From Modestobacter excelsi (GTDB taxonomy: Bacteria > Actinomycetota > Actinomycetes > Mycobacteriales > Geodermatophilaceae): a DNA stretch of 64,000 nt. A model generated the notes under the pieces. It was not told where the DNA came from, searched no databases, and saw only the letters and a program-made list of their open reading frames with translations. The translations under genes were made by a program, and so were the position numbers. The stretch lies in assembly GCF_005930495.1 (NCBI RefSeq), contig NZ_SJEX01000008.1, positions 1 through 64,000 on the forward strand. The letters are read 5' to 3'. Shown one piece after another: positions 1 through 64,000 of the stretch (positions are counted from its first letter, which is position 1; every line of letters begins with the position of its first letter).

Positions 1-543
1 GCCGTCCCCGCACCGGCCACCGACACCGCAGCGGCCGCGCTGGCCTTCGAGTCCGTGCCGCTCGGCCCGGCCGGCGTGGCCGCGAGCGTGACGTTCGAGG
101 GCGTCGTGCTCGAGCCGCGCGCCGTCGGGCTGACCGTGACCTACCCCAGCGTCAGCGTCACCACCGACGGGCGCCGGTCGCTGGCCCACGTGCGGCTGCC
201 CACCTTCAACTGCCTGACCACCGAGCCCCCGGCCGACCCGGTGGGCGCCGGCTGCGCCCGGTCGCTCACCGAGTACGCCGACCTCGCCGACCCGGACCTG
301 CAGCTCTCCCGGGACGGCGACCGGATCGACCTGGTCGGGCGGTTCGCCACCTACACCCGGCCCAACGGCAGCGCGCCGGCCTACACCGGCCGGGCGTACC
401 AGCTCACCGTGGCCGTCAGCGCCGCCGGAGCGGCCCCGGCCGCCGGGGCTCCGGTCCCGGCGACCGGCGTCGTGCGGCTCGGCCTGGACAGCGCCTCGAC
501 CACCGCCGACCGCGGGGTCAACGTGCTGCAGCTGCCCGGTTGA
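1..543 (+). CDS. Hypothetical protein, 5' end outside the window
   Basis: The reading frame is open from the first base of the window and ends in TGA at 541-543, so the gene probably starts upstream. A GTG at 55 exists but lies inside an Ala/Pro-rich stretch that is also open in this frame. The visible 180 or so residues contain beta-rich patches and two Cys (in FNCLTTE and GAGCARS). They end in an Ala/Pro-rich linker and the tail VNVLQLPG. This would fit a secreted or surface beta-sandwich protein, but I recognise no family. It converges with the next gene, with only 12 bases between the stops. Confidence 0.6.
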   Translation, partial: AVPAPATDTAAAALAFESVPLGPAGVAASVTFEGVVLEPRAVGLTVTYPSVSVTTDGRRSLAHVRLPTFNCLTTEPPADPVGAGCARSLTEYADLADPDLQLSRDGDRIDLVGRFATYTRPNGSAPAYTGRAYQLTVAVSAAGAAPAAGAPVPATGVVRLGLDSASTTADRGVNVLQLPG

Positions 544-555
544 CGGACCGGTCGA

Positions 556-1512
556 CTACCCGGCCAGCTGGCGGGCGGCACCGCGGCGGCCGAGCCGGCG
601 CAGACCTGCCGAGGCGGTGAGCGCCACGGTGGGCGAGCCGAGCTCCCGGCGCAGCCCACCGACGTCGCTCGACCCCCACCACGGCCACCGGTCCTCCCCG
701 GCGGGGCGACGGTCCAGCAGCGTGAGCAGGACGGCGGCCGGCCCGTCCACCGCCGGGACCACCGCCACCTCCAGCTGGCCGATCGCCGCGTGCAGCCGGG
801 CCGCGGCGCGCACGAAGGTCCGCTGCCGGTCGGGCACCCGGGCCAGCACGTCGGGCAGCCGGCGCTCCACCTCGGCGGGGTCGCGACTGCGGCGCACCTC
901 GCCGACGGTGTCCAGCTCGTCGACCAGCCGGCGGCTGCGACTGGTGGCCAGCGACGAGTCGGGCATCGCCGCGGCGAGGCGTCGCAGCGTGGGGTCACCC
1001 AGCGGCAGGCCGGCCAGGTGCAGGGTCCACGGGCCGCGGAGACCGTCGAGCAGGTCGGCGACCCCCTCGGCCAGCCGACCCGCCACCTCGTCGTCCCGCG
1101 CGTACAGCCGGCCGGTCGGTCGGCCTCCGGGGAGCGGACCCGGGTCCGCACCCAGCAGGGTGACCGCCGTCGCCGGACCGCGACGCCGGAGCGACAGCAG
1201 GGCCAGCCCGTCGGTGGGAGGACCTCCCTGCCCCCCACCGCTCGCAGGCTCGCGACGGGCCCCTGCAGGAAGGCCTGACTGCTCGACCACCACCGCCCGG
1301 GTGGAGACCGGCGCGAACGGGCGGACGGGCTGCGCGTTCAGGGTCGCGGTCAGCCACGGCCCTGAGGCGGGGACGGGAGCAGCGAGGTCGGCCATGAGGG
1401 GGGTGGCGGCGCGGATCTCCCGGACCACGCGGGCCCGGCCGTCGACGACCCGGGTGGACACGGGTCCAGTCGACCACATCAGGGCAGGTGCCCCGCGCGG
1501 AGGTCGGCCCAC
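556..1512 (-). CDS. Conserved-looking hypothetical protein, 318 aa, with an embedded repeat element
   Basis: I recognise no family. The C-terminal two thirds read as a soluble globular alpha/beta protein (for example LYARDDEVAGRLAEGVADLL and RTFVRAAARLHAAIGQLEV), with coding character much better than any competing frame. A GTG at 1512 and an ATG at 1479 are both possible starts; the longer is given. Residues about 80-99 (GARREPASGGGQGGPP region) are encoded by a copy of the hairpin repeat found elsewhere in the window (1217-1275). This low-complexity insert is probably not part of the ancestral protein. The gene ends 12 bases from the convergent partial gene at the left edge. Confidence 0.6.
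   Translation of the reverse strand: MGRPPRGAPALMWSTGPVSTRVVDGRARVVREIRAATPLMADLAAPVPASGPWLTATLNAQPVRPFAPVSTRAVVVEQSGLPAGARREPASGGGQGGPPTDGLALLSLRRRGPATAVTLLGADPGPLPGGRPTGRLYARDDEVAGRLAEGVADLLDGLRGPWTLHLAGLPLGDPTLRRLAAAMPDSSLATSRSRRLVDELDTVGEVRRSRDPAEVERRLPDVLARVPDRQRTFVRAAARLHAAIGQLEVAVVPAVDGPAAVLLTLLDRRPAGEDRWPWWGSSDVGGLRRELGSPTVALTASAGLRRLGRRGAARQLAG
1217..1275 (+). repeat. Hairpin repeat element, copy A (inside a coding sequence)
   Basis: This is one of four related elements in the window. It has a 5' arm GGACCTCCCTGC, a C-rich then CTCGC/GCTCG centre, and a 3' arm GCAGGAAGGCC. The arms pair with one mismatch. Unlike the other copies it does not follow a stop codon. It lies antisense and in frame within the gene at 556-1512 and adds about 20 residues without breaking the frame. 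Confidence 0.7.
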
Positions 1513-1599
1513 CCGCGAGCCGGCGCCTCGTTGCGCCGACCGTGCGAGGGGAGGTGGTGCAGGTGACGCGATGGAACGGCCCGAGGTGACGGGCTGGAA

Positions 1600-1659
1600 C
1601 GGCTCCTCGCAGGGCCCCGCCGCGAGCTCGCGAGTGGTGGGGGGCGAGGAGGTCCTTCC
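1600..1659 (-). repeat. Hairpin repeat element, copy C (directly after the whiB stop)
   Basis: Read on the minus strand, the element starts at the base after the whiB TGA with GGAAGGACCTCCTCGC and ends with GCGAGGAGCCG, so the arms can pair. Compared with the copy at 41795-41855, both arms have changed together (CCTCCTCGC/GCGAGGAG against CCCCCCTGC/GCAGGGGG). It is followed by two tandem copies of a GCCGTTCCA-CGTCACC tail (about 1560-1600). It probably acts as the 3' end or terminator of whiB. Confidence 0.7.
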
Positions 1660-2007
1660 TCAGACGGCGCGACGGCGCAGCCGGCGGCGCTCACGCTCGG
1701 ACAGTCCGCCCCAGATGCCGAAGCGCTCGTCGTTGGACAGCGCGTACTCCAGGCACTCGGTCCGCACCTCGCAGCCGGTGCAGATCTTCTTGGCCTCGCG
1801 GGTGGAGCCACCCTTCTCGGGGAAGAACGCCTCGGGGTCGGTCTCGGCGCACAGCGCCTGCTCCTGCCAGCCCTGGTCGTCGGCGTCCATGCCCGGGAAG
1901 CCGGCGTCGAAGGACGCGGCCCTGCCCAGCACGTCCGCTCCGTAGGCGGCCGGCGTCGACTCTGCTGCTGCGCTCTTGTACTCGCTCAACCACGACACCT
2001 CGGCCAT
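1660..2007 (-). CDS. whiB2: WhiB-family iron-sulfur regulator (WhiB2/WhmD type)
   Basis: WhiB proteins bind a [4Fe-4S] cluster and act with the primary sigma factor in transcription control. WhiB2-type members govern septation and sporulation. The 115-residue product has the four cluster Cys (one in QALCAET, a CTGC pair, one in TECLEY), the GIWGG turn and a basic tail RERRRLRRRAV for DNA contact. The ATG at 2007 is chosen over an upstream start at 2079 because a GAGGGG Shine-Dalgarno sequence precedes it and the extra residues do not look like protein. It is divergent from fbiA, as whiB2 is in mycobacteria. Confidence 0.93.
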   Translation of the reverse strand: MAEVSWLSEYKSAAAESTPAAYGADVLGRAASFDAGFPGMDADDQGWQEQALCAETDPEAFFPEKGGSTREAKKICTGCEVRTECLEYALSNDERFGIWGGLSERERRRLRRRAV

Positions 2008-2086
2008 CACGTTGCGTCCCCTCGCTCCGTCACGGTGCTCGCTCCGGGCTCTTCCCGGACCGCCAGCGCCTGATGACAACGTCGGA

Positions 2087-2116
2087 ATTACACGCGTGTC
2101 GTTGAGTCGGGGTCAA
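2087..2116 (-). promoter_or_regulatory. Candidate whiB promoter with palindrome in the spacer
   Basis: On the minus strand a TTGACC (-35, 2116-2111) is separated by 18 bases from TGTAAT (-10, 2092-2087), about 80 bases upstream of the whiB start. A perfect 10-base palindrome ACACGCGTGT (2090-2099) overlaps the -10 edge and spacer and could be an operator. This is inferred from sequence only. Confidence 0.45.
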
Positions 2117-2155
2117 GTCGGGTCGGTGTAACGAGCGGTACCACGCGTCCCACCA

Positions 2156-2181
2156 GTCACAACATGTACTGATGTGGTGAC
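2156..2181. promoter_or_regulatory. Inverted repeat in the whiB-fbiA divergent region
   Basis: GTCACAACAT (2156-2165) and ATGTGGTGAC (2172-2181) form a nearly perfect inverted repeat (9 of 10 positions) around a 6-base centre. It sits upstream of the whiB -35 and about 125 bases before fbiA, so a dimeric regulator bound here could act on both genes. The regulator is unknown. The half sites face the opposite way to a CRP/GlxR box. Confidence 0.4.
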
Positions 2182-2305
2182 AGCAGACCCCGACACGCCG
2201 TCTAGCACAGCACCATCTGCCGAGGTCATCGGGCGTGTTTCGTATAGATCGGCAAGAGCCCATCCGGTGCACAGTGCACATCTGACGATCAGGCACCATG
2301 GTGGC

Positions 2306-3256
2306 GTGCACATCGTCGTTCTCGCCGGGGGCGTCGGCGGCGCCCGGTTCCTCCGTGGCGTGCTCGCTGCAGTCCCTGCAGCGGAGGTCACCGCCGTGGT
2401 CAACACCGGGGACGACGTGACCCTGCACGGGCTGCGGATCTGCCCCGACCTGGACACCGTGATGTACACGCTGGGTGACGGGATCGACGAGGACCGCGGC
2501 TGGGGACGACGCGGCGAAACCTGGACGGTCAAGGGCGAGCTGGCCGCCTACGGTGCCGAGCCCACCTGGTTCGGGCTCGGCGACCGGGACCTCGCCACGC
2601 ACCTCGTCCGCACCCGGATGCTCGACGCCGGCTACCCGCTCTCCGACGTGACCGCCGCGCTCGCCCAGCGCTGGCAGCCCGGGGTGCGGCTGCTGCCGAT
2701 GAGCGACCAGCGGGTCGAGACCCACGTCGTCGTCACCGACCCCGGCACCGGCCGCCCGCAGGCCGTCCACTTCCAGGAGTGGTGGGTGAGGCACCGCGCG
2801 GCCCTCGATGCGCAGGCCTTCGTCCAGGTCGGGGTGGACGACGCACGCCCCGCCCCGGGCGTCGTCGAGGCCCTGACCTCCGCCGACGCCGTCCTGTTCG
2901 CCCCGTCCAACCCGGTGGTGTCGATCGGCACCGTGCTGGGCGTGCCGGGCATCCGGGACGCCGTCCGCGCGGCCGCCGGCCGCGTCGTCGGGGTCTCCCC
3001 CATCGTCGACGGCGCGGCGCTGCGCGGCATGGCCGACCGCTGCCTGCCCGTGGTCGGGGTCGAGGTCAGCGCCGAGGGCGTCGGCAGGCACTACGGAGCC
3101 CGGTCGGCCGACGGCGTCCTGGACGCGTGGCTGGTGCACACCGGGGACCGCGCCACGGTGCCGGGCGTCGACGTCCGCGCCGTCCCGCTGCTGATGAGCG
3201 ACCCCGAGGCCACCCGCGCGCTCGCCCGCGCCGCGCTCGACGCCGCCGGTGCCTGA
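2306..3256 (+). CDS. fbiA: 2-phospho-L-lactate transferase family, F420 biosynthesis (FbiA/CofD)
   Basis: This enzyme joins the deazaflavin Fo to a phospho(enol)lactyl-GDP donor, giving (dehydro-)F420-0. The N-terminus [17 protein letters not shown] is the family's nucleotide-binding loop, and NTGDD and [10 protein letters not shown] follow as in CofD proteins. The start is the GTG at 2306, which puts the loop at the N-terminus and gives 316 residues, the normal length. An open frame continues upstream to 2174 but lacks protein character. The stop overlaps the GTG of fbiB by 8 bases, so the pair is probably translationally coupled. Confidence 0.93.
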
Positions 3257-4316
3257 GCCGACGGCCGGCATCTCGGTCCACCCGGTGCCGGGGCTGCCGG
3301 AGTTCGGGCCCGGTGACGACCTCGCCGGGGCGCTGGCCGGCGCGGCCCCGTGGCTGGCCGACGGCGACGTCCTGGTGGTGACCTCCAAGGTGGTGGCCAA
3401 GGTCGAGGGCAACCTCGTCCGGGTCGAACCGGGCACCGACCGGGAGACGGCCCGCCAGCGCGCCATCGACGCCGAGACGGTGCGGGTGGTCGCCCGCCGC
3501 GGCCCGCTCCGGATCGTGGAGACCCGGCACGGGTGGGTGGTGGCCGCGGCCGGCATCGACGCCTCCAACGTGGCCAGCAACGCGCTGGTGCTGCTGCCCG
3601 AGGACGCCGACGCGTCCGCCCGCCTGCTGCGCGCCCGGCTCCGCGAGCTGCTCGGTGTCACGGTCGCCGTCGTCGTCAGCGACACCTTCGGCCGGCCGTG
3701 GCGCGACGGCGTCAGCGACGTGGCGATCGGCGCGGCCGGGCTGCCCGCGCTGGTCGACCACCGCGGGTCCGTCGACGCCCACGGCAACCGGCTGGAGACC
3801 ACCCAGGTGGCCGTGGTCGACGAGCTGGCCGCGGCCGGCGACCTGGTGAAGGGCAAACTCGCCGGGGTGCCGGTGGCGGTCGTCCGCGGCCTGGCCTTCA
3901 CCGCCCCCGACCCCGACCCGGGGGCCCGCCCGCTGGTGCGGCTGGGGCCCGGCGACCTGTTCAGCACCGGCACCCGCGACGTCGTCCCCGGCCGCGCGCC
4001 GGCGGACCGGCTCATCGCCCGGGCCGGCGCGCTCGCCGCGGCCACCGACGCGTTCCGAGTCGCCGTGGCCGCGCTGCCGGAGTTCCCCGTGGTCTTCCGC
4101 TACGGGCCCGAGGAGGACGGCGACGACGGCGACGTGATCGACGTCCACCTGGCCGAGCCGGTGTCCCCCCGGGCCACCCTCGCCGTCGGTGCGATCGTCG
4201 GCGCGGCCCTGGTCCAGCTCTCCGCCGAGGGCTGGGCGACCCGCTGGCAGCCGGTGGCCACCCTGGGCGGCAGCGGACTGGTCGGCCGGCTGCGGATGGG
4301 CGCACTCCCCACCTGA
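3249..4316 (+). CDS. fbiB: Coenzyme F420-0:L-glutamate ligase (FbiB/CofE), without a nitroreductase domain
   Basis: The first 245 or so residues are the CofE ligase that adds glutamates to F420-0. [57 protein letters not shown] and FSTGTRDV are family motifs. Mycobacterial FbiB is about 448 residues, because a C-terminal FMN nitroreductase domain reduces dehydro-F420. This protein has only 355 residues. Its last 110 or so (a tail with an acidic [12 protein letters not shown] run) do not show that domain's usual features. The reductase step may therefore be encoded elsewhere. It follows fbiA directly in an operon. Confidence 0.9.
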
Positions 4317-4363
4317 GGGGGACGTCCCGCCGAGCGCCGACCGGCGGCCGTTAGCGTCGTGGC

Positions 4364-4966
4364 GTGCAGATCCGCGAACTCGCCGTCCCCGATGCCTACG
4401 TGCTGGACCTGGTGCCGCACGGGGATGCCCGTGGCCGGTTCACCGAGTGGTACCGGGCCGACGTGCTGGCCGAGGCCACCGGGTTCGGGCTGACCCTGGC
4501 GCAGGCCAACCACAGCGTGTCCGCCCGGGGCGTGCTGCGCGGGGTGCACTTCGCGCTGGTGCCGCCCGGGCAGGCCAAGTACGTGTACTGCCCGGCCGGG
4601 AAGGTGCTCGACGTCGTCGTGGACGTGCGGGTCGGCTCGCCGACGTTCGGGGTGCACGACGCGGTGCTGCTGGACAGCGAGCAACCGCGGGCGGTGTACC
4701 TGGCCGAGGGGCTGGGGCACGCGTTCGTGTCGCTGGCCGACGCCAGCTCGGTGACCTACCTGGTGTCGAGCGGGTACTCACCGGGCCGGGAGTTCGGGGT
4801 GCACCCGATGGACCCCGAGCTGGACCTGCCCTGGCCGGCCGACGTGGAGTTCGAGCTGTCGGCGAAGGACCTGGGCGCGCCGACCCTGGCCCAGGCCCGT
4901 GAGCAGGGCCTGCTGCCGACCCTGGAGCAGTGCACCGCCCGCTACACCGAGCTGCGCGACGCCTGA
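4364..4966 (+). CDS. rmlC: dTDP-4-dehydrorhamnose 3,5-epimerase
   Basis: RmlC carries out the third step of dTDP-L-rhamnose synthesis. The 200-residue cupin has the conserved N-terminal substrate region (DARGRFTEWY) and the catalytic His segment RGVLRGVHFALVPPGQAKYVYCPAGKVLDVVVD. The C-terminal part (MDPELDLPWPADVEFELSAKD) matches the family. It starts with GTG at 4364, 47 bases after fbiB. Rhamnose would be used for the rhamnosyl-GlcNAc linker made by WbbL later in the window. It is convergent with rmlD, with a hairpin terminator between them. Confidence 0.93.
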   Translation: MQIRELAVPDAYVLDLVPHGDARGRFTEWYRADVLAEATGFGLTLAQANHSVSARGVLRGVHFALVPPGQAKYVYCPAGKVLDVVVDVRVGSPTFGVHDAVLLDSEQPRAVYLAEGLGHAFVSLADASSVTYLVSSGYSPGREFGVHPMDPELDLPWPADVEFELSAKDLGAPTLAQAREQGLLPTLEQCTARYTELRDA

Positions 4967-4967
4967 C

Positions 4968-5013
4968 CCGTCCGCGGTTCGCCGAGAGCACGCCTGTGGC
5001 GAACTGCGGACGG
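4968..5013. terminator. Bidirectional hairpin terminator between rmlC and rmlD
   Basis: CCGTCCGCGGTTCGCC (4968-4983) pairs with GGCGAACTGCGGACGG (4998-5013) over 16 positions with one mismatch and a 14-base loop. It fills the 51-base gap between two convergent genes. There is no U-tract, as is common in high-GC actinobacteria. Confidence 0.75.
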
Positions 5014-5017
5014 CCGG

Positions 5018-5905
5018 TCAGGAGCGGAGGGCGCCGAGCTGGGCGAGGCAGGCCCGGAGCGACTCCTGCCAGGGCGGCAGCGCGGGGAGCCCGGCGGCGG
5101 TCCAGCTGGCCGGGTCCAGCACGCTGTAGGCGGGCCGGTGCGCCGGGCGGGGGAACGCATCCGTCGAGGTGGGGTGCACCCGCGCCGGGTCCGCGCCGGA
5201 CAGCTCGAACACCGCCCGGGCCAGACCGTGCCAGGTGGTGGCGCCGCTGTTGGTGGCGTGCAGCAGCCCGGTGACGTCGGACAGCGCCGCCTGCACCAGC
5301 CCGCGGGCCAGGTCGGCGGACCACGTGGGGCTGCCGGTCTGGTCGGCGACGACGGAGACGGTGTCCCGCTCGGCCTCCAACCGCAGCATGGTGCGCACGA
5401 AGTTGCTGCCGTGCGCCGCGTAGACCCAGGCGGTGCGGACGACGACCGCCTCCCCACCGGCGGCCGCCACGGCCCGTTCCCCGGCGAGCTTGGTGCGGCC
5501 GTAGGCGGTGCGTGGTGCCGGGTCGTCGTCCACGGCGTAGGGCTCGGTGGCGGTGCCGTCGAAGACGTAGTCGGTGGAGACGTGCACCAGCCGGCCGCGG
5601 CCGGCGAGCTCCTGCGCCAGCCAGCCCGGCGCGGCGCCGTTCACCAGCTCGGCGGTGGCCTCGTCGGTCTCCGCGGCGTCGACGGCGGTGTAGGCCGCGG
5701 CGTTGACCAGCACCGGACGCCGTCCGGTCGACCCGTCCAGCCACTCCCGGACGACCGAGCGGACGGCGGCCTCGTCGGTGAGGTCGACCCGGTCCCGCCC
5801 CACGGCGGTGACGGTGTCCCCGGGGCGGCCGGCCAGCACGGCCTGCAGGTCGGTGCCCAGCTGCCCGGCAGCGCCGGTCACCAGCCAGGAGACGGGCGTG
5901 CTCAC
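5018..5905 (-). CDS. rmlD: dTDP-4-dehydrorhamnose reductase
   Basis: RmlD catalyses the last step of dTDP-L-rhamnose synthesis. SWLVTGAAGQLGTDL is the Rossmann NAD(P)H loop, VNAAAYTAVDAAE is diagnostic for RmlD, and STDYVFDGT with YGRTKLAGE supplies the catalytic Thr/Tyr/Lys. The GTG start at 5905 overlaps the TGA of rmlB (GTGA, 5902-5905), which fixes the start and gives 295 residues, the usual size. Open frame upstream of this start is a shadow of rmlB. Confidence 0.95.
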   Translation of the reverse strand: MSTPVSWLVTGAAGQLGTDLQAVLAGRPGDTVTAVGRDRVDLTDEAAVRSVVREWLDGSTGRRPVLVNAAAYTAVDAAETDEATAELVNGAAPGWLAQELAGRGRLVHVSTDYVFDGTATEPYAVDDDPAPRTAYGRTKLAGERAVAAAGGEAVVVRTAWVYAAHGSNFVRTMLRLEAERDTVSVVADQTGSPTWSADLARGLVQAALSDVTGLLHATNSGATTWHGLARAVFELSGADPARVHPTSTDAFPRPAHRPAYSVLDPASWTAAGLPALPPWQESLRACLAQLGALRS

Positions 5906-6897
5906 GCGCGGGCGGTGGCGGCGGCGGCCTTGAGCGGTTCCCACCAGGCGCGGTTGTCCCGGTACCACTGCACGGTCAGCGCCAGGCCGTCCTCGAAGCC
6001 CATCCGGGGGGCGTAGCCCAGGGCGGCGGTCTTGGAGTAGTCCACCGAGTAGCGCAGGTCGTGCCCGCCGCCGCGGGGGTCGACGATGTTGTCCACGTAG
6101 GACCAGTCGCGGCCGGTGGCCTCCAGCAGCTTCGCGGTCAGTTCCTTGTTCGACAGCTCCCGGCCGCCGCCGATGTTGTAGAACTCCCCGGTCGCGCCCT
6201 GCTCCAGCACGAGCTGGATGCCGCGGCAGTGGTCGTCGACGAACAACCAGTCCCGGACGTTGGCGCCCTCGCCGTAGAGGGGCACCTTGTGCCCGTCGAG
6301 GAGGTTGGTGACGAACAGCGGGATGACCTTCTCCGGGAAGTGGTAGGGCCCGTAGTTGTTGGAGCAGCGGGTGATGGAGATGTCCAGCCCGTAGGTCCGG
6401 GCGTAGGCGCGGGCGATGAGGTCGCTGGATGCCTTCGCCGCCGAGTAGGGCGAGTTGGGCTCCAGCAGGTGGTCCTCGGTCCACGAGCCGTGCTCGATGG
6501 AGCCGTAGACCTCGTCGGTGGACACGTGCACCACCCGGCGGACCCGGTGCCGCAGGGCGGCCTCGAACACCTGCTGGGCGCCCAGCACGTTGGTCAGCAC
6601 GAACCCGGCCGCGCCGGTGAGGGAGCGGTCGACGTGGGACTCGGCGGCGAAGTTGACCACCACGTCGTGCCCGGGCAGCGCGGCGTCCAGGTCGGCGGCC
6701 ACGCAGATGTCGCCCTGGACGAACCGGTAGCGCGGGTTGTCCGCGACGGGGGCCAGGTTGGCGAGGTTGCCGGCGTAGGTGAGCTTGTCGAAGACGGTCA
6801 CCGCCGCGTCCTCGAAGCCGGGGTAACCCCCGGAGAGCATGGTGCGCACGTAGTGCGAACCGATGAAGCCGGCACCGCCGGTGACCAGGACGCGCAT
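5902..6897 (-). CDS. rmlB: dTDP-glucose 4,6-dehydratase
   Basis: RmlB converts dTDP-glucose to dTDP-4-keto-6-deoxyglucose. The 331-residue SDR enzyme begins MRVLVTGGAGFIGSHYVR (NAD loop). It shows VNFAAESHVDRS, STDEVYGS, the YSAAKASSD catalytic Tyr-Lys pair, TRCSNNYGPYHFPEKVIPL and NVRDWLFVDDHCRGI, all typical of the family. It is the first gene of an rmlB-rmlD operon and is divergent from rmlA across 123 bases, which must hold both promoters. Confidence 0.96.
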   Translation of the reverse strand: MRVLVTGGAGFIGSHYVRTMLSGGYPGFEDAAVTVFDKLTYAGNLANLAPVADNPRYRFVQGDICVAADLDAALPGHDVVVNFAAESHVDRSLTGAAGFVLTNVLGAQQVFEAALRHRVRRVVHVSTDEVYGSIEHGSWTEDHLLEPNSPYSAAKASSDLIARAYARTYGLDISITRCSNNYGPYHFPEKVIPLFVTNLLDGHKVPLYGEGANVRDWLFVDDHCRGIQLVLEQGATGEFYNIGGGRELSNKELTAKLLEATGRDWSYVDNIVDPRGGGHDLRYSVDYSKTAALGYAPRMGFEDGLALTVQWYRDNRAWWEPLKAAAATARA

Positions 6898-7020
6898 GAC
6901 CGCAGACGCTAGCCAACCCGGCGCGCGCAGCGCCGACCGCCACGGCGGAGCTCATCCCGGAGGGTGACCTCCGCCTCCCCGCCGGCCGGGATCACCGCGC
7001 GGACCGCATACGGTCACCTG

Positions 7021-7884
7021 GTGCGCGGGATCATCCTGGCCGGTGGGACCGGCAGTCGGCTGTGGCCCATCACCCTGGGCGTGAGCAAGCAGCTCATGCC
7101 GGTCTACGACAAGCCGATGATCTACTACCCGCTGTCCACGCTGATGATGGCGGGGATCCGCGAGGTGCTGGTCATCACCACCCCCGACGACCGGGACGCC
7201 TTCGCCCGGCTGCTGGGGGACGGCAGCCGGCTGGGCATGCGCATCGAGTACGCCGTCCAGCCCCGCCCCGAGGGCCTGGCCCAGGCGTTCCTGATCGGCG
7301 CGGACTTCCTCGCCGGGCAGTCCGCGGCGCTCGTGCTGGGGGACAACATCTTCTACGGCGCCGGCCTGGGCACCGCCCTGGCCCGGCTGCCCGAGCCCGA
7401 CGGCGGGCACGTGTTCGCCTACCACGTGGCCAACCCCACCGACTACGGCGTGGTCGAGTTCGACCAGGCCGGACGGGTGCTGTCGATCGAGGAGAAGCCG
7501 GCCACCCCGAAGAGCTCCTACGCCGTGCCCGGGCTGTACTTCTTCGGCCGCGACATCGTCGACGTCGCCCGGACCATCACCCCCAGCGCCCGCGGCGAGC
7601 TGGAGATCACCGCCGTCAACGAGCACTACCTGCAGGCCGGCCGGCTCACCGTCACCGTGCTCGACCGCGGCACCGCCTGGCTGGACACCGGCACCTTCGC
7701 CTCGCTGCGCCAGGCCACCGAGTTCGTCTCCGTCGTCGAGGAACGCCAGGGCCTCAAGATCGGCTGCATCGAGGAGGTCGCCTGGCGCAACGGCTGGCTC
7801 GACGACGACGCCCTGCGCGCCATCGCCGAACCGCTGGGCAAGAGCGGCTACGGCGCCTACCTGCTGGGACTGCTGACGGGCTGA
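7021..7884 (+). CDS. rmlA: Glucose-1-phosphate thymidylyltransferase
   Basis: RmlA makes dTDP-glucose, the first step to dTDP-rhamnose. The GTG at 7021 places the nucleotide loop [17 protein letters not shown] at residue 2 and gives 287 residues, the normal length. An upstream start at 6964 would add an unlikely tail. [49 protein letters not shown] and LDTGTFASL are family motifs. With rmlB, rmlC and rmlD here, the whole rhamnose-donor pathway lies within about 3.5 kb. Confidence 0.95.
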
Positions 7885-8115
7885 GCGCCCCACGGGAGGC
7901 CGATGGCACGTGACAGCGGCGCCTCGGTCCCGCGGAGGTCCTCGCCCACCCTGCTGCGGAGCCGGACGGGTGGACGATTTCGCGCAGGAGCGTCCACCTC
8001 GTATCGTGCCCTGCGGGGGCCACTCACCGGGCGCCCGCCTGGGGTCTTGGCGGGCCAGACCGTACTGCTCGTCCGCCCGCCTTCCGAGGCGAGACATGCG
8101 AGAAGGGGCGAGCTC

Positions 8116-9897
8116 TTGTCAGGAAGCACGTCAGTCGCGACGCCACCGGACCGGTCCGGCCCTGCGCGATCCGCGGACGCTCCCGGCCGGCGCCGTCCCA
8201 CGCTCCACCACGGGCTCACCGCCCTGGTCGTGCTCGCCGTGCTGGCTCTCGGCTGGAACCGGCGGTGGACCTCCGACGACGCCTTCATCAACTTCCGCGT
8301 CGTCCAGGAGCTCCTCGCCGGGCACGGACCGGTCTTCAACGCCGGCGAGCGCGTCGAGGTGGCCACCAGCCCGCTGTGGCTGTTCGTGCTCACCGTCGTC
8401 GACGCGATCGTCCCGGGCAACGCTGCGCCTTGGGCGAGCGTCCTGCTCGGGCTCGCCCTGACCGCCGTCGCGGTCACCCTCGCCTCCCTGGCCGCCGGCC
8501 GGCTGTGGTCGAAGGCGGCCTCCTGGGTGACCGTGCCCTTCGGCGTCGTGGTGTTCGCCGCACTGCCGCCCACCTGGGACTTCACCACGTCCGGCCTGGA
8601 GACGGGGCTGTCGTTCAGCTGGATCGCGCTGACCTTCTGGGGCATCGTGCGCTGGGTCCAGACCGAGCGGCCCGCCCCGCACCGGCCGGTGTGGCTGCTC
8701 GTCGTCCTCGGGCTCGGGCCGCTGGTGCGCCCGGACTTCGCGGTGATCGCCGGCATCCTGCTGCTGTTCGTGGTGATCGCCGGCGCAGGACGCTGGTGGC
8801 AACGGGTGCTGGGCCTCGTGCTCGCCGGCCTGCTGCCCGTCGCCTACCAGGTCTTCCGGATGGGCTACTACGGGCTCCTGGTGCCCAACACCGCCGTGGC
8901 CAAGGAGTCCAGCCGCCCCCTGTGGAGCCGCGGCTTCACCTACCTCGCCGACCTGGTGGCCCCCCACCTCCTCTGGGTGCCCGCGCTGATCGCCGTGCTG
9001 CTGCTGGCCGTGCTCGCCCCCCAGGCGCGCTGGCAGCGCCGGGAGTGGGCGCTCGTCCTGGTCGTCCTCGGCGCGGCTGCCGTGCACGCGCTGTACGTGG
9101 TCCGGGTCGGGGGCGACTTCATGCACGCCCGTCTGCTCATGCCCAGCGTCTTCCTGGCCCTGTGCCCGGTGGCCGCCCTGCCGCTGACCCGGCGTCGGCT
9201 GGCCGTCACCGGCGCGCTGGTCGCTGCGGCCGCGGTCTGGGCCGTCGCCTCCGTGTTCGCCCTCCGGATCAGCTACCCGGACGGCGTCGCCGACAGCGGC
9301 ATCGCCGACGAGCGGGGCTTCTACGCCGCGCTCGCCGGGGTCGAGCACCCGGTGACCCTCGCCGACCACGGTGGCGCCGGTGTGTCCCAGTACTCCGACC
9401 AGGTCGTCCGGGCTGACCGCGAGGGCATGGACGAGATCGTCGTCCAGGTGGTGCCGGTGACGACGACGACCCCGTTGGAGGTGATCGGTCCGTCCTCCGG
9501 GGGGATGGTCTTCTCCGTCGGCAACGCCGGCTTCTACGGCGTCGCGGCGGGTCTCGACGTGTTCGTCATCGACGGGTTCGGGCTCACCGACCCGATCGGC
9601 TCGCACATCGCCCCCGGCCCACCCGGTCGCCCGGGCCACGAGAAGGTCTTCCCGCGGGAGTACCTGTTCGCGCGCTTCGGGGCCCCCGACGACGTCGGGA
9701 CCGGCGCCCAGCCGGACACGTCCCCGGTCGGTACCGCCCGGCAGGTCCTGGCCTGCGGCGAGGCGGCGGAACTGATCGAGGCGACCAGCGGGAGGCTCAC
9801 CGTCAGCCGGTTCCTCAGCAACATCGTCCACTCGCCGGAGCTGACGTCCTTCCGGGTGCCGGGGGACCCGGCCCAGGCGCGCGACCAGCTCTGCTGA
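8116..9897 (+). CDS. aftB: Terminal beta-(1->2) arabinofuranosyltransferase (AftB-like), GT-C membrane enzyme
   Basis: AftB adds the final arabinofuranose residues of arabinan from decaprenyl-phosphoryl-arabinose on the outer face of the membrane. The 593-residue product has an N-terminal loop with the GT-C Asp pair (D54-D55 in RRWTSDDAFINFR) followed by many hydrophobic helices. Segments match mycobacterial AftB closely as I recall it: GHGPVFNAGERVE, FTTSGLETGL, PVAYQVFRMGYYGLLVPNTA, GGDFMHAR and the C-terminal SRFLSNIVHSPELT. I chose the TTG at 8116 because AAGGGG precedes it and the extra 71 residues from an ATG at 7903 look non-coding. It may be co-transcribed with rmlA. Confidence 0.88.
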   Translation: MSGSTSVATPPDRSGPARSADAPGRRRPTLHHGLTALVVLAVLALGWNRRWTSDDAFINFRVVQELLAGHGPVFNAGERVEVATSPLWLFVLTVVDAIVPGNAAPWASVLLGLALTAVAVTLASLAAGRLWSKAASWVTVPFGVVVFAALPPTWDFTTSGLETGLSFSWIALTFWGIVRWVQTERPAPHRPVWLLVVLGLGPLVRPDFAVIAGILLLFVVIAGAGRWWQRVLGLVLAGLLPVAYQVFRMGYYGLLVPNTAVAKESSRPLWSRGFTYLADLVAPHLLWVPALIAVLLLAVLAPQARWQRREWALVLVVLGAAAVHALYVVRVGGDFMHARLLMPSVFLALCPVAALPLTRRRLAVTGALVAAAAVWAVASVFALRISYPDGVADSGIADERGFYAALAGVEHPVTLADHGGAGVSQYSDQVVRADREGMDEIVVQVVPVTTTTPLEVIGPSSGGMVFSVGNAGFYGVAAGLDVFVIDGFGLTDPIGSHIAPGPPGRPGHEKVFPREYLFARFGAPDDVGTGAQPDTSPVGTARQVLACGEAAELIEATSGRLTVSRFLSNIVHSPELTSFRVPGDPAQARDQLC

Positions 9898-9926
9898 TCC
9901 GGCCGGTCCGCCGCACAGGCCGGGGG

Positions 9927-10880
9927 TCAGATCCGGCGGTGGTCCGTGGGGCTCATCCGCGGGCCCCGCTTGGGCGGCATGCTGCCGCCGACCTCGAGCA
10001 GCCGGACCACCCGCTGGCGGTGACCCCGCCAGGGCTCCAGCAGCTCCAGCATCCCGGCGTCGTCGGTCTTCCGCCCGGCCAGCGACCAGCCGACCAGGTT
10101 CTTGAGGTGGTAGTCGCCCACGCTCACCGAGTCCGGGCAGCCGATCGCCCGCTGGGCCACCTCGGCCGCCGTCCACACCCCGATGCCGGGGACCGACTGC
10201 AGCCGCCGGCGCAGGTCGGCGCAGTCCGCCGCGCAGCCGTCCTCCCCGTGCGCGGCCGCCTCCAGCCGGGACGCGACCGAGGCCACCGCCCGCAGCGCCC
10301 GCCGGCGCGCGCCGTCCAGGCCGCAGCGGTGCCACTCCCAGTCGGTCACCGCGAGCACCTGCTCGGGCGAGGGCACCACCCGCATCCCGGCCGGCGCCGG
10401 GCCGGGCGCCGGGTCCCCGGTCAGCCGCAGCAGCTCCCGCCAGGTGCGGTGCGCCTCGATGCCGGTCACCTTCTGCTCCAGGACGGCGGGCACCAGCGCG
10501 TCCCAGACCCGGCCGGTGCTGCCGAGGCGGAGCCACGGGGTGGTGCGGTGGACCCGGGCGACCAGCGGGTGGACGTCGGCGTCGAAGCCCGCCACCCGGT
10601 CCTCGGCGCCCAGCCAGCGCGGCACCCGCCGGCCGGCCCAGTCCGCCCCCGGCCCCCAGGCCTGCACCCGCAGCGCGGTCACCGAGCCGGTCAGCCGCAC
10701 GGTGGCCGGCCCGTCCGGCGTCGTCGTGGTGCGCCACAGGCCGTCCTCGGCGATGCGCAGCGTGGGGTCGCCGGTGCCGCGCCTGTCCCGGGAGACCACC
10801 CGGCGCACGTCCAGCGCCCAGCCCGGCGCCCAGACGTCCTCGTACGCCGGCGCGTCGCGCACCAGCAGCTGCTCCCCCAC
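9927..10880 (-). CDS. DNA-3-methyladenine glycosylase family (HhH-GPD, AlkA-like)
   Basis: This is a base-excision repair glycosylase. The product has LEQKVTGIEAHRTWREL, the helix-hairpin-helix LQSVPGIGVWTAAEVAQRA and the catalytic Asp in SVSVGDYHLKN, which define the HhH-GPD fold. A GTG at 10880 gives 317 residues and starts the protein-like part. The longer open frame to 11114 only mirrors the neighbouring SDR gene. It sits in an island of non-envelope genes that interrupts the arabinogalactan block. It follows the SDR gene on the same strand by 23 bases and is convergent with aftB. Confidence 0.85.
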   Translation of the reverse strand: MGEQLLVRDAPAYEDVWAPGWALDVRRVVSRDRRGTGDPTLRIAEDGLWRTTTTPDGPATVRLTGSVTALRVQAWGPGADWAGRRVPRWLGAEDRVAGFDADVHPLVARVHRTTPWLRLGSTGRVWDALVPAVLEQKVTGIEAHRTWRELLRLTGDPAPGPAPAGMRVVPSPEQVLAVTDWEWHRCGLDGARRRALRAVASVASRLEAAAHGEDGCAADCADLRRRLQSVPGIGVWTAAEVAQRAIGCPDSVSVGDYHLKNLVGWSLAGRKTDDAGMLELLEPWRGHRQRVVRLLEVGGSMPPKRGPRMSPTDHRRI

Positions 10881-10903
10881 GGCCCGTCCCTCGGTGCTGC
10901 GCG

Positions 10904-11674
10904 TCAGCGCGGCGCCATCCGGAGCGCGCCGTCCATCCGGATGACCTCGCCGTTCAGGTAACCGTGCCGCACGATGTCCAGCGCCAGCTCGGCGAAGTCC
11001 TCCGGGCGCCCCAGCCGCTTGGGGAACGGGATGCCGGCGGCGAGTGCCGTGCGGGCCTCCTCCGGCAACGAGGCCAGCAGCGGGGTGTCGACCAGGCCGG
11101 GGGCGATCGTGCACACCCGGACGCCGACCGAGGACAGGTCCCGCGCGGCCGGCAGCGTCAGCCCGACGATGCCGCCCTTGGAGGCGGCGTAGGCGATCTG
11201 GCCGATCTGGCCGTCGTAGGCGGCGATCGAGGCGGTGTTGACCACGACCCCTCGCTCGCCCTCCCCGTCGGGCTCGGTGCGCGCCATCGCGGCGGCCGCC
11301 AGCCGCAGCACGTTGAAGGTGCCGATCAGGTTGACGCCGACGGTGCGGGTGAACGCGGCGAGCTCGTGCGGCGACCCGTCGCGGCCCAGCACCCGGGCGG
11401 CGTAGCCGATGCCGGCGCAGTTGACCGCGATGCGCAGCGGCCGGTCCTTGCCCGTGGCGTCGTCGATCGCCGCCTGCACCGACTCCTCGTCGGTGACGTC
11501 GGTGCGCACGAAGGTGGTGTGCCCCCCGAGCTCGGCGGCGAGCGCCTGCCCGCGCTCCCCGTTGAGGTCCAGCACGGTGACCGCCACGCCCGCCGCGGTC
11601 AGCGCGCGGGTGGTGGCCTCCCCGAGGCCGGAGGCCCCTCCGGTGACGACAGCGGCGACATCGAGGTCCTTCAC
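10904..11674 (-). CDS. Short-chain dehydrogenase/reductase, 3-hydroxyacyl-CoA dehydrogenase-like
   Basis: This is a classical NAD-dependent SDR of 256 residues: [11 protein letters not shown] (dinucleotide loop), VNCAGIGYA, catalytic Ser in [21 protein letters not shown] with the YxxxK pair, and the tail [15 protein letters not shown]. The pattern resembles type-2 3-hydroxyacyl-CoA dehydrogenases used in fatty-acid or sterol oxidation, but the substrate cannot be read from sequence. The GTG at 11674 is used because the extra N-terminal residues of the longer frame to 11839 are not protein-like. Confidence 0.85.
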
Positions 11675-11888
11675 ATCGGCGAGTGAACCACGCGTCCGGA
11701 TGCCCCCGGGGGCCGGTGCGGCTCCGACCTCACGAGTCCCATCCGACTCGGCGTGCCCCACAGGACGAGACGCGCCCCACGGGTGGCCGCGGGTCGGCCG
11801 GGAACGGATGGCCCTCCGGTAGGACCAGTCCCGTGACACCCGTTCCCTCGACCCGGACCACCGGCGGGGCCACTACCCGAGGACGTGC

Positions 11889-13853
11889 ATGAACCTCCAG
11901 GCCGACCTGGTCGTCCCGACGACCCCGCGCCTCGCCTCCGACGTCTGGAGGACCGCCCGAGGGGACGACCGCCTGGCATCACGCGTCCCTCGGGGCTGGT
12001 CGGTCCCGGTGGTCCTGCCCTGGGTGGTCGTGCCGCTGCTCGTGGCGGTGGTCTACCGCCTCCTCCCCAGCGCGACGGAACTCCGAGCGCACTACCAGGG
12101 GGCGGCGGTGGCCCTGGTCACCGCGCCGGCGCTGGCGTACCTGCTCACCCGCACGAGCCGTTGGGCCCACCACACCGCCGGCGCGCTGGTGGCGGCGGTC
12201 CTCCCCGGTCTCACCCTCATCTCCCTGCACGGCACCGGCTGGTTCTTCTCCGGTCCGTTCGGTGACCAGTCGTTCCGCCTCGAGTACGCCACCCGCTTCG
12301 CCGCCGACCTGGGCAGCCTGCAGGACTACACGTACCAGGACGCGCCGTCCTTCTACTCCCCCGGCTGGTTCTGGATCGTCGGACTCGTGGCCCGGGTGAG
12401 CGGCACGCCGGCCTGGCACGCCTACAAGTGGGTGGGCATCGCCACGCTCTACGTGGCCGTCGCGGTGGCCTTCTCCCTGTGGCGGCGGACGTGCAGCACC
12501 CGGCTCTCCGCCGTCCTGGTGACGGTCACCGTCATCGGCCTGCCGTTCGCCGGGGCCGGCTGGCTGGGCGGCGAGACGCTCATGTTCTCCGGGGGCTACG
12601 AGCCCTACGGCTGGCTCGTCGTCCTGCCGCTGCCCGCGCTCCTCACCTGGTTCGCCGGCCGCAGCGGACCGTTCCAGCTCCGCCGGGCCCTGCTGCTGGG
12701 CGCCGCGATCGCGGTGGCCGCGTGGCTGTACCTCCTCTACGCCGTGGTGGCGGTCGTCGCCGTCCTCGTCCTGGCCGCCCTGCGGTGGCGGGAGCGCAGC
12801 GTGCTCCTCGAGGTGCTGACGGCCGGACTGGCGACGGTGGTCCTCGTGTCGCCGTGGCTGGGGCCGTTCGTCGTCGCGTGGCTGCGGGCCGGCCGGCCGC
12901 ACGCCCTCGCCACCACGTACGTGCAGAACGACTCCTACGTGTCGCTCATCACGCCCGCCGCGTCCCCCTGGGTGGTCCTGGCGCTCGTCGGGGCGGTGGC
13001 CGTCCTCGCTGCCCGCCGCTGGCACGGCTCGGGGCTCCTGGGCTGCCAGGCCGTGGGCGGCGCCCTCGCCGTCCTGGGCCTCGGTCAGGTCTTCCTCGGC
13101 CAGTCCGGTGCCGGGGTGCTCTTCCACCGCCTGCTCATCGTCCTGGGCGTCGCGCTGCTCGCGGCCGGCGTCTTCGGAGCGCAGAAGCTGCTGGCCACCC
13201 TGCCCGAGGGCTGGCTCGGCCGGCTGGGGCCGCTGGTGACGTCCGGCAGCGTGCTCATGGCCCTCCTGACCGTCGCCCTCTTCATCGGCGTGAACGGACA
13301 CGCCCGCGAGTGGACGAACGGCGACGCCGACCTGCGGAAGCTGGCGCACGACGTGCCGCAGCCCGACGGCGAGCTCTCCCCGCTGTCCCGGCCGGAGACC
13401 CGTGAGGCCCTCGCCGGCCGGGCCTCGCTCGACCAGCTGGCGGAGACGGCGGAGCGCGTCGCGGCCCGTGCCGGGCAGCCCGAGACCGGCGTCGTCCTCA
13501 CCGACGACGAGGCGCTCCTGGCCACCTCGCCGTTCTTCGGCTACATCCAGTGGTGGGAGCTGTACTCGAGCCCGCTGGGCGAGTACCCCGAGCGCAGGGC
13601 CTTCCTCGAGCAGCTCGCCACCGAGCCGGCTGATCAGCTGGCGAGCGCCCTGCGGGCGAACGCGGACGCGCCCACCGTCTTCGTCCTCGAGGTCGACGGC
13701 ACGGACGTGACCTTCGGGTCCGCGGCGTGGGACGGCGCGTCGGGCTCCTCGGCGCCGTGGACGGTGCGGCTGCCGGTGAGCGCCTTCTCCTCGGACGACT
13801 TCGTCACCACCCGGGTCGACGGTCGGCTCGTCGCCGCACTGCGCGAGGGGTGA
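11889..13853 (+). CDS. AftA-family arabinofuranosyltransferase paralog 1, multi-pass membrane protein
   Basis: The 654-residue protein has about a dozen hydrophobic segments and a soluble C-terminal domain, as in AftA, the enzyme that primes galactan with the first arabinofuranose. Shared motifs with the orthologous aftA at 27178-29142 include WFFSGPFGDQSFRLEYATRF (aftA has DQEFRTQYLTRL), FYSPGWFW, SEP/YEPY segments and a C-terminal LTDDEALLATSPFFGYIQWW block ending in PTVFVLEV. It is much closer to the gene at 16125-18095 than to aftA. GAGGACGTGC precedes the ATG. It probably transfers a pentofuranose from a polyprenyl donor; the acceptor is unknown. Confidence 0.78.
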   Translation: MNLQADLVVPTTPRLASDVWRTARGDDRLASRVPRGWSVPVVLPWVVVPLLVAVVYRLLPSATELRAHYQGAAVALVTAPALAYLLTRTSRWAHHTAGALVAAVLPGLTLISLHGTGWFFSGPFGDQSFRLEYATRFAADLGSLQDYTYQDAPSFYSPGWFWIVGLVARVSGTPAWHAYKWVGIATLYVAVAVAFSLWRRTCSTRLSAVLVTVTVIGLPFAGAGWLGGETLMFSGGYEPYGWLVVLPLPALLTWFAGRSGPFQLRRALLLGAAIAVAAWLYLLYAVVAVVAVLVLAALRWRERSVLLEVLTAGLATVVLVSPWLGPFVVAWLRAGRPHALATTYVQNDSYVSLITPAASPWVVLALVGAVAVLAARRWHGSGLLGCQAVGGALAVLGLGQVFLGQSGAGVLFHRLLIVLGVALLAAGVFGAQKLLATLPEGWLGRLGPLVTSGSVLMALLTVALFIGVNGHAREWTNGDADLRKLAHDVPQPDGELSPLSRPETREALAGRASLDQLAETAERVAARAGQPETGVVLTDDEALLATSPFFGYIQWWELYSSPLGEYPERRAFLEQLATEPADQLASALRANADAPTVFVLEVDGTDVTFGSAAWDGASGSSAPWTVRLPVSAFSSDDFVTTRVDGRLVAALREG

Positions 13854-13872
13854 GCACGCGGGCGACGTGACG

Positions 13873-13906
13873 TGCTGGAACGGCCCCCCTGCAGGCAGGC
13901 CCTTCG
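13873..13906 (-). repeat. Shortened hairpin repeat element, copy D (directly after the manC stop)
   Basis: On the minus strand, right after the manC TGA, CGAAGGGCCTGCCTGC runs straight into AGGGGGGCCGTTCCAGCACG. It shares both ends with copies B and C, including the CCGTTCCAGCACGTCA tail, but lacks the roughly 25-base centre. It lies between the convergent AftA-like and manC genes. Confidence 0.6.
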
Positions 13907-15022
13907 TCAGCTGTAGCGGGTGCCGGAGCGTTCCTCGACCGCGGCCAGCAGCTGCTTGACCCGCTCGGCGTCGGTCACCGGGCAGACCATCGTCACGTCG
14001 GCCGTGTGCACCACGACGCTGTCCCGGACCCCGACCAGGGCGACCAGGTGCTCGGGGTCGTCGCTGAGGACGACGTTGCCGGCGCTGTCCAGCAGCACGG
14101 TCAGGCCCCGGGTGGCGTTGCCCGCCCCGTCGGTGGTCAGCGTGTGGGCCAGGGCGGGCCAGGAACCGACGTCCAGCCAGTCGACGTCCAGGTCGACCAC
14201 GACCACCCGGCCGGGCTCGGCGGCCGCGGGCTCCAGCACGGCGTAGTCGACGCTGATCTTCGGCAGGGTCGGGAAGACCTCGGCCAGCACCGCCTCCCGC
14301 GCCGGCCCGGCCGGCGCGGCCACGATCCGGTCCAGCCCGGCGGCCGACTCGGGCAGGTGCTCCGCGAGCGCCGCCAGCACGGTGCTGGCCCGCCAGACGA
14401 ACATGCCGGAGTTCCACAGGTACTCACCGCTGGCCAGGTACGCCTCGGCGGTGGGGCGGTCGGGCTTCTCCCGGAACGACGCCGCCTCGGCCGCGCCGGT
14501 GACCTCGGTCGGCGCGCCCTTCTGCACGTAGCCGAAGCCGGTCGCCGGCGACGTCGGGGTCACCCCGAGCGTGACCAGCGCGGTCGGCCGCACGGCCAGG
14601 ACGTCGTAGGCGGTGCGCAGCGCGGCGGCGAAGCGCTCGACCGGCCGGATGACGTGGTCGGCGCTCACCACGGCGAGCTCCGCGTCGGGGTCGACGTCGG
14701 CGACCAGGGCCGCCGCCAGGCCGACCGCGTTGGCGGTGTCCCGGGCCACCGGCTCGAGCACCAGCCGGTCCGGGCGCAGCGCGGGCAGCGCCGCCTGCAC
14801 CGCCGCGGCGTACCGGGCCGCGGTGCAGACCCAGATCCGGTCGGCCGGCAGCACCGCCTGCAGCCGGGTGAACGCCTCGGCCAGCAGGCTGTGCGCGCCG
14901 TCCCCGTCCCCGTCGCCGTCGCCGTCGGCGACCACGTCCAGGAGCTGCTTGGGCCGCGCCGACCGGGACAGCGGCCACAGCCGCGTCCCCGAGCCGCCGG
15001 CCATGATCACTGCGTGCTGCAC
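13907..15022 (-). CDS. manC: Mannose-1-phosphate guanylyltransferase
   Basis: This enzyme makes GDP-mannose from mannose 1-phosphate and GTP. HAVIMAGGSGTRLWPLSRSARPKQLL is the nucleotidyltransferase loop. EPVARDTANAVGLAA, SADHVI, FGYVQKG, FREKP, YLWNSGMFVW and DVGSW are the family's substrate residues. It starts with GTG at 15022 and has 371 residues. A run of five Asp-Gly pairs at about residues 32-41 is an unusual insert before HSLLAEAF. It lies 10 bases downstream of wbbL on the same strand, the same pairing as Rv3264c-Rv3265c in M. tuberculosis. Confidence 0.92.
   Translation of the reverse strand: MQHAVIMAGGSGTRLWPLSRSARPKQLLDVVADGDGDGDGDGAHSLLAEAFTRLQAVLPADRIWVCTAARYAAAVQAALPALRPDRLVLEPVARDTANAVGLAAALVADVDPDAELAVVSADHVIRPVERFAAALRTAYDVLAVRPTALVTLGVTPTSPATGFGYVQKGAPTEVTGAAEAASFREKPDRPTAEAYLASGEYLWNSGMFVWRASTVLAALAEHLPESAAGLDRIVAAPAGPAREAVLAEVFPTLPKISVDYAVLEPAAAEPGRVVVVDLDVDWLDVGSWPALAHTLTTDGAGNATRGLTVLLDSAGNVVLSDDPEHLVALVGVRDSVVVHTADVTMVCPVTDAERVKQLLAAVEERSGTRYS
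14900..14929. repeat. Five-unit hexanucleotide repeat inside manC
   Basis: Five imperfect GTCSSC hexamers in a row encode (Asp-Gly)5 on the minus strand near the N-terminus of ManC. The multiple-of-three unit would let the copy number change without a frameshift. Confidence 0.7.
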
Positions 15023-15032
15023 CGTGCCGCCT

Positions 15033-15938
15033 TCATCGGTCCAACTCGTCGGCGGCCCGCTGGAAGCGCGCCCCGGCGGCCACCCGGCCGCTGACCCAGG
15101 AGACCAGCAACCGGGCCCCCAGGCCCAGCCTCAGCACCGTCCGGAGGGGCAGGTTCACCCGGCCGGGGTGCTCGGCGGACAGGTAGCGCAGTGCGCTGGT
15201 GTGGTGCACCCGCTGCATCCGGTGCGGTTCCCGGCGGGTCGCGTGCCCGCCCTCGTGGACGACGACCGCCGACGGCGCGTACACGTTCAGCCACCCGCGC
15301 CGGCCCAGCCGCGCGGCCAGGTCGACGTCCTCGAAGTACATGAAGTAGCCCGGGTCGAAGCCACCGACGGAGTGGAACGCCGCCAGGTCGACCAGGAAGC
15401 AGGACCCGGACAGCCAGCCGGCCGGCCGTTCCCGCGGGGCCTCCCGCTCACGGCGGTAGCGCGCCGTCCACGGGTTGGCCGGCCAGACCCAGCCGAGCAG
15501 CGCATGGCCGATCCCGGTGGACAGCCGCGGCAGGTCGCGGGCGGAGGGGTACAGCTCGCCCTCCGGGGTGCGGATGGCCGGGCCCACGGTCGCGGCGCGC
15601 GGCCACCGTGCGGCGACCGCGAGCAGCTCGTCCACCGACCCCGGGCTGAAGCGGACGTCGGGGTTGGCCACCAGCGCCCAGCCGGTCGGGACGTCGGCCA
15701 AGCCGGCGTTGGCCGCCGCCCCGTAGCCGACGTTGCCGCCGGTGCGCAGCAGCCGGACGTGCGGGTGTGCCGCCGCGACCCGCTCGGGGGCGCCGTCGGT
15801 GGAGCCGTTGTCGGCCAGGACGACGTCGGTCGGTGCGGTGGTGGCCTCGGCCAGCGACTCGACGAAGCCGTCGAGCGACTCCCCCGGGGAGTACGTCACG
15901 GCGACCACCCGCAGCGGCGGCTCGTTCAGGGCGGACAC
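15033..15938 (-). CDS. wbbL: Rhamnosyltransferase of the linker unit (WbbL-like GT2)
   Basis: WbbL adds L-rhamnose from dTDP-rhamnose to polyprenyl-PP-GlcNAc, forming the linker on which galactan is built. The product is a GT2 enzyme: VVAVTYSPGESL, VVLADNGSTDGAP, NVGYGAAANAGL, ALVANPDVRF (donor Asp), GWLSGSCFLVD and GYFMYFEDVDLAARL. The GTG at 15938 gives 301 residues, the length I recall for mycobacterial WbbL. Frame upstream of this is not protein-like. It is operonic with manC and divergent from the second AftA-like gene. The rml genes 8 kb away supply its donor. Confidence 0.9.
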   Translation of the reverse strand: MSALNEPPLRVVAVTYSPGESLDGFVESLAEATTAPTDVVLADNGSTDGAPERVAAAHPHVRLLRTGGNVGYGAAANAGLADVPTGWALVANPDVRFSPGSVDELLAVAARWPRAATVGPAIRTPEGELYPSARDLPRLSTGIGHALLGWVWPANPWTARYRREREAPRERPAGWLSGSCFLVDLAAFHSVGGFDPGYFMYFEDVDLAARLGRRGWLNVYAPSAVVVHEGGHATRREPHRMQRVHHTSALRYLSAEHPGRVNLPLRTVLRLGLGARLLVSWVSGRVAAGARFQRAADELDR

Positions 15939-16124
15939 CGGGCCAAGGTAACGGCCGGTCCGCCGGGCGGCTGCGGCGGCCGCAGGCCACCCGTACCCGC
16001 CCTCGCCGACCGGGCCCGTGGCCGGCCGCCCGACGACCCCTGTTTGATGGCACGGCGCGCACGGCCACGTTCCCGCAGCGGAGCACGGCACGCGCAGCCC
16101 TGCCGCCCGTGGATGAGGACGTAC

Positions 16125-18095
16125 ATGGAGTCCGACCCGAGGACCGCCGACGTGCAGGACGTGGTCGAGCCCGACGTCGTCGCCGAGGTCCCTCCCGGGG
16201 ACACCGAGGACACCGAGGACACGGCGCCCGTCCAGCCGGCCGGCCGCTCATGGCGGGCTCCGGGTGCGCTGGGGCTGTTGCCCTGGGCCGTGGTGCCCGC
16301 CGCCCTGTGGCTGCTGCACACGGTGCTGACCGACGTCGGCGAGCTGCACCTGCAGTACCAGGCGTCCCTGGTGGCGCTGCTCACCGCCGGCCTGCTCGGC
16401 TGGCTGCTCACCCGGCGGGCCGCCGTGGCGCACCACACCGCCGCTGCCGGGGTCGCCTGCTTCCTGCCGGCGCTGACCGTCATCTCCCTGCAGGGGACCG
16501 ACTGGTTCTTCTCCGGCCCGTTCGGCGACCAGTCCTTCCGCCTGGAGTACGCGACCCGGTTCGCCGACGACCTGACCAGCCTCGCCGACTACACCTACGC
16601 CGACGCCCCGGCCTTCTACTCCCCCGGCTGGTTCTGGCTGGTGGGAGCCGCCTCGGCGACGACGGGCGTCCCGGCCTGGCAGGCCTACAAGTGGATGGCC
16701 GTCGTGACGATGTTCCTGGCCGCGGCCCTGGCCTTCTGGCTCTGGCGGCGCACCTGCAGCACCCGGCTGTCCGCGCTGCTGCTCGCGGTGACGATCATCG
16801 GTCAGCCCGCCACGTCCGCCGCCTGGCTCGGCGCCACGACGCTGCTCGGCGCCGGCGCGTCGGAGCCCTACAGCTGGGTGGTGACCCTGTCGCTGCCGCC
16901 GCTGCTGACCTGGTGGGGCGCACCCCGCGGGCCGGTCGGCTGGCGCCGGGGGGTGGCGCTCGGCGTCGCGCTGGCCGCGGCGGCCTGGTTGTACCTGCTC
17001 TACGCCGCCGTGGGCGTGCTGGCGGTGCTCCTGGTGGCCGCGCAACGCGGGATCCGCGCGACGTGGCGGGAGCTGGCGGTCGCCGGCCTGACGTCGGTCC
17101 TGCTGGTGCTGCCCTGGCTGGGTCCCTTCGCGCTGGCCTGGGACGACGCCGGCCGACCGTCCTCGGCGGCCACCTCGTGGGTGGAGGGTGAGTCCTACGT
17201 GCACCTGTTCACCGTCACCGGGTCGCCCTGGTTCGCCCTCGCGGTGCTCGGCGCCGTGGCGCTGCTGGGCCTGTCGGGGCGGGCGCACCCCCGGCTGCGC
17301 GGTTGCCAGGGACTGGTGGTGACCGTCCTGGTGCTGAGCGTGGTCCAGCTGGTCCTCGGGCAGCTGGGCGGCGGTGTCCTGGCGCACCGGCTGGTCCTGG
17401 TGCTGTCGACCGCGCTGCTGGCCGGCGGGACGCTCGCCGTGGTGGAGTTCCTGCCGCAGGCCGCCCGCTGGACCCGCCGCCGGGACTGGCGGCGACCGGC
17501 GGCGGCGGCTCTCGCCGTGGGCCTGTTCGTCGGGACGAGCGCGCACGCCCAGGAGTGGCTCTCCCTCGACAGCGACCTGCGGGACCTCGCCCGGGGCGTG
17601 GCCTACCCGGACGGCTCACACCCCGTGGTGGCCAGCCCCGCCATGCGGCAGCAGTTCACCGGGGACCCCTCGGCCGACGAGCTGTACGCCGCGGTGGAGC
17701 GGACCTCCCGCGCGGCCGGGCAGTCCGAGACCGGGCCGGTGCTGACCGACGACATCCCGCTGATGGCCACCACCCCGCTGCACGGGTACGTCCAGTGGTG
17801 GGAGCTGTACTCCAACCCGGTGGGCGACTACCGCCAGCGCCAGGAGTTCCTGGAGGACCTGGAGGGGCGGTCGCCGGCGGAGGTGGTGGCCGCGCTGCGC
17901 GCGGACCCGACGGCGCCCACGGTCTTCGTGCTGGCCCTCGACGAGGACGGCTACCGGTTCTCCTCCTCGTCGTGGGACCCGTTCACCGCGACCTCGACCG
18001 CGTGGTCCGTCCGGCTCCCGGCGGACCTCTTCGACTCCCCCGACTTCGTGAGCACGCAGGTCGGCGACCGGACCGTCGCCGCGCTGCGCCCCTGA
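16125..18095 (+). CDS. AftA-family arabinofuranosyltransferase paralog 2, multi-pass membrane protein
   Basis: This 656-residue protein is a close paralog of the gene at 11889-13853: WFFSGPFGDQSFRLEYATRF is identical, as are FYSPGWFW, LWRRTCSTRLSA and IQWWELYS/VQWWELYS. It adds an acidic N-terminal stretch with an EDTEDTE motif before the first membrane helix. The ATG at 16125 follows GATGAGGACGTAC. A far longer open frame upstream is antisense to manC and wbbL and is not real. The two paralogs bracket manC-wbbL, which suggests duplication within the locus. The function is inferred as polyprenyl-pentose-dependent glycosyl transfer to a wall polymer. Confidence 0.78.
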   Translation: MESDPRTADVQDVVEPDVVAEVPPGDTEDTEDTAPVQPAGRSWRAPGALGLLPWAVVPAALWLLHTVLTDVGELHLQYQASLVALLTAGLLGWLLTRRAAVAHHTAAAGVACFLPALTVISLQGTDWFFSGPFGDQSFRLEYATRFADDLTSLADYTYADAPAFYSPGWFWLVGAASATTGVPAWQAYKWMAVVTMFLAAALAFWLWRRTCSTRLSALLLAVTIIGQPATSAAWLGATTLLGAGASEPYSWVVTLSLPPLLTWWGAPRGPVGWRRGVALGVALAAAAWLYLLYAAVGVLAVLLVAAQRGIRATWRELAVAGLTSVLLVLPWLGPFALAWDDAGRPSSAATSWVEGESYVHLFTVTGSPWFALAVLGAVALLGLSGRAHPRLRGCQGLVVTVLVLSVVQLVLGQLGGGVLAHRLVLVLSTALLAGGTLAVVEFLPQAARWTRRRDWRRPAAAALAVGLFVGTSAHAQEWLSLDSDLRDLARGVAYPDGSHPVVASPAMRQQFTGDPSADELYAAVERTSRAAGQSETGPVLTDDIPLMATTPLHGYVQWWELYSNPVGDYRQRQEFLEDLEGRSPAEVVAALRADPTAPTVFVLALDEDGYRFSSSSWDPFTATSTAWSVRLPADLFDSPDFVSTQVGDRTVAALRP

Positions 18096-18149
18096 GGGTC
18101 GTGCGGAGGCGTCCGGCCGCGCCGGTGGGTCGCCGGGCCCCGGGTGTGA

Positions 18150-19412
<1,263 letters not shown>

Positions 19413-19430
19413 CCGAGGACTGATCCCACC

Positions 19431-21350
19431 ATGACGAGCACTTCGGTCAACCCCGACCTGGTTGCCGACCTGGCCCCCGAGGACCTCGTCCCCGGCAAGG
19501 CCGTCACCCTGCTGCAGCGGGTCCTCATGCCCCGGCCGGCCGACCCCCGCAAGGTCCGCACCCTCTACGTCGACGAGGAGCGCTCCGAGCGCGTCCGGGT
19601 GCGGTCCCGCTCGACCGGTGAGCTGAGCGCCGGCGACGAGGTGTCCTTCGCGACCTACTTCAACGCCTTCCCGGCGGCCTACTGGCGGCGCTGGACCTCC
19701 CTGCCCACGGTGACCCTGCGGCTGAGCCTGTCCGGTGCCTGCCGCATCGACGTCTACCGCAGCAAGGCCAACGGCGACGTCATCCACGCGGCCGGGGCCA
19801 CCGTCGCCGGCACCGAGCGCACCGTGGAGCTCGAGCTGGACCTGGCCCCGTTCATCGACGGCGGCTGGTACTGGTTCGACCTCACCGCCGACGAGGACGT
19901 CGTCATCGAGGAGGCCGGCTGGTACGCCGACCGCGAGCCGCTGCGGCCCGGTCGGCTGGCCGTCGGCATCTGCACCTACAACCGGCCGGTCGACTGCCTG
20001 GCCGCGGTTGCGACGATCGCCGAGGACCCGGTCGTGCTCGCCGAGCTGGCCGCCGTGGTCGTGGCCGACCAGGGCAACCGCAAGGTGCGCGACGACGCCC
20101 GCTACGCCGACCTCGCCGGGTCCCTGGGCGACCGGTTCCGGCTGGTCGAGCAGGGCAACATGGGCGGCAGCGGCGGGTTCGCCCGGGCCATGCACGAGTC
20201 GCTGGAGAACACCGACGCCACCCACGTCCTCTTCCTCGACGACGACGTGCAGCTCGAGGCGGACAGCCTGCACCGGGCGCTGGCGCTGAGCCGCTTCACC
20301 GATGCCCCGATGCTGGTCGGCGGGCAGATGCTGGCGATGCAGGACCGCTCGGTGCTGCACACCATGGGCGAGGTCGTGGACCGGTACTCGTTCCTGTACC
20401 GCCCGGCCGCGCACGCCGTCATGCAGCACGACTTCGCCCACCACTCGCTGCGCCGGACGCCGGCGCTGCACCGCCGGGTGGACGTCGACTACAACGCCTG
20501 GTGGATGTGCCTGATCCCGCGCGAGGTGGCCGAGCAGGTGGGGCTGCCCCTGCCGCTGTTCATCAAGTGGGACGACGGCGAGTACGGCCTGCGGGCCGGT
20601 GCCGCCGGGTACCGCACGGTGACCCTGCCCGGTGCCGCGATCTGGCACCTGGCGTGGACCGACAAGGACGACGTCACCGACTGGCAGGCGTACTTCTTCG
20701 CCCGCAACCGGCTGATCGTCGCCGCCCTGCACAGCCCGCACAAGCGCGGCGGCGGCATCGTGCGGAGCGCGCTCAAGGCCGACCTCAAGCACCTGTTCCG
20801 GCTGGAGTACGCGGCCGTGGCGCTGCACGTGCGGGCCTACGAGGACTTCCTCGCCGGTCCCTCGGCGGTGTTCCCGGCGCTGAAGGAGGCGCTGCCCAGC
20901 GTGCGCGCCGAGCAGGCCTCCTACGTCGACGGCCGGGTCATCACCCAGCGGTCGGACATCCCCGAGCCGGAGATGAGCGCGGTGGTCACCGAGGGCATGG
21001 CACAGCCGCCGGTGGGCAAGAGGTCGATCGCGATCGCCGCCGTCCGGGCGATCCGGAACAACCTGCGGCCGATGGCCGAGGAGCGGCCCCGGCCGCAGCT
21101 GGAGATCCCCTCGCAGGACGCGCAGTGGTTCGTCCTGTCCCGGCTGGACAGCGCCACCGTGGGCACCGCCGACGGTCGTGGCGTCACGCTGCGCCGCCGC
21201 AACCCGGCGGTCTTCTGGCGGCTGGCCAAGAGCGCCGTCCGGCTCAACGTGGAGATCGCGCGGCGCTTCCCGCAGGCCACCGCGGACTACCGCGGTGCCT
21301 ACGGCGAGCTCACCTCGGCGGAGAACTGGCAGAAGGCCTTCACCCAGTGA
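19431..21350 (+). CDS. glfT2: Galactofuranosyltransferase GlfT2, galactan polymerase
   Basis: GlfT2 is the bifunctional cytoplasmic-face polymerase that extends galactan with alternating beta-1,5 and beta-1,6 galactofuranose. Its 639 residues match the family length (about 637). The order is an N-terminal beta-sandwich (GWYWFDLTADEDVVIEEAGWY), the GT-A core AVGICTYNRPVDCL, the metal-binding DDD (D270-D272 in FLDDDVQ), the WW acceptor motif in NAWWMCLIP, D381-D382 in KWDDGEYGLR, and H406 in IWHLAW. These correspond to the D256-258, D371-372 and H396 set I recall from M. tuberculosis GlfT2. It is in an operon with glf. Confidence 0.95.
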   Translation: MTSTSVNPDLVADLAPEDLVPGKAVTLLQRVLMPRPADPRKVRTLYVDEERSERVRVRSRSTGELSAGDEVSFATYFNAFPAAYWRRWTSLPTVTLRLSLSGACRIDVYRSKANGDVIHAAGATVAGTERTVELELDLAPFIDGGWYWFDLTADEDVVIEEAGWYADREPLRPGRLAVGICTYNRPVDCLAAVATIAEDPVVLAELAAVVVADQGNRKVRDDARYADLAGSLGDRFRLVEQGNMGGSGGFARAMHESLENTDATHVLFLDDDVQLEADSLHRALALSRFTDAPMLVGGQMLAMQDRSVLHTMGEVVDRYSFLYRPAAHAVMQHDFAHHSLRRTPALHRRVDVDYNAWWMCLIPREVAEQVGLPLPLFIKWDDGEYGLRAGAAGYRTVTLPGAAIWHLAWTDKDDVTDWQAYFFARNRLIVAALHSPHKRGGGIVRSALKADLKHLFRLEYAAVALHVRAYEDFLAGPSAVFPALKEALPSVRAEQASYVDGRVITQRSDIPEPEMSAVVTEGMAQPPVGKRSIAIAAVRAIRNNLRPMAEERPRPQLEIPSQDAQWFVLSRLDSATVGTADGRGVTLRRRNPAVFWRLAKSAVRLNVEIARRFPQATADYRGAYGELTSAENWQKAFTQ

Positions 21351-21356
21351 CCGGCG

Positions 21357-21393
21357 GGGCCGTCAGGGGCGGGTGAACCGCTCCTGACGGCCC
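21357..21393. terminator. Hairpin between convergent glfT2 and glfT1, overlapping the glfT1 end
   Basis: GGGCCGTCAGGGGCGG (21357-21372) and CCGCTCCTGACGGCCC (21378-21393) pair over 16 positions with one mismatch and a 5-base loop. The two genes end only 12 bases apart, so the right part of the hairpin is also the last coding stretch of glfT1. It could terminate transcription from both sides. Confidence 0.75.
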
Positions 21394-22283
21394 TGGCGGA
21401 CCAGGCCCAGCCAGGTCCGCAGCCCGCGCACGTCGCGGCGGCCGAGGAAGAACCAGCTGAAGCGGACGAGCTCGAGCGGGAACAGCCAGCGCATGCCCGG
21501 CTGGCTCATCAGGTAGCCGCGGTTGCGGTAGGTGAAGAACCGCTTGGCCTCGTCCGGCGGGTACTGCGCGGACAGCCGGCCGCCGGCGATGGGCAGGAAC
21601 TCCTGGGTCCCCTCGGGGTGCACGTACGCCGCCTGCAGGCAGGTGCCGAACGGCAACCCGGAGCGCACCAGCCGTCGGTGCACCTCGGTCTCGTCCCCGC
21701 GCAGGAACAGCCGGTAGTCCGGCACGCCGACCGCGTCGAGGGCGTCGGCCCGGAACAGCGCGCCGTTGAACAGCGACGCGTAGCCGGGGAGGAAGTCCAC
21801 GTCGGCGAACTCCTGGAGCGAGCGCCGCCACCGCAGACCGCGCCGCAGCGGGAAGGCCAGCAGCGTGGGGTCGGCCTTGTCCACCACCGCCGGGCTCACC
21901 TCGGCCAGGCCGCGGTCCCGGGCGCAGGCCAGCAGGGTGGCCAGCACGTCGTCCCCGGCGGGCCGACCGTCGTCGTCGGCGCACCACACCCAGTCCGCGC
22001 CCATGCTCAGCGCGGTCAGCATGCCGAGGGCGAAGCCGCCGGCCCCGCCGAGGTTCCGCTGCGAGGGCAGGTAGGTCACCGGGAGTCCCGAGGCGGCGAC
22101 CACGTCGGCGGTCTCGGCGTCCGGGCCGTTGTCGACGACCAGCACGTGGTCGACGGTCCGGGTTTGCGCGGCCAGCGCGGCCAGGCTCTCGGCGAGCAGC
22201 CCGGGGCGGGCGCGGGTCACCACGACCGCCACCACCCGCTGCCCGTCCGGGCCCGCCGGGAGGCCGGCCGTCGGACCGGTCAC
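21363..22283 (-). CDS. glfT1: Galactofuranosyltransferase GlfT1, galactan initiation
   Basis: GlfT1 adds the first galactofuranose residues to the rhamnosyl-GlcNAc linker. The GT2-type product shows VVAVVVTRARPGLL, VLVVDNGPDAE, NLGGAGGFALGM, the DDD metal site in WVWCADDDGR, and FLRGDETEVHRRL. The DEAKRFFTYRNRGYL segment near the C-terminus is typical. I chose the GTG at 22283, which overlaps the TGA of the upstream ATPase gene (GTGA) and gives 306 residues, close to the 304 I recall for Rv3782. A GTG at 22313 is an alternative. It forms an operon with the exporter genes, as Rv3781-Rv3783 do. Confidence 0.9.
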   Translation of the reverse strand: MTGPTAGLPAGPDGQRVVAVVVTRARPGLLAESLAALAAQTRTVDHVLVVDNGPDAETADVVAASGLPVTYLPSQRNLGGAGGFALGMLTALSMGADWVWCADDDGRPAGDDVLATLLACARDRGLAEVSPAVVDKADPTLLAFPLRRGLRWRRSLQEFADVDFLPGYASLFNGALFRADALDAVGVPDYRLFLRGDETEVHRRLVRSGLPFGTCLQAAYVHPEGTQEFLPIAGGRLSAQYPPDEAKRFFTYRNRGYLMSQPGMRWLFPLELVRFSWFFLGRRDVRGLRTWLGLVRQGRQERFTRP

Positions 22284-23095
22284 GACCGGCCCGACGGGAG
22301 CGGGGCCGGCCACGGGGCGGCGGGCACGGTCACCGGCGGGTCGTTGGGGAACGGGTCGTGGCCCTTGTAGGAGGTCAGCACCTCGCGCAGCTCACCGGTC
22401 TGCTTGACCTGGCCGTGCTCCATCCAGATCGCCGAGGTGCACAGCTGCTTGAGGAACTCGTCGGAGTGCGAGGCGAACACCAGCAGCCCGGCCCGCTGCA
22501 CCAGCTCGGACAGCCGGTCCCGTGCCTTGTCCAGGAAGGCGGCGTCCACCGCGCCGATCCCCTCGTCGAAGAGCAGGATCTCCGGGTCGATGCTGGTGAC
22601 CACACCCAGCGCCAGGCGCACCCGCATGCCGGTGGAGTAGGTCCGCAGCGGCATCGCCAGGAAGTCGCCGAGCTCGGTGAACTCGGCGATCTCCTCGACC
22701 CGGGCCTCCATCTGCTTGCGGTTCATGCCCAGGAAGAGCCCGCGGATCATGATGTTCTCGTAGCCGGAGATCTCCGGGTCCATGCCGACGCCGAGGTCGA
22801 AGACCGGCGCCACCCGGCCCTCGATGGTCGCCGTCCCGCGGGTGGGCTCGTAGATGCCCGACAGCAGCCGCAGCAGCGTCGACTTGCCGGCGCCGTTGTG
22901 CCCGACCAGGGCGACCCGGTCACCCTCCTCGATGCGGATGTCGATGTCGCGCAACGCCTCGATGACGGGCACCTTGCGCTCGTCGGAGGCGATGTTGCCG
23001 CCGACCATGCCGAGCACCGCCTTCTTCAGCGACCTCGTCTTGGCGTCGAAGATGGGGAACTCGACGCTGGCGTGGTTGGTCTCGATGCGGACCAC
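22280..23095 (-). CDS. wzt: Polysaccharide ABC transporter ATPase (Wzt/Rv3781-like)
   Basis: This is the nucleotide-binding subunit of an ABC-2 exporter for lipid-linked polysaccharide. GHNGAGKSTLLRLL is Walker A, TYSTGMRVRLALGV the signature, and EILLFDEGIGAVD Walker B, with a switch His in FASHSDEFL. EVPIFDAKTRSLKK-type N-terminal residues are typical of the O-antigen/teichoic acid subfamily. No C-terminal carbohydrate-binding domain is present (271 residues), so export is probably not tied to a capped sugar end. A purine-rich GAGAGAGG lies before the GTG at 23095. It is encoded between the permease and glfT1, which implies export of the galactan precursor. Confidence 0.92.
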   Translation of the reverse strand: MVRIETNHASVEFPIFDAKTRSLKKAVLGMVGGNIASDERKVPVIEALRDIDIRIEEGDRVALVGHNGAGKSTLLRLLSGIYEPTRGTATIEGRVAPVFDLGVGMDPEISGYENIMIRGLFLGMNRKQMEARVEEIAEFTELGDFLAMPLRTYSTGMRVRLALGVVTSIDPEILLFDEGIGAVDAAFLDKARDRLSELVQRAGLLVFASHSDEFLKQLCTSAIWMEHGQVKQTGELREVLTSYKGHDPFPNDPPVTVPAAPWPAPLPSGRS

Positions 23096-23117
23096 GGGTG
23101 CAGCCTCTCTCTCGCCG

Positions 23118-23951
23118 TCAGACCCAGTAGGAAACGCGCGACCGGTAGCGGCGCAGCGCCCACAGGGTGACGACCCAGCCGACGACGGTGATGGCGAGCA
23201 CGATGACCCAGCTGTGCCAGACCAGCGACTCGCCGAGCATGGGCCGGCGGATGATCTCGATGAAGTGCAGGAACGGGTTGACCTCGGCGATCCGGGCCCG
23301 CTCCGCGGTGGTCGGGTTGGGGCTGTTGAGCAGGTCGTCGTAGATCCACACGACCGGGGTGAGGAAGAAGGTCAGCTGGACCAGGCTGCCGATGATCGGG
23401 TTGAGGTCACGGAAGCGGGCGCTGGCCATGCCGAACAGCAGCGCCACCCAGGCCCCGTTGACCGCCAGCAGGAGGAACGCGGGGAAGGCCATCAGGCTCG
23501 ACCAGTGCAGCGCCCGCGGGAAGACCATCAGCATCACCGCGTAGACGATCAGGTTGTGGGCGAACAGCAGCGTCTGCCGCCACACCAGCCGGTAGACGTG
23601 CACCGAGATCGGCGCCGGCAGGTGCTTGATCAGCCCCTCGTTGGCGATGAAGACGTCGGCGCCCTCGAGGATGCAGCCGGAGATGAACGCCCAGACGATG
23701 AACCCGACGAGGATGTAGGGCAGCTGCTTCTCCAGCGGGTTGCCGAACAGGCCCGCGTACAGCACCCCGAGCGCGACGGCGGTGACCGCCATGCTGATGG
23801 TGATCCAGATCGGCCCGAGCACCGACCGCCGGTAGCGCTGGCGGATGTCCTGCCAGCCGAGATGCCCCCACAGCTCCCGCTGCCGCCACCCTCCGACGAG
23901 GTCGGCGCGGGCGGCAGCCCAGGCACCGCCGGACACATTGGTGACAGCCAC
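23118..23951 (-). CDS. wzm: Polysaccharide ABC transporter permease (Wzm/Rv3783-like)
   Basis: This is the membrane subunit paired with the ATPase 22 bases downstream. The product of 277 residues (GTG at 23951) has an amphipathic N-terminal segment and LGWQDIRQRYRRSVLGPIWIT, the typical ABC-2 polysaccharide permease entry. Five or six hydrophobic helices follow, and it ends in RRYRSRVSYWV. Longer frame to 24062 is Ala/Arg-rich and unlikely to be translated. It shares a 150-base divergent promoter region with emb. By context it would flip decaprenyl-PP-GlcNAc-Rha-galactan across the membrane. Confidence 0.92.
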   Translation of the reverse strand: MAVTNVSGGAWAAARADLVGGWRQRELWGHLGWQDIRQRYRRSVLGPIWITISMAVTAVALGVLYAGLFGNPLEKQLPYILVGFIVWAFISGCILEGADVFIANEGLIKHLPAPISVHVYRLVWRQTLLFAHNLIVYAVMLMVFPRALHWSSLMAFPAFLLLAVNGAWVALLFGMASARFRDLNPIIGSLVQLTFFLTPVVWIYDDLLNSPNPTTAERARIAEVNPFLHFIEIIRRPMLGESLVWHSWVIVLAITVVGWVVTLWALRRYRSRVSYWV

Positions 23952-24101
23952 GTCCGCGAAGGCTACCGCCGCGGCCGCCCAGCGGCCGCAGCGCCCGACC
24001 GAACCGTGGCGGCGGGGGCGGGTGGGACGACCGTGACGAACGAGTCCCCACGCACTCGGCACGCCCCGGGGGTCAGCAGGTCCGCTGTCTAGTCTCCCGG
24101 T

Positions 24102-27100
24102 GTGTTCCAGGACAGCCAGCCCTCCGTCCCTGCTCCGCGGGTCCGCCGGGCGGTCCTGGCCCTGGCGTTGGTCTCGCTGGTCTCCTCAGTGCTCTACGTG
24201 GTGGCGCCCGTGCAGCGCCCGGAGGCCGTCTACGCCTGGCCGAGCACGGCCGGGGACGCCTCGGCGGTCGCCATCCCGCTGATGCTGTACCGGCCCGAGC
24301 GGCTCGAGGCCTCGGTCAGCTGCACGGACGCCCGGGCCTCCTCCGACGCCGGCCACGTCCTGGTCAGCACGACGCCGGTCGACGCCGCTCCCGGGCCCGG
24401 GCTGCCCGACGGGCTCACCGTCCGGTCGACCGACGGCCGGCTGCAGGTCGACGTGGGCGGGACGTCGCTGGACCCGGTGCCCGTACCGGCGGACGGAGAC
24501 TGCTCCTGGACGCTGGTCAGCACCGTCACCGGGACCGCGCTCAGCCGCGACGGGCGGGTCCTCCAGCAGGTCGACGGGGACGTCCGGCCGGGCGTCGCCG
24601 GGGTCTTCAGCGAGCTCGACTCCACGCGGGGCAGCCGGGTGGCAGTCACCGCCGACACGGTGTTCCAGACCTCGCCGACCGGCTGGAAGTACACCCTCGG
24701 CGTTCTCGCCGTGGTCAGCCTGCTCGCCGCGATCGTGCTGGCGGCCCGGGCCGACCGGCGTCGTCCGGCGTCCGCCGACCCGGGCCGGCCGGTCCGGGCG
24801 CGCGCCCGCTGGGTCGTCGACGTGCTGGTCGCGCTGGTCCTCGCGGGCTGGACGGCGATCGGGCCGCTGACCATCGACGACGGGTACATCTCCGGGATCA
24901 TCCGCAGCCGGGAGGGCAACGGGTACGTCAGCGACGTCTACCGGTGGCTGGGCGCGCCGGAGGCACCCTTCGGCTGGTTCTACGAGGTCCTCGGCCTGTG
25001 GACGCGGATCAGCGACTCGACCCTCTGGCTCCGCGTGCCCTCCGCCCTGCTGGGCCTGGCGGCGTGGCTGGTGCTGGGCCGGGCGGTGCTCCCCCGGCTG
25101 GGCGCGGCCGGCGCAGGGCTGCGCCGCTACGTCCTCGCCGCCGTGGTGTTCGGTGCGTGGTGGCTCCCCTTCGGGCTCGGGGTCCGCCCGGAGGCCTGGG
25201 TCGTCGTCGGGCTCGCCGTCTCCCTGGTGCTGGTCGAGCGCGCCCTCGAGCGGCGCGCGGTCGCCCCGCTGGCGGTGGGCCTCGTCGTCGCCGGGGCCAC
25301 GCTGGCCGTCACCCCGACCGGCGCGGTCGCGTTCCTGCCGTTCGTCGCGGCTGTCGTGCCGCTGCTCCGGCTGTGCCGTGAGCGGCGGGACCTGGGCTGG
25401 TGGGCGCTGCTGGCGCTCGCTGCGGCGGGTGCCGCGACCACCGTGCTGTTCATGTTCGGCGACCAGTCGCTGGCGGCGATCCGGCTGGCCAACCGGATCC
25501 GCACCGACCTTCCCGGGTCGCTGCCCTGGTACCAGGAGTACGAGCGCTACTCACTGCTGCTGACCGCCGGTGACGTGCAGGGCCCGATCTCCCGGCGGGT
25601 GCCGGTGCTGCTGACCCTGCTGGCCACGGCCGGGATCCGTTGGCAGCTGCGCCGGGTGGCCGCGGACGTGCGCCCCTTCGTCCTCCGGCTGCTGACCGGC
25701 CTCGGGCTGTCCCTGGTGGTCCTGCTGTTCACCCCGACGAAGTGGACGCTGCACTTCGGCGCGTTCGCCGTGACCGGCACGGCGGTGCTGCTGGTGGACC
25801 TGGAGCTGTTCTCCCGGCGCGGCCTGGCCGACCGGGACGACCTGGCCGGCTCCGTGCCCGGGGCGCCGGTGCGGTCGGTGCCGGTGGGCTGGGTGCGGAC
25901 CTGGGGCACGGCGACGACCGCCGTGGCCATGGTCGCGGCGCTCTCCTACGCCGGGTACAACCAGTGGGCCTACCTCTCCGACCTGGCCATCCCGTGGAAC
26001 GACCTCTCGCCGCGGCTGCTGGGGATCACCGCGTCGGGGGCGGCGCTGGCCCTCGCTGTGGTGGCCGGCCTCGGCACTGCTGCGCTGTGCGTCGCCGCGG
26101 CGCTGCGGGACGAGACGGAGGTCCGGCTGCGAGTGGTGCGGCTGCTCCCCTCCCCCGCGGCGATCGCCGTGCTGGTGCTCGCGGCCACGGTCGCGCTGGA
26201 GCTGCTGAGCTTCGCCAAGTCCAGCTACGAGCGCCGGGACACCTACTCGTTGGCCAGCGACACCGCTGAGACGCTGACCGGCGAGCCGTGCGGCCTGGCC
26301 GAACGGCTGTCGGTGGAGACCGACCCGGTGGCGGGGCTGCTGGCACCGGCGGTCGGGGTCGTCGGCGACACCCCCGTCACCGACGGCTTCGCCGAGGTCG
26401 AGGGCGGCGAGCTGGTGATGGCCGGCGTCGACCTGCCCGGTTGGACGGCGTCCGACGCGCACCGTGACGGGGCCGGCGACGGCCCGGCCCGGCTGGTCAC
26501 CGGCTGGTACCCGCTGACCGAGCCGCTCCGCACCGGCGCGGTCCCGCTGACGGTCACGGTCGACGGCCCGCTGAGCGTCGGCACCCGGTTGGTCGCGGAG
26601 TTCGGCCGGCAGTCCGGCGCCGACGTCGAGACCCTGGGCGAGATCGGCTTCAGCGACCCGGAGGGCGGGCTCGGCACCCGCGACGTCCGGCTCGACGTCC
26701 GGGCAGCGGGTGCCGACGCCGACCTCGTGCGGCTGGTCGCCGAGGACGGCGGCACGGACTCCGCTGAACCGCTCGCCGTGTCCGCGCCCCGCGCACCCGG
26801 GACGACGCCGTTCAGCGACGTCGTCCCGGCCACCGAGCCGGCCCTGGTCGACTGGCCGGTCGCCTTCGTGTTCCCCTGCCAGCGGCTCAGCGTGCAGGCT
26901 CAGGGCACCACCGACGTGCCCACCTGGCGGATCGCCGCGGCCTACCCGAACCACGCCGGGGACATCATCGTCGCGGCGGCGGTGGGCGGGCCGTACGCAC
27001 CGGCCGCGCAACTGGTCGACCAGGTCGTGTATCCCGTCTACCAGGACGGCGTGCCGCTCGAGCGGCCGATCACGCTGCTGCGCTGGGTGCCCCGGGAGGC

Positions 27101-27158
27101 ACTGGCCCAGCCCGAGGTGACGGTGGAGGACCGAACCGTCGCGGGGTGGGCCAGCTGA
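24102..27158 (+). CDS. emb: Arabinosyltransferase of the Emb family (EmbA/B/C-like)
   Basis: Emb proteins build the alpha-1,5 arabinan from decaprenyl-phosphoryl-arabinose and are the targets of ethambutol. The 1018-residue protein has an N-terminal helix and an extracellular jelly-roll (Cys at SVSCTDA and GDCSWTL). It then has the GT-C Asp pair in GPLTIDDGYISGIIRSREGNGYVSD (D259-D260), about a dozen membrane helices, LLFTPTKWTLHFGAFA, and a C-terminal carbohydrate-binding region (GWTASDAHRDG, FVFPCQRLS). It is slightly shorter than the roughly 1,070-1,100 of mycobacterial Embs. It is the only Emb here, where mycobacteria have three. It starts with GTG and is divergent from wzm. Confidence 0.93.
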   Translation: MFQDSQPSVPAPRVRRAVLALALVSLVSSVLYVVAPVQRPEAVYAWPSTAGDASAVAIPLMLYRPERLEASVSCTDARASSDAGHVLVSTTPVDAAPGPGLPDGLTVRSTDGRLQVDVGGTSLDPVPVPADGDCSWTLVSTVTGTALSRDGRVLQQVDGDVRPGVAGVFSELDSTRGSRVAVTADTVFQTSPTGWKYTLGVLAVVSLLAAIVLAARADRRRPASADPGRPVRARARWVVDVLVALVLAGWTAIGPLTIDDGYISGIIRSREGNGYVSDVYRWLGAPEAPFGWFYEVLGLWTRISDSTLWLRVPSALLGLAAWLVLGRAVLPRLGAAGAGLRRYVLAAVVFGAWWLPFGLGVRPEAWVVVGLAVSLVLVERALERRAVAPLAVGLVVAGATLAVTPTGAVAFLPFVAAVVPLLRLCRERRDLGWWALLALAAAGAATTVLFMFGDQSLAAIRLANRIRTDLPGSLPWYQEYERYSLLLTAGDVQGPISRRVPVLLTLLATAGIRWQLRRVAADVRPFVLRLLTGLGLSLVVLLFTPTKWTLHFGAFAVTGTAVLLVDLELFSRRGLADRDDLAGSVPGAPVRSVPVGWVRTWGTATTAVAMVAALSYAGYNQWAYLSDLAIPWNDLSPRLLGITASGAALALAVVAGLGTAALCVAAALRDETEVRLRVVRLLPSPAAIAVLVLAATVALELLSFAKSSYERRDTYSLASDTAETLTGEPCGLAERLSVETDPVAGLLAPAVGVVGDTPVTDGFAEVEGGELVMAGVDLPGWTASDAHRDGAGDGPARLVTGWYPLTEPLRTGAVPLTVTVDGPLSVGTRLVAEFGRQSGADVETLGEIGFSDPEGGLGTRDVRLDVRAAGADADLVRLVAEDGGTDSAEPLAVSAPRAPGTTPFSDVVPATEPALVDWPVAFVFPCQRLSVQAQGTTDVPTWRIAAAYPNHAGDIIVAAAVGGPYAPAAQLVDQVVYPVYQDGVPLERPITLLRWVPREALAQPEVTVEDRTVAGWAS

Positions 27159-27177
27159 TGACGCGGCCGGCCACCCC

Positions 27178-29142
27178 TCACGCGGACGGTGTCCGCCGGA
27201 CCGCGATCAGGTAGGGGCCGACCTCCGCTGTCGTGAACGCCGGGGACGCGAACAGGTCAGCACCGAAGACCACGTCGAAGAACTGCACGTTCGGGTCGGC
27301 CGGGAAGACGTCCCGACACAGGCGGAGGTGCAGGCCGTCGGGCTGGACGCCCAGCACGAAGACCGTCGGCGGGGTCCACGTCGCGGCGTCGAGGCCGGTG
27401 AGCAGCTCACCGGTGCTCGAACTCGCTGCCAGGTCTTCCAGGTAGGCGGTGCGGTCGGGGTAGTCGGCGAGCGGGTTGGCGTAGTGCGGGGTGATCTCCT
27501 GGAAGGACCGGTAGGGCTGGAAGGACAGCAACGAGTAGTTGGTCGTGAGAACGACCAGGTCGTGGGCGTCCGCGCTGGTCAACCGGCTGATCTCGGCCGC
27601 CAGCGCGTCGCTCCACCCCTCCTCCCGCCCGGCGTCCTGGCGGCCCAGGGCGTCGGCGCCACTGGGGTAGGGGGTGCTGTATGCCTGCTCGACCCGCGGC
27701 TCCAGGTCTTCGCTGCGGTCCGTGACGACCTGGGTGGTGGCCAGGACCACCAGCACGCCCGCGGCCACGCCCAGCCGCCGGGCCGCGAGCCCGTGCCGCG
27801 CCAGAGCGGCTGCGACGACCGGGCCGAGCTCGGCCGTCGCCAGCACGCCGGCGATGCCCAGGCAGAGGACGAGGACGGTCTCGATGCGGAAGCTCAGCAG
27901 CGTGGTGTGTGCCAGGACGGCGGCGGTGCTCAACCCGTACCAGCCGTAGGCGCAGCCGACGCCGACCAGGAGCGGGGTGAAGACGGAGGAGTGCCGGGAT
28001 GAGCGCCCGCACAGTCGTGCCAGGAGCGCGACGAGTCCGGCGATGAGGAGCAGTCCCCATGGATCGCCGTGCAGGACGCCGGGCAGCTCCGTGGAGCTGG
28101 TCGGCAGGAACCTGGCGGCGTGGTTGTCACCCAGGCCCGAGTGCACGGCCTGCAGGAGGAAGGGCGACCAGGCCAGCAGCGCGATGACCGAGGCCGTGAC
28201 GGCCACGGTCGTCAGCCCCACCACCGACTCGCGCAGCGACGCCGTCCGGCGTTCCCGCCGTCGGGTCAGCACGTGCACGACAGCCAGGACGCAGAACAGC
28301 ACCGCGGCGAACAGCGCGTACAGGGTGTACGTGCTCACACCCAGCCCCAGGTACAGGCCCACCGGGACGAATCCGCGGAGCGATGGTCCCGCCGACCGGG
28401 ACATCTGTCGCCAGAAGTGCACAGCGGCAGGCGGGAGCAACGCGGCAACCGGCCAGGAGTACGGCTCGGTGGCGACGAGCGAGATCGACAGGACGAGCGT
28501 GACCCCCGCGATCGCGACGGCCGGACGCCAGCTCACCAGGCGTTCCCAGACGCAGAAGACGAGCGCCGGTGTCAGCCCCACCGTCGCCAGTGCGATCGGC
28601 TTGTAGGCCGCCCACGCCTCCAGGCCGGACAAGGCCGCGATCCGGCCGGCCGGCCAGAACCACCCCGCGGGGTAGAACGGCGGCAGGTCCGGGTAGCTCA
28701 TGTCCGCGAGGGCCGCGCTGTCGGTGAGCCGGGTCAGGTACTGGGTGCGGAACTCCTGGTCGCTGATCAGTCCGCCGAAGTAGTACGACGTGCCGTGCAG
28801 CGGCCAGGCCAGCAGCGCGGTGGCGGTCGCGGTGAGGGCCACCACGACCACCAGGGACCTGACCCAGCGCGGGACGCCGGTGGCCAGCACGGCGCACGCG
28901 AGCACCGCCGTGCCGAGCACCGCAGTCCACGTTCCAGCCGCTGAGGCGACGTTCGACTCGACCGGCACGTCCACGGCGGAGACGACCCACTGGACGACCA
29001 CGGTGACCAGCCCCGCGACCCCCAGCAGCACCGGGACTCCCTGCCAGGGTGCCGGTCGCTCCCGAGCGGGGACGAGCGCTCCTTGCTCGCCCTCGGGGCC
29101 CCGGAGGCCCCGTCTGTCCATCTCCACCGTGTCCTGTGCCAC
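27178..29142 (-). CDS. aftA: Galactan 5-O-arabinofuranosyltransferase (AftA)
   Basis: AftA attaches the first arabinofuranose to galactan. Of the three AftA-like proteins in the window this is the closest to Rv3792: SYYFGGLISDQEFRTQYLTRLTDSAALADMSY, LPPFYPAGWFWPAGRIAALSG, a helix-rich middle, then DLVVLTTNYSLLSFQPYRSFQEITPHYANPLADYPDR and EVGPYLIAVRRT at the C-terminus. It has 654 residues (family about 643). A GTG at 29142 is given as the start; an ATG 21 bases further in is possible. It is convergent with emb, with 19 bases between the stops. In mycobacteria aftA and the emb genes are adjacent and on the same strand. Confidence 0.92.
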   Translation of the reverse strand: MAQDTVEMDRRGLRGPEGEQGALVPARERPAPWQGVPVLLGVAGLVTVVVQWVVSAVDVPVESNVASAAGTWTAVLGTAVLACAVLATGVPRWVRSLVVVVALTATATALLAWPLHGTSYYFGGLISDQEFRTQYLTRLTDSAALADMSYPDLPPFYPAGWFWPAGRIAALSGLEAWAAYKPIALATVGLTPALVFCVWERLVSWRPAVAIAGVTLVLSISLVATEPYSWPVAALLPPAAVHFWRQMSRSAGPSLRGFVPVGLYLGLGVSTYTLYALFAAVLFCVLAVVHVLTRRRERRTASLRESVVGLTTVAVTASVIALLAWSPFLLQAVHSGLGDNHAARFLPTSSTELPGVLHGDPWGLLLIAGLVALLARLCGRSSRHSSVFTPLLVGVGCAYGWYGLSTAAVLAHTTLLSFRIETVLVLCLGIAGVLATAELGPVVAAALARHGLAARRLGVAAGVLVVLATTQVVTDRSEDLEPRVEQAYSTPYPSGADALGRQDAGREEGWSDALAAEISRLTSADAHDLVVLTTNYSLLSFQPYRSFQEITPHYANPLADYPDRTAYLEDLAASSSTGELLTGLDAATWTPPTVFVLGVQPDGLHLRLCRDVFPADPNVQFFDVVFGADLFASPAFTTAEVGPYLIAVRRTPSA

Positions 29143-29235
29143 GTTCCCCCGCTACGCCGAGCCCGACGGCAGCTGCCCCTCCGGGTGAGGGGCTCGTCCC
29201 GCTGCCACGCACAGGGTGACATGCCGTTCCGGAAC

Positions 29236-31701
29236 TCAGTCGTAGCTGACGGTGATCACATTGGGCGCGGCGGTCCAGGTGATCCGGCCGTGCTCGAAGT
29301 CGCTGGCCCGCCCCCCGGGGACGGCGTACTCGCTCCTCGTCGGGTAGCCCAGCTGCGACGTCACGCCGCCCAGCGCGGCGTACCGGGTGTAGATGCCGCC
29401 GTACACCGCGCGCGCCCCCGTCGCCGGCGACCAGATCACCGCACCCGTCTGGAACGTGTTGACCCGGCCCCCGCCGTCCGCGGTGTCCAGCTCGTCACTG
29501 GTCGGGTACCCCAGGATCCCGGTCTCCCAGCCCATGGACGCCCACAGGTCCCGGATCTGACCCTGCACCGCATGCGCCGAGGTGGCCTGGGACCAGTAGA
29601 TCGACGCCCCACCCGCGAAGTGGTTGAACCGACCCACCCGGTCGGGAGGGGTCAGCTCATCGGTGACGGGCAGCCCGTAGCCCCAGTCCAGGCCACCCAA
29701 CGCCGCCCAACGCCTGGCGATGGCGCCCTGCACCACCCGCACACCGCCCGCCGGGGTCCAGTAGACGACCCCGTCCTGGAAGGTCGAGGCCAGCACCCCG
29801 GGTGCCTCGGCGTGCTCATCGGAGACCGGGAGCCCCAGCGGCCCGGTCGGCCCGCCCGTGGCCAGCCACCGGGCCCGGATCAGCCCCTGCACCACGCGTG
29901 CACCCGTGCTCTGCGACCAGTAGATCGACCGCTCACCGCTGAAGGTGTTGTACACACCGGCACCACTCGTCGCCTGGCTGCTGGTCGGCACCGCCCAGGA
30001 CAACCCGCCCCGGGCCGACCACTCGGCTGCCACCGGCCCGTGCACCTCCACGGCACCACCCGCCGCCGTCCAGAACACCGTGCCCCGCTGGAAGGTGCTG
30101 TACCGGCCGCCGGCAGCAGGGACCTCGCCGCTGGTCGGGTAACCCAACGGCCCGGTCTCCCAGCCGGTCTGCTGCCACAGGTTGCGGATCTGCCCACCCA
30201 CCAGCTGCGCACCCGTGGCCGGCGTCCAGTAGATCGACGCACCGTTGGCGAAGTGGTTGAAGCGACCCACGCGGTCCGGTGTCCCGAGCTCGTCGGTCAG
30301 CGGCGCACCCAGCGCCGCCGGGCCACCGGCAGCGGCGTACACGCCCCAGATCTGACCCGCGACGACGTGCGCGCCGGTGCTGGCCGTCCAGTACATGTAG
30401 CCGCGCTCGTACTGCTGCCAGGAGACCCCGGCCGTCGACCCACCCGAGCCCACGGCCGCGCCCAGCGATGCGCGCAGTGCCGGGTCGGAGGCGTAGCGGG
30501 CGGCGATGGTCGGCTCGGAGCCGGCGGCCATCAGCGCGGCCACCCCGGCCCTGATCTCGTCCATCCGGGCGTAGCCGTACCGGCCGGGGCAGGCGGTGGA
30601 GCCGACGTCGCGGTGGGCGAAGACGGTCGGTTCGGTGACCGTGACGCCCGCGGCGTACTTCGACGTGCCGCCTCCGCTCGAGGTGAGCCTCGCGGTCCCC
30701 CTCGGGTCGACGCCGTACAGCGAGAACTTCCAGGCGATGATCGCCTCGACCGCGTCGATCATCGGCTGGGTCGTCGGGGCGATGTCGTAGTTGCCCAGCA
30801 TCGAGACGCCGAAGGTGGCGGTGTTGAACCCGCCGGCGTGCGCGCCCATGACCGTGCTGGACAGCCCGCCGTACCGGCCCTCCCACAGCCGGCCGAACTT
30901 GTCGGCGATCACGTTGTAGCCGATGTCGCCCCAGCCGAGGCTGACGGTGTGGTACCGGTAGATCGACCGCATGATCGCCGGGACGTCGGCGGCGGTGTAG
31001 TTGTTGCTGTCCGCGGTGTGGTGGATCGTCGCGGCCTTGATCGTCGCCGCGTACTGCGGGGCCCAGGTCCGGATCTTCTCGTCGGCACCCCACTGGGCGC
31101 GGGAGTAGACCGCGGGCATGGTCGTGGCGGCGTGCGCGGTGTCGGTGACCTCGGGTGCGCCGGGCGCGCTGTCCGCGGCGCTCTCCCCCGGGTCGACCAG
31201 GTCCAGCGTCACGTCGGTCGGCTGGGCACCCGAGCGGGTGACCAGCTCGACCTCGACCCCGGTGCTCGGACCGGTCCACAGCGGCGAGGTGCCCCCGCGC
31301 AGCTGCGCCCCGGTGTCGGCGGCGGACTGGTCGGCGGTCTCCTGGGCGACCTCCGTCCACGGCCCCCACGCACCGTCGGCGTCGGAGACCCGGACCTGGA
31401 CCAGCGTGTCGGTGACCGCCGGGTCCTGCGCCCAGGTGACGCCGACGAGGGAGAAGGGGTCGGTGCCGGTCCTGCTCACGGTCAGCGTCGGCGTCGATGC
31501 GTCCACTCCGGCCACCGGGTCGGTGGTGCCCTCCTGGACGTCCGCGGCCGGCGCCGGGTCCTCCACCGAGCCCATGACCACCTCGTCGGACGAGGTGGTC
31601 ACCGGCACGGCCTCCGGGAGGGGTGCGGCGTAGACGGGGACGACGAGCAGCGTCGCGGTCAGTGCGAAGAAGGCGGTGGATCCGGCCAGGATGCGGCGCA
31701 C
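29236..31701 (-). CDS. Secreted N-acetylmuramoyl-L-alanine amidase with LGFP repeats
   Basis: The 821-residue protein begins with a signal peptide (MRRILAGSTAFFALTATLLVVPVYAAP). Next come a beta-rich region (about 50-190) and a PGRP/Amidase_2 domain (YSRAQWGADEKIR, TIHHTADSNNYT, YHTVSLGWGDIGYNVIADKFGRLWEGRYGG, AHAGGFNTATFGVSMLGNYD, FAHRDVGSTACPG) with the zinc His and Cys residues. The C-terminal half holds seven or so LGFP repeats (LGAPLTDEL, LGYPTSGEV, LGLPVSDEH, YGLPVTDEL, LGYPTSDEL). It probably cleaves peptidoglycan stems while the repeats bind the wall. Rv3811, beside the mycobacterial arabinogalactan genes, has a similar design. GGAGG precedes the GTG start. Confidence 0.9.
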   Translation of the reverse strand: MRRILAGSTAFFALTATLLVVPVYAAPLPEAVPVTTSSDEVVMGSVEDPAPAADVQEGTTDPVAGVDASTPTLTVSRTGTDPFSLVGVTWAQDPAVTDTLVQVRVSDADGAWGPWTEVAQETADQSAADTGAQLRGGTSPLWTGPSTGVEVELVTRSGAQPTDVTLDLVDPGESAADSAPGAPEVTDTAHAATTMPAVYSRAQWGADEKIRTWAPQYAATIKAATIHHTADSNNYTAADVPAIMRSIYRYHTVSLGWGDIGYNVIADKFGRLWEGRYGGLSSTVMGAHAGGFNTATFGVSMLGNYDIAPTTQPMIDAVEAIIAWKFSLYGVDPRGTARLTSSGGGTSKYAAGVTVTEPTVFAHRDVGSTACPGRYGYARMDEIRAGVAALMAAGSEPTIAARYASDPALRASLGAAVGSGGSTAGVSWQQYERGYMYWTASTGAHVVAGQIWGVYAAAGGPAALGAPLTDELGTPDRVGRFNHFANGASIYWTPATGAQLVGGQIRNLWQQTGWETGPLGYPTSGEVPAAGGRYSTFQRGTVFWTAAGGAVEVHGPVAAEWSARGGLSWAVPTSSQATSGAGVYNTFSGERSIYWSQSTGARVVQGLIRARWLATGGPTGPLGLPVSDEHAEAPGVLASTFQDGVVYWTPAGGVRVVQGAIARRWAALGGLDWGYGLPVTDELTPPDRVGRFNHFAGGASIYWSQATSAHAVQGQIRDLWASMGWETGILGYPTSDELDTADGGGRVNTFQTGAVIWSPATGARAVYGGIYTRYAALGGVTSQLGYPTRSEYAVPGGRASDFEHGRITWTAAPNVITVSYD

Positions 31702-32080
31702 GGAATGGGCCTCCGATCAGCGAGTGGCAGCCGCCGAGGCGGCGTCTTCCGCGTAGTTCATCGTCCAGCCGGGCCCCGACCTTGAGCCGTCCGCGGCACC
31801 GGTCTCCGGCCGGCACCGGCCGGGAACCGGCGTCGGCACCTGGTCACCGGTCGGTCGGACCGTCCAGGCGGGGACGCCGCGCCGGTGCGGACGACGACCC
31901 CTCCGGGACACGCCCGAGGCGGGAGTGCCGGGTGGTGGCGGAGGGGCGAGACACGGCGCCGACGCCCCCGAGCGGCGGGCCGGACGACCGGGACCCCGGT
32001 CGTACAGTGACCAGCACACGCCGCCTGACGACGGGCCACTGGGCACCTCACCGACGTCGGCAGCCCGACGTGAGGACGAC
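31702..32080. other. 379-base divergent intergenic region between the LGFP amidase and LCP genes
   Basis: No protein-like ORF is seen on either strand. It must carry both promoters. On the minus strand a CGGAGG Shine-Dalgarno sequence sits 8 bases before the amidase GTG. On the plus strand TGAGGACGAC precedes the LCP ATG and a TACAGT hexamer (about 32003) could be a -10 box. I see no clear -35, operator or RNA structure. Confidence 0.4.
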
Positions 32081-33625
32081 ATGAGCACTGACGACCGCGA
32101 CGCGCCGGGGAGCTCCCGCCCGTTGCCCCCGCGACTCGATCCCCGGGCCGGTCGGCCGGCCCGCGGCCGGTCGGGGTCCACCGGTGCCACCGCCACCGCG
32201 ACGTCCGCCGCCGGCGGCCGCCGGATGGTCTGGACCGGCCGGGTCGTCGCGATGCTGCTCTCGCTGGCCGTGCTGGTCACCAGCGGCTGGGGCTGGTACC
32301 TCGGCCGGGTCGCCGACGCGACTGTCAACCGCACCGACGCCATCCCGACGTCCGGCAACGACGAGACCGTCGAGACCGGCGCGGCGATGAACCTGCTGCT
32401 CGTCGGCAACGACAGCCGCTCCTCGCTGACCGAGGAGCAGCTCTCCGAGCTCAACGCCGGCACCGACTCGGGCACCAACACCGACACGATGATCCTGGTG
32501 CACGTGCCCGCCGACGGGTCGAAGGCGTCCTTCGTCTCCTTCCCGCGCGACTCCTACGTGCAGATCCCGGGCCACGGCTGGGACAAGCTCAACGCCGCCT
32601 ACGCCTACGGCCGGCAGGACGCCCCGGACGGCGCCTCCGACGCGGCCCGCTCCGCGCAGGGCGCCCAGCTGCTGGTGAAGACCATCAGCGCGTTCACCGG
32701 CCTGCGCATCGACCACTACGCAGAGGTCGACCTGCTCGGTTTCTTCGAGCTCAGCAGCGTCGTCGGCGGCGTCGAGGTGAACCTCTGCAACGCGGTCGAC
32801 GACTCCTTCTACTCCGGTGCGGTGTTCCCGGCCGGCGTCCAGACGATCAGCGGCGCGGACGCGCTGAAGTTCGTCCGGCAGCGGCACGAGCTCCCCCGCG
32901 GCGACTTCGACCGGATCATCCGCCAGCAGGTGTTCATCGCCGGCGTGCTGCGCAAGATGCTGTCCGACGACGTCCTGCTCGACCTCGGCAAGCAGCGGGA
33001 GCTGGTCTCGGCGGCCTCGAAGTCGCTGACGGTGGACCAGAACCTCAACCTGCTGCAGCTGGCCCAGCAGATGCAGTCGGTGACCGCCGGCAGCATCGAC
33101 TTCCAGACCGTGCCCTACGTCGGCGACGACACCGACGACGCCGGCCGCTACATCCTGCGGCTGGAGGACGAGGACGCGCTGCACTCGTTCTTCGCCGCGC
33201 TCTCCGCCGAGCCGCAGCAGACCGCCGCCCCGACCACAGCGGCGCCCGCCACCGTGGCCCCTGCGGACGTGTCGGTCGCGGTCTTCAACGGCTCGGGCAC
33301 CAGCGGCCTGGCCGGCGAGGCGGCGACCCAGCTCGAGAGCGCCGGGTACACGATCACCGAGACCGGCAACGCCGACTCGATGGACCACACGACCACCGAG
33401 ATCCGGTACGCCGCCGGCGACGAGGCACTGGCCACCACGCTGGCCGGGTCCGTCCCGGGTGCCACGACCGAGCAGGTCGACGACGCCACCAGCGGGACCG
33501 TCCAGCTCGTCCTGGGCTCGGACTTCAACGGGGTCGGCCAGGCGGTGACCGCCCCGGCGGCCCCTGCCCCGACCACCGAGGGCGAGGACCAGCGCACCGC
33601 CGCGGACACCAGCTGCATCAACTGA
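32081..33625 (+). CDS. LytR-CpsA-Psr (LCP) family wall-polymer ligase with LytR_C domain
   Basis: LCP enzymes move lipid-linked glycopolymers onto peptidoglycan. The mycobacterial ortholog by position (Rv3267/Lcp1) joins arabinogalactan to peptidoglycan. The 514-residue protein has a cytoplasmic N-terminus, one membrane helix (MLLSLAVLVTSGWGWYL) and the LCP domain (LLVGNDSRS, NTDTMILVHV, SFPRDSYVQIPG, KLNAAYAYG, YAEVDLLGF, ALKFVRQRHELPRGDFDRIIRQQ with catalytic Arg/Asp). An Ala/Thr linker and a C-terminal LytR_C domain (VSVAVFNGSGTSGLA) follow. The ATG at 32081 follows TGAGGACGAC. It heads a run with the LicD fusion gene. Confidence 0.93.
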   Translation: MSTDDRDAPGSSRPLPPRLDPRAGRPARGRSGSTGATATATSAAGGRRMVWTGRVVAMLLSLAVLVTSGWGWYLGRVADATVNRTDAIPTSGNDETVETGAAMNLLLVGNDSRSSLTEEQLSELNAGTDSGTNTDTMILVHVPADGSKASFVSFPRDSYVQIPGHGWDKLNAAYAYGRQDAPDGASDAARSAQGAQLLVKTISAFTGLRIDHYAEVDLLGFFELSSVVGGVEVNLCNAVDDSFYSGAVFPAGVQTISGADALKFVRQRHELPRGDFDRIIRQQVFIAGVLRKMLSDDVLLDLGKQRELVSAASKSLTVDQNLNLLQLAQQMQSVTAGSIDFQTVPYVGDDTDDAGRYILRLEDEDALHSFFAALSAEPQQTAAPTTAAPATVAPADVSVAVFNGSGTSGLAGEAATQLESAGYTITETGNADSMDHTTTEIRYAAGDEALATTLAGSVPGATTEQVDDATSGTVQLVLGSDFNGVGQAVTAPAAPAPTTEGEDQRTAADTSCIN

Positions 33626-33648
33626 CCCCCGCAGCCGAGGAGACCCCC

Positions 33649-35292
33649 GTGCTGACCGACCTGACCGTCGACGAGACGGGCGTGGTGTTCACCGCGGCCG
33701 CGGAGGACCGCCTCCGGGCGGTCGACGTGCTGCTGGACGGCCGGCGGATCTGGTCCTTCCGGATCGCCGACGCCGCGGCCGCTGCCGAGGACGACCCCAC
33801 CCGGTTCCGGATGCCCTGGCCGGCCGTCCTGCTGCCCTACCTGGACGGCTGGTCGACCGTCGGGCTGCGCCCGGTCGACGGCCGGGACGGCCTGCAGGTC
33901 GCCACCGCCCGCTTCGGCACCGGGGGCCACCCGGTCCGGTTCGAGGACGCGCACGGGCTCGGCCTGATGGTCAACAAGTGGGGGACGATCGGCCACGCGC
34001 TCGCCGACTACCCGGCCGGCATCGAGCAGCGCCTGCTCGACCGGGTCGACCGGGTGCGGGAGGTGATCGCCGCGGCCGTGGACGTCGACGTCTACGTCAC
34101 CGGGGGCACCCTGCTGGGCCCGTACCGGGACGGGCACGTCATGCCCAACGACGACGACGCCGACCTCGCCTACCTGAGCGGTCGCCGGCACCCGGCCGAC
34201 GTGGCCCGGGAGGGCTTCGTCCTCGGCCGGGCCGTCGCGGCCGCCGGCATCACGGTGCTGCGGCTGTCGGCCGGGCACCTGCAGCTGCACTTCGAGCACG
34301 AGGGCCGGCCGGACGGCTACGTCGACATCTTCACCGGCTGGATCGACGACGCCGGCTGGTGGTACCAGCTGTTCCCGATCCGCGCGCAGGTCCGGCGGGA
34401 GCAGCTCGTCCCGCCCGCGACGCTGGACGTCGAGGGGCATCCCGAGCCCATGTGCCGGGAGCCGGAGCTGATGCTGGAGGAGCTGTACGGCCCCGGCTGG
34501 CGGTCCCCCGACCCGGCGTTCTCCTTCGACGTGCCGCGGACCACCTCGGACCGGTTCTACGGCTGGATGTCCGACCAGCACATGGACCGGGAACCGTGGG
34601 AGGACCACTACCGGTACGACGTCCTCGGCGGCCGCGTCGAGCTCGGCACCGAACCGACGGCGTACGCGCAGGAACTGGCCGGGCGGCTGGCACCCGGGAC
34701 GACGATCGTCGAGCTCGGCGCCGGCCGCGGCCACGACGCGCTCTGGCTCGCGCAGCAGGGCCACCGGGTCCAGGCCCTGGACTACGTCCGCTGGCCGATG
34801 CTCCGGGCCGCGGAGGCCGCGGCGCAACGGGGGCTCGACGCCACCTTCCGCACGGTCAACCTCTACGACCCGCGGCGGGTCCTCGCCCTCGGCGCCGAGC
34901 TGGCCGCCCGCGACGAGCCCACGGTGGTCTACGCCCGCGACCTGCTCGCCACGCTCTGGGACGTCGGCCGGCCCGGCCTGCACCGGCTGCTGTCGATGCT
35001 GCTGCGCCGCGGCGGCGAGGCCCACCTCGACGTCCCCCGCTCCAGCCTGCGTCCCGACCCGTCCCGGGGCGGCCTGCTGCACCGGGCCGTCGACGTCGAC
35101 GTGCTCGCGGCGGAGATGGCCGGCTACGGGCTCGTGGTGCGCGACACGGTCGACGTGGTCGAGGAGGTCGCCTGGCCCGGCGGCCGCCAGCAGCCCGGGG
35201 CGACCGACCCGACCGCCGGCAGCGAGACCGGGGGCGCGAGCTCCCGGCTGGAGAAGACGAGGATGGTGGTGGCATGGCGGCGACGTCGCTGA
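33649..35292 (+). CDS. LicD-family transferase fused to a SAM-dependent methyltransferase
   Basis: The N-terminal region (about 110-330) has the LicD signature VYVTGGTLLGPYRDGHVMPNDDDADLAYL, with the Asp cluster at residues 166-171, found in phosphotransferases that decorate wall glycans. The C-terminal half (from about 345) is a class I methyltransferase: TIVELGAGRGHDALWLAQQGHRVQALDY (SAM loop near residue 353). A GAGGAGACCCCC Shine-Dalgarno sequence precedes the GTG start, 23 bases after the LCP gene. The substrate is unknown. Context suggests phospho-substituent transfer plus methylation on the wall polymer. I do not know a characterised protein with this fusion. Confidence 0.75.
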   Translation: MLTDLTVDETGVVFTAAAEDRLRAVDVLLDGRRIWSFRIADAAAAAEDDPTRFRMPWPAVLLPYLDGWSTVGLRPVDGRDGLQVATARFGTGGHPVRFEDAHGLGLMVNKWGTIGHALADYPAGIEQRLLDRVDRVREVIAAAVDVDVYVTGGTLLGPYRDGHVMPNDDDADLAYLSGRRHPADVAREGFVLGRAVAAAGITVLRLSAGHLQLHFEHEGRPDGYVDIFTGWIDDAGWWYQLFPIRAQVRREQLVPPATLDVEGHPEPMCREPELMLEELYGPGWRSPDPAFSFDVPRTTSDRFYGWMSDQHMDREPWEDHYRYDVLGGRVELGTEPTAYAQELAGRLAPGTTIVELGAGRGHDALWLAQQGHRVQALDYVRWPMLRAAEAAAQRGLDATFRTVNLYDPRRVLALGAELAARDEPTVVYARDLLATLWDVGRPGLHRLLSMLLRRGGEAHLDVPRSSLRPDPSRGGLLHRAVDVDVLAAEMAGYGLVVRDTVDVVEEVAWPGGRQQPGATDPTAGSETGGASSRLEKTRMVVAWRRRR

Positions 35293-35717
35293 GGCAGGCC
35301 CTCGGGGGCCCGGTGCGCCTGGTGCGCGGGCGGCTGCGGCTGGGGACCCGGCTGCGGGAGCGCATCGTCCCGGAGATGGACGAGCTCCTCCGCAGCAACG
35401 CCGAGCTCCGGGCCGACCGGGACCGGCTGTTCACCGAGCTGCGGCTGGCCTTCGAGTCGGTCACCGCGGCCCACCAGGGCATCGCGGACCTGCAGACCGA
35501 GCAGCGGGCGCTGCGCGAGCGGCTGGACACAACGCTCCGGCTCGCCGAGTCCGCGCCACCGCGCCTGGACGTGCTGGAGGACGGTCTGCACGAGGCGCGG
35601 CGGCTGAACCTGCGCATCGCCGAGCTGACCGACGTCGTCGCCGAGGTCGTGCTCCCGCTGCACGACCGGGACATCGATCCCGCCGCGATCGACCGGCTGC
35701 GGGCCGACACGCTCTGA
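35274..35717 (+). CDS. Small coiled-coil hypothetical protein
   Basis: The 147-residue product overlaps the end of the LicD-methyltransferase gene by 19 bases, so it is probably translated with it. A basic N-terminus (GPVRLVRGRLRLGTRLRERI) is followed by long charged helices rich in Glu/Arg/Leu (DELLRSNAELRADRDRLFTELRLAF, DLQTEQRALRERLDTTLRLAE), which should form coiled coils. No catalytic motif is visible. It may be a scaffold for the neighbouring modifying enzyme or membrane complex; that is inference only. Confidence 0.7.
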   Translation: MAATSLRQALGGPVRLVRGRLRLGTRLRERIVPEMDELLRSNAELRADRDRLFTELRLAFESVTAAHQGIADLQTEQRALRERLDTTLRLAESAPPRLDVLEDGLHEARRLNLRIAELTDVVAEVVLPLHDRDIDPAAIDRLRADTL

Positions 35718-35733
35718 ACGCGACGAGGAGCTG

Positions 35734-36489
35734 TCAGATGGGCAGCTTGCGGAACACCGCCCGCGGCGTGTGCCGCAGGCCGCTCATGACCCAGCGCATG
35801 GCGCCGGGCACCCACACGGTGTGCCGGCCCTTGCGGACGCCGGTGACGATCGCCTCGGCGACCGCCTCGGGCGTGGTGGCCAGCGGCGCGTCGGCGATCC
35901 CCTCGGTCATCTTCGACCTGACGAAGCCGGGACGGACCACGAGGACCGAGACGCCGGAGCCCACCAGGGAGTCCGCGAGACCGGAGTAGAAGGCGTCCAG
36001 ACCGGCCTTGGTCGACCCGTAGACGAAGTTCGACGCCCGCGGCCGTTCCCCGGCGACCGAGGAGAGCGCGACGATGACCCCGTGCCCCTGCCGGCGCATG
36101 AGGTTGGCCAGCTCCGTGCCGACCACCGTGGGCGCCACGTAGTTGACCTGCGCCAGCTGGGCGACGGCGGCGGGCTCGGTGCGCAGCTGGTCGGCGTCGC
36201 CGAGCAGCCCGAAGGCGACCACCGCGACGTCGACGTCACCGCCGGCGGCCGCCGCGGCGACCATCGACGCCGGCGAGGAGGCGTCGTCGGCGTCAAAGTC
36301 GACGACCTCGACGGTGCCACCCGCGGCCTTGAGCTCGTCGGCGACGGCGCTGCGGCGCGGGGTGTCCCGCGCCGCCAGGACGATCCGCAGCGGCCGCTCG
36401 GCCAGGTACCTGCGGGCGGTGGCCACGGCGATGTCGGAGGTGCCGCCGACGAGCAGCAGCGAGCTGGGGGAACCGAGTGCGTCGATCAC
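35734..36489 (-). CDS. dprE2: Decaprenyl-phosphoryl-2-keto-ribose reductase (DprE2)
   Basis: With DprE1, DprE2 epimerises decaprenyl-phosphoryl-ribose to decaprenyl-phosphoryl-arabinose, the only arabinose donor for AftA, AftB and Emb. It is a 251-residue SDR with LLLVGGTSDIAVA (NADH loop), DVDVAVVAFGLLGDADQL, ALSSVAGERPRASNFVYGSTKAGLDAFY (Ser-Tyr-Lys), and the end RHTPRAVFRKLPI, nearly the same as Rv3791. Its ATG overlaps the TGA of dprE1 (36486-36489), so the pair is coupled. The stop lies 16 bases from the convergent coiled-coil gene. Confidence 0.95.
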   Translation of the reverse strand: MIDALGSPSSLLLVGGTSDIAVATARRYLAERPLRIVLAARDTPRRSAVADELKAAGGTVEVVDFDADDASSPASMVAAAAAGGDVDVAVVAFGLLGDADQLRTEPAAVAQLAQVNYVAPTVVGTELANLMRRQGHGVIVALSSVAGERPRASNFVYGSTKAGLDAFYSGLADSLVGSGVSVLVVRPGFVRSKMTEGIADAPLATTPEAVAEAIVTGVRKGRHTVWVPGAMRWVMSGLRHTPRAVFRKLPI

Positions 36490-37871
36490 AGTGCGAGCCT
36501 CCTGGCCAGGTCGGAGGTGAAGACACCGTCGGGGTCCACCCGCTTGCGGACGGCCCGGAAGTCGTCGAGCCGGTCGTACATCTTCTCGAAGGTCTCCGGG
36601 CGCACCCGGGAGTCCTTGGCCAGGTAGGTGCGGCCCGCCGCGGCGATGACGACCTCGTCGAGGGAGTCGAGCAGGCCGGCCAGCCCCTTCATCACCGGGA
36701 TGTCCAGCGCGAGCGTCCAGCCGGGCGAGGGGTAGGACAGCATGCCCGGGTTCCCCGGGCCGAACCGCTTGAGCACGGCGAGGAAGGAGGCGGTCCCGAA
36801 GGAGCTGAGCCGGTCCAGCACCTCACGCATGGCCTCCTCCTGCCCGAAGGGCACGGTGACCTGGTACTGCACGAAGCCGCGCGGCCCGTAGATGCGGTTC
36901 CAGCCACCGACGGCGTCCAGCGGGTGGAAGAAGGTCGGGATGCTCTGCAGCTGGTCCCGCTTCTTCTTCGGGGCCTTGCGGTACCAGACCTCGTTGAACG
37001 CCGCGACCGTGGCCAGGTTGAGCAGGCCGGGCGGGAAGACGTCGGGCACCGAGGCCTTGACCGAGCCGTGGTACTTCAGCGGGTCGGTCCGGCGCTTGGC
37101 CGGCAGTTCGTCCAGCTTGGCGAACCGGCCGCGGGTGACGACCGAGCGGCCCATCCGCTTGCCCTTGGCGAGGGTGTCGATCCAGGCCACCGAGTACTCG
37201 TAGAGGTGGTCGGTCTCGGTGAGCAGCGTCATCAGCGAGTCCAGGTCCTCGGTCCGGTCGGTGTCGACCAGGCAGCGCGAGGACTCGATCGCCTTCATCT
37301 GCACCTGCGCCCGCAGGATGACCCCGGTCAGGCCCATGCCGCCGGCGGTGGCCCAGAACAGGTCGGCGTCGGACTCCGGGCTGATCCGGCGGACCTGCCC
37401 GTCCGCCGTCAGCAGGTCGATCCAGCGCACGTGAGAAGCGAAGCTGCCGGCGACGTGGTGGTTCTTGCCGTGGATGTCGGCGGCGATGGCCCCGCCGACG
37501 GTCACCAGCCGGGTGCCCGGCGTCACCGGGACGAAGAAGCCCTGCGGGACGAACTGGTTCATCAGCTCGTCCAGGGAGATCCCGGCCTCGACGTCGACCA
37601 GGCCGGTCTCCAGGTCGGCGTGCAGCACCCGGGCGGCGGCGGTCATGTCCAGCACGGTGCCGCCGGCGTTCTGCGCGGCGTCGCCGTAGCTGCGGGCCAG
37701 GCCGCGGGCCACGACACCGCGACCGGTGGCGGCCAGCACGGCGGCGCGGACGTCGTCGTCGTCGTGGACCGGGGTGAGCGCGGCACGGGTCGGGGCGGTG
37801 CGGCCCCAGCCGACGAGCGGGACGCGGGGAGGTTCGGGTGCGGTGGTGGAGAGGAGAGCGGTGTCAGCCAC
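36486..37871 (-). CDS. dprE1: Decaprenyl-phosphoryl-ribose 2'-oxidase (DprE1), with Ala at the benzothiazinone-reactive Cys site
   Basis: DprE1 oxidises decaprenyl-phosphoryl-ribose at C2 using FAD, a periplasmic-side step. The 461-residue length equals that of M. tuberculosis DprE1. GRGVVARGLARSYGDAAQN and TVGGAIAADIHGKNHHVAGSF (FAD site) and TYLAKDSR (catalytic Lys) are conserved. The segment aligned with M. tuberculosis WNICVDF reads WTLALDI, so the Cys387 attacked by benzothiazinones is Ala388 here (GCG at 36708-36710). It overlaps ubiA by 8 bases upstream and dprE2 by 4 bases downstream. Confidence 0.96.
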   Translation of the reverse strand: MADTALLSTTAPEPPRVPLVGWGRTAPTRAALTPVHDDDDVRAAVLAATGRGVVARGLARSYGDAAQNAGGTVLDMTAAARVLHADLETGLVDVEAGISLDELMNQFVPQGFFVPVTPGTRLVTVGGAIAADIHGKNHHVAGSFASHVRWIDLLTADGQVRRISPESDADLFWATAGGMGLTGVILRAQVQMKAIESSRCLVDTDRTEDLDSLMTLLTETDHLYEYSVAWIDTLAKGKRMGRSVVTRGRFAKLDELPAKRRTDPLKYHGSVKASVPDVFPPGLLNLATVAAFNEVWYRKAPKKKRDQLQSIPTFFHPLDAVGGWNRIYGPRGFVQYQVTVPFGQEEAMREVLDRLSSFGTASFLAVLKRFGPGNPGMLSYPSPGWTLALDIPVMKGLAGLLDSLDEVVIAAAGRTYLAKDSRVRPETFEKMYDRLDDFRAVRKRVDPDGVFTSDLARRLAL

Positions 37872-38865
37872 TGAATACCCCCAGGGCGACGGTCAGCGCC
37901 CAGAGGGCGCCGAGGATGAGCAGGACACGGTCGTGCATGACGATCTCCTCGGGGGCGCCGGCGGCGCCCTTGTCGACGTCCCGCGCGTACCGCAGGATCG
38001 CCAGGACGAAGGGGGCGATGGAGAAGGTGGCCCACGGGACGCCGTCCTGGGCCTCCGCCATCTCGAAGGCCCACAGGCTGTACGCGGACAGCGCCACCGC
38101 GGCCGAAAGACTCCATACGAAACGCAGGTAGCTCGCGGAGTACTCCCGCAGGGTCTTCCGCGTCGCGGCGGCGTCGCCGACGACGATCAGCTCGGAGTAG
38201 CGCTTCCCGGCCACCATGAACAGCGAGCCGAAGGCCGCCACCAGCAGGAACCACTGGGACAGCACCAGCCCGGCCGCCACACCGCCGGCGATGCCGCGGA
38301 GCAGGAACCCGGAGGCGACCACGGCCAGGTCGATGACCGGCTCGTTCTTCAGGAAAGTGCAGTAGGCCAGCTGGATGACCACGTAGCTGGCCAGCACCCA
38401 CGCCAGGGCCGGCCGGGTGAGCAGCGCGCCGGCGGTCAGGGTGCCGGCGAAGAGCACGACGGCGATCGCGACGGCCGCCGAGCGCGGCACCAGGCCGGCG
38501 GCGATCGGCCGGAACCGCTTGCGCGGGTGCCGCCGGTCCTCCTCGACGTCGATCGAGTCGTTGACCAGGTACACGCCGGAGGCGGCCAGGCAGAACAGCG
38601 CGAAGGCGACGGCGGTGGGCCCCATCACGTCGGGGTTGAACACCTCGCCGGCGGCGAGCGGCGCCGCGAGCACGAGGACGTTCTTGACCCACTGCCGGGG
38701 CCGCAGTGCGCGGACGAAGCCCCAGGGGCGAGAGCCCCGGAAGCCCGGCGTCCGCGGCGGCGGGGCGACCTTGCCGGGTTGACCCGTGCCTGCCACCGGG
38801 CTGAGCGCCGGACCCGTGCGCACGGTCCCGGGAGAGGTGGGGGCCGGTTGCGGCTGAGCGGTCAC
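37864..38865 (-). CDS. ubiA: Decaprenyl-phosphate phosphoribosyltransferase (UbiA/Rv3806c-like)
   Basis: This membrane prenyltransferase-fold enzyme transfers 5-phosphoribose from PRPP to decaprenyl phosphate, the first committed step to the arabinose donor. The product has the first Asp motif [43 protein letters not shown] at the membrane entry, a second motif around AGKRYSELIVVGD, and about nine helices. It has 333 residues, with a Pro-rich N-terminal tail of about 45. It is chained between the PAP2 gene (4-base overlap) and dprE1 (8-base overlap), giving a four-gene donor operon PAP2-ubiA-dprE1-dprE2. Confidence 0.94.
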   Translation of the reverse strand: MTAQPQPAPTSPGTVRTGPALSPVAGTGQPGKVAPPPRTPGFRGSRPWGFVRALRPRQWVKNVLVLAAPLAAGEVFNPDVMGPTAVAFALFCLAASGVYLVNDSIDVEEDRRHPRKRFRPIAAGLVPRSAAVAIAVVLFAGTLTAGALLTRPALAWVLASYVVIQLAYCTFLKNEPVIDLAVVASGFLLRGIAGGVAAGLVLSQWFLLVAAFGSLFMVAGKRYSELIVVGDAAATRKTLREYSASYLRFVWSLSAAVALSAYSLWAFEMAEAQDGVPWATFSIAPFVLAILRYARDVDKGAAGAPEEIVMHDRVLLILGALWALTVALGVFSG

Positions 38866-39404
38866 GATCGGGCCTTCCTGGAGGTGGGGGAGGTCATGCG
38901 GCGCCGGACGACGGTGGCCACGGTGGCCCCGAGCGCGGCGCCGGAGAGGACGTCACTGGGGTAGTGCACACCCAGCAGCACCCGCGAGACCAGCATCGCG
39001 CCGGTCGCCGTGGCCATCACCGGAGCACCCAGCATGGGGGCGAAGCCGACGGCGGCTGCGGCGGTCGAGGTGCTGTGCGCGCTGGGGAAGGACAGCCGGC
39101 TGGGCGTGGCGACCAGGGCCGGCACGTCCTCGAGGGCGGGGCGCACCCGCCGCACCACCCGCTTGACGACCACGCCGGCGGCGTGGGCGACCACGACACC
39201 GACGGTCCCGGCGACCCACTCGTCCCGCCGGCGGCCGGAGAGCCAGCCGACGGCGCCGAGGGCGATCCAGCCCAGGGCGTGCTCACCGAAGTGGGACATC
39301 CCCTGGGCGACCGGGACGGCGGGGGTCTCCCCGAGGGCGCGGCGTGTGGAGCGGAGCACGGCGTGATCGAGACGGATCAGGCCGGTACCGCGGGCAGCAG
39401 TCAT
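38862..39404 (-). CDS. PAP2-family phosphatase, likely decaprenyl-phosphoryl-5-phosphoribose phosphatase
   Basis: The 180-residue membrane protein has the PAP2 motifs KRVVRRVRPALED, PSAHSTSTAAAA and SRVLLGVHYPSDVLSG with the catalytic His. Its place directly before ubiA matches Rv3807c-Rv3806c. The proposed job is removal of the 5-phosphate from decaprenyl-phosphoryl-phosphoribose before DprE1 acts. It is the first gene of the donor operon, divergent across 82 bases from the TIGR03089 gene. Confidence 0.9.
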   Translation of the reverse strand: MTAARGTGLIRLDHAVLRSTRRALGETPAVPVAQGMSHFGEHALGWIALGAVGWLSGRRRDEWVAGTVGVVVAHAAGVVVKRVVRRVRPALEDVPALVATPSRLSFPSAHSTSTAAAAVGFAPMLGAPVMATATGAMLVSRVLLGVHYPSDVLSGAALGATVATVVRRRMTSPTSRKARS

Positions 39405-39486
39405 CGGGGGCTGACTCTAATCGGGATGGCACCGCGGACGCGGGAGCGTGGCGGACCGGTCCGGCTTCAGCTGTCACTCTGTTCTC

Positions 39487-40290
39487 GTGCCCCCCTCTTC
39501 CCCCAGGACACCCGCCGCCCTGCTCACCGAGGCCCTCCGCCGGGATGCCGCGGCGCCGCTGGTGACCTACTACGACGACGTGTCCGGCGAGCGGGTGGAG
39601 CTGTCGGCCACCACGCTGGCGAACTGGGTCGCCAAGACCGCCAACCTGCTGCAGGAGGAGTTCGACGTCGGGCCGGGCAGCGTGGTCGCGGTGGCGCTGC
39701 CGGTGCACTGGCAGACCGCCGCGGTGCTGCTGGGCACGTGGAGCTGCGGCGCCGCGGTGCTCGACACGGCCGGGGAGGACGACGACCGGTTCGCCGAGGC
39801 CGACGTCGTGCTGGCCGCCGCCGACCGGCTGCCCCCGCTGGAGGAGCAGGCCCTGCCCGAGCTGATGGGCCTGTCGCTGCACCCGATGGGCCTGGGCATG
39901 GCCGGTTACGTCGGCCCCGCCCGCGACTTCGCCCTCGAGGTGCGCGGGCACGGCGATGTCTTCAGCCCGTGGCAACCGGTCGACCCCGGCGGCCCGGGGC
40001 TGGTCCTGGGCACCGGCGAGCTGACCCTGGGCGGTCTGGTCGAGGCGGCGACCGAGCTCGCCGACCGGCTGGGCATCGGAGCCGGCGACCGGGTGCTCGT
40101 CGACGAGCGGACCGCGCTGGAGGCCGGGCCGGTGGCCTGGCTGCTCGCACCCCTGGTCGCAGGCGCCTCGCTGGTGCTCTGCCGGTCCGCGGACCCCTCG
40201 GGACTGGCGCACCGCGCGGAGGTCGAGCGGGTCACCGCTACGCTCGGCCTCACGCTCGACGGGATCCGCGAGCTGGGCCGCCCCGCCTGA
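39487..40290 (+). CDS. TIGR03089 family protein (truncated acyl-adenylate synthetase-like)
   Basis: The 267-residue product resembles the N-terminal part of AMP-binding enzymes (VTYYDDVSGERVELSATTLANWVAKTANLL) but lacks the ATP-binding P-loop and the C-terminal lid, as is normal for this actinobacterial family. The function is unknown. The GTG at 39487 starts VPPSSPRTPAALLTEALRRD; the longer frame from 39448 adds residues with no family likeness. In M. tuberculosis the relative (Rv3268) follows the LCP gene Rv3267, so the position here is a trace of that order. Confidence 0.85.
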   Translation: MPPSSPRTPAALLTEALRRDAAAPLVTYYDDVSGERVELSATTLANWVAKTANLLQEEFDVGPGSVVAVALPVHWQTAAVLLGTWSCGAAVLDTAGEDDDRFAEADVVLAAADRLPPLEEQALPELMGLSLHPMGLGMAGYVGPARDFALEVRGHGDVFSPWQPVDPGGPGLVLGTGELTLGGLVEAATELADRLGIGAGDRVLVDERTALEAGPVAWLLAPLVAGASLVLCRSADPSGLAHRAEVERVTATLGLTLDGIRELGRPA

Positions 40291-40326
40291 CCCATTCCGC
40301 CCAGCCTTGATGGACGGTGGTCAGCA

Positions 40327-41124
40327 GTGGACAAGGTCGTCGCCAGCACCCGTGAGGCCGTGGCGGACATCCCCGACGGCGCGACCCTCGCCGTCGGCGG
40401 GTTCGGGCTCTGCGGGGTGCCGATCGCACTGATCGACGCGCTTCTGGAGCAGGGCACCCACGGGCTCACCACGATCTCCAACAACTGCGGGGTCGACGAC
40501 CAGGCGCTGGGCGTGCTGCTTTACGCCGGCCGGATCGGAAAGACGATCAGCTCCTTCGTCGGCGGCAACAAGGAACTCGCCCGGCTCTACCTCACCGGCC
40601 AGATGGAGGTCGAGCTGACCCCGCAGGGCACGCTCGCCGAGCGGCTGCGCGCCGGCGGCACCGGCATCCCCGCGTTCTACACCCCCACCGGCGTCGGCAC
40701 CCTGGTCGCTGACGGCGGCATCCCGGTGCGCTACGACGCCGAGGGCAACGTGGTGGCCACCAGCGCTCCCAAGGAGGTGCGCGAGTTCGACGGCCGCCAG
40801 TACGTGCTGGAGACCGCGCTCACCGCCGACTTCGGGCTGGTCCGGGCCGCGGTGGGTGACCGGCACGGCAACCTGGTCTTCCACGAGTCCGCGCGCAACT
40901 TCAACCCGCTGGCCGGCATGGCCGGGCGGGTCACCATCGCCGAGGTCGAGCAGCTCGTCGAACCCGGCGAGATCCGTCCCGAGGACGTCCACCTCGCCGG
41001 GGTCTACGTGCAGCGCGTCGTCGAGGTCGGCGCCGAGGGCAAGAAGATCGAGTTCCGCACCACCCGCCCCCGCCGGAGCGCGTCCACCCCCGCGGCGGCC
41101 GGCACCGAGACGACGGAGGCCTGA
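40327..41124 (+). CDS. scoA: 3-oxoacid CoA-transferase, subunit A
   Basis: This is the alpha subunit of a ketoacid CoA-transferase (succinyl-CoA:3-ketoacid type), used in ketone-body or fatty-acid catabolism. [18 protein letters not shown] (CoA-binding GxGGF/GxPxxL), [32 protein letters not shown] and [30 protein letters not shown] are family motifs. It has 265 residues with a Ser/Thr/Ala tail and starts with GTG at 40327. The B subunit starts one base after its stop. Confidence 0.93.
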
Positions 41125-41125
41125 C

Positions 41126-41794
41126 ATGGCACTCACCCGCAACGAGCTCGCCGCCCGCGCCGCCCTCGAGCTGGAGGACGGCCAGTACGTCAACCTCGGC
41201 ATCGGGATGCCGACGCTCGTGCCCAACTACGTGCCCGACGGCGTGCACGTGGTGCTGCACAGCGAGAACGGCATCCTCGGCGTCGGCCCCTACCCCTTCG
41301 AGGGCGAGGAGGACGCCGACCTGATCAACGCCGGCAAGGAGACCGTCACGATCCTGCCGGGCGCGAGCTTCTTCGACTCCTCGATGTCCTTCGGCATCAT
41401 CCGCGGCGGTGCCCTCGACCTCGCCATCCTCGGCGCCATGCAGGTCAACCCCCGCGGTGACCTGGCCAACTGGCTCATCCCCGGCAAGATGGTCAACGGC
41501 ATGGGCGGCGCGATGGACCTGGTGCAGGGCGCCAAGCGGGTGATCGTGATGATGGAGCACGTCGCCCGGGACGGGTCGCCGAAGATCGTCGAGGAGTGCA
41601 CCCTGCCGTTGACCGGCAAGGCGTGCGTCGACCGGATCATCACCGACCTGGCCGTCATCGACGTCACCGAGACGGGCCTGGTGCTGCGTGAGGTGGCCCC
41701 GGGCAGCACCGTCGAGGAGGTGGTCGCCGCCACCGGCGCTGCCCTGCAGGTCAGCGGCGACGTGCCGACGACGACCCTCCCGGCTGCGGTGTGA
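41126..41794 (+). CDS. scoB: 3-oxoacid CoA-transferase, subunit B
   Basis: This is the beta subunit with the catalytic Glu in [54 protein letters not shown] and [23 protein letters not shown] are characteristic. It has 222 residues, starting with ATG at 41126. Its TGA (41792-41794) is followed immediately by hairpin repeat copy B, a likely transcription end before the DUF1028 gene. Confidence 0.94.
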
Positions 41795-41855
41795 GGAAGG
41801 ACCCCCCTGCCCCCCACGCCTCGCACGCTCGGCGCGGGCCCCTGCAGGGGGGCCG
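41795..41855 (+). repeat. Hairpin repeat element, copy B (directly after the scoB stop)
   Basis: GGAAGGACCCCCCTGC starts at the base after the scoB TGA. The centre is C-rich with CTCGC/GCTCG motifs, and the element ends GGGCCCCTGCAGGGGGGCCG. The arms GGACCCCCCTGC and GCAGGGGGGCC can pair. It belongs to the same family as copies A, C and D and may act as a terminator. Confidence 0.7.
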
Positions 41856-41879
41856 TACACGGTGCAGGAACGAAGGTCG

Positions 41880-42701
41880 ATGACCTTCTCCGTCATCGCC
41901 CGGGACGCCGCCACCGGTGACCTGGGCATCGCCGTCTCCTCCTGCATCCTGGCGGTCGGCCGGGCGGTGCCGACCGTGCGTCCCGGGGTCGGCGTCATCG
42001 CCGTCCAGGCCCGCAGCCGGCGCGGGCTGGGCGCCTCGCTGCTGGCCGGGCTCGCCGAGGGCCGCTCGCCGCAGGAGCTGGTGCGGCACGCCTCGCACGC
42101 CGCGGAGGACGTCGACCGGCAGATCGCCGTGCTCGACGCCACCGGGCAGGTCGCCGCCGACACCGGCCGCGGGTCGCTGCCGGCCAGCGGCCACCTGCTC
42201 GGTGAGGGCTTCAGCGTGCAGGGCAACATGCTCGCCTCCCCCGACGTGCTGCCGGCCATGTCGGCCGCGTGCGCCGCGGCGGGCGGGTCGCTCGCCGACC
42301 GGCTGCTGGCGGCGCTGACCGCGGGCCAGGACGCCGGTGGGGACCTGCGCGGCCGGCAGTCCGCCGCCCTGCAGGTGGTCACCGGCCACCCGGCCACCGC
42401 CGACGACGACGGCGTCCGGGTGGACCTGCGGGTCGACGACTCCGGCGACCCGGTCGCGCAGCTGCGGATGCTGCGCAACCTGCAGCGCGCCTACGACGAG
42501 CGCGACTACGAGACCCTCGCCGTCTTCGCCCCCGAGGGCGCCCGCGACCTCTATGCGGCGCTGGCCGCGTCCCGCCGCGGCGACCGGGCAGCGGCACGCA
42601 CGGCGCTGGAGGCGGTGCGCACCCGGCCGGGCTGGTCGACGTGGCTGGCCTCGATGGCGGGTGACTCCCGGCTGTCGGCGGTCTCCCAGCTGCTGGACTG
42701 A
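41880..42701 (+). CDS. DUF1028 family protein (Ntn-hydrolase-like)
   Basis: The 273-residue product starts MTFSVIARDAATGDLGIAVSSCILAVGRAVP, the standard opening of DUF1028 proteins, followed by GVIAVQA and GSLPASGHLLGEGFSVQGNML. Members are thought to have an N-terminal-nucleophile hydrolase fold, with no firmly known reaction. The ATG at 41880 follows GAAGGTCG and lies 25 bases after repeat copy B. Residues about 220 onward form a helical tail that may be a small peptidoglycan-binding-like or TPR-like extension. Confidence 0.88.
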   Translation: MTFSVIARDAATGDLGIAVSSCILAVGRAVPTVRPGVGVIAVQARSRRGLGASLLAGLAEGRSPQELVRHASHAAEDVDRQIAVLDATGQVAADTGRGSLPASGHLLGEGFSVQGNMLASPDVLPAMSAACAAAGGSLADRLLAALTAGQDAGGDLRGRQSAALQVVTGHPATADDDGVRVDLRVDDSGDPVAQLRMLRNLQRAYDERDYETLAVFAPEGARDLYAALAASRRGDRAAARTALEAVRTRPGWSTWLASMAGDSRLSAVSQLLD

Positions 42702-42720
42702 CCCGGGCGGACCGCCCGGG
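42702..42720 (+). terminator. Hairpin directly after the DUF1028 stop
   Basis: CCCGGGCGG and CCGCCCGGG form a perfect 9-base inverted repeat with one central base. In practice this is a 7-bp stem with a GGACC loop. It begins at the base after the TGA. The following 205 bases up to the next start show no other clear feature. Confidence 0.6.
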
Positions 42721-42925
42721 CGCCTGCTCCCGGCGACACGTCTGGGGCACAGCGCGGCCAGTGGGACGGCAGGGTCCTGCTGGGCCCGTCAGCGCTGCTG
42801 CCGCTGTGTCGGACGACCTACGCTCCGCCGCAGAAGACAGCGGTGCAGCCGGCCCGTTCCGGAGCGATGCACCCGCCGCCGGCGCCGGAGTCCCGGCCGC
42901 GGTCCAGCCCACCTCAGGAGACCCC

Positions 42926-44323
42926 TTGCGTCGATGGCTCTGGCCCGCCCTGGCTGCGGCGGCTTTCGTCCTCTACAACGTGCAGCACTGGTGGGACGCC
43001 CCGGGTGACGACTGGTCGTCGATCTGGGTGGGGGCCGCCATGGTGGCCGGTGGCCGAGCCGATCTCCTGTACACCATCGACCCCGACCGCTTCACCGACG
43101 TCGGGGACCCGGCAGCCTGGTCGGCGTTCGCCGAGGTGGTGGGCCGGCAGACGCTGGGGCACCCGTACGTGCACGAGCCCGGGTTCGCCTACGCGCTCAG
43201 CGTCCTGGCCGGCCCCGGCTCGTGGTCGACGTCCCTGCACGTGCTGCTGGTGCTCGACGTGCTCGCCCTCGTGGGCATCACCTGGATCGTGGGGCGCACG
43301 TGGGCTCCGGTCCTGCTCCAGCCGGTGCCCTTCGCCGTCACCCTGCTCGTCCTGTCGCTCAGCGAGCCCGTCCGGTACGGGCTCTGGCTCGGCCAGACGA
43401 CGCCCCTCATCCTGCTGCTGACGATCGGGGCCGTGGCCCTGGCGCGGCGCCACCCCGTGCTCGCCGGCCTGCTGCTGGCCATCCCGGTGTCCATCAAGAT
43501 CACGCCGGTGCTGATCGCAGGCTGGTGGCTCCTCGACCGCCGCCGTCGCACGGCCCTGCTGGGTCTGCTCGGGGGCCTCGCCGGGCTGGCGCTGGTGCAG
43601 CTGGTCCTCGTCGACCGGAGCGTGGTGACGGCGTTCGTCACCGCTCTCCGGCACGTGCAACGCACCACGACGACGGGCTTCTCCAACCAGAGCCTGATCG
43701 CCTGGCTCGAGGACCTCCACGTGACCGACCCCCAGGGCAGCTACCCCACGCTGGAGGTCACCGGTTGGGTCAGCGCACTGTCCACCGGTCTGCTGGTGGT
43801 GGTCGTCGTCGCCGTGCTGTCCCGCGCCGTCCGGATGCAGCGCGCGGGCATCGACGCGGAGCGCTTCGCCGCCGCCGGCCTGCTCACCGCCAGCCTGCCC
43901 TTCACGTCCCTGTCCTGGACCCACTACTGCGTGCTGCTCCTCGTGCCGGCCGCCGTCCTCGTCTCCGCAGCGCGGTCGGGAGCCGGCCGCTGGCCGTACC
44001 TGGCCGTCGCCGTCCTCGTCGCGCTGAACATGCAGCCGCTGGCCGTGGACGGGCCGTCCAACCTCGCGACCCCCGACGTGCTCATCCGCTCCCACCTGTT
44101 GGCCGCGCTGGTCGCGCTGGTGGCGGTCCTCGCGCTCCCCGCGCGCGTGTGGGGCCAGGCGGCGGCACGACCGGACGCGGAGGACGGCGCTGGGACCAGC
44201 CCCGTGACCGAGCCGCTCACGCCGATCGCGACGACCCGCGACGACGGCGCGCCGGGCGCCCCCGACCCCGTGGTCCCCAGTCCGCCCGCACCGCTGGTCA
44301 CCCAGGGGCGGTCACTCGGCTGA
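42926..44323 (+). CDS. GT87-type (DUF2029) membrane glycosyltransferase
   Basis: This is a multi-pass GT-C enzyme, probably using polyprenyl-phosphate sugars on the outer face. After the first helix comes the likely catalytic Asp region GDDWSSIWVGAAMVAGGRADLLYTID. Later motifs GLWLGQTTPLILLL and PVSIKITPVLIAGWWLLDRRRR are typical of GT87 members such as PimE and AftC. The TTG at 42926, 5 bases after AGGAGA, gives 465 residues; an ATG at 42761 would add a low-complexity tail. It ends in a Pro/Ala/Thr-rich region. It could supply a branching activity like AftC, but nothing in the sequence proves this. Confidence 0.72.
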   Translation: MRRWLWPALAAAAFVLYNVQHWWDAPGDDWSSIWVGAAMVAGGRADLLYTIDPDRFTDVGDPAAWSAFAEVVGRQTLGHPYVHEPGFAYALSVLAGPGSWSTSLHVLLVLDVLALVGITWIVGRTWAPVLLQPVPFAVTLLVLSLSEPVRYGLWLGQTTPLILLLTIGAVALARRHPVLAGLLLAIPVSIKITPVLIAGWWLLDRRRRTALLGLLGGLAGLALVQLVLVDRSVVTAFVTALRHVQRTTTTGFSNQSLIAWLEDLHVTDPQGSYPTLEVTGWVSALSTGLLVVVVVAVLSRAVRMQRAGIDAERFAAAGLLTASLPFTSLSWTHYCVLLLVPAAVLVSAARSGAGRWPYLAVAVLVALNMQPLAVDGPSNLATPDVLIRSHLLAALVALVAVLALPARVWGQAAARPDAEDGAGTSPVTEPLTPIATTRDDGAPGAPDPVVPSPPAPLVTQGRSLG

Positions 44324-44570
44324 GCAGGCAGCTCCCGAGGCGGGCGTCTCGCCGGTCGTGGGCTGTGCTCGCACCACGGCAACCGGTCACGTCGCCGTCC
44401 TGACGCGCCGATGACCCACCCGGGGCTCGGCTCCGCCCAGTTCCCGACCCAACGCAACGCAGAGGCCGCAACCGGACGACCCCGGACGGCGACACCGGCA
44501 GGGGTCGTGGACGACTCGCTGCGGCAACGGGCCGCTACCGGTGCCGCTCCTGCCTGATCGAGGAGAAACC

Positions 44571-45116
44571 GTGCCCCCAGTCCCACGTCGATGGTTCGTC
44601 CCCGCGCTCGCGCTCACCGCGGCTGCGGTGCTCGGTGCGTGCGGGGCCGCACAGGCCCCGGAAGCCACCGAGGCCCCCACCGGCACGCCCGCTGCAGCCT
44701 CCTCCGCCGTCGGGGCTGCGGGTGCCGGTGACCCGGCCGACCCCGCGCCGGGCTCGACGCTGGAGACCGGACCACCGTCCGCCGTGGCGACCGATGAGCC
44801 GGTGACCGTGACGAACGGGCAGGCGTCCGTCAGCCTCACCTTCGCCGACTGGGACGACGCCACCGGTTCGGTCCAGGCCGGGGGCTTCGTCAGCGGTCTC
44901 GTCGAGTCCGGCGGACGCTGCACCCTGACCCTGACCCAGGGCACCGACGAGGTGACCGCGGAGACCGACGGCACACCCGACGCCACGACGACGCTCTGCA
45001 CCGGCCTCGAGATCGCCGGCGCCGACCTCGCCTCCGGCACCTGGGCAGCGGTGCTGAGCTACGCCTCGGACGAGGCAACGGGCGCTTCCGACAGCGTCCC
45101 CGTGGTGGTCCCATGA
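44571..45116 (+). CDS. Small putative lipoprotein
   Basis: The 181-residue product has a type II signal peptide ending in the lipobox VLGACGA, so the mature protein would be lipid-anchored at that Cys (about residue 24). An Ala/Pro/Thr-rich spacer leads to a compact beta domain with two Cys (GGRCTLTL, TTLCTGLE) that probably pair. GAGGAGAAACC precedes the GTG at 44571. Its stop overlaps the ATG of the LGFP gene (ATGA). The function is unknown. The 247 bases upstream contain no gene or clear RNA that I can see. Confidence 0.75.
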   Translation: MPPVPRRWFVPALALTAAAVLGACGAAQAPEATEAPTGTPAAASSAVGAAGAGDPADPAPGSTLETGPPSAVATDEPVTVTNGQASVSLTFADWDDATGSVQAGGFVSGLVESGGRCTLTLTQGTDEVTAETDGTPDATTTLCTGLEIAGADLASGTWAAVLSYASDEATGASDSVPVVVP

Positions 45117-47713
45117 CGGCGCGCCCCGACGTCCGCCGGTCCGCGCTCCCCCTCGTCGCCGTCCTGGCGGTGATCACCGTCCTGCTGATCGCCCCCTGGG
45201 CTGCGGGACCTGCCACGGTCGGCCCGAGCGAGCCGGACCTGGCGCTCGCTGCCGACACCAGCCAGTTCCAGGCCGGCAACATCATCAGCGACGACCTGTT
45301 CTTCGACGGCAGGGCGATGTCCGCCGCCGACGTGCAGTCCTTCCTGGGCACCAAGGGCCGCAGCTGCACCAGCCGCTGCCTCAAGGACTTCCGCCAGGAC
45401 ACCGTCAACAAGGCCGCGGACGCCTACTGCGGCGGCTACGCCGGGGCGCCCGGGGAGACCGCCGCGTGGATCATCGCGAAGGTCGGCCAGACCTGCGGGG
45501 TCAGCCAGCGCGTCCTGCTGGTGATCATGCAGAAGGAGCAGTCGCTCGTCACCGGGAACGGCACGGACAGCCGGTACCGCAGCGCCCTGGGCTTCGGCTG
45601 CCCGGACACGGCGGCCTGCGACAGCCAGTACTACGGGTTCTTCAACCAGGTGTTCAACGCCGCGCGACAGTACAAGGTCTACGCGTCGAACCCGACGCGC
45701 TACAACTACCGGGCCGGGGTGACCCGGGCGGTGCTCTACAACCCGACTGCCGCGTGCGGCAGCAGCCCGGTCTACATCGCCAACCAGGCGACGGCCGGGC
45801 TGTACAACTACACGCCCTACCAGCCCAACGCCGCTGCACTGGCGGCCGGCTACGGTGCCGCCGAACCCTGCGGGGCCTACGGCAACCGGAACTTCTGGCT
45901 GTACTACACCGACTGGTACGGCTCGACCCAGTCCCCTGGCGGCAACGCCGTCGTCGTCCGGGCCACCGCGCTCAACGGCGCGCTGGGTTCGGCGACCTCC
46001 GCGGTCGTCTGCGGGCTGCGGGACGGCGGGTGCTTCCAGCACTTCCAGACCGGCTCGATCTACTGGTCCGCAGGCACCGGCGCCCGGGTCGTGAAGGGGG
46101 CCATCCGCGACCGGTGGGCTGCACAGGGCTGGGAGGGCGGCTCACTGGGCTACCCGACCGGCGAGGAGATCTGCGGGCTGCGCAACGCCGGCTGCCTGCA
46201 GACGTTCCAGGGCGGGTCGATGTACTGGTCCGGCAGCTCCGGCGCCCACTCGGTGTCGGGTGCGATCGCCACCGCCTGGGGCCTCCAGAAGTGGGAGACG
46301 GGCGCGCTGGGCTATCCCACCGGCAACGAGATCTGCGGGCTGCGCGACGGCGGCTGCCTGCAGACGTTCCAGGGCGGGTCGATGTACTGGTCCCTCTCCA
46401 GCGGCGCGCACAGCGTCGTCGGCGAGGTCCTCGCCAAGTGGGGTGCGGCCAGGTGGGAGGCCGGCGCGCTCGGCTACCCGACCAAGGACAGCTTCTGCGG
46501 CCTGCGGAGCGCCGGCTGCTTCGGCGAGTTCCAGGGGGGCTCGATCTACTGGACGTCGACCACCGGGGCGCACGTCGTGTCCGGCGCAGTGCTCACCAAG
46601 TGGGCCGGCCTCAGGTGGGAGACCAGCGCGCTGGGCTACCCCACCAAGGACACGGTCTGCGGCCTGAAGGACAGCGGCTGCTACGCGGAGTTCCAGAACG
46701 GGGCGATCTACTCCTCGGTGAAGTCCGGCACCCACGTGGTCAGCGGTGCGGTTCGCGACCGGTGGGCGGCACAGGGCTGGGAGACCGGCCCGCTGGGCTA
46801 CCCGACCAAGGACACCTTCTGCGGGCTGGCCGCCGCCGGCTGCTTCGGCGAGTTCCAGGGCGGGTCGGTCTACTGGACCACTGCCACCGGTGCGCGGGTG
46901 GTCAGCGGCAAGGTGCTCACCACCTGGGCGGCACAGGGCTGGGAGACCGGCGGCCTCGGCTATCCCACCGCGGACACGGTCTGCGGCCTGGTGGGCGGTG
47001 GCTGCTCCGGCACGTTCCAGGGCGGGGCGGTCTACTCCTCCCCGGCCGGGACGTTCGTCGTCACCGGCCAGGCACTCACCACCTGGAGCGCGCAGGGTGG
47101 GGTGGACGGCAGCCTGGGCTACCCGACCCGGGACGCGTTCTGCGGGTTGCGGTCGAGCGGCTGCTTCCAGGACTTCACGGGCGGGTCGGTCTACTGGACC
47201 CCGACGACCGGTGCGCACGTCGTCAGCGGCGTCACCAGGACGGCGTGGGGCGCCTCGGGGTGGGAGCTCGGAGCTCTCGGCTACCCCACCGCCGACCAGG
47301 TCTGCGGCCTCCCCGGCGGCGGTTGCTCCCAGCAGTTCCAGGGCGGGAGCGTCACCGGGACGCCGGCCACCGGTGCCCACGCGGTCTCCGGCGCGATCGG
47401 CACCGTGTGGACGACGGCAGGCCAGGAGAAGGGCGCGCTCGGGTACCCGACCCGTGACGTGTTCTGCGGCCTGACCCGCAACGGTTGCTTCCAGGACTTC
47501 CAGAACGGCTCCGTGTACACCACGCCGACCGCGGGCACGCACGCGGTCAGCGGTGCCATCCGGACGTACTGGGGCACCCAGGGCTGGGAGCTGGGGGCTC
47601 TGGGTTACCCGATCGGGGACGCGGCGACCTCATCCGGCGAGATCACCCAGCGCTTCGAGGGTGCCACCGTGGTGCAGGACCGCGCCTCGGGGGCGGTCAC
47701 CACCCGGCGCTGA
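45113..47713 (+). CDS. Large secreted LGFP-repeat protein with a lysozyme-like N-terminal domain
   Basis: The product has 866 residues with an N-terminal signal or anchor helix (LPLVAVLAVITVLLIAPWAAG). Residues about 50-275 form a Cys-rich domain with VLLVIMQKEQSLVTG, where the Glu could be catalytic as in lysozyme-fold hydrolases, followed by ALGFGCPDTAACDSQYYGFFNQVFNAARQY. The rest is a chain of ten LGYP-type repeats, each linked to a CGLx3GC pair (C-x6-C), for example LGYPTKDTVCGLKDSGC. Such repeats are thought to bind the wall. It is coupled by a 4-base overlap to the lipoprotein gene. A strong terminator follows. Confidence 0.8.
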   Translation: MTARPDVRRSALPLVAVLAVITVLLIAPWAAGPATVGPSEPDLALAADTSQFQAGNIISDDLFFDGRAMSAADVQSFLGTKGRSCTSRCLKDFRQDTVNKAADAYCGGYAGAPGETAAWIIAKVGQTCGVSQRVLLVIMQKEQSLVTGNGTDSRYRSALGFGCPDTAACDSQYYGFFNQVFNAARQYKVYASNPTRYNYRAGVTRAVLYNPTAACGSSPVYIANQATAGLYNYTPYQPNAAALAAGYGAAEPCGAYGNRNFWLYYTDWYGSTQSPGGNAVVVRATALNGALGSATSAVVCGLRDGGCFQHFQTGSIYWSAGTGARVVKGAIRDRWAAQGWEGGSLGYPTGEEICGLRNAGCLQTFQGGSMYWSGSSGAHSVSGAIATAWGLQKWETGALGYPTGNEICGLRDGGCLQTFQGGSMYWSLSSGAHSVVGEVLAKWGAARWEAGALGYPTKDSFCGLRSAGCFGEFQGGSIYWTSTTGAHVVSGAVLTKWAGLRWETSALGYPTKDTVCGLKDSGCYAEFQNGAIYSSVKSGTHVVSGAVRDRWAAQGWETGPLGYPTKDTFCGLAAAGCFGEFQGGSVYWTTATGARVVSGKVLTTWAAQGWETGGLGYPTADTVCGLVGGGCSGTFQGGAVYSSPAGTFVVTGQALTTWSAQGGVDGSLGYPTRDAFCGLRSSGCFQDFTGGSVYWTPTTGAHVVSGVTRTAWGASGWELGALGYPTADQVCGLPGGGCSQQFQGGSVTGTPATGAHAVSGAIGTVWTTAGQEKGALGYPTRDVFCGLTRNGCFQDFQNGSVYTTPTAGTHAVSGAIRTYWGTQGWELGALGYPIGDAATSSGEITQRFEGATVVQDRASGAVTTRR

Positions 47714-47730
47714 CCGGCAGCGGACACGAC

Positions 47731-47764
47731 AGCGGGGCCCGGTCCGGTCGGACCGGGCCCCGCT
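47731..47764. terminator. Strong bidirectional hairpin terminator
   Basis: AGCGGGGCCCGGTCC (47731-47745) and GGACCGGGCCCCGCT (47750-47764) are perfectly complementary over 15 bp around a GGTC loop. It lies between the convergent LGFP and acyl-CoA dehydrogenase genes. Confidence 0.9.
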
Positions 47765-47780
47765 CTGTTCGTCCGATGCC

Positions 47781-48935
47781 CTACCTCAGCAGACTCCGCG
47801 CGATCACCATGCGCTGCACCTGGTTGGTGCCCTCGTAGATCTGGGTGATCTTCGCGTCGCGCATCATCCGCTCGACCGGAAAGTCCTGGGTGTAGCCGGC
47901 CCCGCCGAACAGCTGGACGGCGTCGGTGGTGACCTGCATGGCGACGTCGGAGGCGAACGCCTTGGCCGAGGCCGACACCATGGTCAGGTCGGGGCCGCCC
48001 TGCTCCCCACGCGCGGCGGCGACGTAGACCAGGTGGCGGGCCGCCTCGATCTTCATCGCCATGTCGGCGAGCATGAACTGCACGCCCTGGAAGTCCGAGA
48101 CCGCCGAGCCGAACTGGCGGCGGTCCTTGGTGTAGGCGATCGCGGCGTCCAGCGCGCCCTGCGCCACGCCGACGGCCTGGGCACCGATGGTCGGCCGGGT
48201 GAAGTCCAGCGTGCGGAGTGCGGTTTTGAAGCCGGTGCCGGGCTCACCGACGACCCGGTCGGCCGGGATGGTGCAGTCGGTGAAGTAGAGCTCGCAGGTC
48301 GGCGAGCCCTTGATGCCCATCTTCTTCTCCTTGGGGCCGACGGCGAAGCCCGGGTCGTCGCGGTGGACGACGAAGGCGGAGATGCCGTTCGCGCCCTTGT
48401 CCGGGTCGGTCACCGCCATGACGGTGAACCACTCGGAGACGCTGGCGTTGGTGATCCACGCCTTGGTGCCGTTGAGCACCCAGCTGTCACCCTCGCGCCG
48501 GGCGCGGGTGCGCATCGATGCCGCGTCCGAGCCGGCCTCGCGCTCGGAGAGGCCGTAGCTGATCATCGCCTCGCCGGCGGCGATCGAGGGCAGCACCCGC
48601 TGCTTGAGGTCCTCCGACGCCGACAGGATCACCGGCACCGAGCCGAGCTTGTTGACCGCGGGGACCAGCGAGGCGCTCACGTCGACCCGGGCCACCTCCT
48701 CGATGACGATGCAGGTGGCGATCGCGTCGGCGCCCTCGCCGCCGTAGGCCTCGGGGATGTGCGTGGCGTGGAAGCCCGCGGCGGTGAGGGCCTTCTGCGC
48801 CTCGACCGGATAGCGGGAGTCGGCGTCCACCTCCGCGGCGTAGGGGGCGATCTCCCGCTCGGCGATCTCGCGGACCGCCTCCCGGACAGCCTCGTGCTCC
48901 TCGGTCAGCGCGTACAGCCCAGCGTTGTTACCCAC
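47781..48935 (-). CDS. Acyl-CoA dehydrogenase (FadE25-like)
   Basis: This is an FAD-dependent acyl-CoA dehydrogenase of fatty-acid beta-oxidation. [15 protein letters not shown] and [17 protein letters not shown] are the family signatures and bind [23 protein letters not shown] and [35 protein letters not shown] carry the catalytic Glu (in YEGTN). It has 384 residues, starting with GTG. Its position before purE-purK is the same as that of fadE25 (Rv3274c) in M. tuberculosis. It is likely in one transcription unit with purE and purK, 42 bases downstream of purE. Confidence 0.93.
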
Positions 48936-48977
48936 GGGTAGATGCTAGGCCGACGACGCACTGTCGGGGAAGCCGCC

Positions 48978-49490
48978 TCACCCTCCCGGCGGGGGATCGA
49001 CGCGGGCCTGCAGCGCGGCGTCGCGGGCGAGCACGGACTCGGCCAGGTCGGTCTGGAAGCGGGTGACCGCCGCGCGCAGCCGGTCGTCGCCGGCGGCCAG
49101 GATCCGCACCGCCAGCAGCCCGGCGTTGCGGCCGCCGCCGATGGAGACGGTGGCCACCGGCACCCCGGCGGGCATCTGCACGATGGACAGCAGGCTGTCC
49201 AGGCCGTCGAGCCGGTCCAGCGGCCGCGGGACGCCGATGACCGGCAGCGGGGTCGCCGCCGCGATCATGCCCGGCAGGTGGGCGGCTCCCCCGGCGCCGG
49301 CGATCATCACCCGCAGGCCCCGGTCGGCGGCGCTCTCGGCGTAGTCGAGCATCCGCCGCGGTGTCCGGTGCGCGGAGACGACGTGCGCCTCGAAGGGGAC
49401 GTCGAACTCCCGCAGCGCCTGGGCGGCGGGCTCCATCATCGGCCAGTCCGAGTCGCTGCCCATGACGATGCCGACGATCGGGTCGCTCAC
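48978..49490 (-). CDS. purE: N5-carboxyaminoimidazole ribonucleotide mutase
   Basis: PurE carries out the carboxyl shift from N5-CAIR to CAIR in purine synthesis. [14 protein letters not shown] (nucleotide site), [16 protein letters not shown] (catalytic His), [19 protein letters not shown] and [20 protein letters not shown] are invariant features. It has 170 residues with a GTG start, 9 bases after purK. Confidence 0.96.
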
Positions 49491-49499
49491 GGGGACTCC

Positions 49500-50705
49500 T
49501 CAGTGCTCGTCGTCGAAGGCGAACGCCGGATCGACCACACCGTCGGCGAGGTAGCGGGCCGCGGCGACCGCGCGGGTGCGCACCTCGGCCAGGTCCTCGC
49601 CGAGGGCGGTGACGTGCCCGAGCTTGCGACCGCGGCGCTGGCCCTTGCCGTACCAGTGCAGCTTCACATCTGGCCAGTGCGCCATCAGGTGGTGCACCCG
49701 CTCGTCGAGCGACGGGCCGGCCCAGTCGGCGTCGGCCGTGGCGCCGCCGAGCACGTTGGCCATGACGACGACCGGGGCGGTCATCGCGGTGGAGCCCAGC
49801 GGGTAGTCCAGGACGGCGCGGAGGTGCTGCTCGAACTGGCTGGTCCGGGCACCCTCGATGGTCCAGTGCCCGGAGTTGTGCGGCCGCATGGCCAGCTCGT
49901 TGACGACGATGCCCTCCGCGGTCTGGAACAGCTCGACGGCGAGCATGCCGACCACGCCCAGCCGGTCGGCGATCCGGACGGCCAGTTCCTGGGCAGCGGT
50001 GGCGAGCTCGTCGGGCAGGCCGGGAGCCGGCGCGTAGACCTCGTTGCACACGCCGTCGCGCTGCACGGTCTCCACCACCGGCCAGACGGCGACCTGCCCG
50101 AACGGCGACCGGGCCACCTGCGCGGCGAGCTCGCGGACCATGGCCACCCGTTCCTCGGCCAGCAACGGACCGTGCTGCTCGAGGAGGTCGGCCGCCTCGT
50201 CCGGGCCGTCGATGACGAACACGCCCTTGCCGTCGTAGCCGCCCCGGGGCGTCTTGAGCACGACCGGCCAGCCGACCTCGTCGGCGAAGGCGGCGACCTG
50301 GTGGACCGTGCGCACCTCGGCCCAGGCCGGCTGCGGCTCCCCAGCCTCGGCCAGTGCCCGGCGCAGCACCAGCTTGTCCTGCGCGTGGACCAGGGCGGCC
50401 GGTCCCGGCGCGACCCGGTGACCGGCGGCCTCGAGCGCGCGCAGGTGCTCGGTGGGCACGTGCTCGTGGTCGAAGGTGACCACCGTGGCGCCCTCGGCGA
50501 GGCGGCGCAGGTCGGCCAGCTCACGGTGGTCACCGAGCTGGACGTCGGCGGCGGCCAGGGCGGCGGACTCCGTGGGGTCGCCGGCCAGCACCCGGAGCGA
50601 CTGCCCCAGCGCGATCGCCGCCTGGTGGGTCATCCGGGAGAGCTGCCCGCCGCCGACCATCGCGACGACGGGAAGTCCGGTCGTCGGCTGGAGCGGCGCG
50701 TTCAT
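49500..50705 (-). CDS. purK: N5-carboxyaminoimidazole ribonucleotide synthetase
   Basis: PurK makes N5-CAIR from AIR, ATP and bicarbonate, supplying PurE. It is an ATP-grasp enzyme: [58 protein letters not shown] (ATP-grasp loop), [29 protein letters not shown] and [15 protein letters not shown]. The ATG at 50705 gives 401 residues. Open frame beyond it to 50900 lies under the gtrA promoter and is rejected. It is divergent from gtrA across 122 bases. Confidence 0.96.
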
Positions 50706-50827
50706 GGTGGTCAGCCTAGTGAGGCCCCTCCCGCCTCCTCCGCGGTCCCACCGGTGGTGCGACCGCGGCCGGCGCCGTCGGTCGCGGTGACGCGACCGAA
50801 CAGCGGTGGGCTCCTTACCATCGGCGG

Positions 50828-51328
50828 GTGCCCTCAGTCCTGGACCGCGCCCGCCGGGTGCACTCCCGGTCCCGCGTCGTGCTGAAGGAGCTGAGCGCAT
50901 TCGGGGTCGTCGGTGCGGCCTGCTTCGTGCTGGACATCGGGCTGTTCCAACTGCTCTACGCGCACCTGTCCGTCGGCGCCGTGACCGCCAAGCTGGTCAC
51001 CACCCTGGTCTCGATGACGGTGGCGTTCTTCGCCCACCGGCACTGGTCCTTCTCGCACCGCGCCCGCACGGGGGTGCGACGCGAGTACTCCCTGTTCGCA
51101 CTGGTCAACGGGACGACGCTGCTGCTGGGACTGGCCGTGGTCGCTGCGGTCCGCTACCCGCTCGGGCAGGACAGCGCGCTGGTGCTGCAGATCGCGAACG
51201 TGGTCTCGATCGTGCTCTGCTCGGCGCTGCGGTACTTCTCCTACAAGCAGTGGGTGTTCCCCGCGCAGACGGCCGCGACCGGGGGCGCCGTCCCGGTCCA
51301 GGACGGCGACGCCCGGATCGTCGCCTGA
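50828..51328 (+). CDS. GtrA family membrane protein
   Basis: The 166-residue product has four hydrophobic helices of the GtrA/DPMS type: LSAFGVVGAACFVLDIGLFQLLY, VTAKLVTTLVSMTVAFFAHRHWSF, YSLFALVNGTTLLLGLAVVAAVRY, and the final helix ending in LRYFSYKQWVF. GtrA proteins assist polyprenyl-phosphate sugar movement. Its place beside purK matches Rv3277. A second mycobacterial GtrA (Rv3789) belongs to the arabinogalactan locus, and no second copy is seen here, so this one could serve decaprenyl-phosphoryl-arabinose handling (inference). GTG start. Confidence 0.88.
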   Translation: MPSVLDRARRVHSRSRVVLKELSAFGVVGAACFVLDIGLFQLLYAHLSVGAVTAKLVTTLVSMTVAFFAHRHWSFSHRARTGVRREYSLFALVNGTTLLLGLAVVAAVRYPLGQDSALVLQIANVVSIVLCSALRYFSYKQWVFPAQTAATGGAVPVQDGDARIVA

Positions 51329-51331
51329 CCG

Positions 51332-51355
51332 ACCCGGCGCACCGCTGAGCCGGGT
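51332..51355. terminator. Weak hairpin between gtrA and sbcC
   Basis: ACCCGGC (51332-51338) and GCCGGGT (51349-51355) form a 7-bp perfect stem with a 10-base loop in the 32-base gap between convergent genes. Confidence 0.45.
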
Positions 51356-51360
51356 GGGCG

Positions 51361-54321
51361 TCAGCCCGCCAGCCGGGACCCGTGCCGGCCGGTGACCACC
51401 TCGAGGCGGCTGGTGATCCTGGTCCGCAGCTCCTCCACGTGGCTGATCACCCCGACGGTCCGGCCACCGCGGCGCAGCTCGTCCAGGACGGTCATCACCG
51501 CGTCCAGCGACTGCGGGTCCAGGGTGCCGAAGCCCTCGTCGACGAAGAGGGTGTCGATCTGCACACCGCCGCTCTCCGCGGTGACCACGTCGGCCAGCCC
51601 CAGCGCCAGCGCGAGGGAGGCCATGAAGCTCTCCCCGCCGGAGAGCGTCTTGGTGGGCCGGCGCGCGCCGGTGTACTCGTCGAGGACGTCCAGGCCGAGA
51701 CCGCCGCGGGCGCCGTGCCGAGCCTGGGCGTCGCTGTGCAGGAAGGTGTAGCGCCCGCCGGACATGTCACGCAGCCGCCGGCTGGCCACCTCGGCGACCT
51801 GCTCCAGCCGGGCGGCGAGGACGAAGGACTGCAGCCGCATCCGCAGCGTGTTGGCACCCCGGCCGTTGACCAGGTCGGCGAGGGCGGAGACCTGCTCGGC
51901 ATCGGTCCGCCGTTCGTCGAGCTCGACCTCCACGGCGGTGAGCTCCGCGGACAGCCCGTCGAGCGCCGCGGTGCAGCGGCGGGCCTCGGCGAGCGCGGCC
52001 ACCGCGTCCTCGCGCACCGCGGTCGCCGACCGCAGGGACTCGGTCATCGTCGGGAGGTCCGGCCGGGGCGCGAGGTCGGCGAGCTCCGGTTCGGCGAGGG
52101 TGGCCGTGACGACCGACCACTGCTGGTCGTGCCCGGTCACCCGCTCCCGCACCCTCGCCGCCCGTGCCGGGTCCAGCAGGGCGTCGGCTGCGGCCAGCAG
52201 GTCAGGGAAGCCGGCCTCGATCACCCGCTCCTCGGCGTGCCGGCGCGCGGCGTCCGCAGCCGTGCGGGCCCGGAGCTCGGTCGCCTCCGCCTCGACGACG
52301 GCCTCGCAGCAGTCGGCCTCGACGGTGAGCCGGCGGATCCGGGCCGCCAGGTCGGGGTCCTCCCCCTGCGCTGCGGCGACCCGCTGCCGGGCCTCGGTCA
52401 GCGCCTCCTCCGCCCCGTGCAGTTCCGCGCGCCGCTGGGCCAGCTGCTCGCGGGTGGCCGCCCAGGCGATGGTGGCCTGGTCACGGGCGGCCAGCAGCGC
52501 CGCGAGTTCGCGCCGCGCCGCCGGCAGCATGCCGGCCAGCTCCCGCACCGCCCGCTCGGCAGCGACCGCCTCGGCGAGCGCGCGCTCCTGGTCGGCCAGC
52601 GGCTCGGGGCCGGCCTGCGCACGCAGCGCGGCCAGCTCCCGCTCGGTGGCCTCCACGGCCCGCTGGGCCGCGAGGAGCCGTTGCTCCTGCTCGTCCACGA
52701 CCGTCCGCGCCTGCTCCTCGTCGGCCTGGGTGACGACCGGGCCGTCGGTGTGGGCCAGCCGCGGGTGCTCGACCGCACCGCAGACCGGGCAGTCCTCGCC
52801 GTCGGCCAACCCGGCGGCGAGCTCGGCGGCCATGCCCGCCAGCCGGCGGCCACGCAGCTCGGTCCAGGCCTCGCGGGCGTCGAGCCAGGCCTCCCGGGCA
52901 GCGCTGCTGGCGGCGCGCCGACCCTCGGCCTCGACAGCGAGCTGCCCGGCGGCGCGCGCAGCGGCCAGCGCCGACCGGGTGCGCTCCAGCGCCGCGGTCA
53001 CCCCGGCGAGGCGGGCGTCTGCGCCGGCTGCCGCCTCGACGACCGCCTCCTGCTCGGCCAGCCGGGCCGGCCAGCCGGCGGCCGCGGCGTCGTCGGCGGC
53101 GCACTGCGCGGTCAGCGCGTCCACCTGCTGAGCGGTGCGGGCGACCGACGTGGCCAGCGCGGCCGCGCGGTCGACCTCGGGCAGCACGGTGCGCAGGGCG
53201 GCGACCTCGTCGCGCAGGCTGCGGGACAGCAGCGTGTCCGCCGCCCGACCGCCGGCGACCGCGGCCCAGCTGCGGCGGACCACCGCCAGCGCCTCCTCGG
53301 CGCCCTCGGCAGCGAGCGCGGCATGCCCGGCTGCCTCCAGCACGTCGCGCACCGGGTCCGCCCGGGCGGCGGCGTCGAGGGCTGCCCGCAGCGGGAGGAG
53401 CTCGTCGGCCTCGGCCTGCAGCCGGGCCAGGTCGGCGCGGGCCCGGTCGCGCCGGGCGTGCCGCTGTTCCTCGACCCGCGCAGCGGTCAGGGCCGCATCG
53501 ACGCGGGTGACCTCGGCGGCGGCGGCCGTCGCGGCCGCCTCCCGCTCGGCCAGCCGCTGGGCCACCTCGGCCCGCACCCGGTGCACCCACGCGCCGGCGT
53601 GCGCGGCGGAGGCGGCGCCGACGAGCTCCGGTGCGAGGTCCTCGGGCACCTCGACGTCGGCGACCTGGGCGACCCGGGCCAGCAGGGTGCTCGCCGACAG
53701 CCGCGCCTCGTCGAGCTGGCCGCGGGCGGCGCGGCGCTGGTCGTCCAGCCAGTCCTCCACCCGGGCGAAGCGACCGACGTCGAAGAGGGTGCGCAGCAGC
53801 CGGCTGCGGTCCTCGGGTTCGGCCCGCAGGAAGCGCGCGAAGTCCCCCTGCGGCAGCAGCACGACCTGGCAGAACTGCTCGGCGGACAGCCCCAGCCGGG
53901 TGCGCAGGTGCTCGGAGCCCTCGTCGATGCGGGTGCTCACCGGCTCCCAGCCCTCCGGGGTCCAGCGCTGCACGGTGAGCTTGGCCTGCTCGGTGGTCCA
54001 GCCGGTGCCGCGCCGCTTGGGGCGGAGCTGTTCGGGGCGGCGGACGACCAGCAGCCGCTCACCGCCCAGCGTCACCTCGCACTCGACCTCGGTGCGCACG
54101 TCGTCGGCGGCGTGGTCGCTGCGCAGCCGCTTCTCCTCGCCGCGGGCACCGGGGACCGTGCCGTACAGCGCGTAGACGATGCCGTCGAGCAGCGTCGTCT
54201 TGCCGGCGCCGGTCGGCCCCCACAGCAGGAACAACCCGTCCCGGCCGAGGTCGTCGAGGTCGACCGCCACCTGCTCGGCGAAGGGTCCAAAGGCGGTCAG
54301 GGCCAGCCGGTGGACCCTCAC
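51361..54321 (-). CDS. sbcC: Exonuclease subunit SbcC (Rad50-like ATPase)
   Basis: SbcC with SbcD cleaves hairpins and processes DNA ends. The 986-residue protein has an N-terminal ATPase half (FGPFAEQVAVDL, Walker A LWGPTGAGKTTLLDGIVYALYG), long Ala/Glu/Arg-rich coiled coils, and a zinc hook CPVC (C511 and C514). The C-terminal half carries the ABC signature KTLSGGESFMASLALALGLADVV and Walker B IDTLFVDEGFGTLDPQ. Its ATG overlaps the stop of sbcD (54318-54321). I do not recall these two genes at this point of the mycobacterial order, so they look like an insertion between the gtrA and PH-protein genes. Confidence 0.95.
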   Translation of the reverse strand: MRVHRLALTAFGPFAEQVAVDLDDLGRDGLFLLWGPTGAGKTTLLDGIVYALYGTVPGARGEEKRLRSDHAADDVRTEVECEVTLGGERLLVVRRPEQLRPKRRGTGWTTEQAKLTVQRWTPEGWEPVSTRIDEGSEHLRTRLGLSAEQFCQVVLLPQGDFARFLRAEPEDRSRLLRTLFDVGRFARVEDWLDDQRRAARGQLDEARLSASTLLARVAQVADVEVPEDLAPELVGAASAAHAGAWVHRVRAEVAQRLAEREAAATAAAAEVTRVDAALTAARVEEQRHARRDRARADLARLQAEADELLPLRAALDAAARADPVRDVLEAAGHAALAAEGAEEALAVVRRSWAAVAGGRAADTLLSRSLRDEVAALRTVLPEVDRAAALATSVARTAQQVDALTAQCAADDAAAAGWPARLAEQEAVVEAAAGADARLAGVTAALERTRSALAAARAAGQLAVEAEGRRAASSAAREAWLDAREAWTELRGRRLAGMAAELAAGLADGEDCPVCGAVEHPRLAHTDGPVVTQADEEQARTVVDEQEQRLLAAQRAVEATERELAALRAQAGPEPLADQERALAEAVAAERAVRELAGMLPAARRELAALLAARDQATIAWAATREQLAQRRAELHGAEEALTEARQRVAAAQGEDPDLAARIRRLTVEADCCEAVVEAEATELRARTAADAARRHAEERVIEAGFPDLLAAADALLDPARAARVRERVTGHDQQWSVVTATLAEPELADLAPRPDLPTMTESLRSATAVREDAVAALAEARRCTAALDGLSAELTAVEVELDERRTDAEQVSALADLVNGRGANTLRMRLQSFVLAARLEQVAEVASRRLRDMSGGRYTFLHSDAQARHGARGGLGLDVLDEYTGARRPTKTLSGGESFMASLALALGLADVVTAESGGVQIDTLFVDEGFGTLDPQSLDAVMTVLDELRRGGRTVGVISHVEELRTRITSRLEVVTGRHGSRLAG

Positions 54322-55466
54322 AGCCGCGCGTCCTCTCGTGCCGCCGCGGCCAGGGCCCGGCCGAGCAGATCGGACTCCGCCGCTGTGGCGGCGAGCCCGC
54401 GGACGTGCAGCACGAACTCACCGGCGACCTCGAGGTCGCTGCGGCCGGTGAGCCGCTCGGTGTAGCTGCGACCGTCGGCCGGCGCACCCGACCCGGTCCA
54501 CTCCAGGTGCACGCAGTGCGGGAACCGCCCCTGCAACTGGCGCATCGGGTCGACCGGGCGCACCGGGTCGGTCAGCCGGGCGGAGACGAAGTCGTCCTCG
54601 ACCGAGGTGAGTGCGGGGTCGGCGAGGAGGTCGGCCAGCTCGCCGCGGAGCACGGTCAGCTGCCGCGGGGTGGGGAGGGGCACCGCGCGGACCCCGGCCA
54701 GGCCGGCGCCGTCCAGGTCGACCAGCCACGCCTGCTTGACCTGGCCGGCCTCGCCGAAGGAGTAGGCGAGCGGGGAGCCGCTGTACCGCACCCGGTCGGT
54801 GAGGGTCTGGGGCCGGTGCAGGTGGCCCAGCGCGACGTAGTCGACGCCGTCGAAGACCGCCGCCGGCACGAGGTCCACCCCGCCCACGCAGATGTCCCGC
54901 TCGCTGTCGCTGGGCACCCCGCCACCGACGAAGGCGTGCGCCAGCACCACCGACCGGGCACCCGGCCGGAGGAAGAGGTCGGCGCGGACCCGGTCCATCG
55001 CGGCGGCCAGCACGGCCTCGTGGCTGCGACCGTCGGCCAGCCCGAGCTCGTGCCGGGCGATCTCCGGCTCGAGGTAGGGCAGCCCGTAGACGGCGACGTC
55101 GCCGTGCTCGTCGGAGAGGACGACGGGCTCGTCGAGCGCCGGCGTGACCGCCCGGACGTGCACGCCGGACCGGGCCATCAGGCCGGCGCCGAACGCGAGC
55201 CGCCGGGCCGAGTCGTGGTTGCCGGGGGTGAGGACGACGACCGCCCCCGCGCTGCGCAGCCGCATCAGGACCCGGTCGAGCACCGCCGTGGCGTCGGCGG
55301 AGGGCACCGCGCGGTCGTACACGTCACCGGCGACGACCACGACGTCGACGGACTCGGCGACCACCACCTCCGCCAGCCGCCCCAGCACCTCCTCCTGCTC
55401 GGCGAGCAGGTCGGAGCCGTGCAGGGACCGGCCGATGTGCCAGTCGGAGGTGTGCAGCAACCGCAT
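54318..55466 (-). CDS. sbcD: Exonuclease subunit SbcD (Mre11-like nuclease)
   Basis: This is the metallophosphoesterase nuclease subunit. MRLLHTSDWHIGRSLHG, VVVAGDVYDRAVPS, VVLTPGNHDSARRL, LAHAFVGGG and VALGHLHRPQ are the five phosphoesterase motifs with the metal-binding Asp, His and Asn residues. The ATG at 55466 starts the first motif and gives 382 residues. The upstream extension of the frame is a shadow of the PH-protein region. It is translationally coupled to sbcC. Confidence 0.95.
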   Translation of the reverse strand: MRLLHTSDWHIGRSLHGSDLLAEQEEVLGRLAEVVVAESVDVVVVAGDVYDRAVPSADATAVLDRVLMRLRSAGAVVVLTPGNHDSARRLAFGAGLMARSGVHVRAVTPALDEPVVLSDEHGDVAVYGLPYLEPEIARHELGLADGRSHEAVLAAAMDRVRADLFLRPGARSVVLAHAFVGGGVPSDSERDICVGGVDLVPAAVFDGVDYVALGHLHRPQTLTDRVRYSGSPLAYSFGEAGQVKQAWLVDLDGAGLAGVRAVPLPTPRQLTVLRGELADLLADPALTSVEDDFVSARLTDPVRPVDPMRQLQGRFPHCVHLEWTGSGAPADGRSYTERLTGRSDLEVAGEFVLHVRGLAATAAESDLLGRALAAAAREDARL

Positions 55467-55512
55467 GGCCGGAAGGTAGGTCGGAGCACCGACAGAACCG
55501 CCCAGGCGCGCC

Positions 55513-55528
55513 GTGACGGAACCGTCAC
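55513..55528. promoter_or_regulatory. Palindrome upstream of sbcD
   Basis: GTGACGG-AA-CCGTCAC is a 7-base perfect inverted repeat about 47 bases before the sbcD start and just downstream of the PH-protein stop. It could be an operator for sbcDC. It does not look like an actinobacterial SOS box. Confidence 0.3.
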
Positions 55529-55546
55529 ACGCAGAGCGGGAGTGCC

Positions 55547-56113
55547 TCAGAACTGCTCGGTGGGATGGTGACCGTCCCGGGGGTGGTACTCGCCCAGGTG
55601 GGCCGCGCCCTCCTGCGCCCGCCGGTCGGCGTCCTCCTCGACCAGCTGGTTGAGCAGCTGCTGCACCCCGTCGCTGTCCGGGATGGCGGAGAAGACGGTG
55701 GGGCCGCCCTCGCCGGCGGTCTCTATCGACACCGTGCCGGAGTTGATGACCCGGTCCCACAGGGACTGCCGGTAGGAGACGTCGGTGATCCGGGAGAGCC
55801 CGATGTCGCGGCCGTGCCGGGACAGGATGCCGGTGCGGTGGAGCAGCCGGTGGGTGGTGATCACGTAGTGCGTCGTCCGCCAGCGCAGCAGCGGCACGGC
55901 GACGAGCCAGAGCGCGAGGACGACGGCGGCCCCGACGACCACCAGCCGCCACAGCCCCTGCTCCGCGCCGTCGGGCACCAGCGCGGCACCGAAGGAGGCC
56001 ACCCCGACCAGGACGAGGAACCCCACAATCGGCCAGAAGACGGTCAGCCAGTGCGGGTGCAGGTGCCGGACGACCTCCTCGTCGTCCCCCAGCACCTTGT
56101 CCGGATAGGCCAC
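55547..56113 (-). CDS. Membrane protein with bacterial PH domain (Rv3278c-like)
   Basis: The 188-residue product starts [28 protein letters not shown], has two hydrophobic helices, then a bPH2 (DUF304) domain: [60 protein letters not shown]. It ends in a charged, His-rich tail. The function is unknown. The position between gtrA/purK and birA matches Rv3278c. The GTG at 56113 opens the protein-like part. The 164 bases between its start and birA show no further gene. Confidence 0.88.
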
Positions 56114-56277
56114 CCGACCAGCATGACCGACCTCCCGACCCCAGTCACGCACCCGGACCTCCGGGCCACGGCGGGGAGGCGGCTCGGCACTGGTGCATGA
56201 GCCCGGACGGCCGTCCGTGGTGGTCTCCGAGCACGCCACCCGTGGATCCTCCGCGGTGCCCCCCGGAGGCCTCGAGG

Positions 56278-57093
56278 TCAGCGCCGCCGGACGTGCCGGA
56301 CGTCGCCCGACGCCAGCTCCACGACACCTGCGTCGGTGCGGACGACGAGCCGCCCGTCCCAGTCGACGGCCTCGGCGACGCCCTCGAGGGCCGAGCCGTC
56401 CGGCATCGTCACCGTGACGGTCACCCCGACCGTGCTGCACCAGGCGAGGTAGTCCTGCGCCAGGCCCGAGGAGACCGGGTCGCCGAGGACCTGCACCCAT
56501 CGGGAGTACCGGCGCTCGAACGAGCCGAGGAACGCCTGCAGCACGCTCGCGCGGTCGACCGGCCCGCCCGCCACCAGTGCCAGCGACGTCCCGGTGTCCG
56601 GGAGCTCGTCCCGGCGGGTCGAGACGTTCAGCCCCACCCCCACCACGACGGCGGTGCCGGCGGTCTCGGCCAGGATCCCGGCCAGCTTGGTGCCGTCGGG
56701 AGCCAGCAGGTCGTTGGGCCACTTGAGCGAGGTGCGGACGCCGGTCACCTCCGACACCGCCTCGGCCAGCGCCACCCCGGTGAGCAGCGAGAGCCAGGCG
56801 CGGCGGGCGGCGGGCACGTCGGGGCGCAGCAGCAGCGAGACGGTGAGCCCGGCCCGGGGCGGGGAGGTCCAGCTGCGGTCCAGCCGGCCCCGCCCGGCCT
56901 GCTGGTGCTCCGCGACGAGCACCAGCCCCTCCGGCTCGTCGGCCGCGGCGCGGGCGACCAGTTCCGCGTTCGTCGACCCGATGGCCTCGACCACCTCGAC
57001 GGCGCGCCACAACCCGCTGCCGGTCACCGCGGCGCTGAGCGCGACGCCGTCCAACGCCGGCCGGTCGGGTCGTGGCGAGTCGCTGTCGGTCAC
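56278..57093 (-). CDS. birA: Biotin--[acetyl-CoA carboxylase] ligase
   Basis: BirA attaches biotin to the carboxylase biotin carrier, here the one encoded by accA at 61011-62783. [33 protein letters not shown] (biotinyl-AMP loop), [20 protein letters not shown] and VVVGVGLNV are the catalytic motifs, and a small SH3-like C-terminal domain follows. There is no N-terminal helix-turn-helix, so it is not an operon repressor. It has 271 residues. It is divergent from accD, as in Rv3279c/Rv3280. Confidence 0.95.
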
Positions 57094-57116
57094 GTCACTA
57101 CGCTACGGACCCGTGA

Positions 57117-57256
57117 GCGAGCATCGCAGCGAGCGCAGGAGCCGACAGATCGCGAGCATCGCAGCGAGCGCCAGCGAGCGAGGAGTGGAACGACCGCGAA
57201 GGCGACCCGTGACTGGGCGAGCGAGGAGCGGAACGAACCCCCGAGCGAAGCGAGGC
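57117..57256. repeat. Cluster of short GAGCGA-type repeats in the birA-accD region
   Basis: GCGAGCATCGCAGCGAGCG occurs twice (57117-57135 and 57152-57170) and GCGAGGAGYGGAACGA twice (57178-57193 and 57221-57236). A related CGAGCGAAGCGAGG lies next to the accD start. They occupy most of the 171-base divergent region that must also hold the birA and accD promoters. Confidence 0.65.
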
Positions 57257-57264
57257 ATGTCGTC

Positions 57265-58893
57265 GTGAGCGCCGCCGAGCTCGAGAGCGCCGGGGAGCAC
57301 GTCCCCGGCGAGATCGACATCCACACCACCGCCGGGAAGCTGGCCGACTTCGAGCGCCGGGTGCAGGAGGCCACGCACGCCGGCTCCGCACGCGCCGTGG
57401 ACAAGCAGCACGCCGCGGGCAAGATGACCGCCCGGGAGCGGATCGAGGCGCTGCTGGACCCCGGCTCGTTCACCGAGCTGGATGAGTTCGCCCGGCACCG
57501 GTCCACCAACTTCGGCATGGACGCCCGGCGCCCGCCCGGGGACGGCGTGGTCACCGGCCACGGCACGGTCGATGGCCGCCCGGTGTGCGTCTTCTCCCAG
57601 GACGTGACCGTGTTCGGCGGCAGCCTCGGCGAGGTGTACGGGGAGAAGATCGTCAAGGTGCTGGACCTGGCGGTGCGCACCGGCTGCCCGATCATCGGCA
57701 TCAACGAGGGCGGTGGCGCCCGGATCCAGGAGGGCGTGGTCTCCCTCGGCCTCTACGCGGAGATCTTCCGGCGCAACGTGCACGCCTCCGGCGTCATCCC
57801 GCAGATCTCCCTGGTGATGGGCGCCGCGGCCGGCGGGCACGTCTACTCCCCCGCCCTCACCGACTTCATCGTCATGGTCGACCAGACCAGCCAGATGTTC
57901 ATCACCGGCCCCGACGTGGTCAAGACCGTCACCGGTGAGGACGTCACCCTCGAAGAACTGGGCGGGGCGCGCACCCACAACACCAAGTCCGGGGTCGCGC
58001 ACTACCTGGCCGCCGACGAGACCGACGCCCTGGACTACGTCAAAGCGCTGCTGTCCTACCTGCCCAGCAACAACCTGGACCCGCTGCCGGTCATCGAGAC
58101 CGCACCGGTGGACATCGGCCTGCCCGAGGCGGTCACCGAGGCAGACCGGGAGCTGGACACGTTCATCCCCGACTCGCCCAACACCCCCTACGACATGCAC
58201 ACCGTGATCACCTCCGTGCTCGACGACGGGGAGTTCTGCGAGGTGCAGGCGCTGTTCGGGCCCAACATCGTGGTCGGCTTCGGCCGGGTCGAGGGCCGCC
58301 CCGTGGGTGTGGTGGCCAACCAGCCCACCCAGTTCGCCGGCACCCTGGACATCGACGCCAGCGAGAAGGCCGCCCGGTTCGTGCGCACCTGCGACGCCTT
58401 CAACATCCCGGTGCTCACCTTCGTCGACGTCCCCGGCTTCCTGCCCGGCACCTCCCAGGAGTGGGACGGCATCATCCGCCGCGGCGCGAAGCTGATCTAC
58501 GCCTACGCCGAGGCCACCGTCCCGCTGATCACCGTGATCACCCGCAAGGCCTACGGCGGCGCCTACGACGTGATGGGCTCCAAGCACCTGGGCGCCGACG
58601 TCAACCTGGCCTGGCCCACCGCCCAGATCGCCGTCATCGGCGCCCAGGGCGCGGTCGGCATCCTCTACCGCAAGGAACTCGCCGCCGCCGCCGACCCCGA
58701 GGCCCTGCGCACCGAGCTGATCGGCGAGTACGAGGACACCCTCGCCAACCCCTACATCGCCGCCGACCGCGGCTACGTCGACGCGGTCATCCCGCCCTCC
58801 CACACCCGGATCCACATCGTCCGGGCGCTCCGGCTGCTGGCCAACAAGCGCCAGACCCTGCCGCCCAAGAAGCACGGGAACATCCCGCTGTGA
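57265..58893 (+). CDS. accD: Acyl-CoA carboxylase carboxyltransferase beta subunit (AccD5-like)
   Basis: This subunit moves carboxyl groups from carboxybiotin to propionyl- or acetyl-CoA. The 542-residue crotonase-fold protein shows [90 protein letters not shown], and [59 protein letters not shown]. The GTG at 57265 is the only credible start: an ATG at 57256 is out of frame and meets a stop at once. It overlaps accE by 4 bases. It is probably a propionyl-CoA carboxylase. Confidence 0.95.
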
Positions 58894-59219
58894 CATCGCG
58901 ATCCTCCGGACCGCACCGCGGCCAGGAGCCGTCCCCGGCCACCGCTGAGCCGCTCGGTCGCTCGATCGCGGGACCCTCCGGGCCCCACTCCTCACGACAG
59001 GACGACGAGCTGGTCCCCCCTCTCCTGCGGGTGGTGAAGGGCGAGCCCACCGCCGACGAGCTCGCCGCACTCACCGTCGTCCTCGCCGCGCTGTCCCAGC
59101 AGCGCCGGCCCCGCCGTCGGCCGACCCCGGTCGGTGCCTGGGCTTCTCGTGCGGACGTCGTCCGGACCCCGCTCCAGCCCGGCCCCGGTGGCTGGCGCGC
59201 CGCGGGACGGTTCGCATGA
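58890..59219 (+). CDS. accE: Acyl-CoA carboxylase epsilon subunit
   Basis: This small actinobacterial subunit stabilises the AccA-AccD complex. The core [24 protein letters not shown] is the epsilon-subunit signature, followed by a basic linker and the [26 protein letters not shown] tail. The start is the GTG at 58890, overlapping the accD stop (GTGA), which gives 109 residues including a disordered Ser/Pro/His-rich N-terminus of about 45. The stop overlaps the maf ATG. Known epsilon subunits vary in this N-terminal part. Confidence 0.88.
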
Positions 59220-59824
59220 GCGACGTCCGCCGGCTGGTGCTGGCCTCGCAGTCGCCGGCCCGGCTGCAGTTGATGCGCCAGGCCGGGCTCGACCCGGACG
59301 TCGTGATCAGCGGCGTCGACGAGAGCACCGTGCGGGCCCCCCGGGTGGCCGAGCTGGTCGCCCTGCTCGCCGCCGCCAAGGCCACCGCGGTCGCCGGCCA
59401 GGAGACCGACGCGCTCGTCGTCGCGGCGGACTCGCTGCTGGAGTTCCGCGGCCAGGCGATGGGCAAGCCGGCCGACGTCGCCGAGGCCCGGCTCCGCTGG
59501 GAGCGGATGCGCGGCCGCAGCGGTGTGCTGCACACCGGCCAGGCGGTCTTCGACGTGCGGGACGGCGCGGTGACCCAGCGGGACGTCGGCGTCGCCTCCA
59601 CCGTCGTCCACTTCGACTCCCCCACCGCGGCGGAGCTGGAGGCCTACCTGGCCAGCGGTGAGCCGCTGGCCGTGGCCGGCGCGTTCACCCTCGACGGCCT
59701 GGGGGCACCGTTCGTCCGCCGCATCGAGGGCGACCCGTCGGCGGTCATCGGCCTGTCCCTGCCCCTGCTGCGCACCCAGCTGTCGAAGCTCGGTACGTCA
59801 CTGGTCGACCTCTGGCCCCATTGA
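59216..59824 (+). CDS. maf: Maf-family nucleoside triphosphate pyrophosphatase
   Basis: Maf enzymes hydrolyse non-canonical nucleotides and affect septation. RRLVLASQSPARLQLMRQAGLDPDVVISGVDE (phosphate loop), VVAADSLLEFRGQAMGKP, HTGQAVF and EGDPSAVIGLSLPLLRTQL are family motifs. It has 202 residues, with ATG overlapping the accE TGA. The adjacency accD-accE-maf is the same as Rv3280-Rv3282. Confidence 0.94.
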   Translation: MSDVRRLVLASQSPARLQLMRQAGLDPDVVISGVDESTVRAPRVAELVALLAAAKATAVAGQETDALVVAADSLLEFRGQAMGKPADVAEARLRWERMRGRSGVLHTGQAVFDVRDGAVTQRDVGVASTVVHFDSPTAAELEAYLASGEPLAVAGAFTLDGLGAPFVRRIEGDPSAVIGLSLPLLRTQLSKLGTSLVDLWPH

Positions 59825-59885
59825 CCACGCCCCGGCTGGACCGGCCCTGACCCCCGTGTGAGCGTCGGTCGGGACCACGGGGGAG

Positions 59886-60653
59886 TTGTCGTTGAAGCGT
59901 CGTGCGAGGGCACTGCTGTGCCTGCTGACCGGACTGGTCGCCGTCCTCGGGCCGGTCTCGGCCGCCCGGGCGGACCAGTGGCAGGACCGGGTCTGGGCCG
60001 GCAGCGGCTACGCCGCCGGCGCGGGGAGCACGGTCGAGATCGCGATGCTGGACCGGCGCACCGGGCTGTACCGCGACAACGGCGCCGCCGCGCACACCCG
60101 GATCGAGTCGGCCTCGGTGATGAAGCTGTTCATCGCCGAGAACCTGCTGCACCGGCGCGACCTCGGGCAGATCCGGCTGTCCGCGACGGACATGGCCGAC
60201 ATGTCGCGGATGCTCCGCGAGTCCTACGACGCCGCGGCCAACCGGTTCTGGAGCGGCTACGGCACCAACGCGATCGTCAGCGACGTCATCGGCCGGTACG
60301 GCCTGACCGAGACCGGCCTGACCAGCAACGTCCGCTACTGGGGCAACACGCTGATCACCGCCCACGACATGGTGGTCTTCTACCAGCGGCTGATGGACGG
60401 CTCCGGCGGCCTGTCCGCCTCCTCCCGCACCTGGATCGTGGACCAGCTGCGGCAGTCGACCGAGCAGGGCGACGGTGGCCGGCAGTTCTTCGGGCTGCAC
60501 GACGGCTTGCCGCTCGAGCAGGTGATCGCCCAGAAGCAGGGCTGGATCTGCTGCGTCAACGGCAACGCCTACCGGCACTCCACCGGCCTGGTGGGCCCGG
60601 ACAGCCGCTACGTCCTCGTCGCGCTCAGCCGGCCACCGGGACGGCGGTGGTGA
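59886..60653 (+). CDS. Secreted serine hydrolase of beta-lactamase/transpeptidase fold
   Basis: A signal peptide (RRARALLCLLTGLVAVLGPVSAARA) leads to a domain with SASVMKLFIAENLL, a likely SxxK nucleophile motif (Ser-Val-Met-Lys). An SYDAAANRFW segment sits where the SDN motif of class A enzymes would be, and AQKQGWICCVNGNAYRHSTGLV at the KTG-like position. No clean KTG is visible, so activity is uncertain. The start is a TTG at 59886 (another at 59892). The C-terminus ends abruptly in LSRPPGRRW at 60653, where reading continues sensibly in other frames (see 60626-60936). Confidence 0.7.
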   Translation: MSLKRRARALLCLLTGLVAVLGPVSAARADQWQDRVWAGSGYAAGAGSTVEIAMLDRRTGLYRDNGAAAHTRIESASVMKLFIAENLLHRRDLGQIRLSATDMADMSRMLRESYDAAANRFWSGYGTNAIVSDVIGRYGLTETGLTSNVRYWGNTLITAHDMVVFYQRLMDGSGGLSASSRTWIVDQLRQSTEQGDGGRQFFGLHDGLPLEQVIAQKQGWICCVNGNAYRHSTGLVGPDSRYVLVALSRPPGRRW

Positions 60654-60936
60654 CCCTGACCGGCGCCGGCGAGCTGCGGGCCCCTTCACCGGCCAGTGCT
60701 CCTCCACCGCGGGCGGCACCCGGCTGGAGGGTTCCGCAGACACCGCGACGATCCGGCTCGACGTCACCCCCGCCGGTGCCCACCTCGCGCTCGACGACGT
60801 GGGGTTGTCGGCCACCTCCGACGTCGCGACCGGGCGGTACGACGTCTCCGGGCGGCACCTCTCCCTCGCCGCCCTCCTCGTCCACGACGGCCGGTCGACC
60901 GGTTCGGTCGAACTGGAGATCGACTGCGGCGGCTGA
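60626..60936 (+). pseudogene. Frame-disrupted coding remnant downstream of the serine hydrolase
   Basis: Protein-like sequence continues past the hydrolase stop in two other frames. [19 protein letters not shown] lies in frame 2 (60626-60682), then [12 protein letters not shown] onward in frame 1 to [10 protein letters not shown] and TGA at 60934-60936. The two pieces would join if the CCCC run at 60681-60684 had one more C. The joined piece resembles a secreted beta-sandwich domain with two Cys. It has no start of its own. The bases from 60937 to 61010 hold only the accA leader. Frameshift mutation and sequencing error cannot be told apart here. Confidence 0.5.
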
Positions 60937-61010
60937 GCTGCCCGCCCTGCGCGGGCAGGCGCCGACCGCGCTGGCTAGAGTCCGGGCGTCCGCTCGAAGG
61001 GAGTTCGTCG

Positions 61011-62783
61011 GTGCAGAAGGTCCTGATCGCCAACCGCGGTGAGATCGCGGTGCGGGTCGCGCGCGCCTGCCGGGACGCGGGGCTGACCAGCGTCGCCGTC
61101 TACGCCGAGACCGACCGGGACGCCCTGCACGTGCGCGCCGCCGACGAGGCCTTCGCCCTGGGCGGCACCACGCCCGGGGACTCCTACCTGGTCATCGACA
61201 AGATCATCGACGCCGCCCGGGCCTCGGGCGCGGACGCGGTGCACCCCGGCTACGGCTTCCTGAGCGAGAACGCCGAGTTCGCCTCCGCCGTGATCGACGC
61301 CGGGCTGACCTGGATCGGCCCCTCCCCCCAGGCGATCATCGACCTGGGTGACAAGGTCGCCGCCCGGCACATCGCCACCAAGGTGGGCGCGCCGCTGGTG
61401 CCCGGCACCACCGACCCGGTCGCCGATGCCGACGAGGTCGTCGCCTTCGCCCGCGAGCACGGGCTGCCGGTGGCGATCAAGGCGGCGTTCGGCGGCGGCG
61501 GTCGCGGGCTGAAGGTGGCCCGCACGATGGAGGAGATCCCCGAGCTGTTCGACTCCGCCGTCCGCGAGGCGGTGTCGGCCTTCGGCCGCGGCGAGTGCTT
61601 CGTCGAACGCTTCCTGGACAAGCCCCGCCACGTCGAGGCCCAGGTGCTCGCCGACACCCACGGCACCGTCATCGTCGTCGGCACCCGGGACTGCTCGCTG
61701 CAGCGGCGCAACCAGAAGCTGGTGGAGGAGGCCCCCGCGCCGTTCCTCACCGACTCCCAGCGCGAGCGGATCCACTCCTCGGCCAAGGCCATCTGCGCCG
61801 AGGCCGGCTACGTCGGCGCGGGCACCGTGGAGTACCTGGTCGGCACCGACGGGTCGATCTCCTTCCTGGAGGTCAACACCCGGCTGCAGGTCGAGCACCC
61901 GGTCAGCGAGGAGACCTCCGGCATCGACCTGGTGCGCCAGCAGTTCCGGATCGCCGACGGTCTGCCGCTGGAGATCACCGCCGACCCGACCCCGCGCGGG
62001 CACAGCATCGAGTTCCGGATCAACGCCGAGGACGCCGGCCGCAACTTCATGCCCGCCCCCGGCCCGGTCACGAAGCTGGAGATCCCCCAGGGACCCGGCG
62101 TGCGCTGGGACTCCGGGGTGGAGACCGGCGGCGAGGTCGCCGGCGCGTTCGACTCCATGCTGGCCAAGCTGATCATCACCGGCGCCACCCGCACCGAGAC
62201 GCTGCAGCGGGCCCGCCGCGCGCTGGCCGAACTGGTCGTCGAGGGCATGCCCACCGTCGTCCCGTTCCACCGCGCCGTCGTCTCCGACGAGGCGTTCACC
62301 AGCGAACCGTTCAGCGTGCACACCCGCTGGATCGAGACCGAGTGGGACAACCGGGTCACCCCCTACGGCCCGGCCGCCGAGAGCGACGAGGCCGAGCCGC
62401 GGCAGACCGTCGTCGTCGAGGTGGGCGGCCGCCGGCTCGAGGTGTCCCTGCCCGCCGGGCTCACCGCCGGCGGACCGGCCCCCGCCGCCAACGGGGCCGC
62501 CAAGCCGCGCAAGCGCGCCGGCGGGCACGGCGGGACGGCCGCCTCCGGGGACTCCCTCACCGCGCCCATGCAGGGCACCATCGTCAAGGTCGCCGTCGCC
62601 GACGGCGCCACCGTCGCCGCCGGCGACCTCATCGTCGTGCTCGAGGCGATGAAGATGGAACAGCCCATCACCGCCCACAAGTCCGGCACCATCGTGGGCC
62701 TGTCCGCCGAGGTCGGCGCCAGCGTCACCAGCGGCGCCGTCCTCTGCACCATCACCGACGCCGCGGAGCAGCCTGCCGGGTGA
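61011..62783 (+). CDS. accA: Acyl-CoA carboxylase alpha subunit: biotin carboxylase and biotin carrier (AccA3-like)
   Basis: This subunit carboxylates its own biotin with ATP and bicarbonate and delivers it to AccD. The 590-residue protein has the biotin carboxylase domain ([81 protein letters not shown]), a linker rich in Ala/Gly/Lys, and a C-terminal biotinyl domain with the carrier Lys at 548 in [16 protein letters not shown] precedes the GTG at 61011. It is the natural partner of accD and accE at 57265-59219 and a substrate for BirA. Confidence 0.96.
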
Positions 62784-62795
62784 CCGACGCGGCGG

Positions 62796-64000
62796 TCAGT
62801 AGGCGACCCGGACCTCGTTGGTGGCCGCGACGTAGCTGAGGATCCCGCCCTGGAAACGCTGGGCGGTCCCCCCGGGCACCGCGCGCTCCTCCTCGACCGG
62901 GTAGCCCAGCCGGCCGTTCTCCCAGCCCAGGGAGCCCCAACGGTCACGGGTGTACCGGTTGGTCAGGGTGTGCGCGCCGCTGGCCGGCGACCAGTAGGCC
63001 GAGCCCTTCTGGAACACCTGGAAGCAGCCGCCGTCACGCAGCCCGCACACCTCATCGGCGGTCGGGTAGCCCAACGGGCCGTTCTCCCAGCCCGAGGCGC
63101 CCCACCGGTCGCGCAGCGCCCCCTTCACGATCGCAGCGGGTGACCCGGAACTGGTGTACACCGACCCGCCCTGGAACTGCTGGAAGCAGCCACCGCCGGT
63201 CAGCCCGCAGATCGTGTCACCCGTCGGGTAGCCCAACGTCCCGGTCTCCCAGCGCGTCGCCGCCCACCGGTCCCGGACCGCCCCCGACAGCACCAGCCGC
63301 GCACCGGTGGAGGTCGACCGGTAGACCGCGCCCCTCTGGAAGACCTGGAAGCAGCCGCCGTCACGCAGCCCGCACACCTGGTCGGCGGTCGGGTAGCCCA
63401 GCGGGCCGTTCTCCCAGCCCGAGGCGCCCCACCGGTCGCGAAGCGCGCCCTTCACGATCGCAGCGGGTGACCCGGAACTGGTGTACACCGACCCGCCCTG
63501 GAACTGCTGGAAGCAGCCTCCGCCGGTCAGCCCGCAGATCGTGTCACCCGTCGGGTAGCCCAGCGTCCCGGTCTCCCAGCGCGTCGCTGCCCACCGGTCC
63601 CGGACCGGTCCCGACAGCACCAGCCGCGCGCCCGTGCCCGGCGACCAGTAGACGACCCCGCGTTCGAAGGCCTGGAAGCAGCCACCGCCCGTCAGGCCGC
63701 AGGTCTCCTCGCCGACCGGGTAGCCCAGCGGCCCGGCCTGGTGGCCGGATGCGGCCCACCGGTCCCGGATCGAGCCCCACACCACCCGGGCTCCGCCGGC
63801 CGTGCTGCTGTAGACCGACCCGAACTGGAATGCCTGCGAGCAGCCGCCGCCGGCGAGCCCGCACACGGTGTCGCCCACCGGGTAGCCCAGCGCCCCGTTC
63901 TCCCAGCGCGTCGCCGCCCACCGGTCCCGGACCGGTCCGGACAGCACCAGCCGCGCGTCCGTGCCCGGCGACCAGTAGACGGCACCGCGCTCGAACGTCT
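62796..64000 (-). CDS. LGFP-repeat wall protein with Cys pairs, 5' end outside the window
   Basis: The frame ends at TGA 62796-62798 and stays open through the right edge, so the N-terminus is missing. All visible sequence is LGFP repeats of about 54 residues. Each has a CGLxxGGCFQxF Cys pair, a VYWSPGTGARLV strand, a VRDRWAA helix and an LGYP turn. About seven are visible, ending in LGYPVEEERAVPGGTAQRFQGG and the tail NEVRVAY, as in the other LGFP proteins of the window. It is convergent with accA, only 12 bases apart. Its missing N-terminus may be an enzyme domain or signal peptide. Confidence 0.88.
   Translation of the reverse strand, partial: TFERGAVYWSPGTDARLVLSGPVRDRWAATRWENGALGYPVGDTVCGLAGGGCSQAFQFGSVYSSTAGGARVVWGSIRDRWAASGHQAGPLGYPVGEETCGLTGGGCFQAFERGVVYWSPGTGARLVLSGPVRDRWAATRWETGTLGYPTGDTICGLTGGGCFQQFQGGSVYTSSGSPAAIVKGALRDRWGASGWENGPLGYPTADQVCGLRDGGCFQVFQRGAVYRSTSTGARLVLSGAVRDRWAATRWETGTLGYPTGDTICGLTGGGCFQQFQGGSVYTSSGSPAAIVKGALRDRWGASGWENGPLGYPTADEVCGLRDGGCFQVFQKGSAYWSPASGAHTLTNRYTRDRWGSLGWENGRLGYPVEEERAVPGGTAQRFQGGILSYVAATNEVRVAY
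63011..63607 (-). repeat. Tandem duplication of a two-repeat LGFP module (327-base period)
   Basis: The block at 63011-63280 recurs at 63338-63607. The offset is exactly 327 bases (109 codons, two LGFP units) and the DNA is nearly identical, for example CCCTTCACGATCGCAGCGGG at 63121 and 63448. The encoded copies differ at very few residues (such as Glu against Gln after LGYPTAD). Confidence 0.85.

Follow-up and report, generated by a model that had tools for sequence, protein, structure and literature searches.

Does a bacterium without mycolates encode a complete arabinogalactan? This question is raised by the window, a stretch of 64,000 nucleotides from a Geodermatophilaceae genome (G000; 5.26 Mb, a draft of 178 contigs rated 100% complete). 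The sequence-only reading had claimed an arabinogalactan gene set at positions 4364-39404 and no mycolate gene in the window, and had suggested a wall polymer of the arabinogalactan type in an organism that lacks mycolates. We consider it probable (roughly 0.8) that the window carries a complete cassette for arabinogalactan, that its Modestobacter-like host lacks mycolates, and that the content of the slot is exchanged by recombination in its flanks.

A complete gene set between conserved borders

Pfam and NCBIfam scans, together with matches to solved structures, bore out the claimed gene set. The block codes for RmlA-D, a WbbL-like protein, Glf, GlfT1, GlfT2 and Wzm/Wzt on the galactan side, and also for UbiA, PAP2, DprE1, DprE2, an AftB-like protein, three AftA-type proteins, one Emb and an LCP ligase. 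The polymer unit extends past this block: the slot, defined here as fbiA-fbiB to fadE25-purE, takes in both the fbi/rml/manC side and the side with fadE25-purE. Its conserved left border is formed by the F420 genes fbiA-fbiB (2174..4316, forward strand; Pfam CofD and F420_ligase); fbiB was present in 22 of the 23 genus genomes, with 74-97% identity in the other 21. The right border, fadE25-purE-purK-gtrA (47781..51328), is likewise conserved, with homologues in the slot stretches that reach this far. Among these, fadE25 (named from its position and its Pfam acyl-CoA dehydrogenase domain) was not found in G093 and G099.

Four genes of dTDP-rhamnose synthesis follow the left border: rmlC (4364..4966, forward; PF00908, with 134.9 bits for the NCBIfam equivalog, under its cut-off of 155.75), rmlD (5018..5902, reverse; PF04321, 312 bits), rmlB (5902..6897, reverse; TIGR01181 above cut-off) and rmlA (6964..7884, forward; TIGR01207 above cut-off). 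A manC-type mannose-1-phosphate guanylyltransferase gene (13907..15022, reverse) combines NTP_transferase and ManC domains, with TIGR01479 under cut-off. The adjacent GT2 gene (15033..16091, reverse) has weak GT2-type NCBIfam matches and is called WbbL-like because it lies beside manC and rml; its homologue adjoins manC in 13 of 14 genomes compared, the exception being the G107 stretch. By analogy with Corynebacteriales, this presumed linker rhamnosyltransferase would add rhamnose to the lipid-linked linker. An open reading frame of 1160 aa at 14613, which overlaps manC and the WbbL-like gene, was considered as an AftA fused to a 580-aa domain and rejected as spurious. The AftA-type gene inside this region may start at the ATG at 16125, according to a frame counted by hand from the sequence.

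The set for galactofuran synthesis and export is complete, with Glf, GlfT1, Wzt and Wzm identified by NCBIfam and GlfT2 by Pfam gathering scores and structure. The UDP-galactopyranose mutase gene glf (18153..19412, forward; TIGR00031 above cut-off) precedes glfT2 for the galactan polymerase (19431..21350, forward; Pfam GlfT2_domain3 and Glft2_N; solved GlfT2, E 2.3e-201), whose DDD and WDD motifs align with those of solved GlfT2. On the reverse strand lie glfT1 for the galactan-priming transferase (21363..22313; NF050113, 485 bits), the export ATPase gene wzt (22280..23095; NF050108, 464 bits) and the export permease gene wzm (23118..24062; NF050109, 411 bits), all three above cut-off. If these proteins act like their Corynebacteriales counterparts, GlfT1 and GlfT2 would build the galactofuran and Wzm/Wzt would export it.

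Genes for the decaprenyl-phospho-arabinose donor are likewise all present, on the reverse strand: dprE2 (35734..36489; NF053786 above cut-off), dprE1 (36486..37871; NF053785, 712 bits versus a cut-off of 500; solved DprE1, E 1.9e-142), ubiA for decaprenyl-phosphate phosphoribosyltransferase (37864..38865; NF008978, 412 bits versus a cut-off of 207; solved 8j8j, E 1.1e-85) and a PAP2 phosphatase gene, the presumed DPPR phosphatase, with the domain match PF01569 (38862..39404). As in Corynebacteriales, UbiA, PAP2, DprE1 and DprE2 would make decaprenyl-phospho-arabinose. In the alignment with solved DprE1, the window protein has Ala where mycobacterial DprE1 has the Cys that we take to be the benzothiazinone target.

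For the arabinan, genes for priming, extension and capping are present. Emb (24102..27158, forward; PF04602/PF14896/PF17689, 360 bits) matches solved EmbA/B/C, with E 8.8e-96 for EmbB 7bwr. The canonical AftA is encoded by aftA1 (27178..29142, reverse; AftA_N, 293 bits; solved AftA 8if8, E 1.2e-82), and further AftA-type arabinofuranosyltransferases by aftA2 (11889..13853, forward; AftA_N/AftA_C) and by aftA3 (16125..18095, forward, start proposed; AftA_N, 126 bits; 8if8, E 5.8e-33). The AftB-like terminal beta-arabinofuranosyltransferase (7903..9897, forward) scored 312 bits with the NCBIfam equivalog NF041481, under the cut-off of 1050, and matches solved AftB 9dlf with E 6.6e-82. On the Corynebacteriales model, AftA would prime the arabinan, Emb extend it and AftB cap it.

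Polymer attachment would fall to a predicted LCP glycopolymer-peptidoglycan ligase (31925..33625, forward; LytR_cpsA_psr and LytR_C), again by analogy; the polymer ends would bear no mycolates. Downstream, a LicD-like and methyltransferase protein (33649..35292, forward; both matches sub-cut-off) is a candidate polymer modifier. Its slot homologues are confined to Emb-bearing genomes among the loci compared; the Emb-less G042, however, has a partial match elsewhere than in the slot, which runs counter to a link with Emb. Upstream lies an amidase_2 gene with eight LGFP repeats (29236..31701, reverse). Such repeats were rejected as an indicator of either galactan or arabinogalactan: the slot stretches of G092 and G062 have galactan genes and no such repeats, and the repeats occur near the galactan-less G089 and G100.

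The branching enzyme AftD (PF11847) had no match in G000, while the Corynebacterium glutamicum control was positive; the polymer may therefore be branched differently or not at all. AftD was likewise not found in the five other genomes of the genus searched and is present in all three Blastococcus with the full set. As to AftC, G000 holds two GT87 proteins, one of which (42761-44323) is without NCBIfam or PDB match. The missing AftD, the extra AftA-type genes, the single Emb and an LCP substrate that is only presumed would fit an arabinose- and galactose-containing glycopolymer other than arabinogalactan bound to peptidoglycan, such as a capsule or a galactan with little arabinose. We regard this as unlikely, given a Corynebacteriales-type set that includes linker sugar, LCP protein and galactan exporter and mostly scores above curated cut-offs; moreover, Corynebacterium glutamicum also has one Emb.

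No Pks13 found, and mycolates improbable

Among the window proteins scanned there was indeed no mycolate gene. A genome-wide search gave 103 bits as the best match to Pks13 versus a cut-off of 2100, which the C. glutamicum control exceeded; beyond this there were only weak esterase-family fragments (best 29.7 bits). No Pks13 above cut-off was among the matches listed for 82 family genomes, and 85 of 396 order genomes were above it. The search for FadD32 was non-discriminating, since the C. glutamicum control likewise fell under the cut-off, and to that extent mycolate genes could lie elsewhere in the genome. In view of the Pks13 and esterase scores in a genome rated 100% complete, we consider this extremely improbable. 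As no Pks13 was found, the organism should not make mycolates, and with the pathway present, a mycolate-free arabinogalactan-type polymer is the best reading, as had been proposed.

Slot content differs between close relatives

Across the slot stretches compared, the flanks are common to congeners and the insides differ. G092, whose rpoB is 97.9% identical to that of the window genome, is without Emb; its slot has fbiB at 95% and DprE1 at 97% identity, glfT2 at 56% and a DUF6541 protein at the place of emb. Neither emb nor aftA was found in this slot, and one AftA is encoded elsewhere in the genome. G106 (rpoB 97.5%) is without Emb, GlfT2 and DprE1, and its slot holds GT2/GT4 and WsaF-type glycosyltransferases and a Wzt_C transporter. 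Of 112 family genomes, six (G000, G085, G087, G003, G012 and G018) combine canonical Emb (at least 352 bits; next best 322) with GlfT2, DprE1 and AftA. At least ten changes of gene combination fall on an rpoB tree with 18 tips, in which 5 of 15 inner branches are starred and the five-row clade of the window is unresolved inside. Five of the 23 genus genomes were left out of this tree (rpoB missing, each <90% complete), and one row is partial. Strains may thus swap slot contents through recombination within the shared flanks.

A draft of 178 contigs might also raise the suspicion of misassembly or contamination. Both window ends, however, match G087 in order at ~89-93%, and the same galactan module is found in G085 and G087 at 88-99%, so that an artefact is hardly credible.

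Variation concentrated in the arabinan genes

Compared even with the arabinogalactan-type sisters G085 and G087, it is the arabinan genes that vary: the galactan genes are 88-99% identical, versus 52-54% for Emb. At the DNA level, long blocks shared with G087 are mostly 91-94% identical, broken at aftB (82%, between 92% blocks) and, with no match to G087, at aftA2, at emb and aftA1, and at 42708-47781; the amidase-LCP region is 87% identical. While aftA3 is kept in G085 (91%) and G087 (89%), aftA1 and aftA2 were not found in the slot stretches of either sister. Genome-wide, G085 and G087 have one AftA each versus three in G000. Because aftA1, aftA2, emb and aftB differ this sharply from the sister species, the outer polymer is probably strain-variable in the manner of an O-antigen.

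In the Emb tree, the window Emb stands outside the pair of G085 and G087 (87% mutual identity, 53-54% to the window Emb) and outside four Blastococcus Embs; it is apparently a replaced allele relative to the sisters. Seven ORFs were left out of this tree, six because the same gene was already included under a different locus and one as a partial paralogue. Seven canonical Embs of Geodermatophilaceae form one clade adjoining those of Pseudonocardia and Actinomycetospora, which would suit vertical inheritance from an ancestor shared with Pseudonocardiales followed by loss in most of the family, with no cassette exchange. So would the fact that each of the nine other genus genomes with long slot stretches has LCP, rml and manC genes there. 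Against this stand the position of the window Emb, which groups neither with the Embs of its rpoB neighbours nor with those of Blastococcus, a 5-kb stretch unmatched in G087 DNA between blocks of 93.5% and 86.7%, and congener slots that hold other polymer genes rather than a plain deletion. Furthermore, the Pseudonocardiaceae records examined, covering 23 kb around Emb, have other gene orders. We therefore doubt purely vertical descent and favour exchange of the cassette.

A divergent Emb linked to UbiA

A divergent Emb, here called embX, lies beside or near a UbiA phosphoribosyltransferase gene in 16 other genomes, all without DprE1 above cut-off. In all 16, ubiA is on the embX contig or slot stretch, and 10 of 10 embX-linked UbiAs scanned exceed the NF008978 cut-off, whereas UbiA was found in none of the eight covered slots that have galactan genes and lack both Emb and DprE1. 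DprE2 matches of <60% identity were left out of this comparison. A link between Emb and DprE1 across the whole family was rejected (Fisher P=0.39, n=112; both in 14 genomes, Emb only in 18, DprE1 only in 27, neither in 53); it is limited to canonical Emb (6 of 6, relatedness ignored). Seventeen candidate donor-pocket positions that split embX from canonical Emb were not used, because at the one position compared with mycobacterial EmbB (residue 404 of the window Emb) that enzyme has a third residue.

Tentatively, and at somewhat under even odds, the slot may be modular, with a galactan backbone bearing either arabinofuranose chains (Emb, UbiA and DprE1/DprE2) or ribofuranose chains made directly from decaprenyl-phospho-ribose (embX and UbiA). 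If so, embX genomes would have a ribogalactan wall, which would be overlooked because whole-cell ribose is ascribed to RNA.

Published sugars and known systems

Published sugar data agree in part with gene content. Table 1 of PMC9686282 lists arabinose and galactose for B. aurantiacus, which has the full set. For G. obscurus, PMC5742155 gives galactose and no arabinose, and an older source speaks of small galactose amounts only; its genome has GlfT2, no Emb and no DprE1 above cut-off. The same Table 1 gives neither arabinose nor galactose for B. endophyticus, yet the genus text of PMC9686282 lists both, and another B. endophyticus strain has Emb. M. multiseptatus is described without arabinose in PMC4990248, and a PMC8602919 footnote lists arabinose for it. 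These last two species, with conflicting data, were counted neither for nor against.

The window encodes the same enzymes as the Corynebacteriales pathway of Mycobacterium and Corynebacterium for rhamnose, galactan, the DPA donor, AftA, Emb, AftB and LCP. Unlike there, Pks13 and presumably mycolates are missing, the genes sit in one compact slot, AftA-type genes number three, and AftD was not found. O-antigen, capsule and teichoic acid loci have conserved flanks and a variable centre. The slot resembles them in that its interior differs between close relatives, but one of its alternative contents is an arabinogalactan pathway.

Arabinogalactan genes without mycolic acid synthesis are described in PMC6194230 for Pseudonocardiales and Actinopolysporales (wall type IV), so a mycolate-free arabinogalactan is not new in kind. 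The window differs from these in its family, in the fbi-purE slot and in being shared by few genomes of that family. As set out there, only lineages beyond a single node that leads to Pseudonocardiales and Corynebacteriales have the genes, and arabinogalactan is a stepwise trait of lineages, a step towards the mycomembrane. The complete pathway in Geodermatophilaceae, a family absent from the producer list given in PMC6194230, looks new, as do slot contents that differ between congeners and arabinan genes as the variable part relative to arabinogalactan-type sisters.

The patchy occurrence of the complete cassette in Geodermatophilaceae, in a slot that differs between species of one genus, suggests that bacteria can gain, lose and re-edit arabinogalactan as one unit. 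It may also explain why arabinose is reported so erratically in the chemotaxonomy of the family. Arabinan enzymes could be studied in such organisms, presumably in a mycolate-free setting. The Emb family is the target of ethambutol, and a branch of it with a possibly different donor sugar would help to identify the determinants of donor choice.

An arabinogalactan gene block in a genome without Pks13

The sequence-only reading of the window had proposed a near-complete arabinogalactan assembly block (4364..39404) with the expected motifs in a bacterium without mycolates. Pfam and NCBIfam scans and comparison with solved-structure sequences bore out the block. Together they recovered the rhamnose genes (rmlA-D), manC, a WbbL-like GT2, the galactan genes (glf, glfT1, glfT2, wzm, wzt), the arabinan genes (one emb, three AftA-type genes and one AftB-like gene) and the genes for donor synthesis and ligation (ubiA, PAP2, dprE1, dprE2 and an LCP ligase). 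Scores above the curated NCBIfam equivalog cut-offs were obtained for GlfT1, Wzt, Wzm, DprE1, DprE2 and UbiA; rmlC and AftB fell below them. The motifs held for GlfT2 (DDD and WDD), DprE1 (DIHGKNHH and AKDSR) and Emb (DDGY), all of which align with solved-structure sequences and which we take to have catalytic roles. The nearest named matches of the window Emb came from Blastococcus and Modestobacter (50-54%), while the best Pseudonocardia Emb reached 41-43%. In DprE1 (36486-37871, minus strand), the Ala of GWTLALDIP aligns with the Cys of GWNVCVDFP in the best solved DprE1. With Ala in place of this Cys, presumably the covalent target of benzothiazinones, natural benzothiazinone insensitivity would be expected.

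The window genome comprises 5.26 Mb and is rated 100% complete. Its best Pks13 match reached 103 bits against a cut-off of 2100, which the Corynebacterium glutamicum control exceeded. Matches to the esterase-family fold, the fold of mycolyltransferases, were weak fragments only (best 29.7 bits). FadD32 stayed under its cut-off, as did the C. glutamicum control. Across the order, Pks13 exceeded the cut-off in 85 of 396 genomes; those checked among the matches listed belonged to family f7, and none of the 82 Geodermatophilaceae genomes was among the matches listed over the cut-off. The genome-wide Pks13 and esterase-fold results agree with the proposed absence of mycolates. An arabinogalactan-type wall polymer without mycolates remains the best reading and is ordinary in kind, since PMC6194230 already records such organisms.

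The slot varies among close relatives

In congeners, the wall-polymer region between fbiA-fbiB and fadE25-purE-purK-gtrA (the slot) was retrieved, and the proteins of the window served as queries against it. Galactan and donor genes matching those of the window at 88-99% lie in the slots of G085 and G087, and fbiB of G085 is 97% identical to that of the window. In congener G092, fbiB (95%) and DprE1 (97%) are similarly close and glfT2 reaches 56%; its slot contains neither emb nor aftA, with one AftA encoded elsewhere in the genome. In G092 the emb position, flanked by wzm and the amidase gene, is occupied by a gene for a DUF6541 protein (L122:2519-4873), possibly another glycosyltransferase. 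Other slots combine galactan genes and DprE without emb (G091, G093), galactan genes without DprE (G099, G104) or DprE without GlfT2 (G089, G100). The slot of congener G106 lacks GlfT2 and DprE and holds glycosyltransferases, a WsaF-type protein and a Wzt_C transporter.

An rpoB tree covering 18 of the genus's 23 genomes placed the window genome, G085, G087, G092 and G106 in one group (92/86 support), without resolution of its inner branching and with rpoB 97.5-98.4% identical to that of the window. On this tree (18 tips), the Emb/GlfT2/DprE1 combination needs at least 10 changes.

The arabinan genes diverge even where the backbone is shared. Megablast comparison of the window with G087 gave long blocks mostly of 91-94% DNA identity, with 89-90% at the outer ends, 87% at amidase-LCP and 82% at aftB. 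No megablast match in G087 was found for the stretches of aftA2 (11673-13891), emb and aftA1 (23975-29236) and GT87/LGFP (42708-47781). The Emb tree places the window protein outside the Embs of G085 and G087 and outside four from Blastococcus; in contrast, the nearest rpoB rows of the window are G085 and G087. These sequence comparisons suggest that the outer-chain genes have undergone exchange separately from the backbone genes.

Further genes lie in or beside the slot. A protein with LicD-like and methyltransferase parts (33649-35292, plus strand) has slot homologues, among the fetched loci, in Emb-bearing G085, G087, G003, G012, G007, G076 and G056, none in the Blastococcus endophyticus locus L010, and a partial match outside the slot in Emb-less G042. 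It is a candidate for adding a terminal modification at the site where mycolates would sit. Three LGFP-repeat proteins are encoded at 29236-31701, 45113-47713 and 62799-63998. The fetched stretches of G092, G106, G001 and G062 contain no LGFP repeats, although G092, G106 and G062 retain N-terminal parts of the related proteins. At 39448-44323, TIGR03089, two CoA-transferase subunits and DUF1028 are followed by a GT87 protein. The block before GT87 adjoins the slot in many relatives, and GT87 had no match in the fetched G085 and G087 stretches.

Distribution in the family and published sugars

Searches of 112 family genomes found Emb (PF04602) in 32 and GlfT2 domain 3 in 71; DprE1 exceeded its cut-off in 41, and AftA scored above 100 bits in 13. 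Emb and DprE1 co-occur in 14 genomes; 18 have Emb only, 27 DprE1 only and 53 neither. Canonical Emb (352 bits or more) together with GlfT2, DprE1 and AftA was found in six of the 112, spread over two genera. AftD is present in all three full-set Blastococcus genomes (G003, G012, G018), on contigs other than that of emb, and in none of six genomes searched from the window's genus, G000 (the window genome), G085 and G087 among them.

Published sugars agree with the gene set in two strains, which is not a correlation. B. aurantiacus DSM 44268 (G003, full set) contains arabinose and galactose (PMC9686282 Table 1). Geodermatophilus obscurus (G048; GlfT2, without Emb or DprE1 over cut-off) contains galactose without arabinose, according to the excerpt of PMC5742155. 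Modestobacter species are divided: arabinose is listed as present in M. lapidis and M. lacusdianchii and absent in M. roseus, M. multiseptatus, M. muralis and M. versicolor (PMC4990248 Table 1), against which an excerpt of PMC8602919 gives M. multiseptatus with arabinose. For B. endophyticus, the table in PMC9686282 shows neither arabinose nor galactose, the genus text both.

Emb without DprE1

The 18 Emb-bearing genomes without DprE1 fall into two divergent Emb clades, embX (16) and embZ (two, G007 and G062). In all 16 embX genomes a ubiA homologue shares the contig or slot stretch with embX; in eight it is the immediate neighbour of embX, or separated from it by PAP2 alone, on the same strand. 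PAP2 is present in 11 of the 16, and DprE1 in none, in the loci or over cut-off genome-wide. All ten embX-genome UbiAs scanned exceeded the decaprenyl-phosphate phosphoribosyltransferase cut-off. By comparison, ubiA was absent from all eight slots with GlfT2 but without Emb and DprE1, read from manC through purE (G013, G022, G042, G043, G048, G057, G064, G104; Fisher P 1.4e-6 for 16/16 against 0/8, ignoring relatedness); the 16 embX genomes share ancestry. Nor was ubiA found in the partly read slots of G020, G054 and G078, the two embZ slots or the G106 slot. The Emb clades retain the residues of the DD, RPE and P-KW/HFG motifs. The third Emb clade, embZ, is represented by L184-L185 (G007), L151 (G062) and L223 (G065); the G007 and G062 slots contain no DprE1.

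The excerpt of PMC6194230 does not name Geodermatophilaceae as arabinogalactan bearers. A full-text search for the family with arabinogalactan returned matches with neither word in title or abstract, and in a search combining arabinosyltransferase, galactofuranosyltransferase and genus names, none of the 20 matches listed out of 110 used either enzyme word. Among the literature matches listed, none reported a ribose-bearing galactan by title or abstract start. Novelty appears to lie in the occurrence in this family, in the changing content of the slot, in the diverged arabinan alleles and in the embX lead. The simplest reading of that lead, offered as a hypothesis, is that embX organisms make decaprenyl-phospho-ribose and use it as such.
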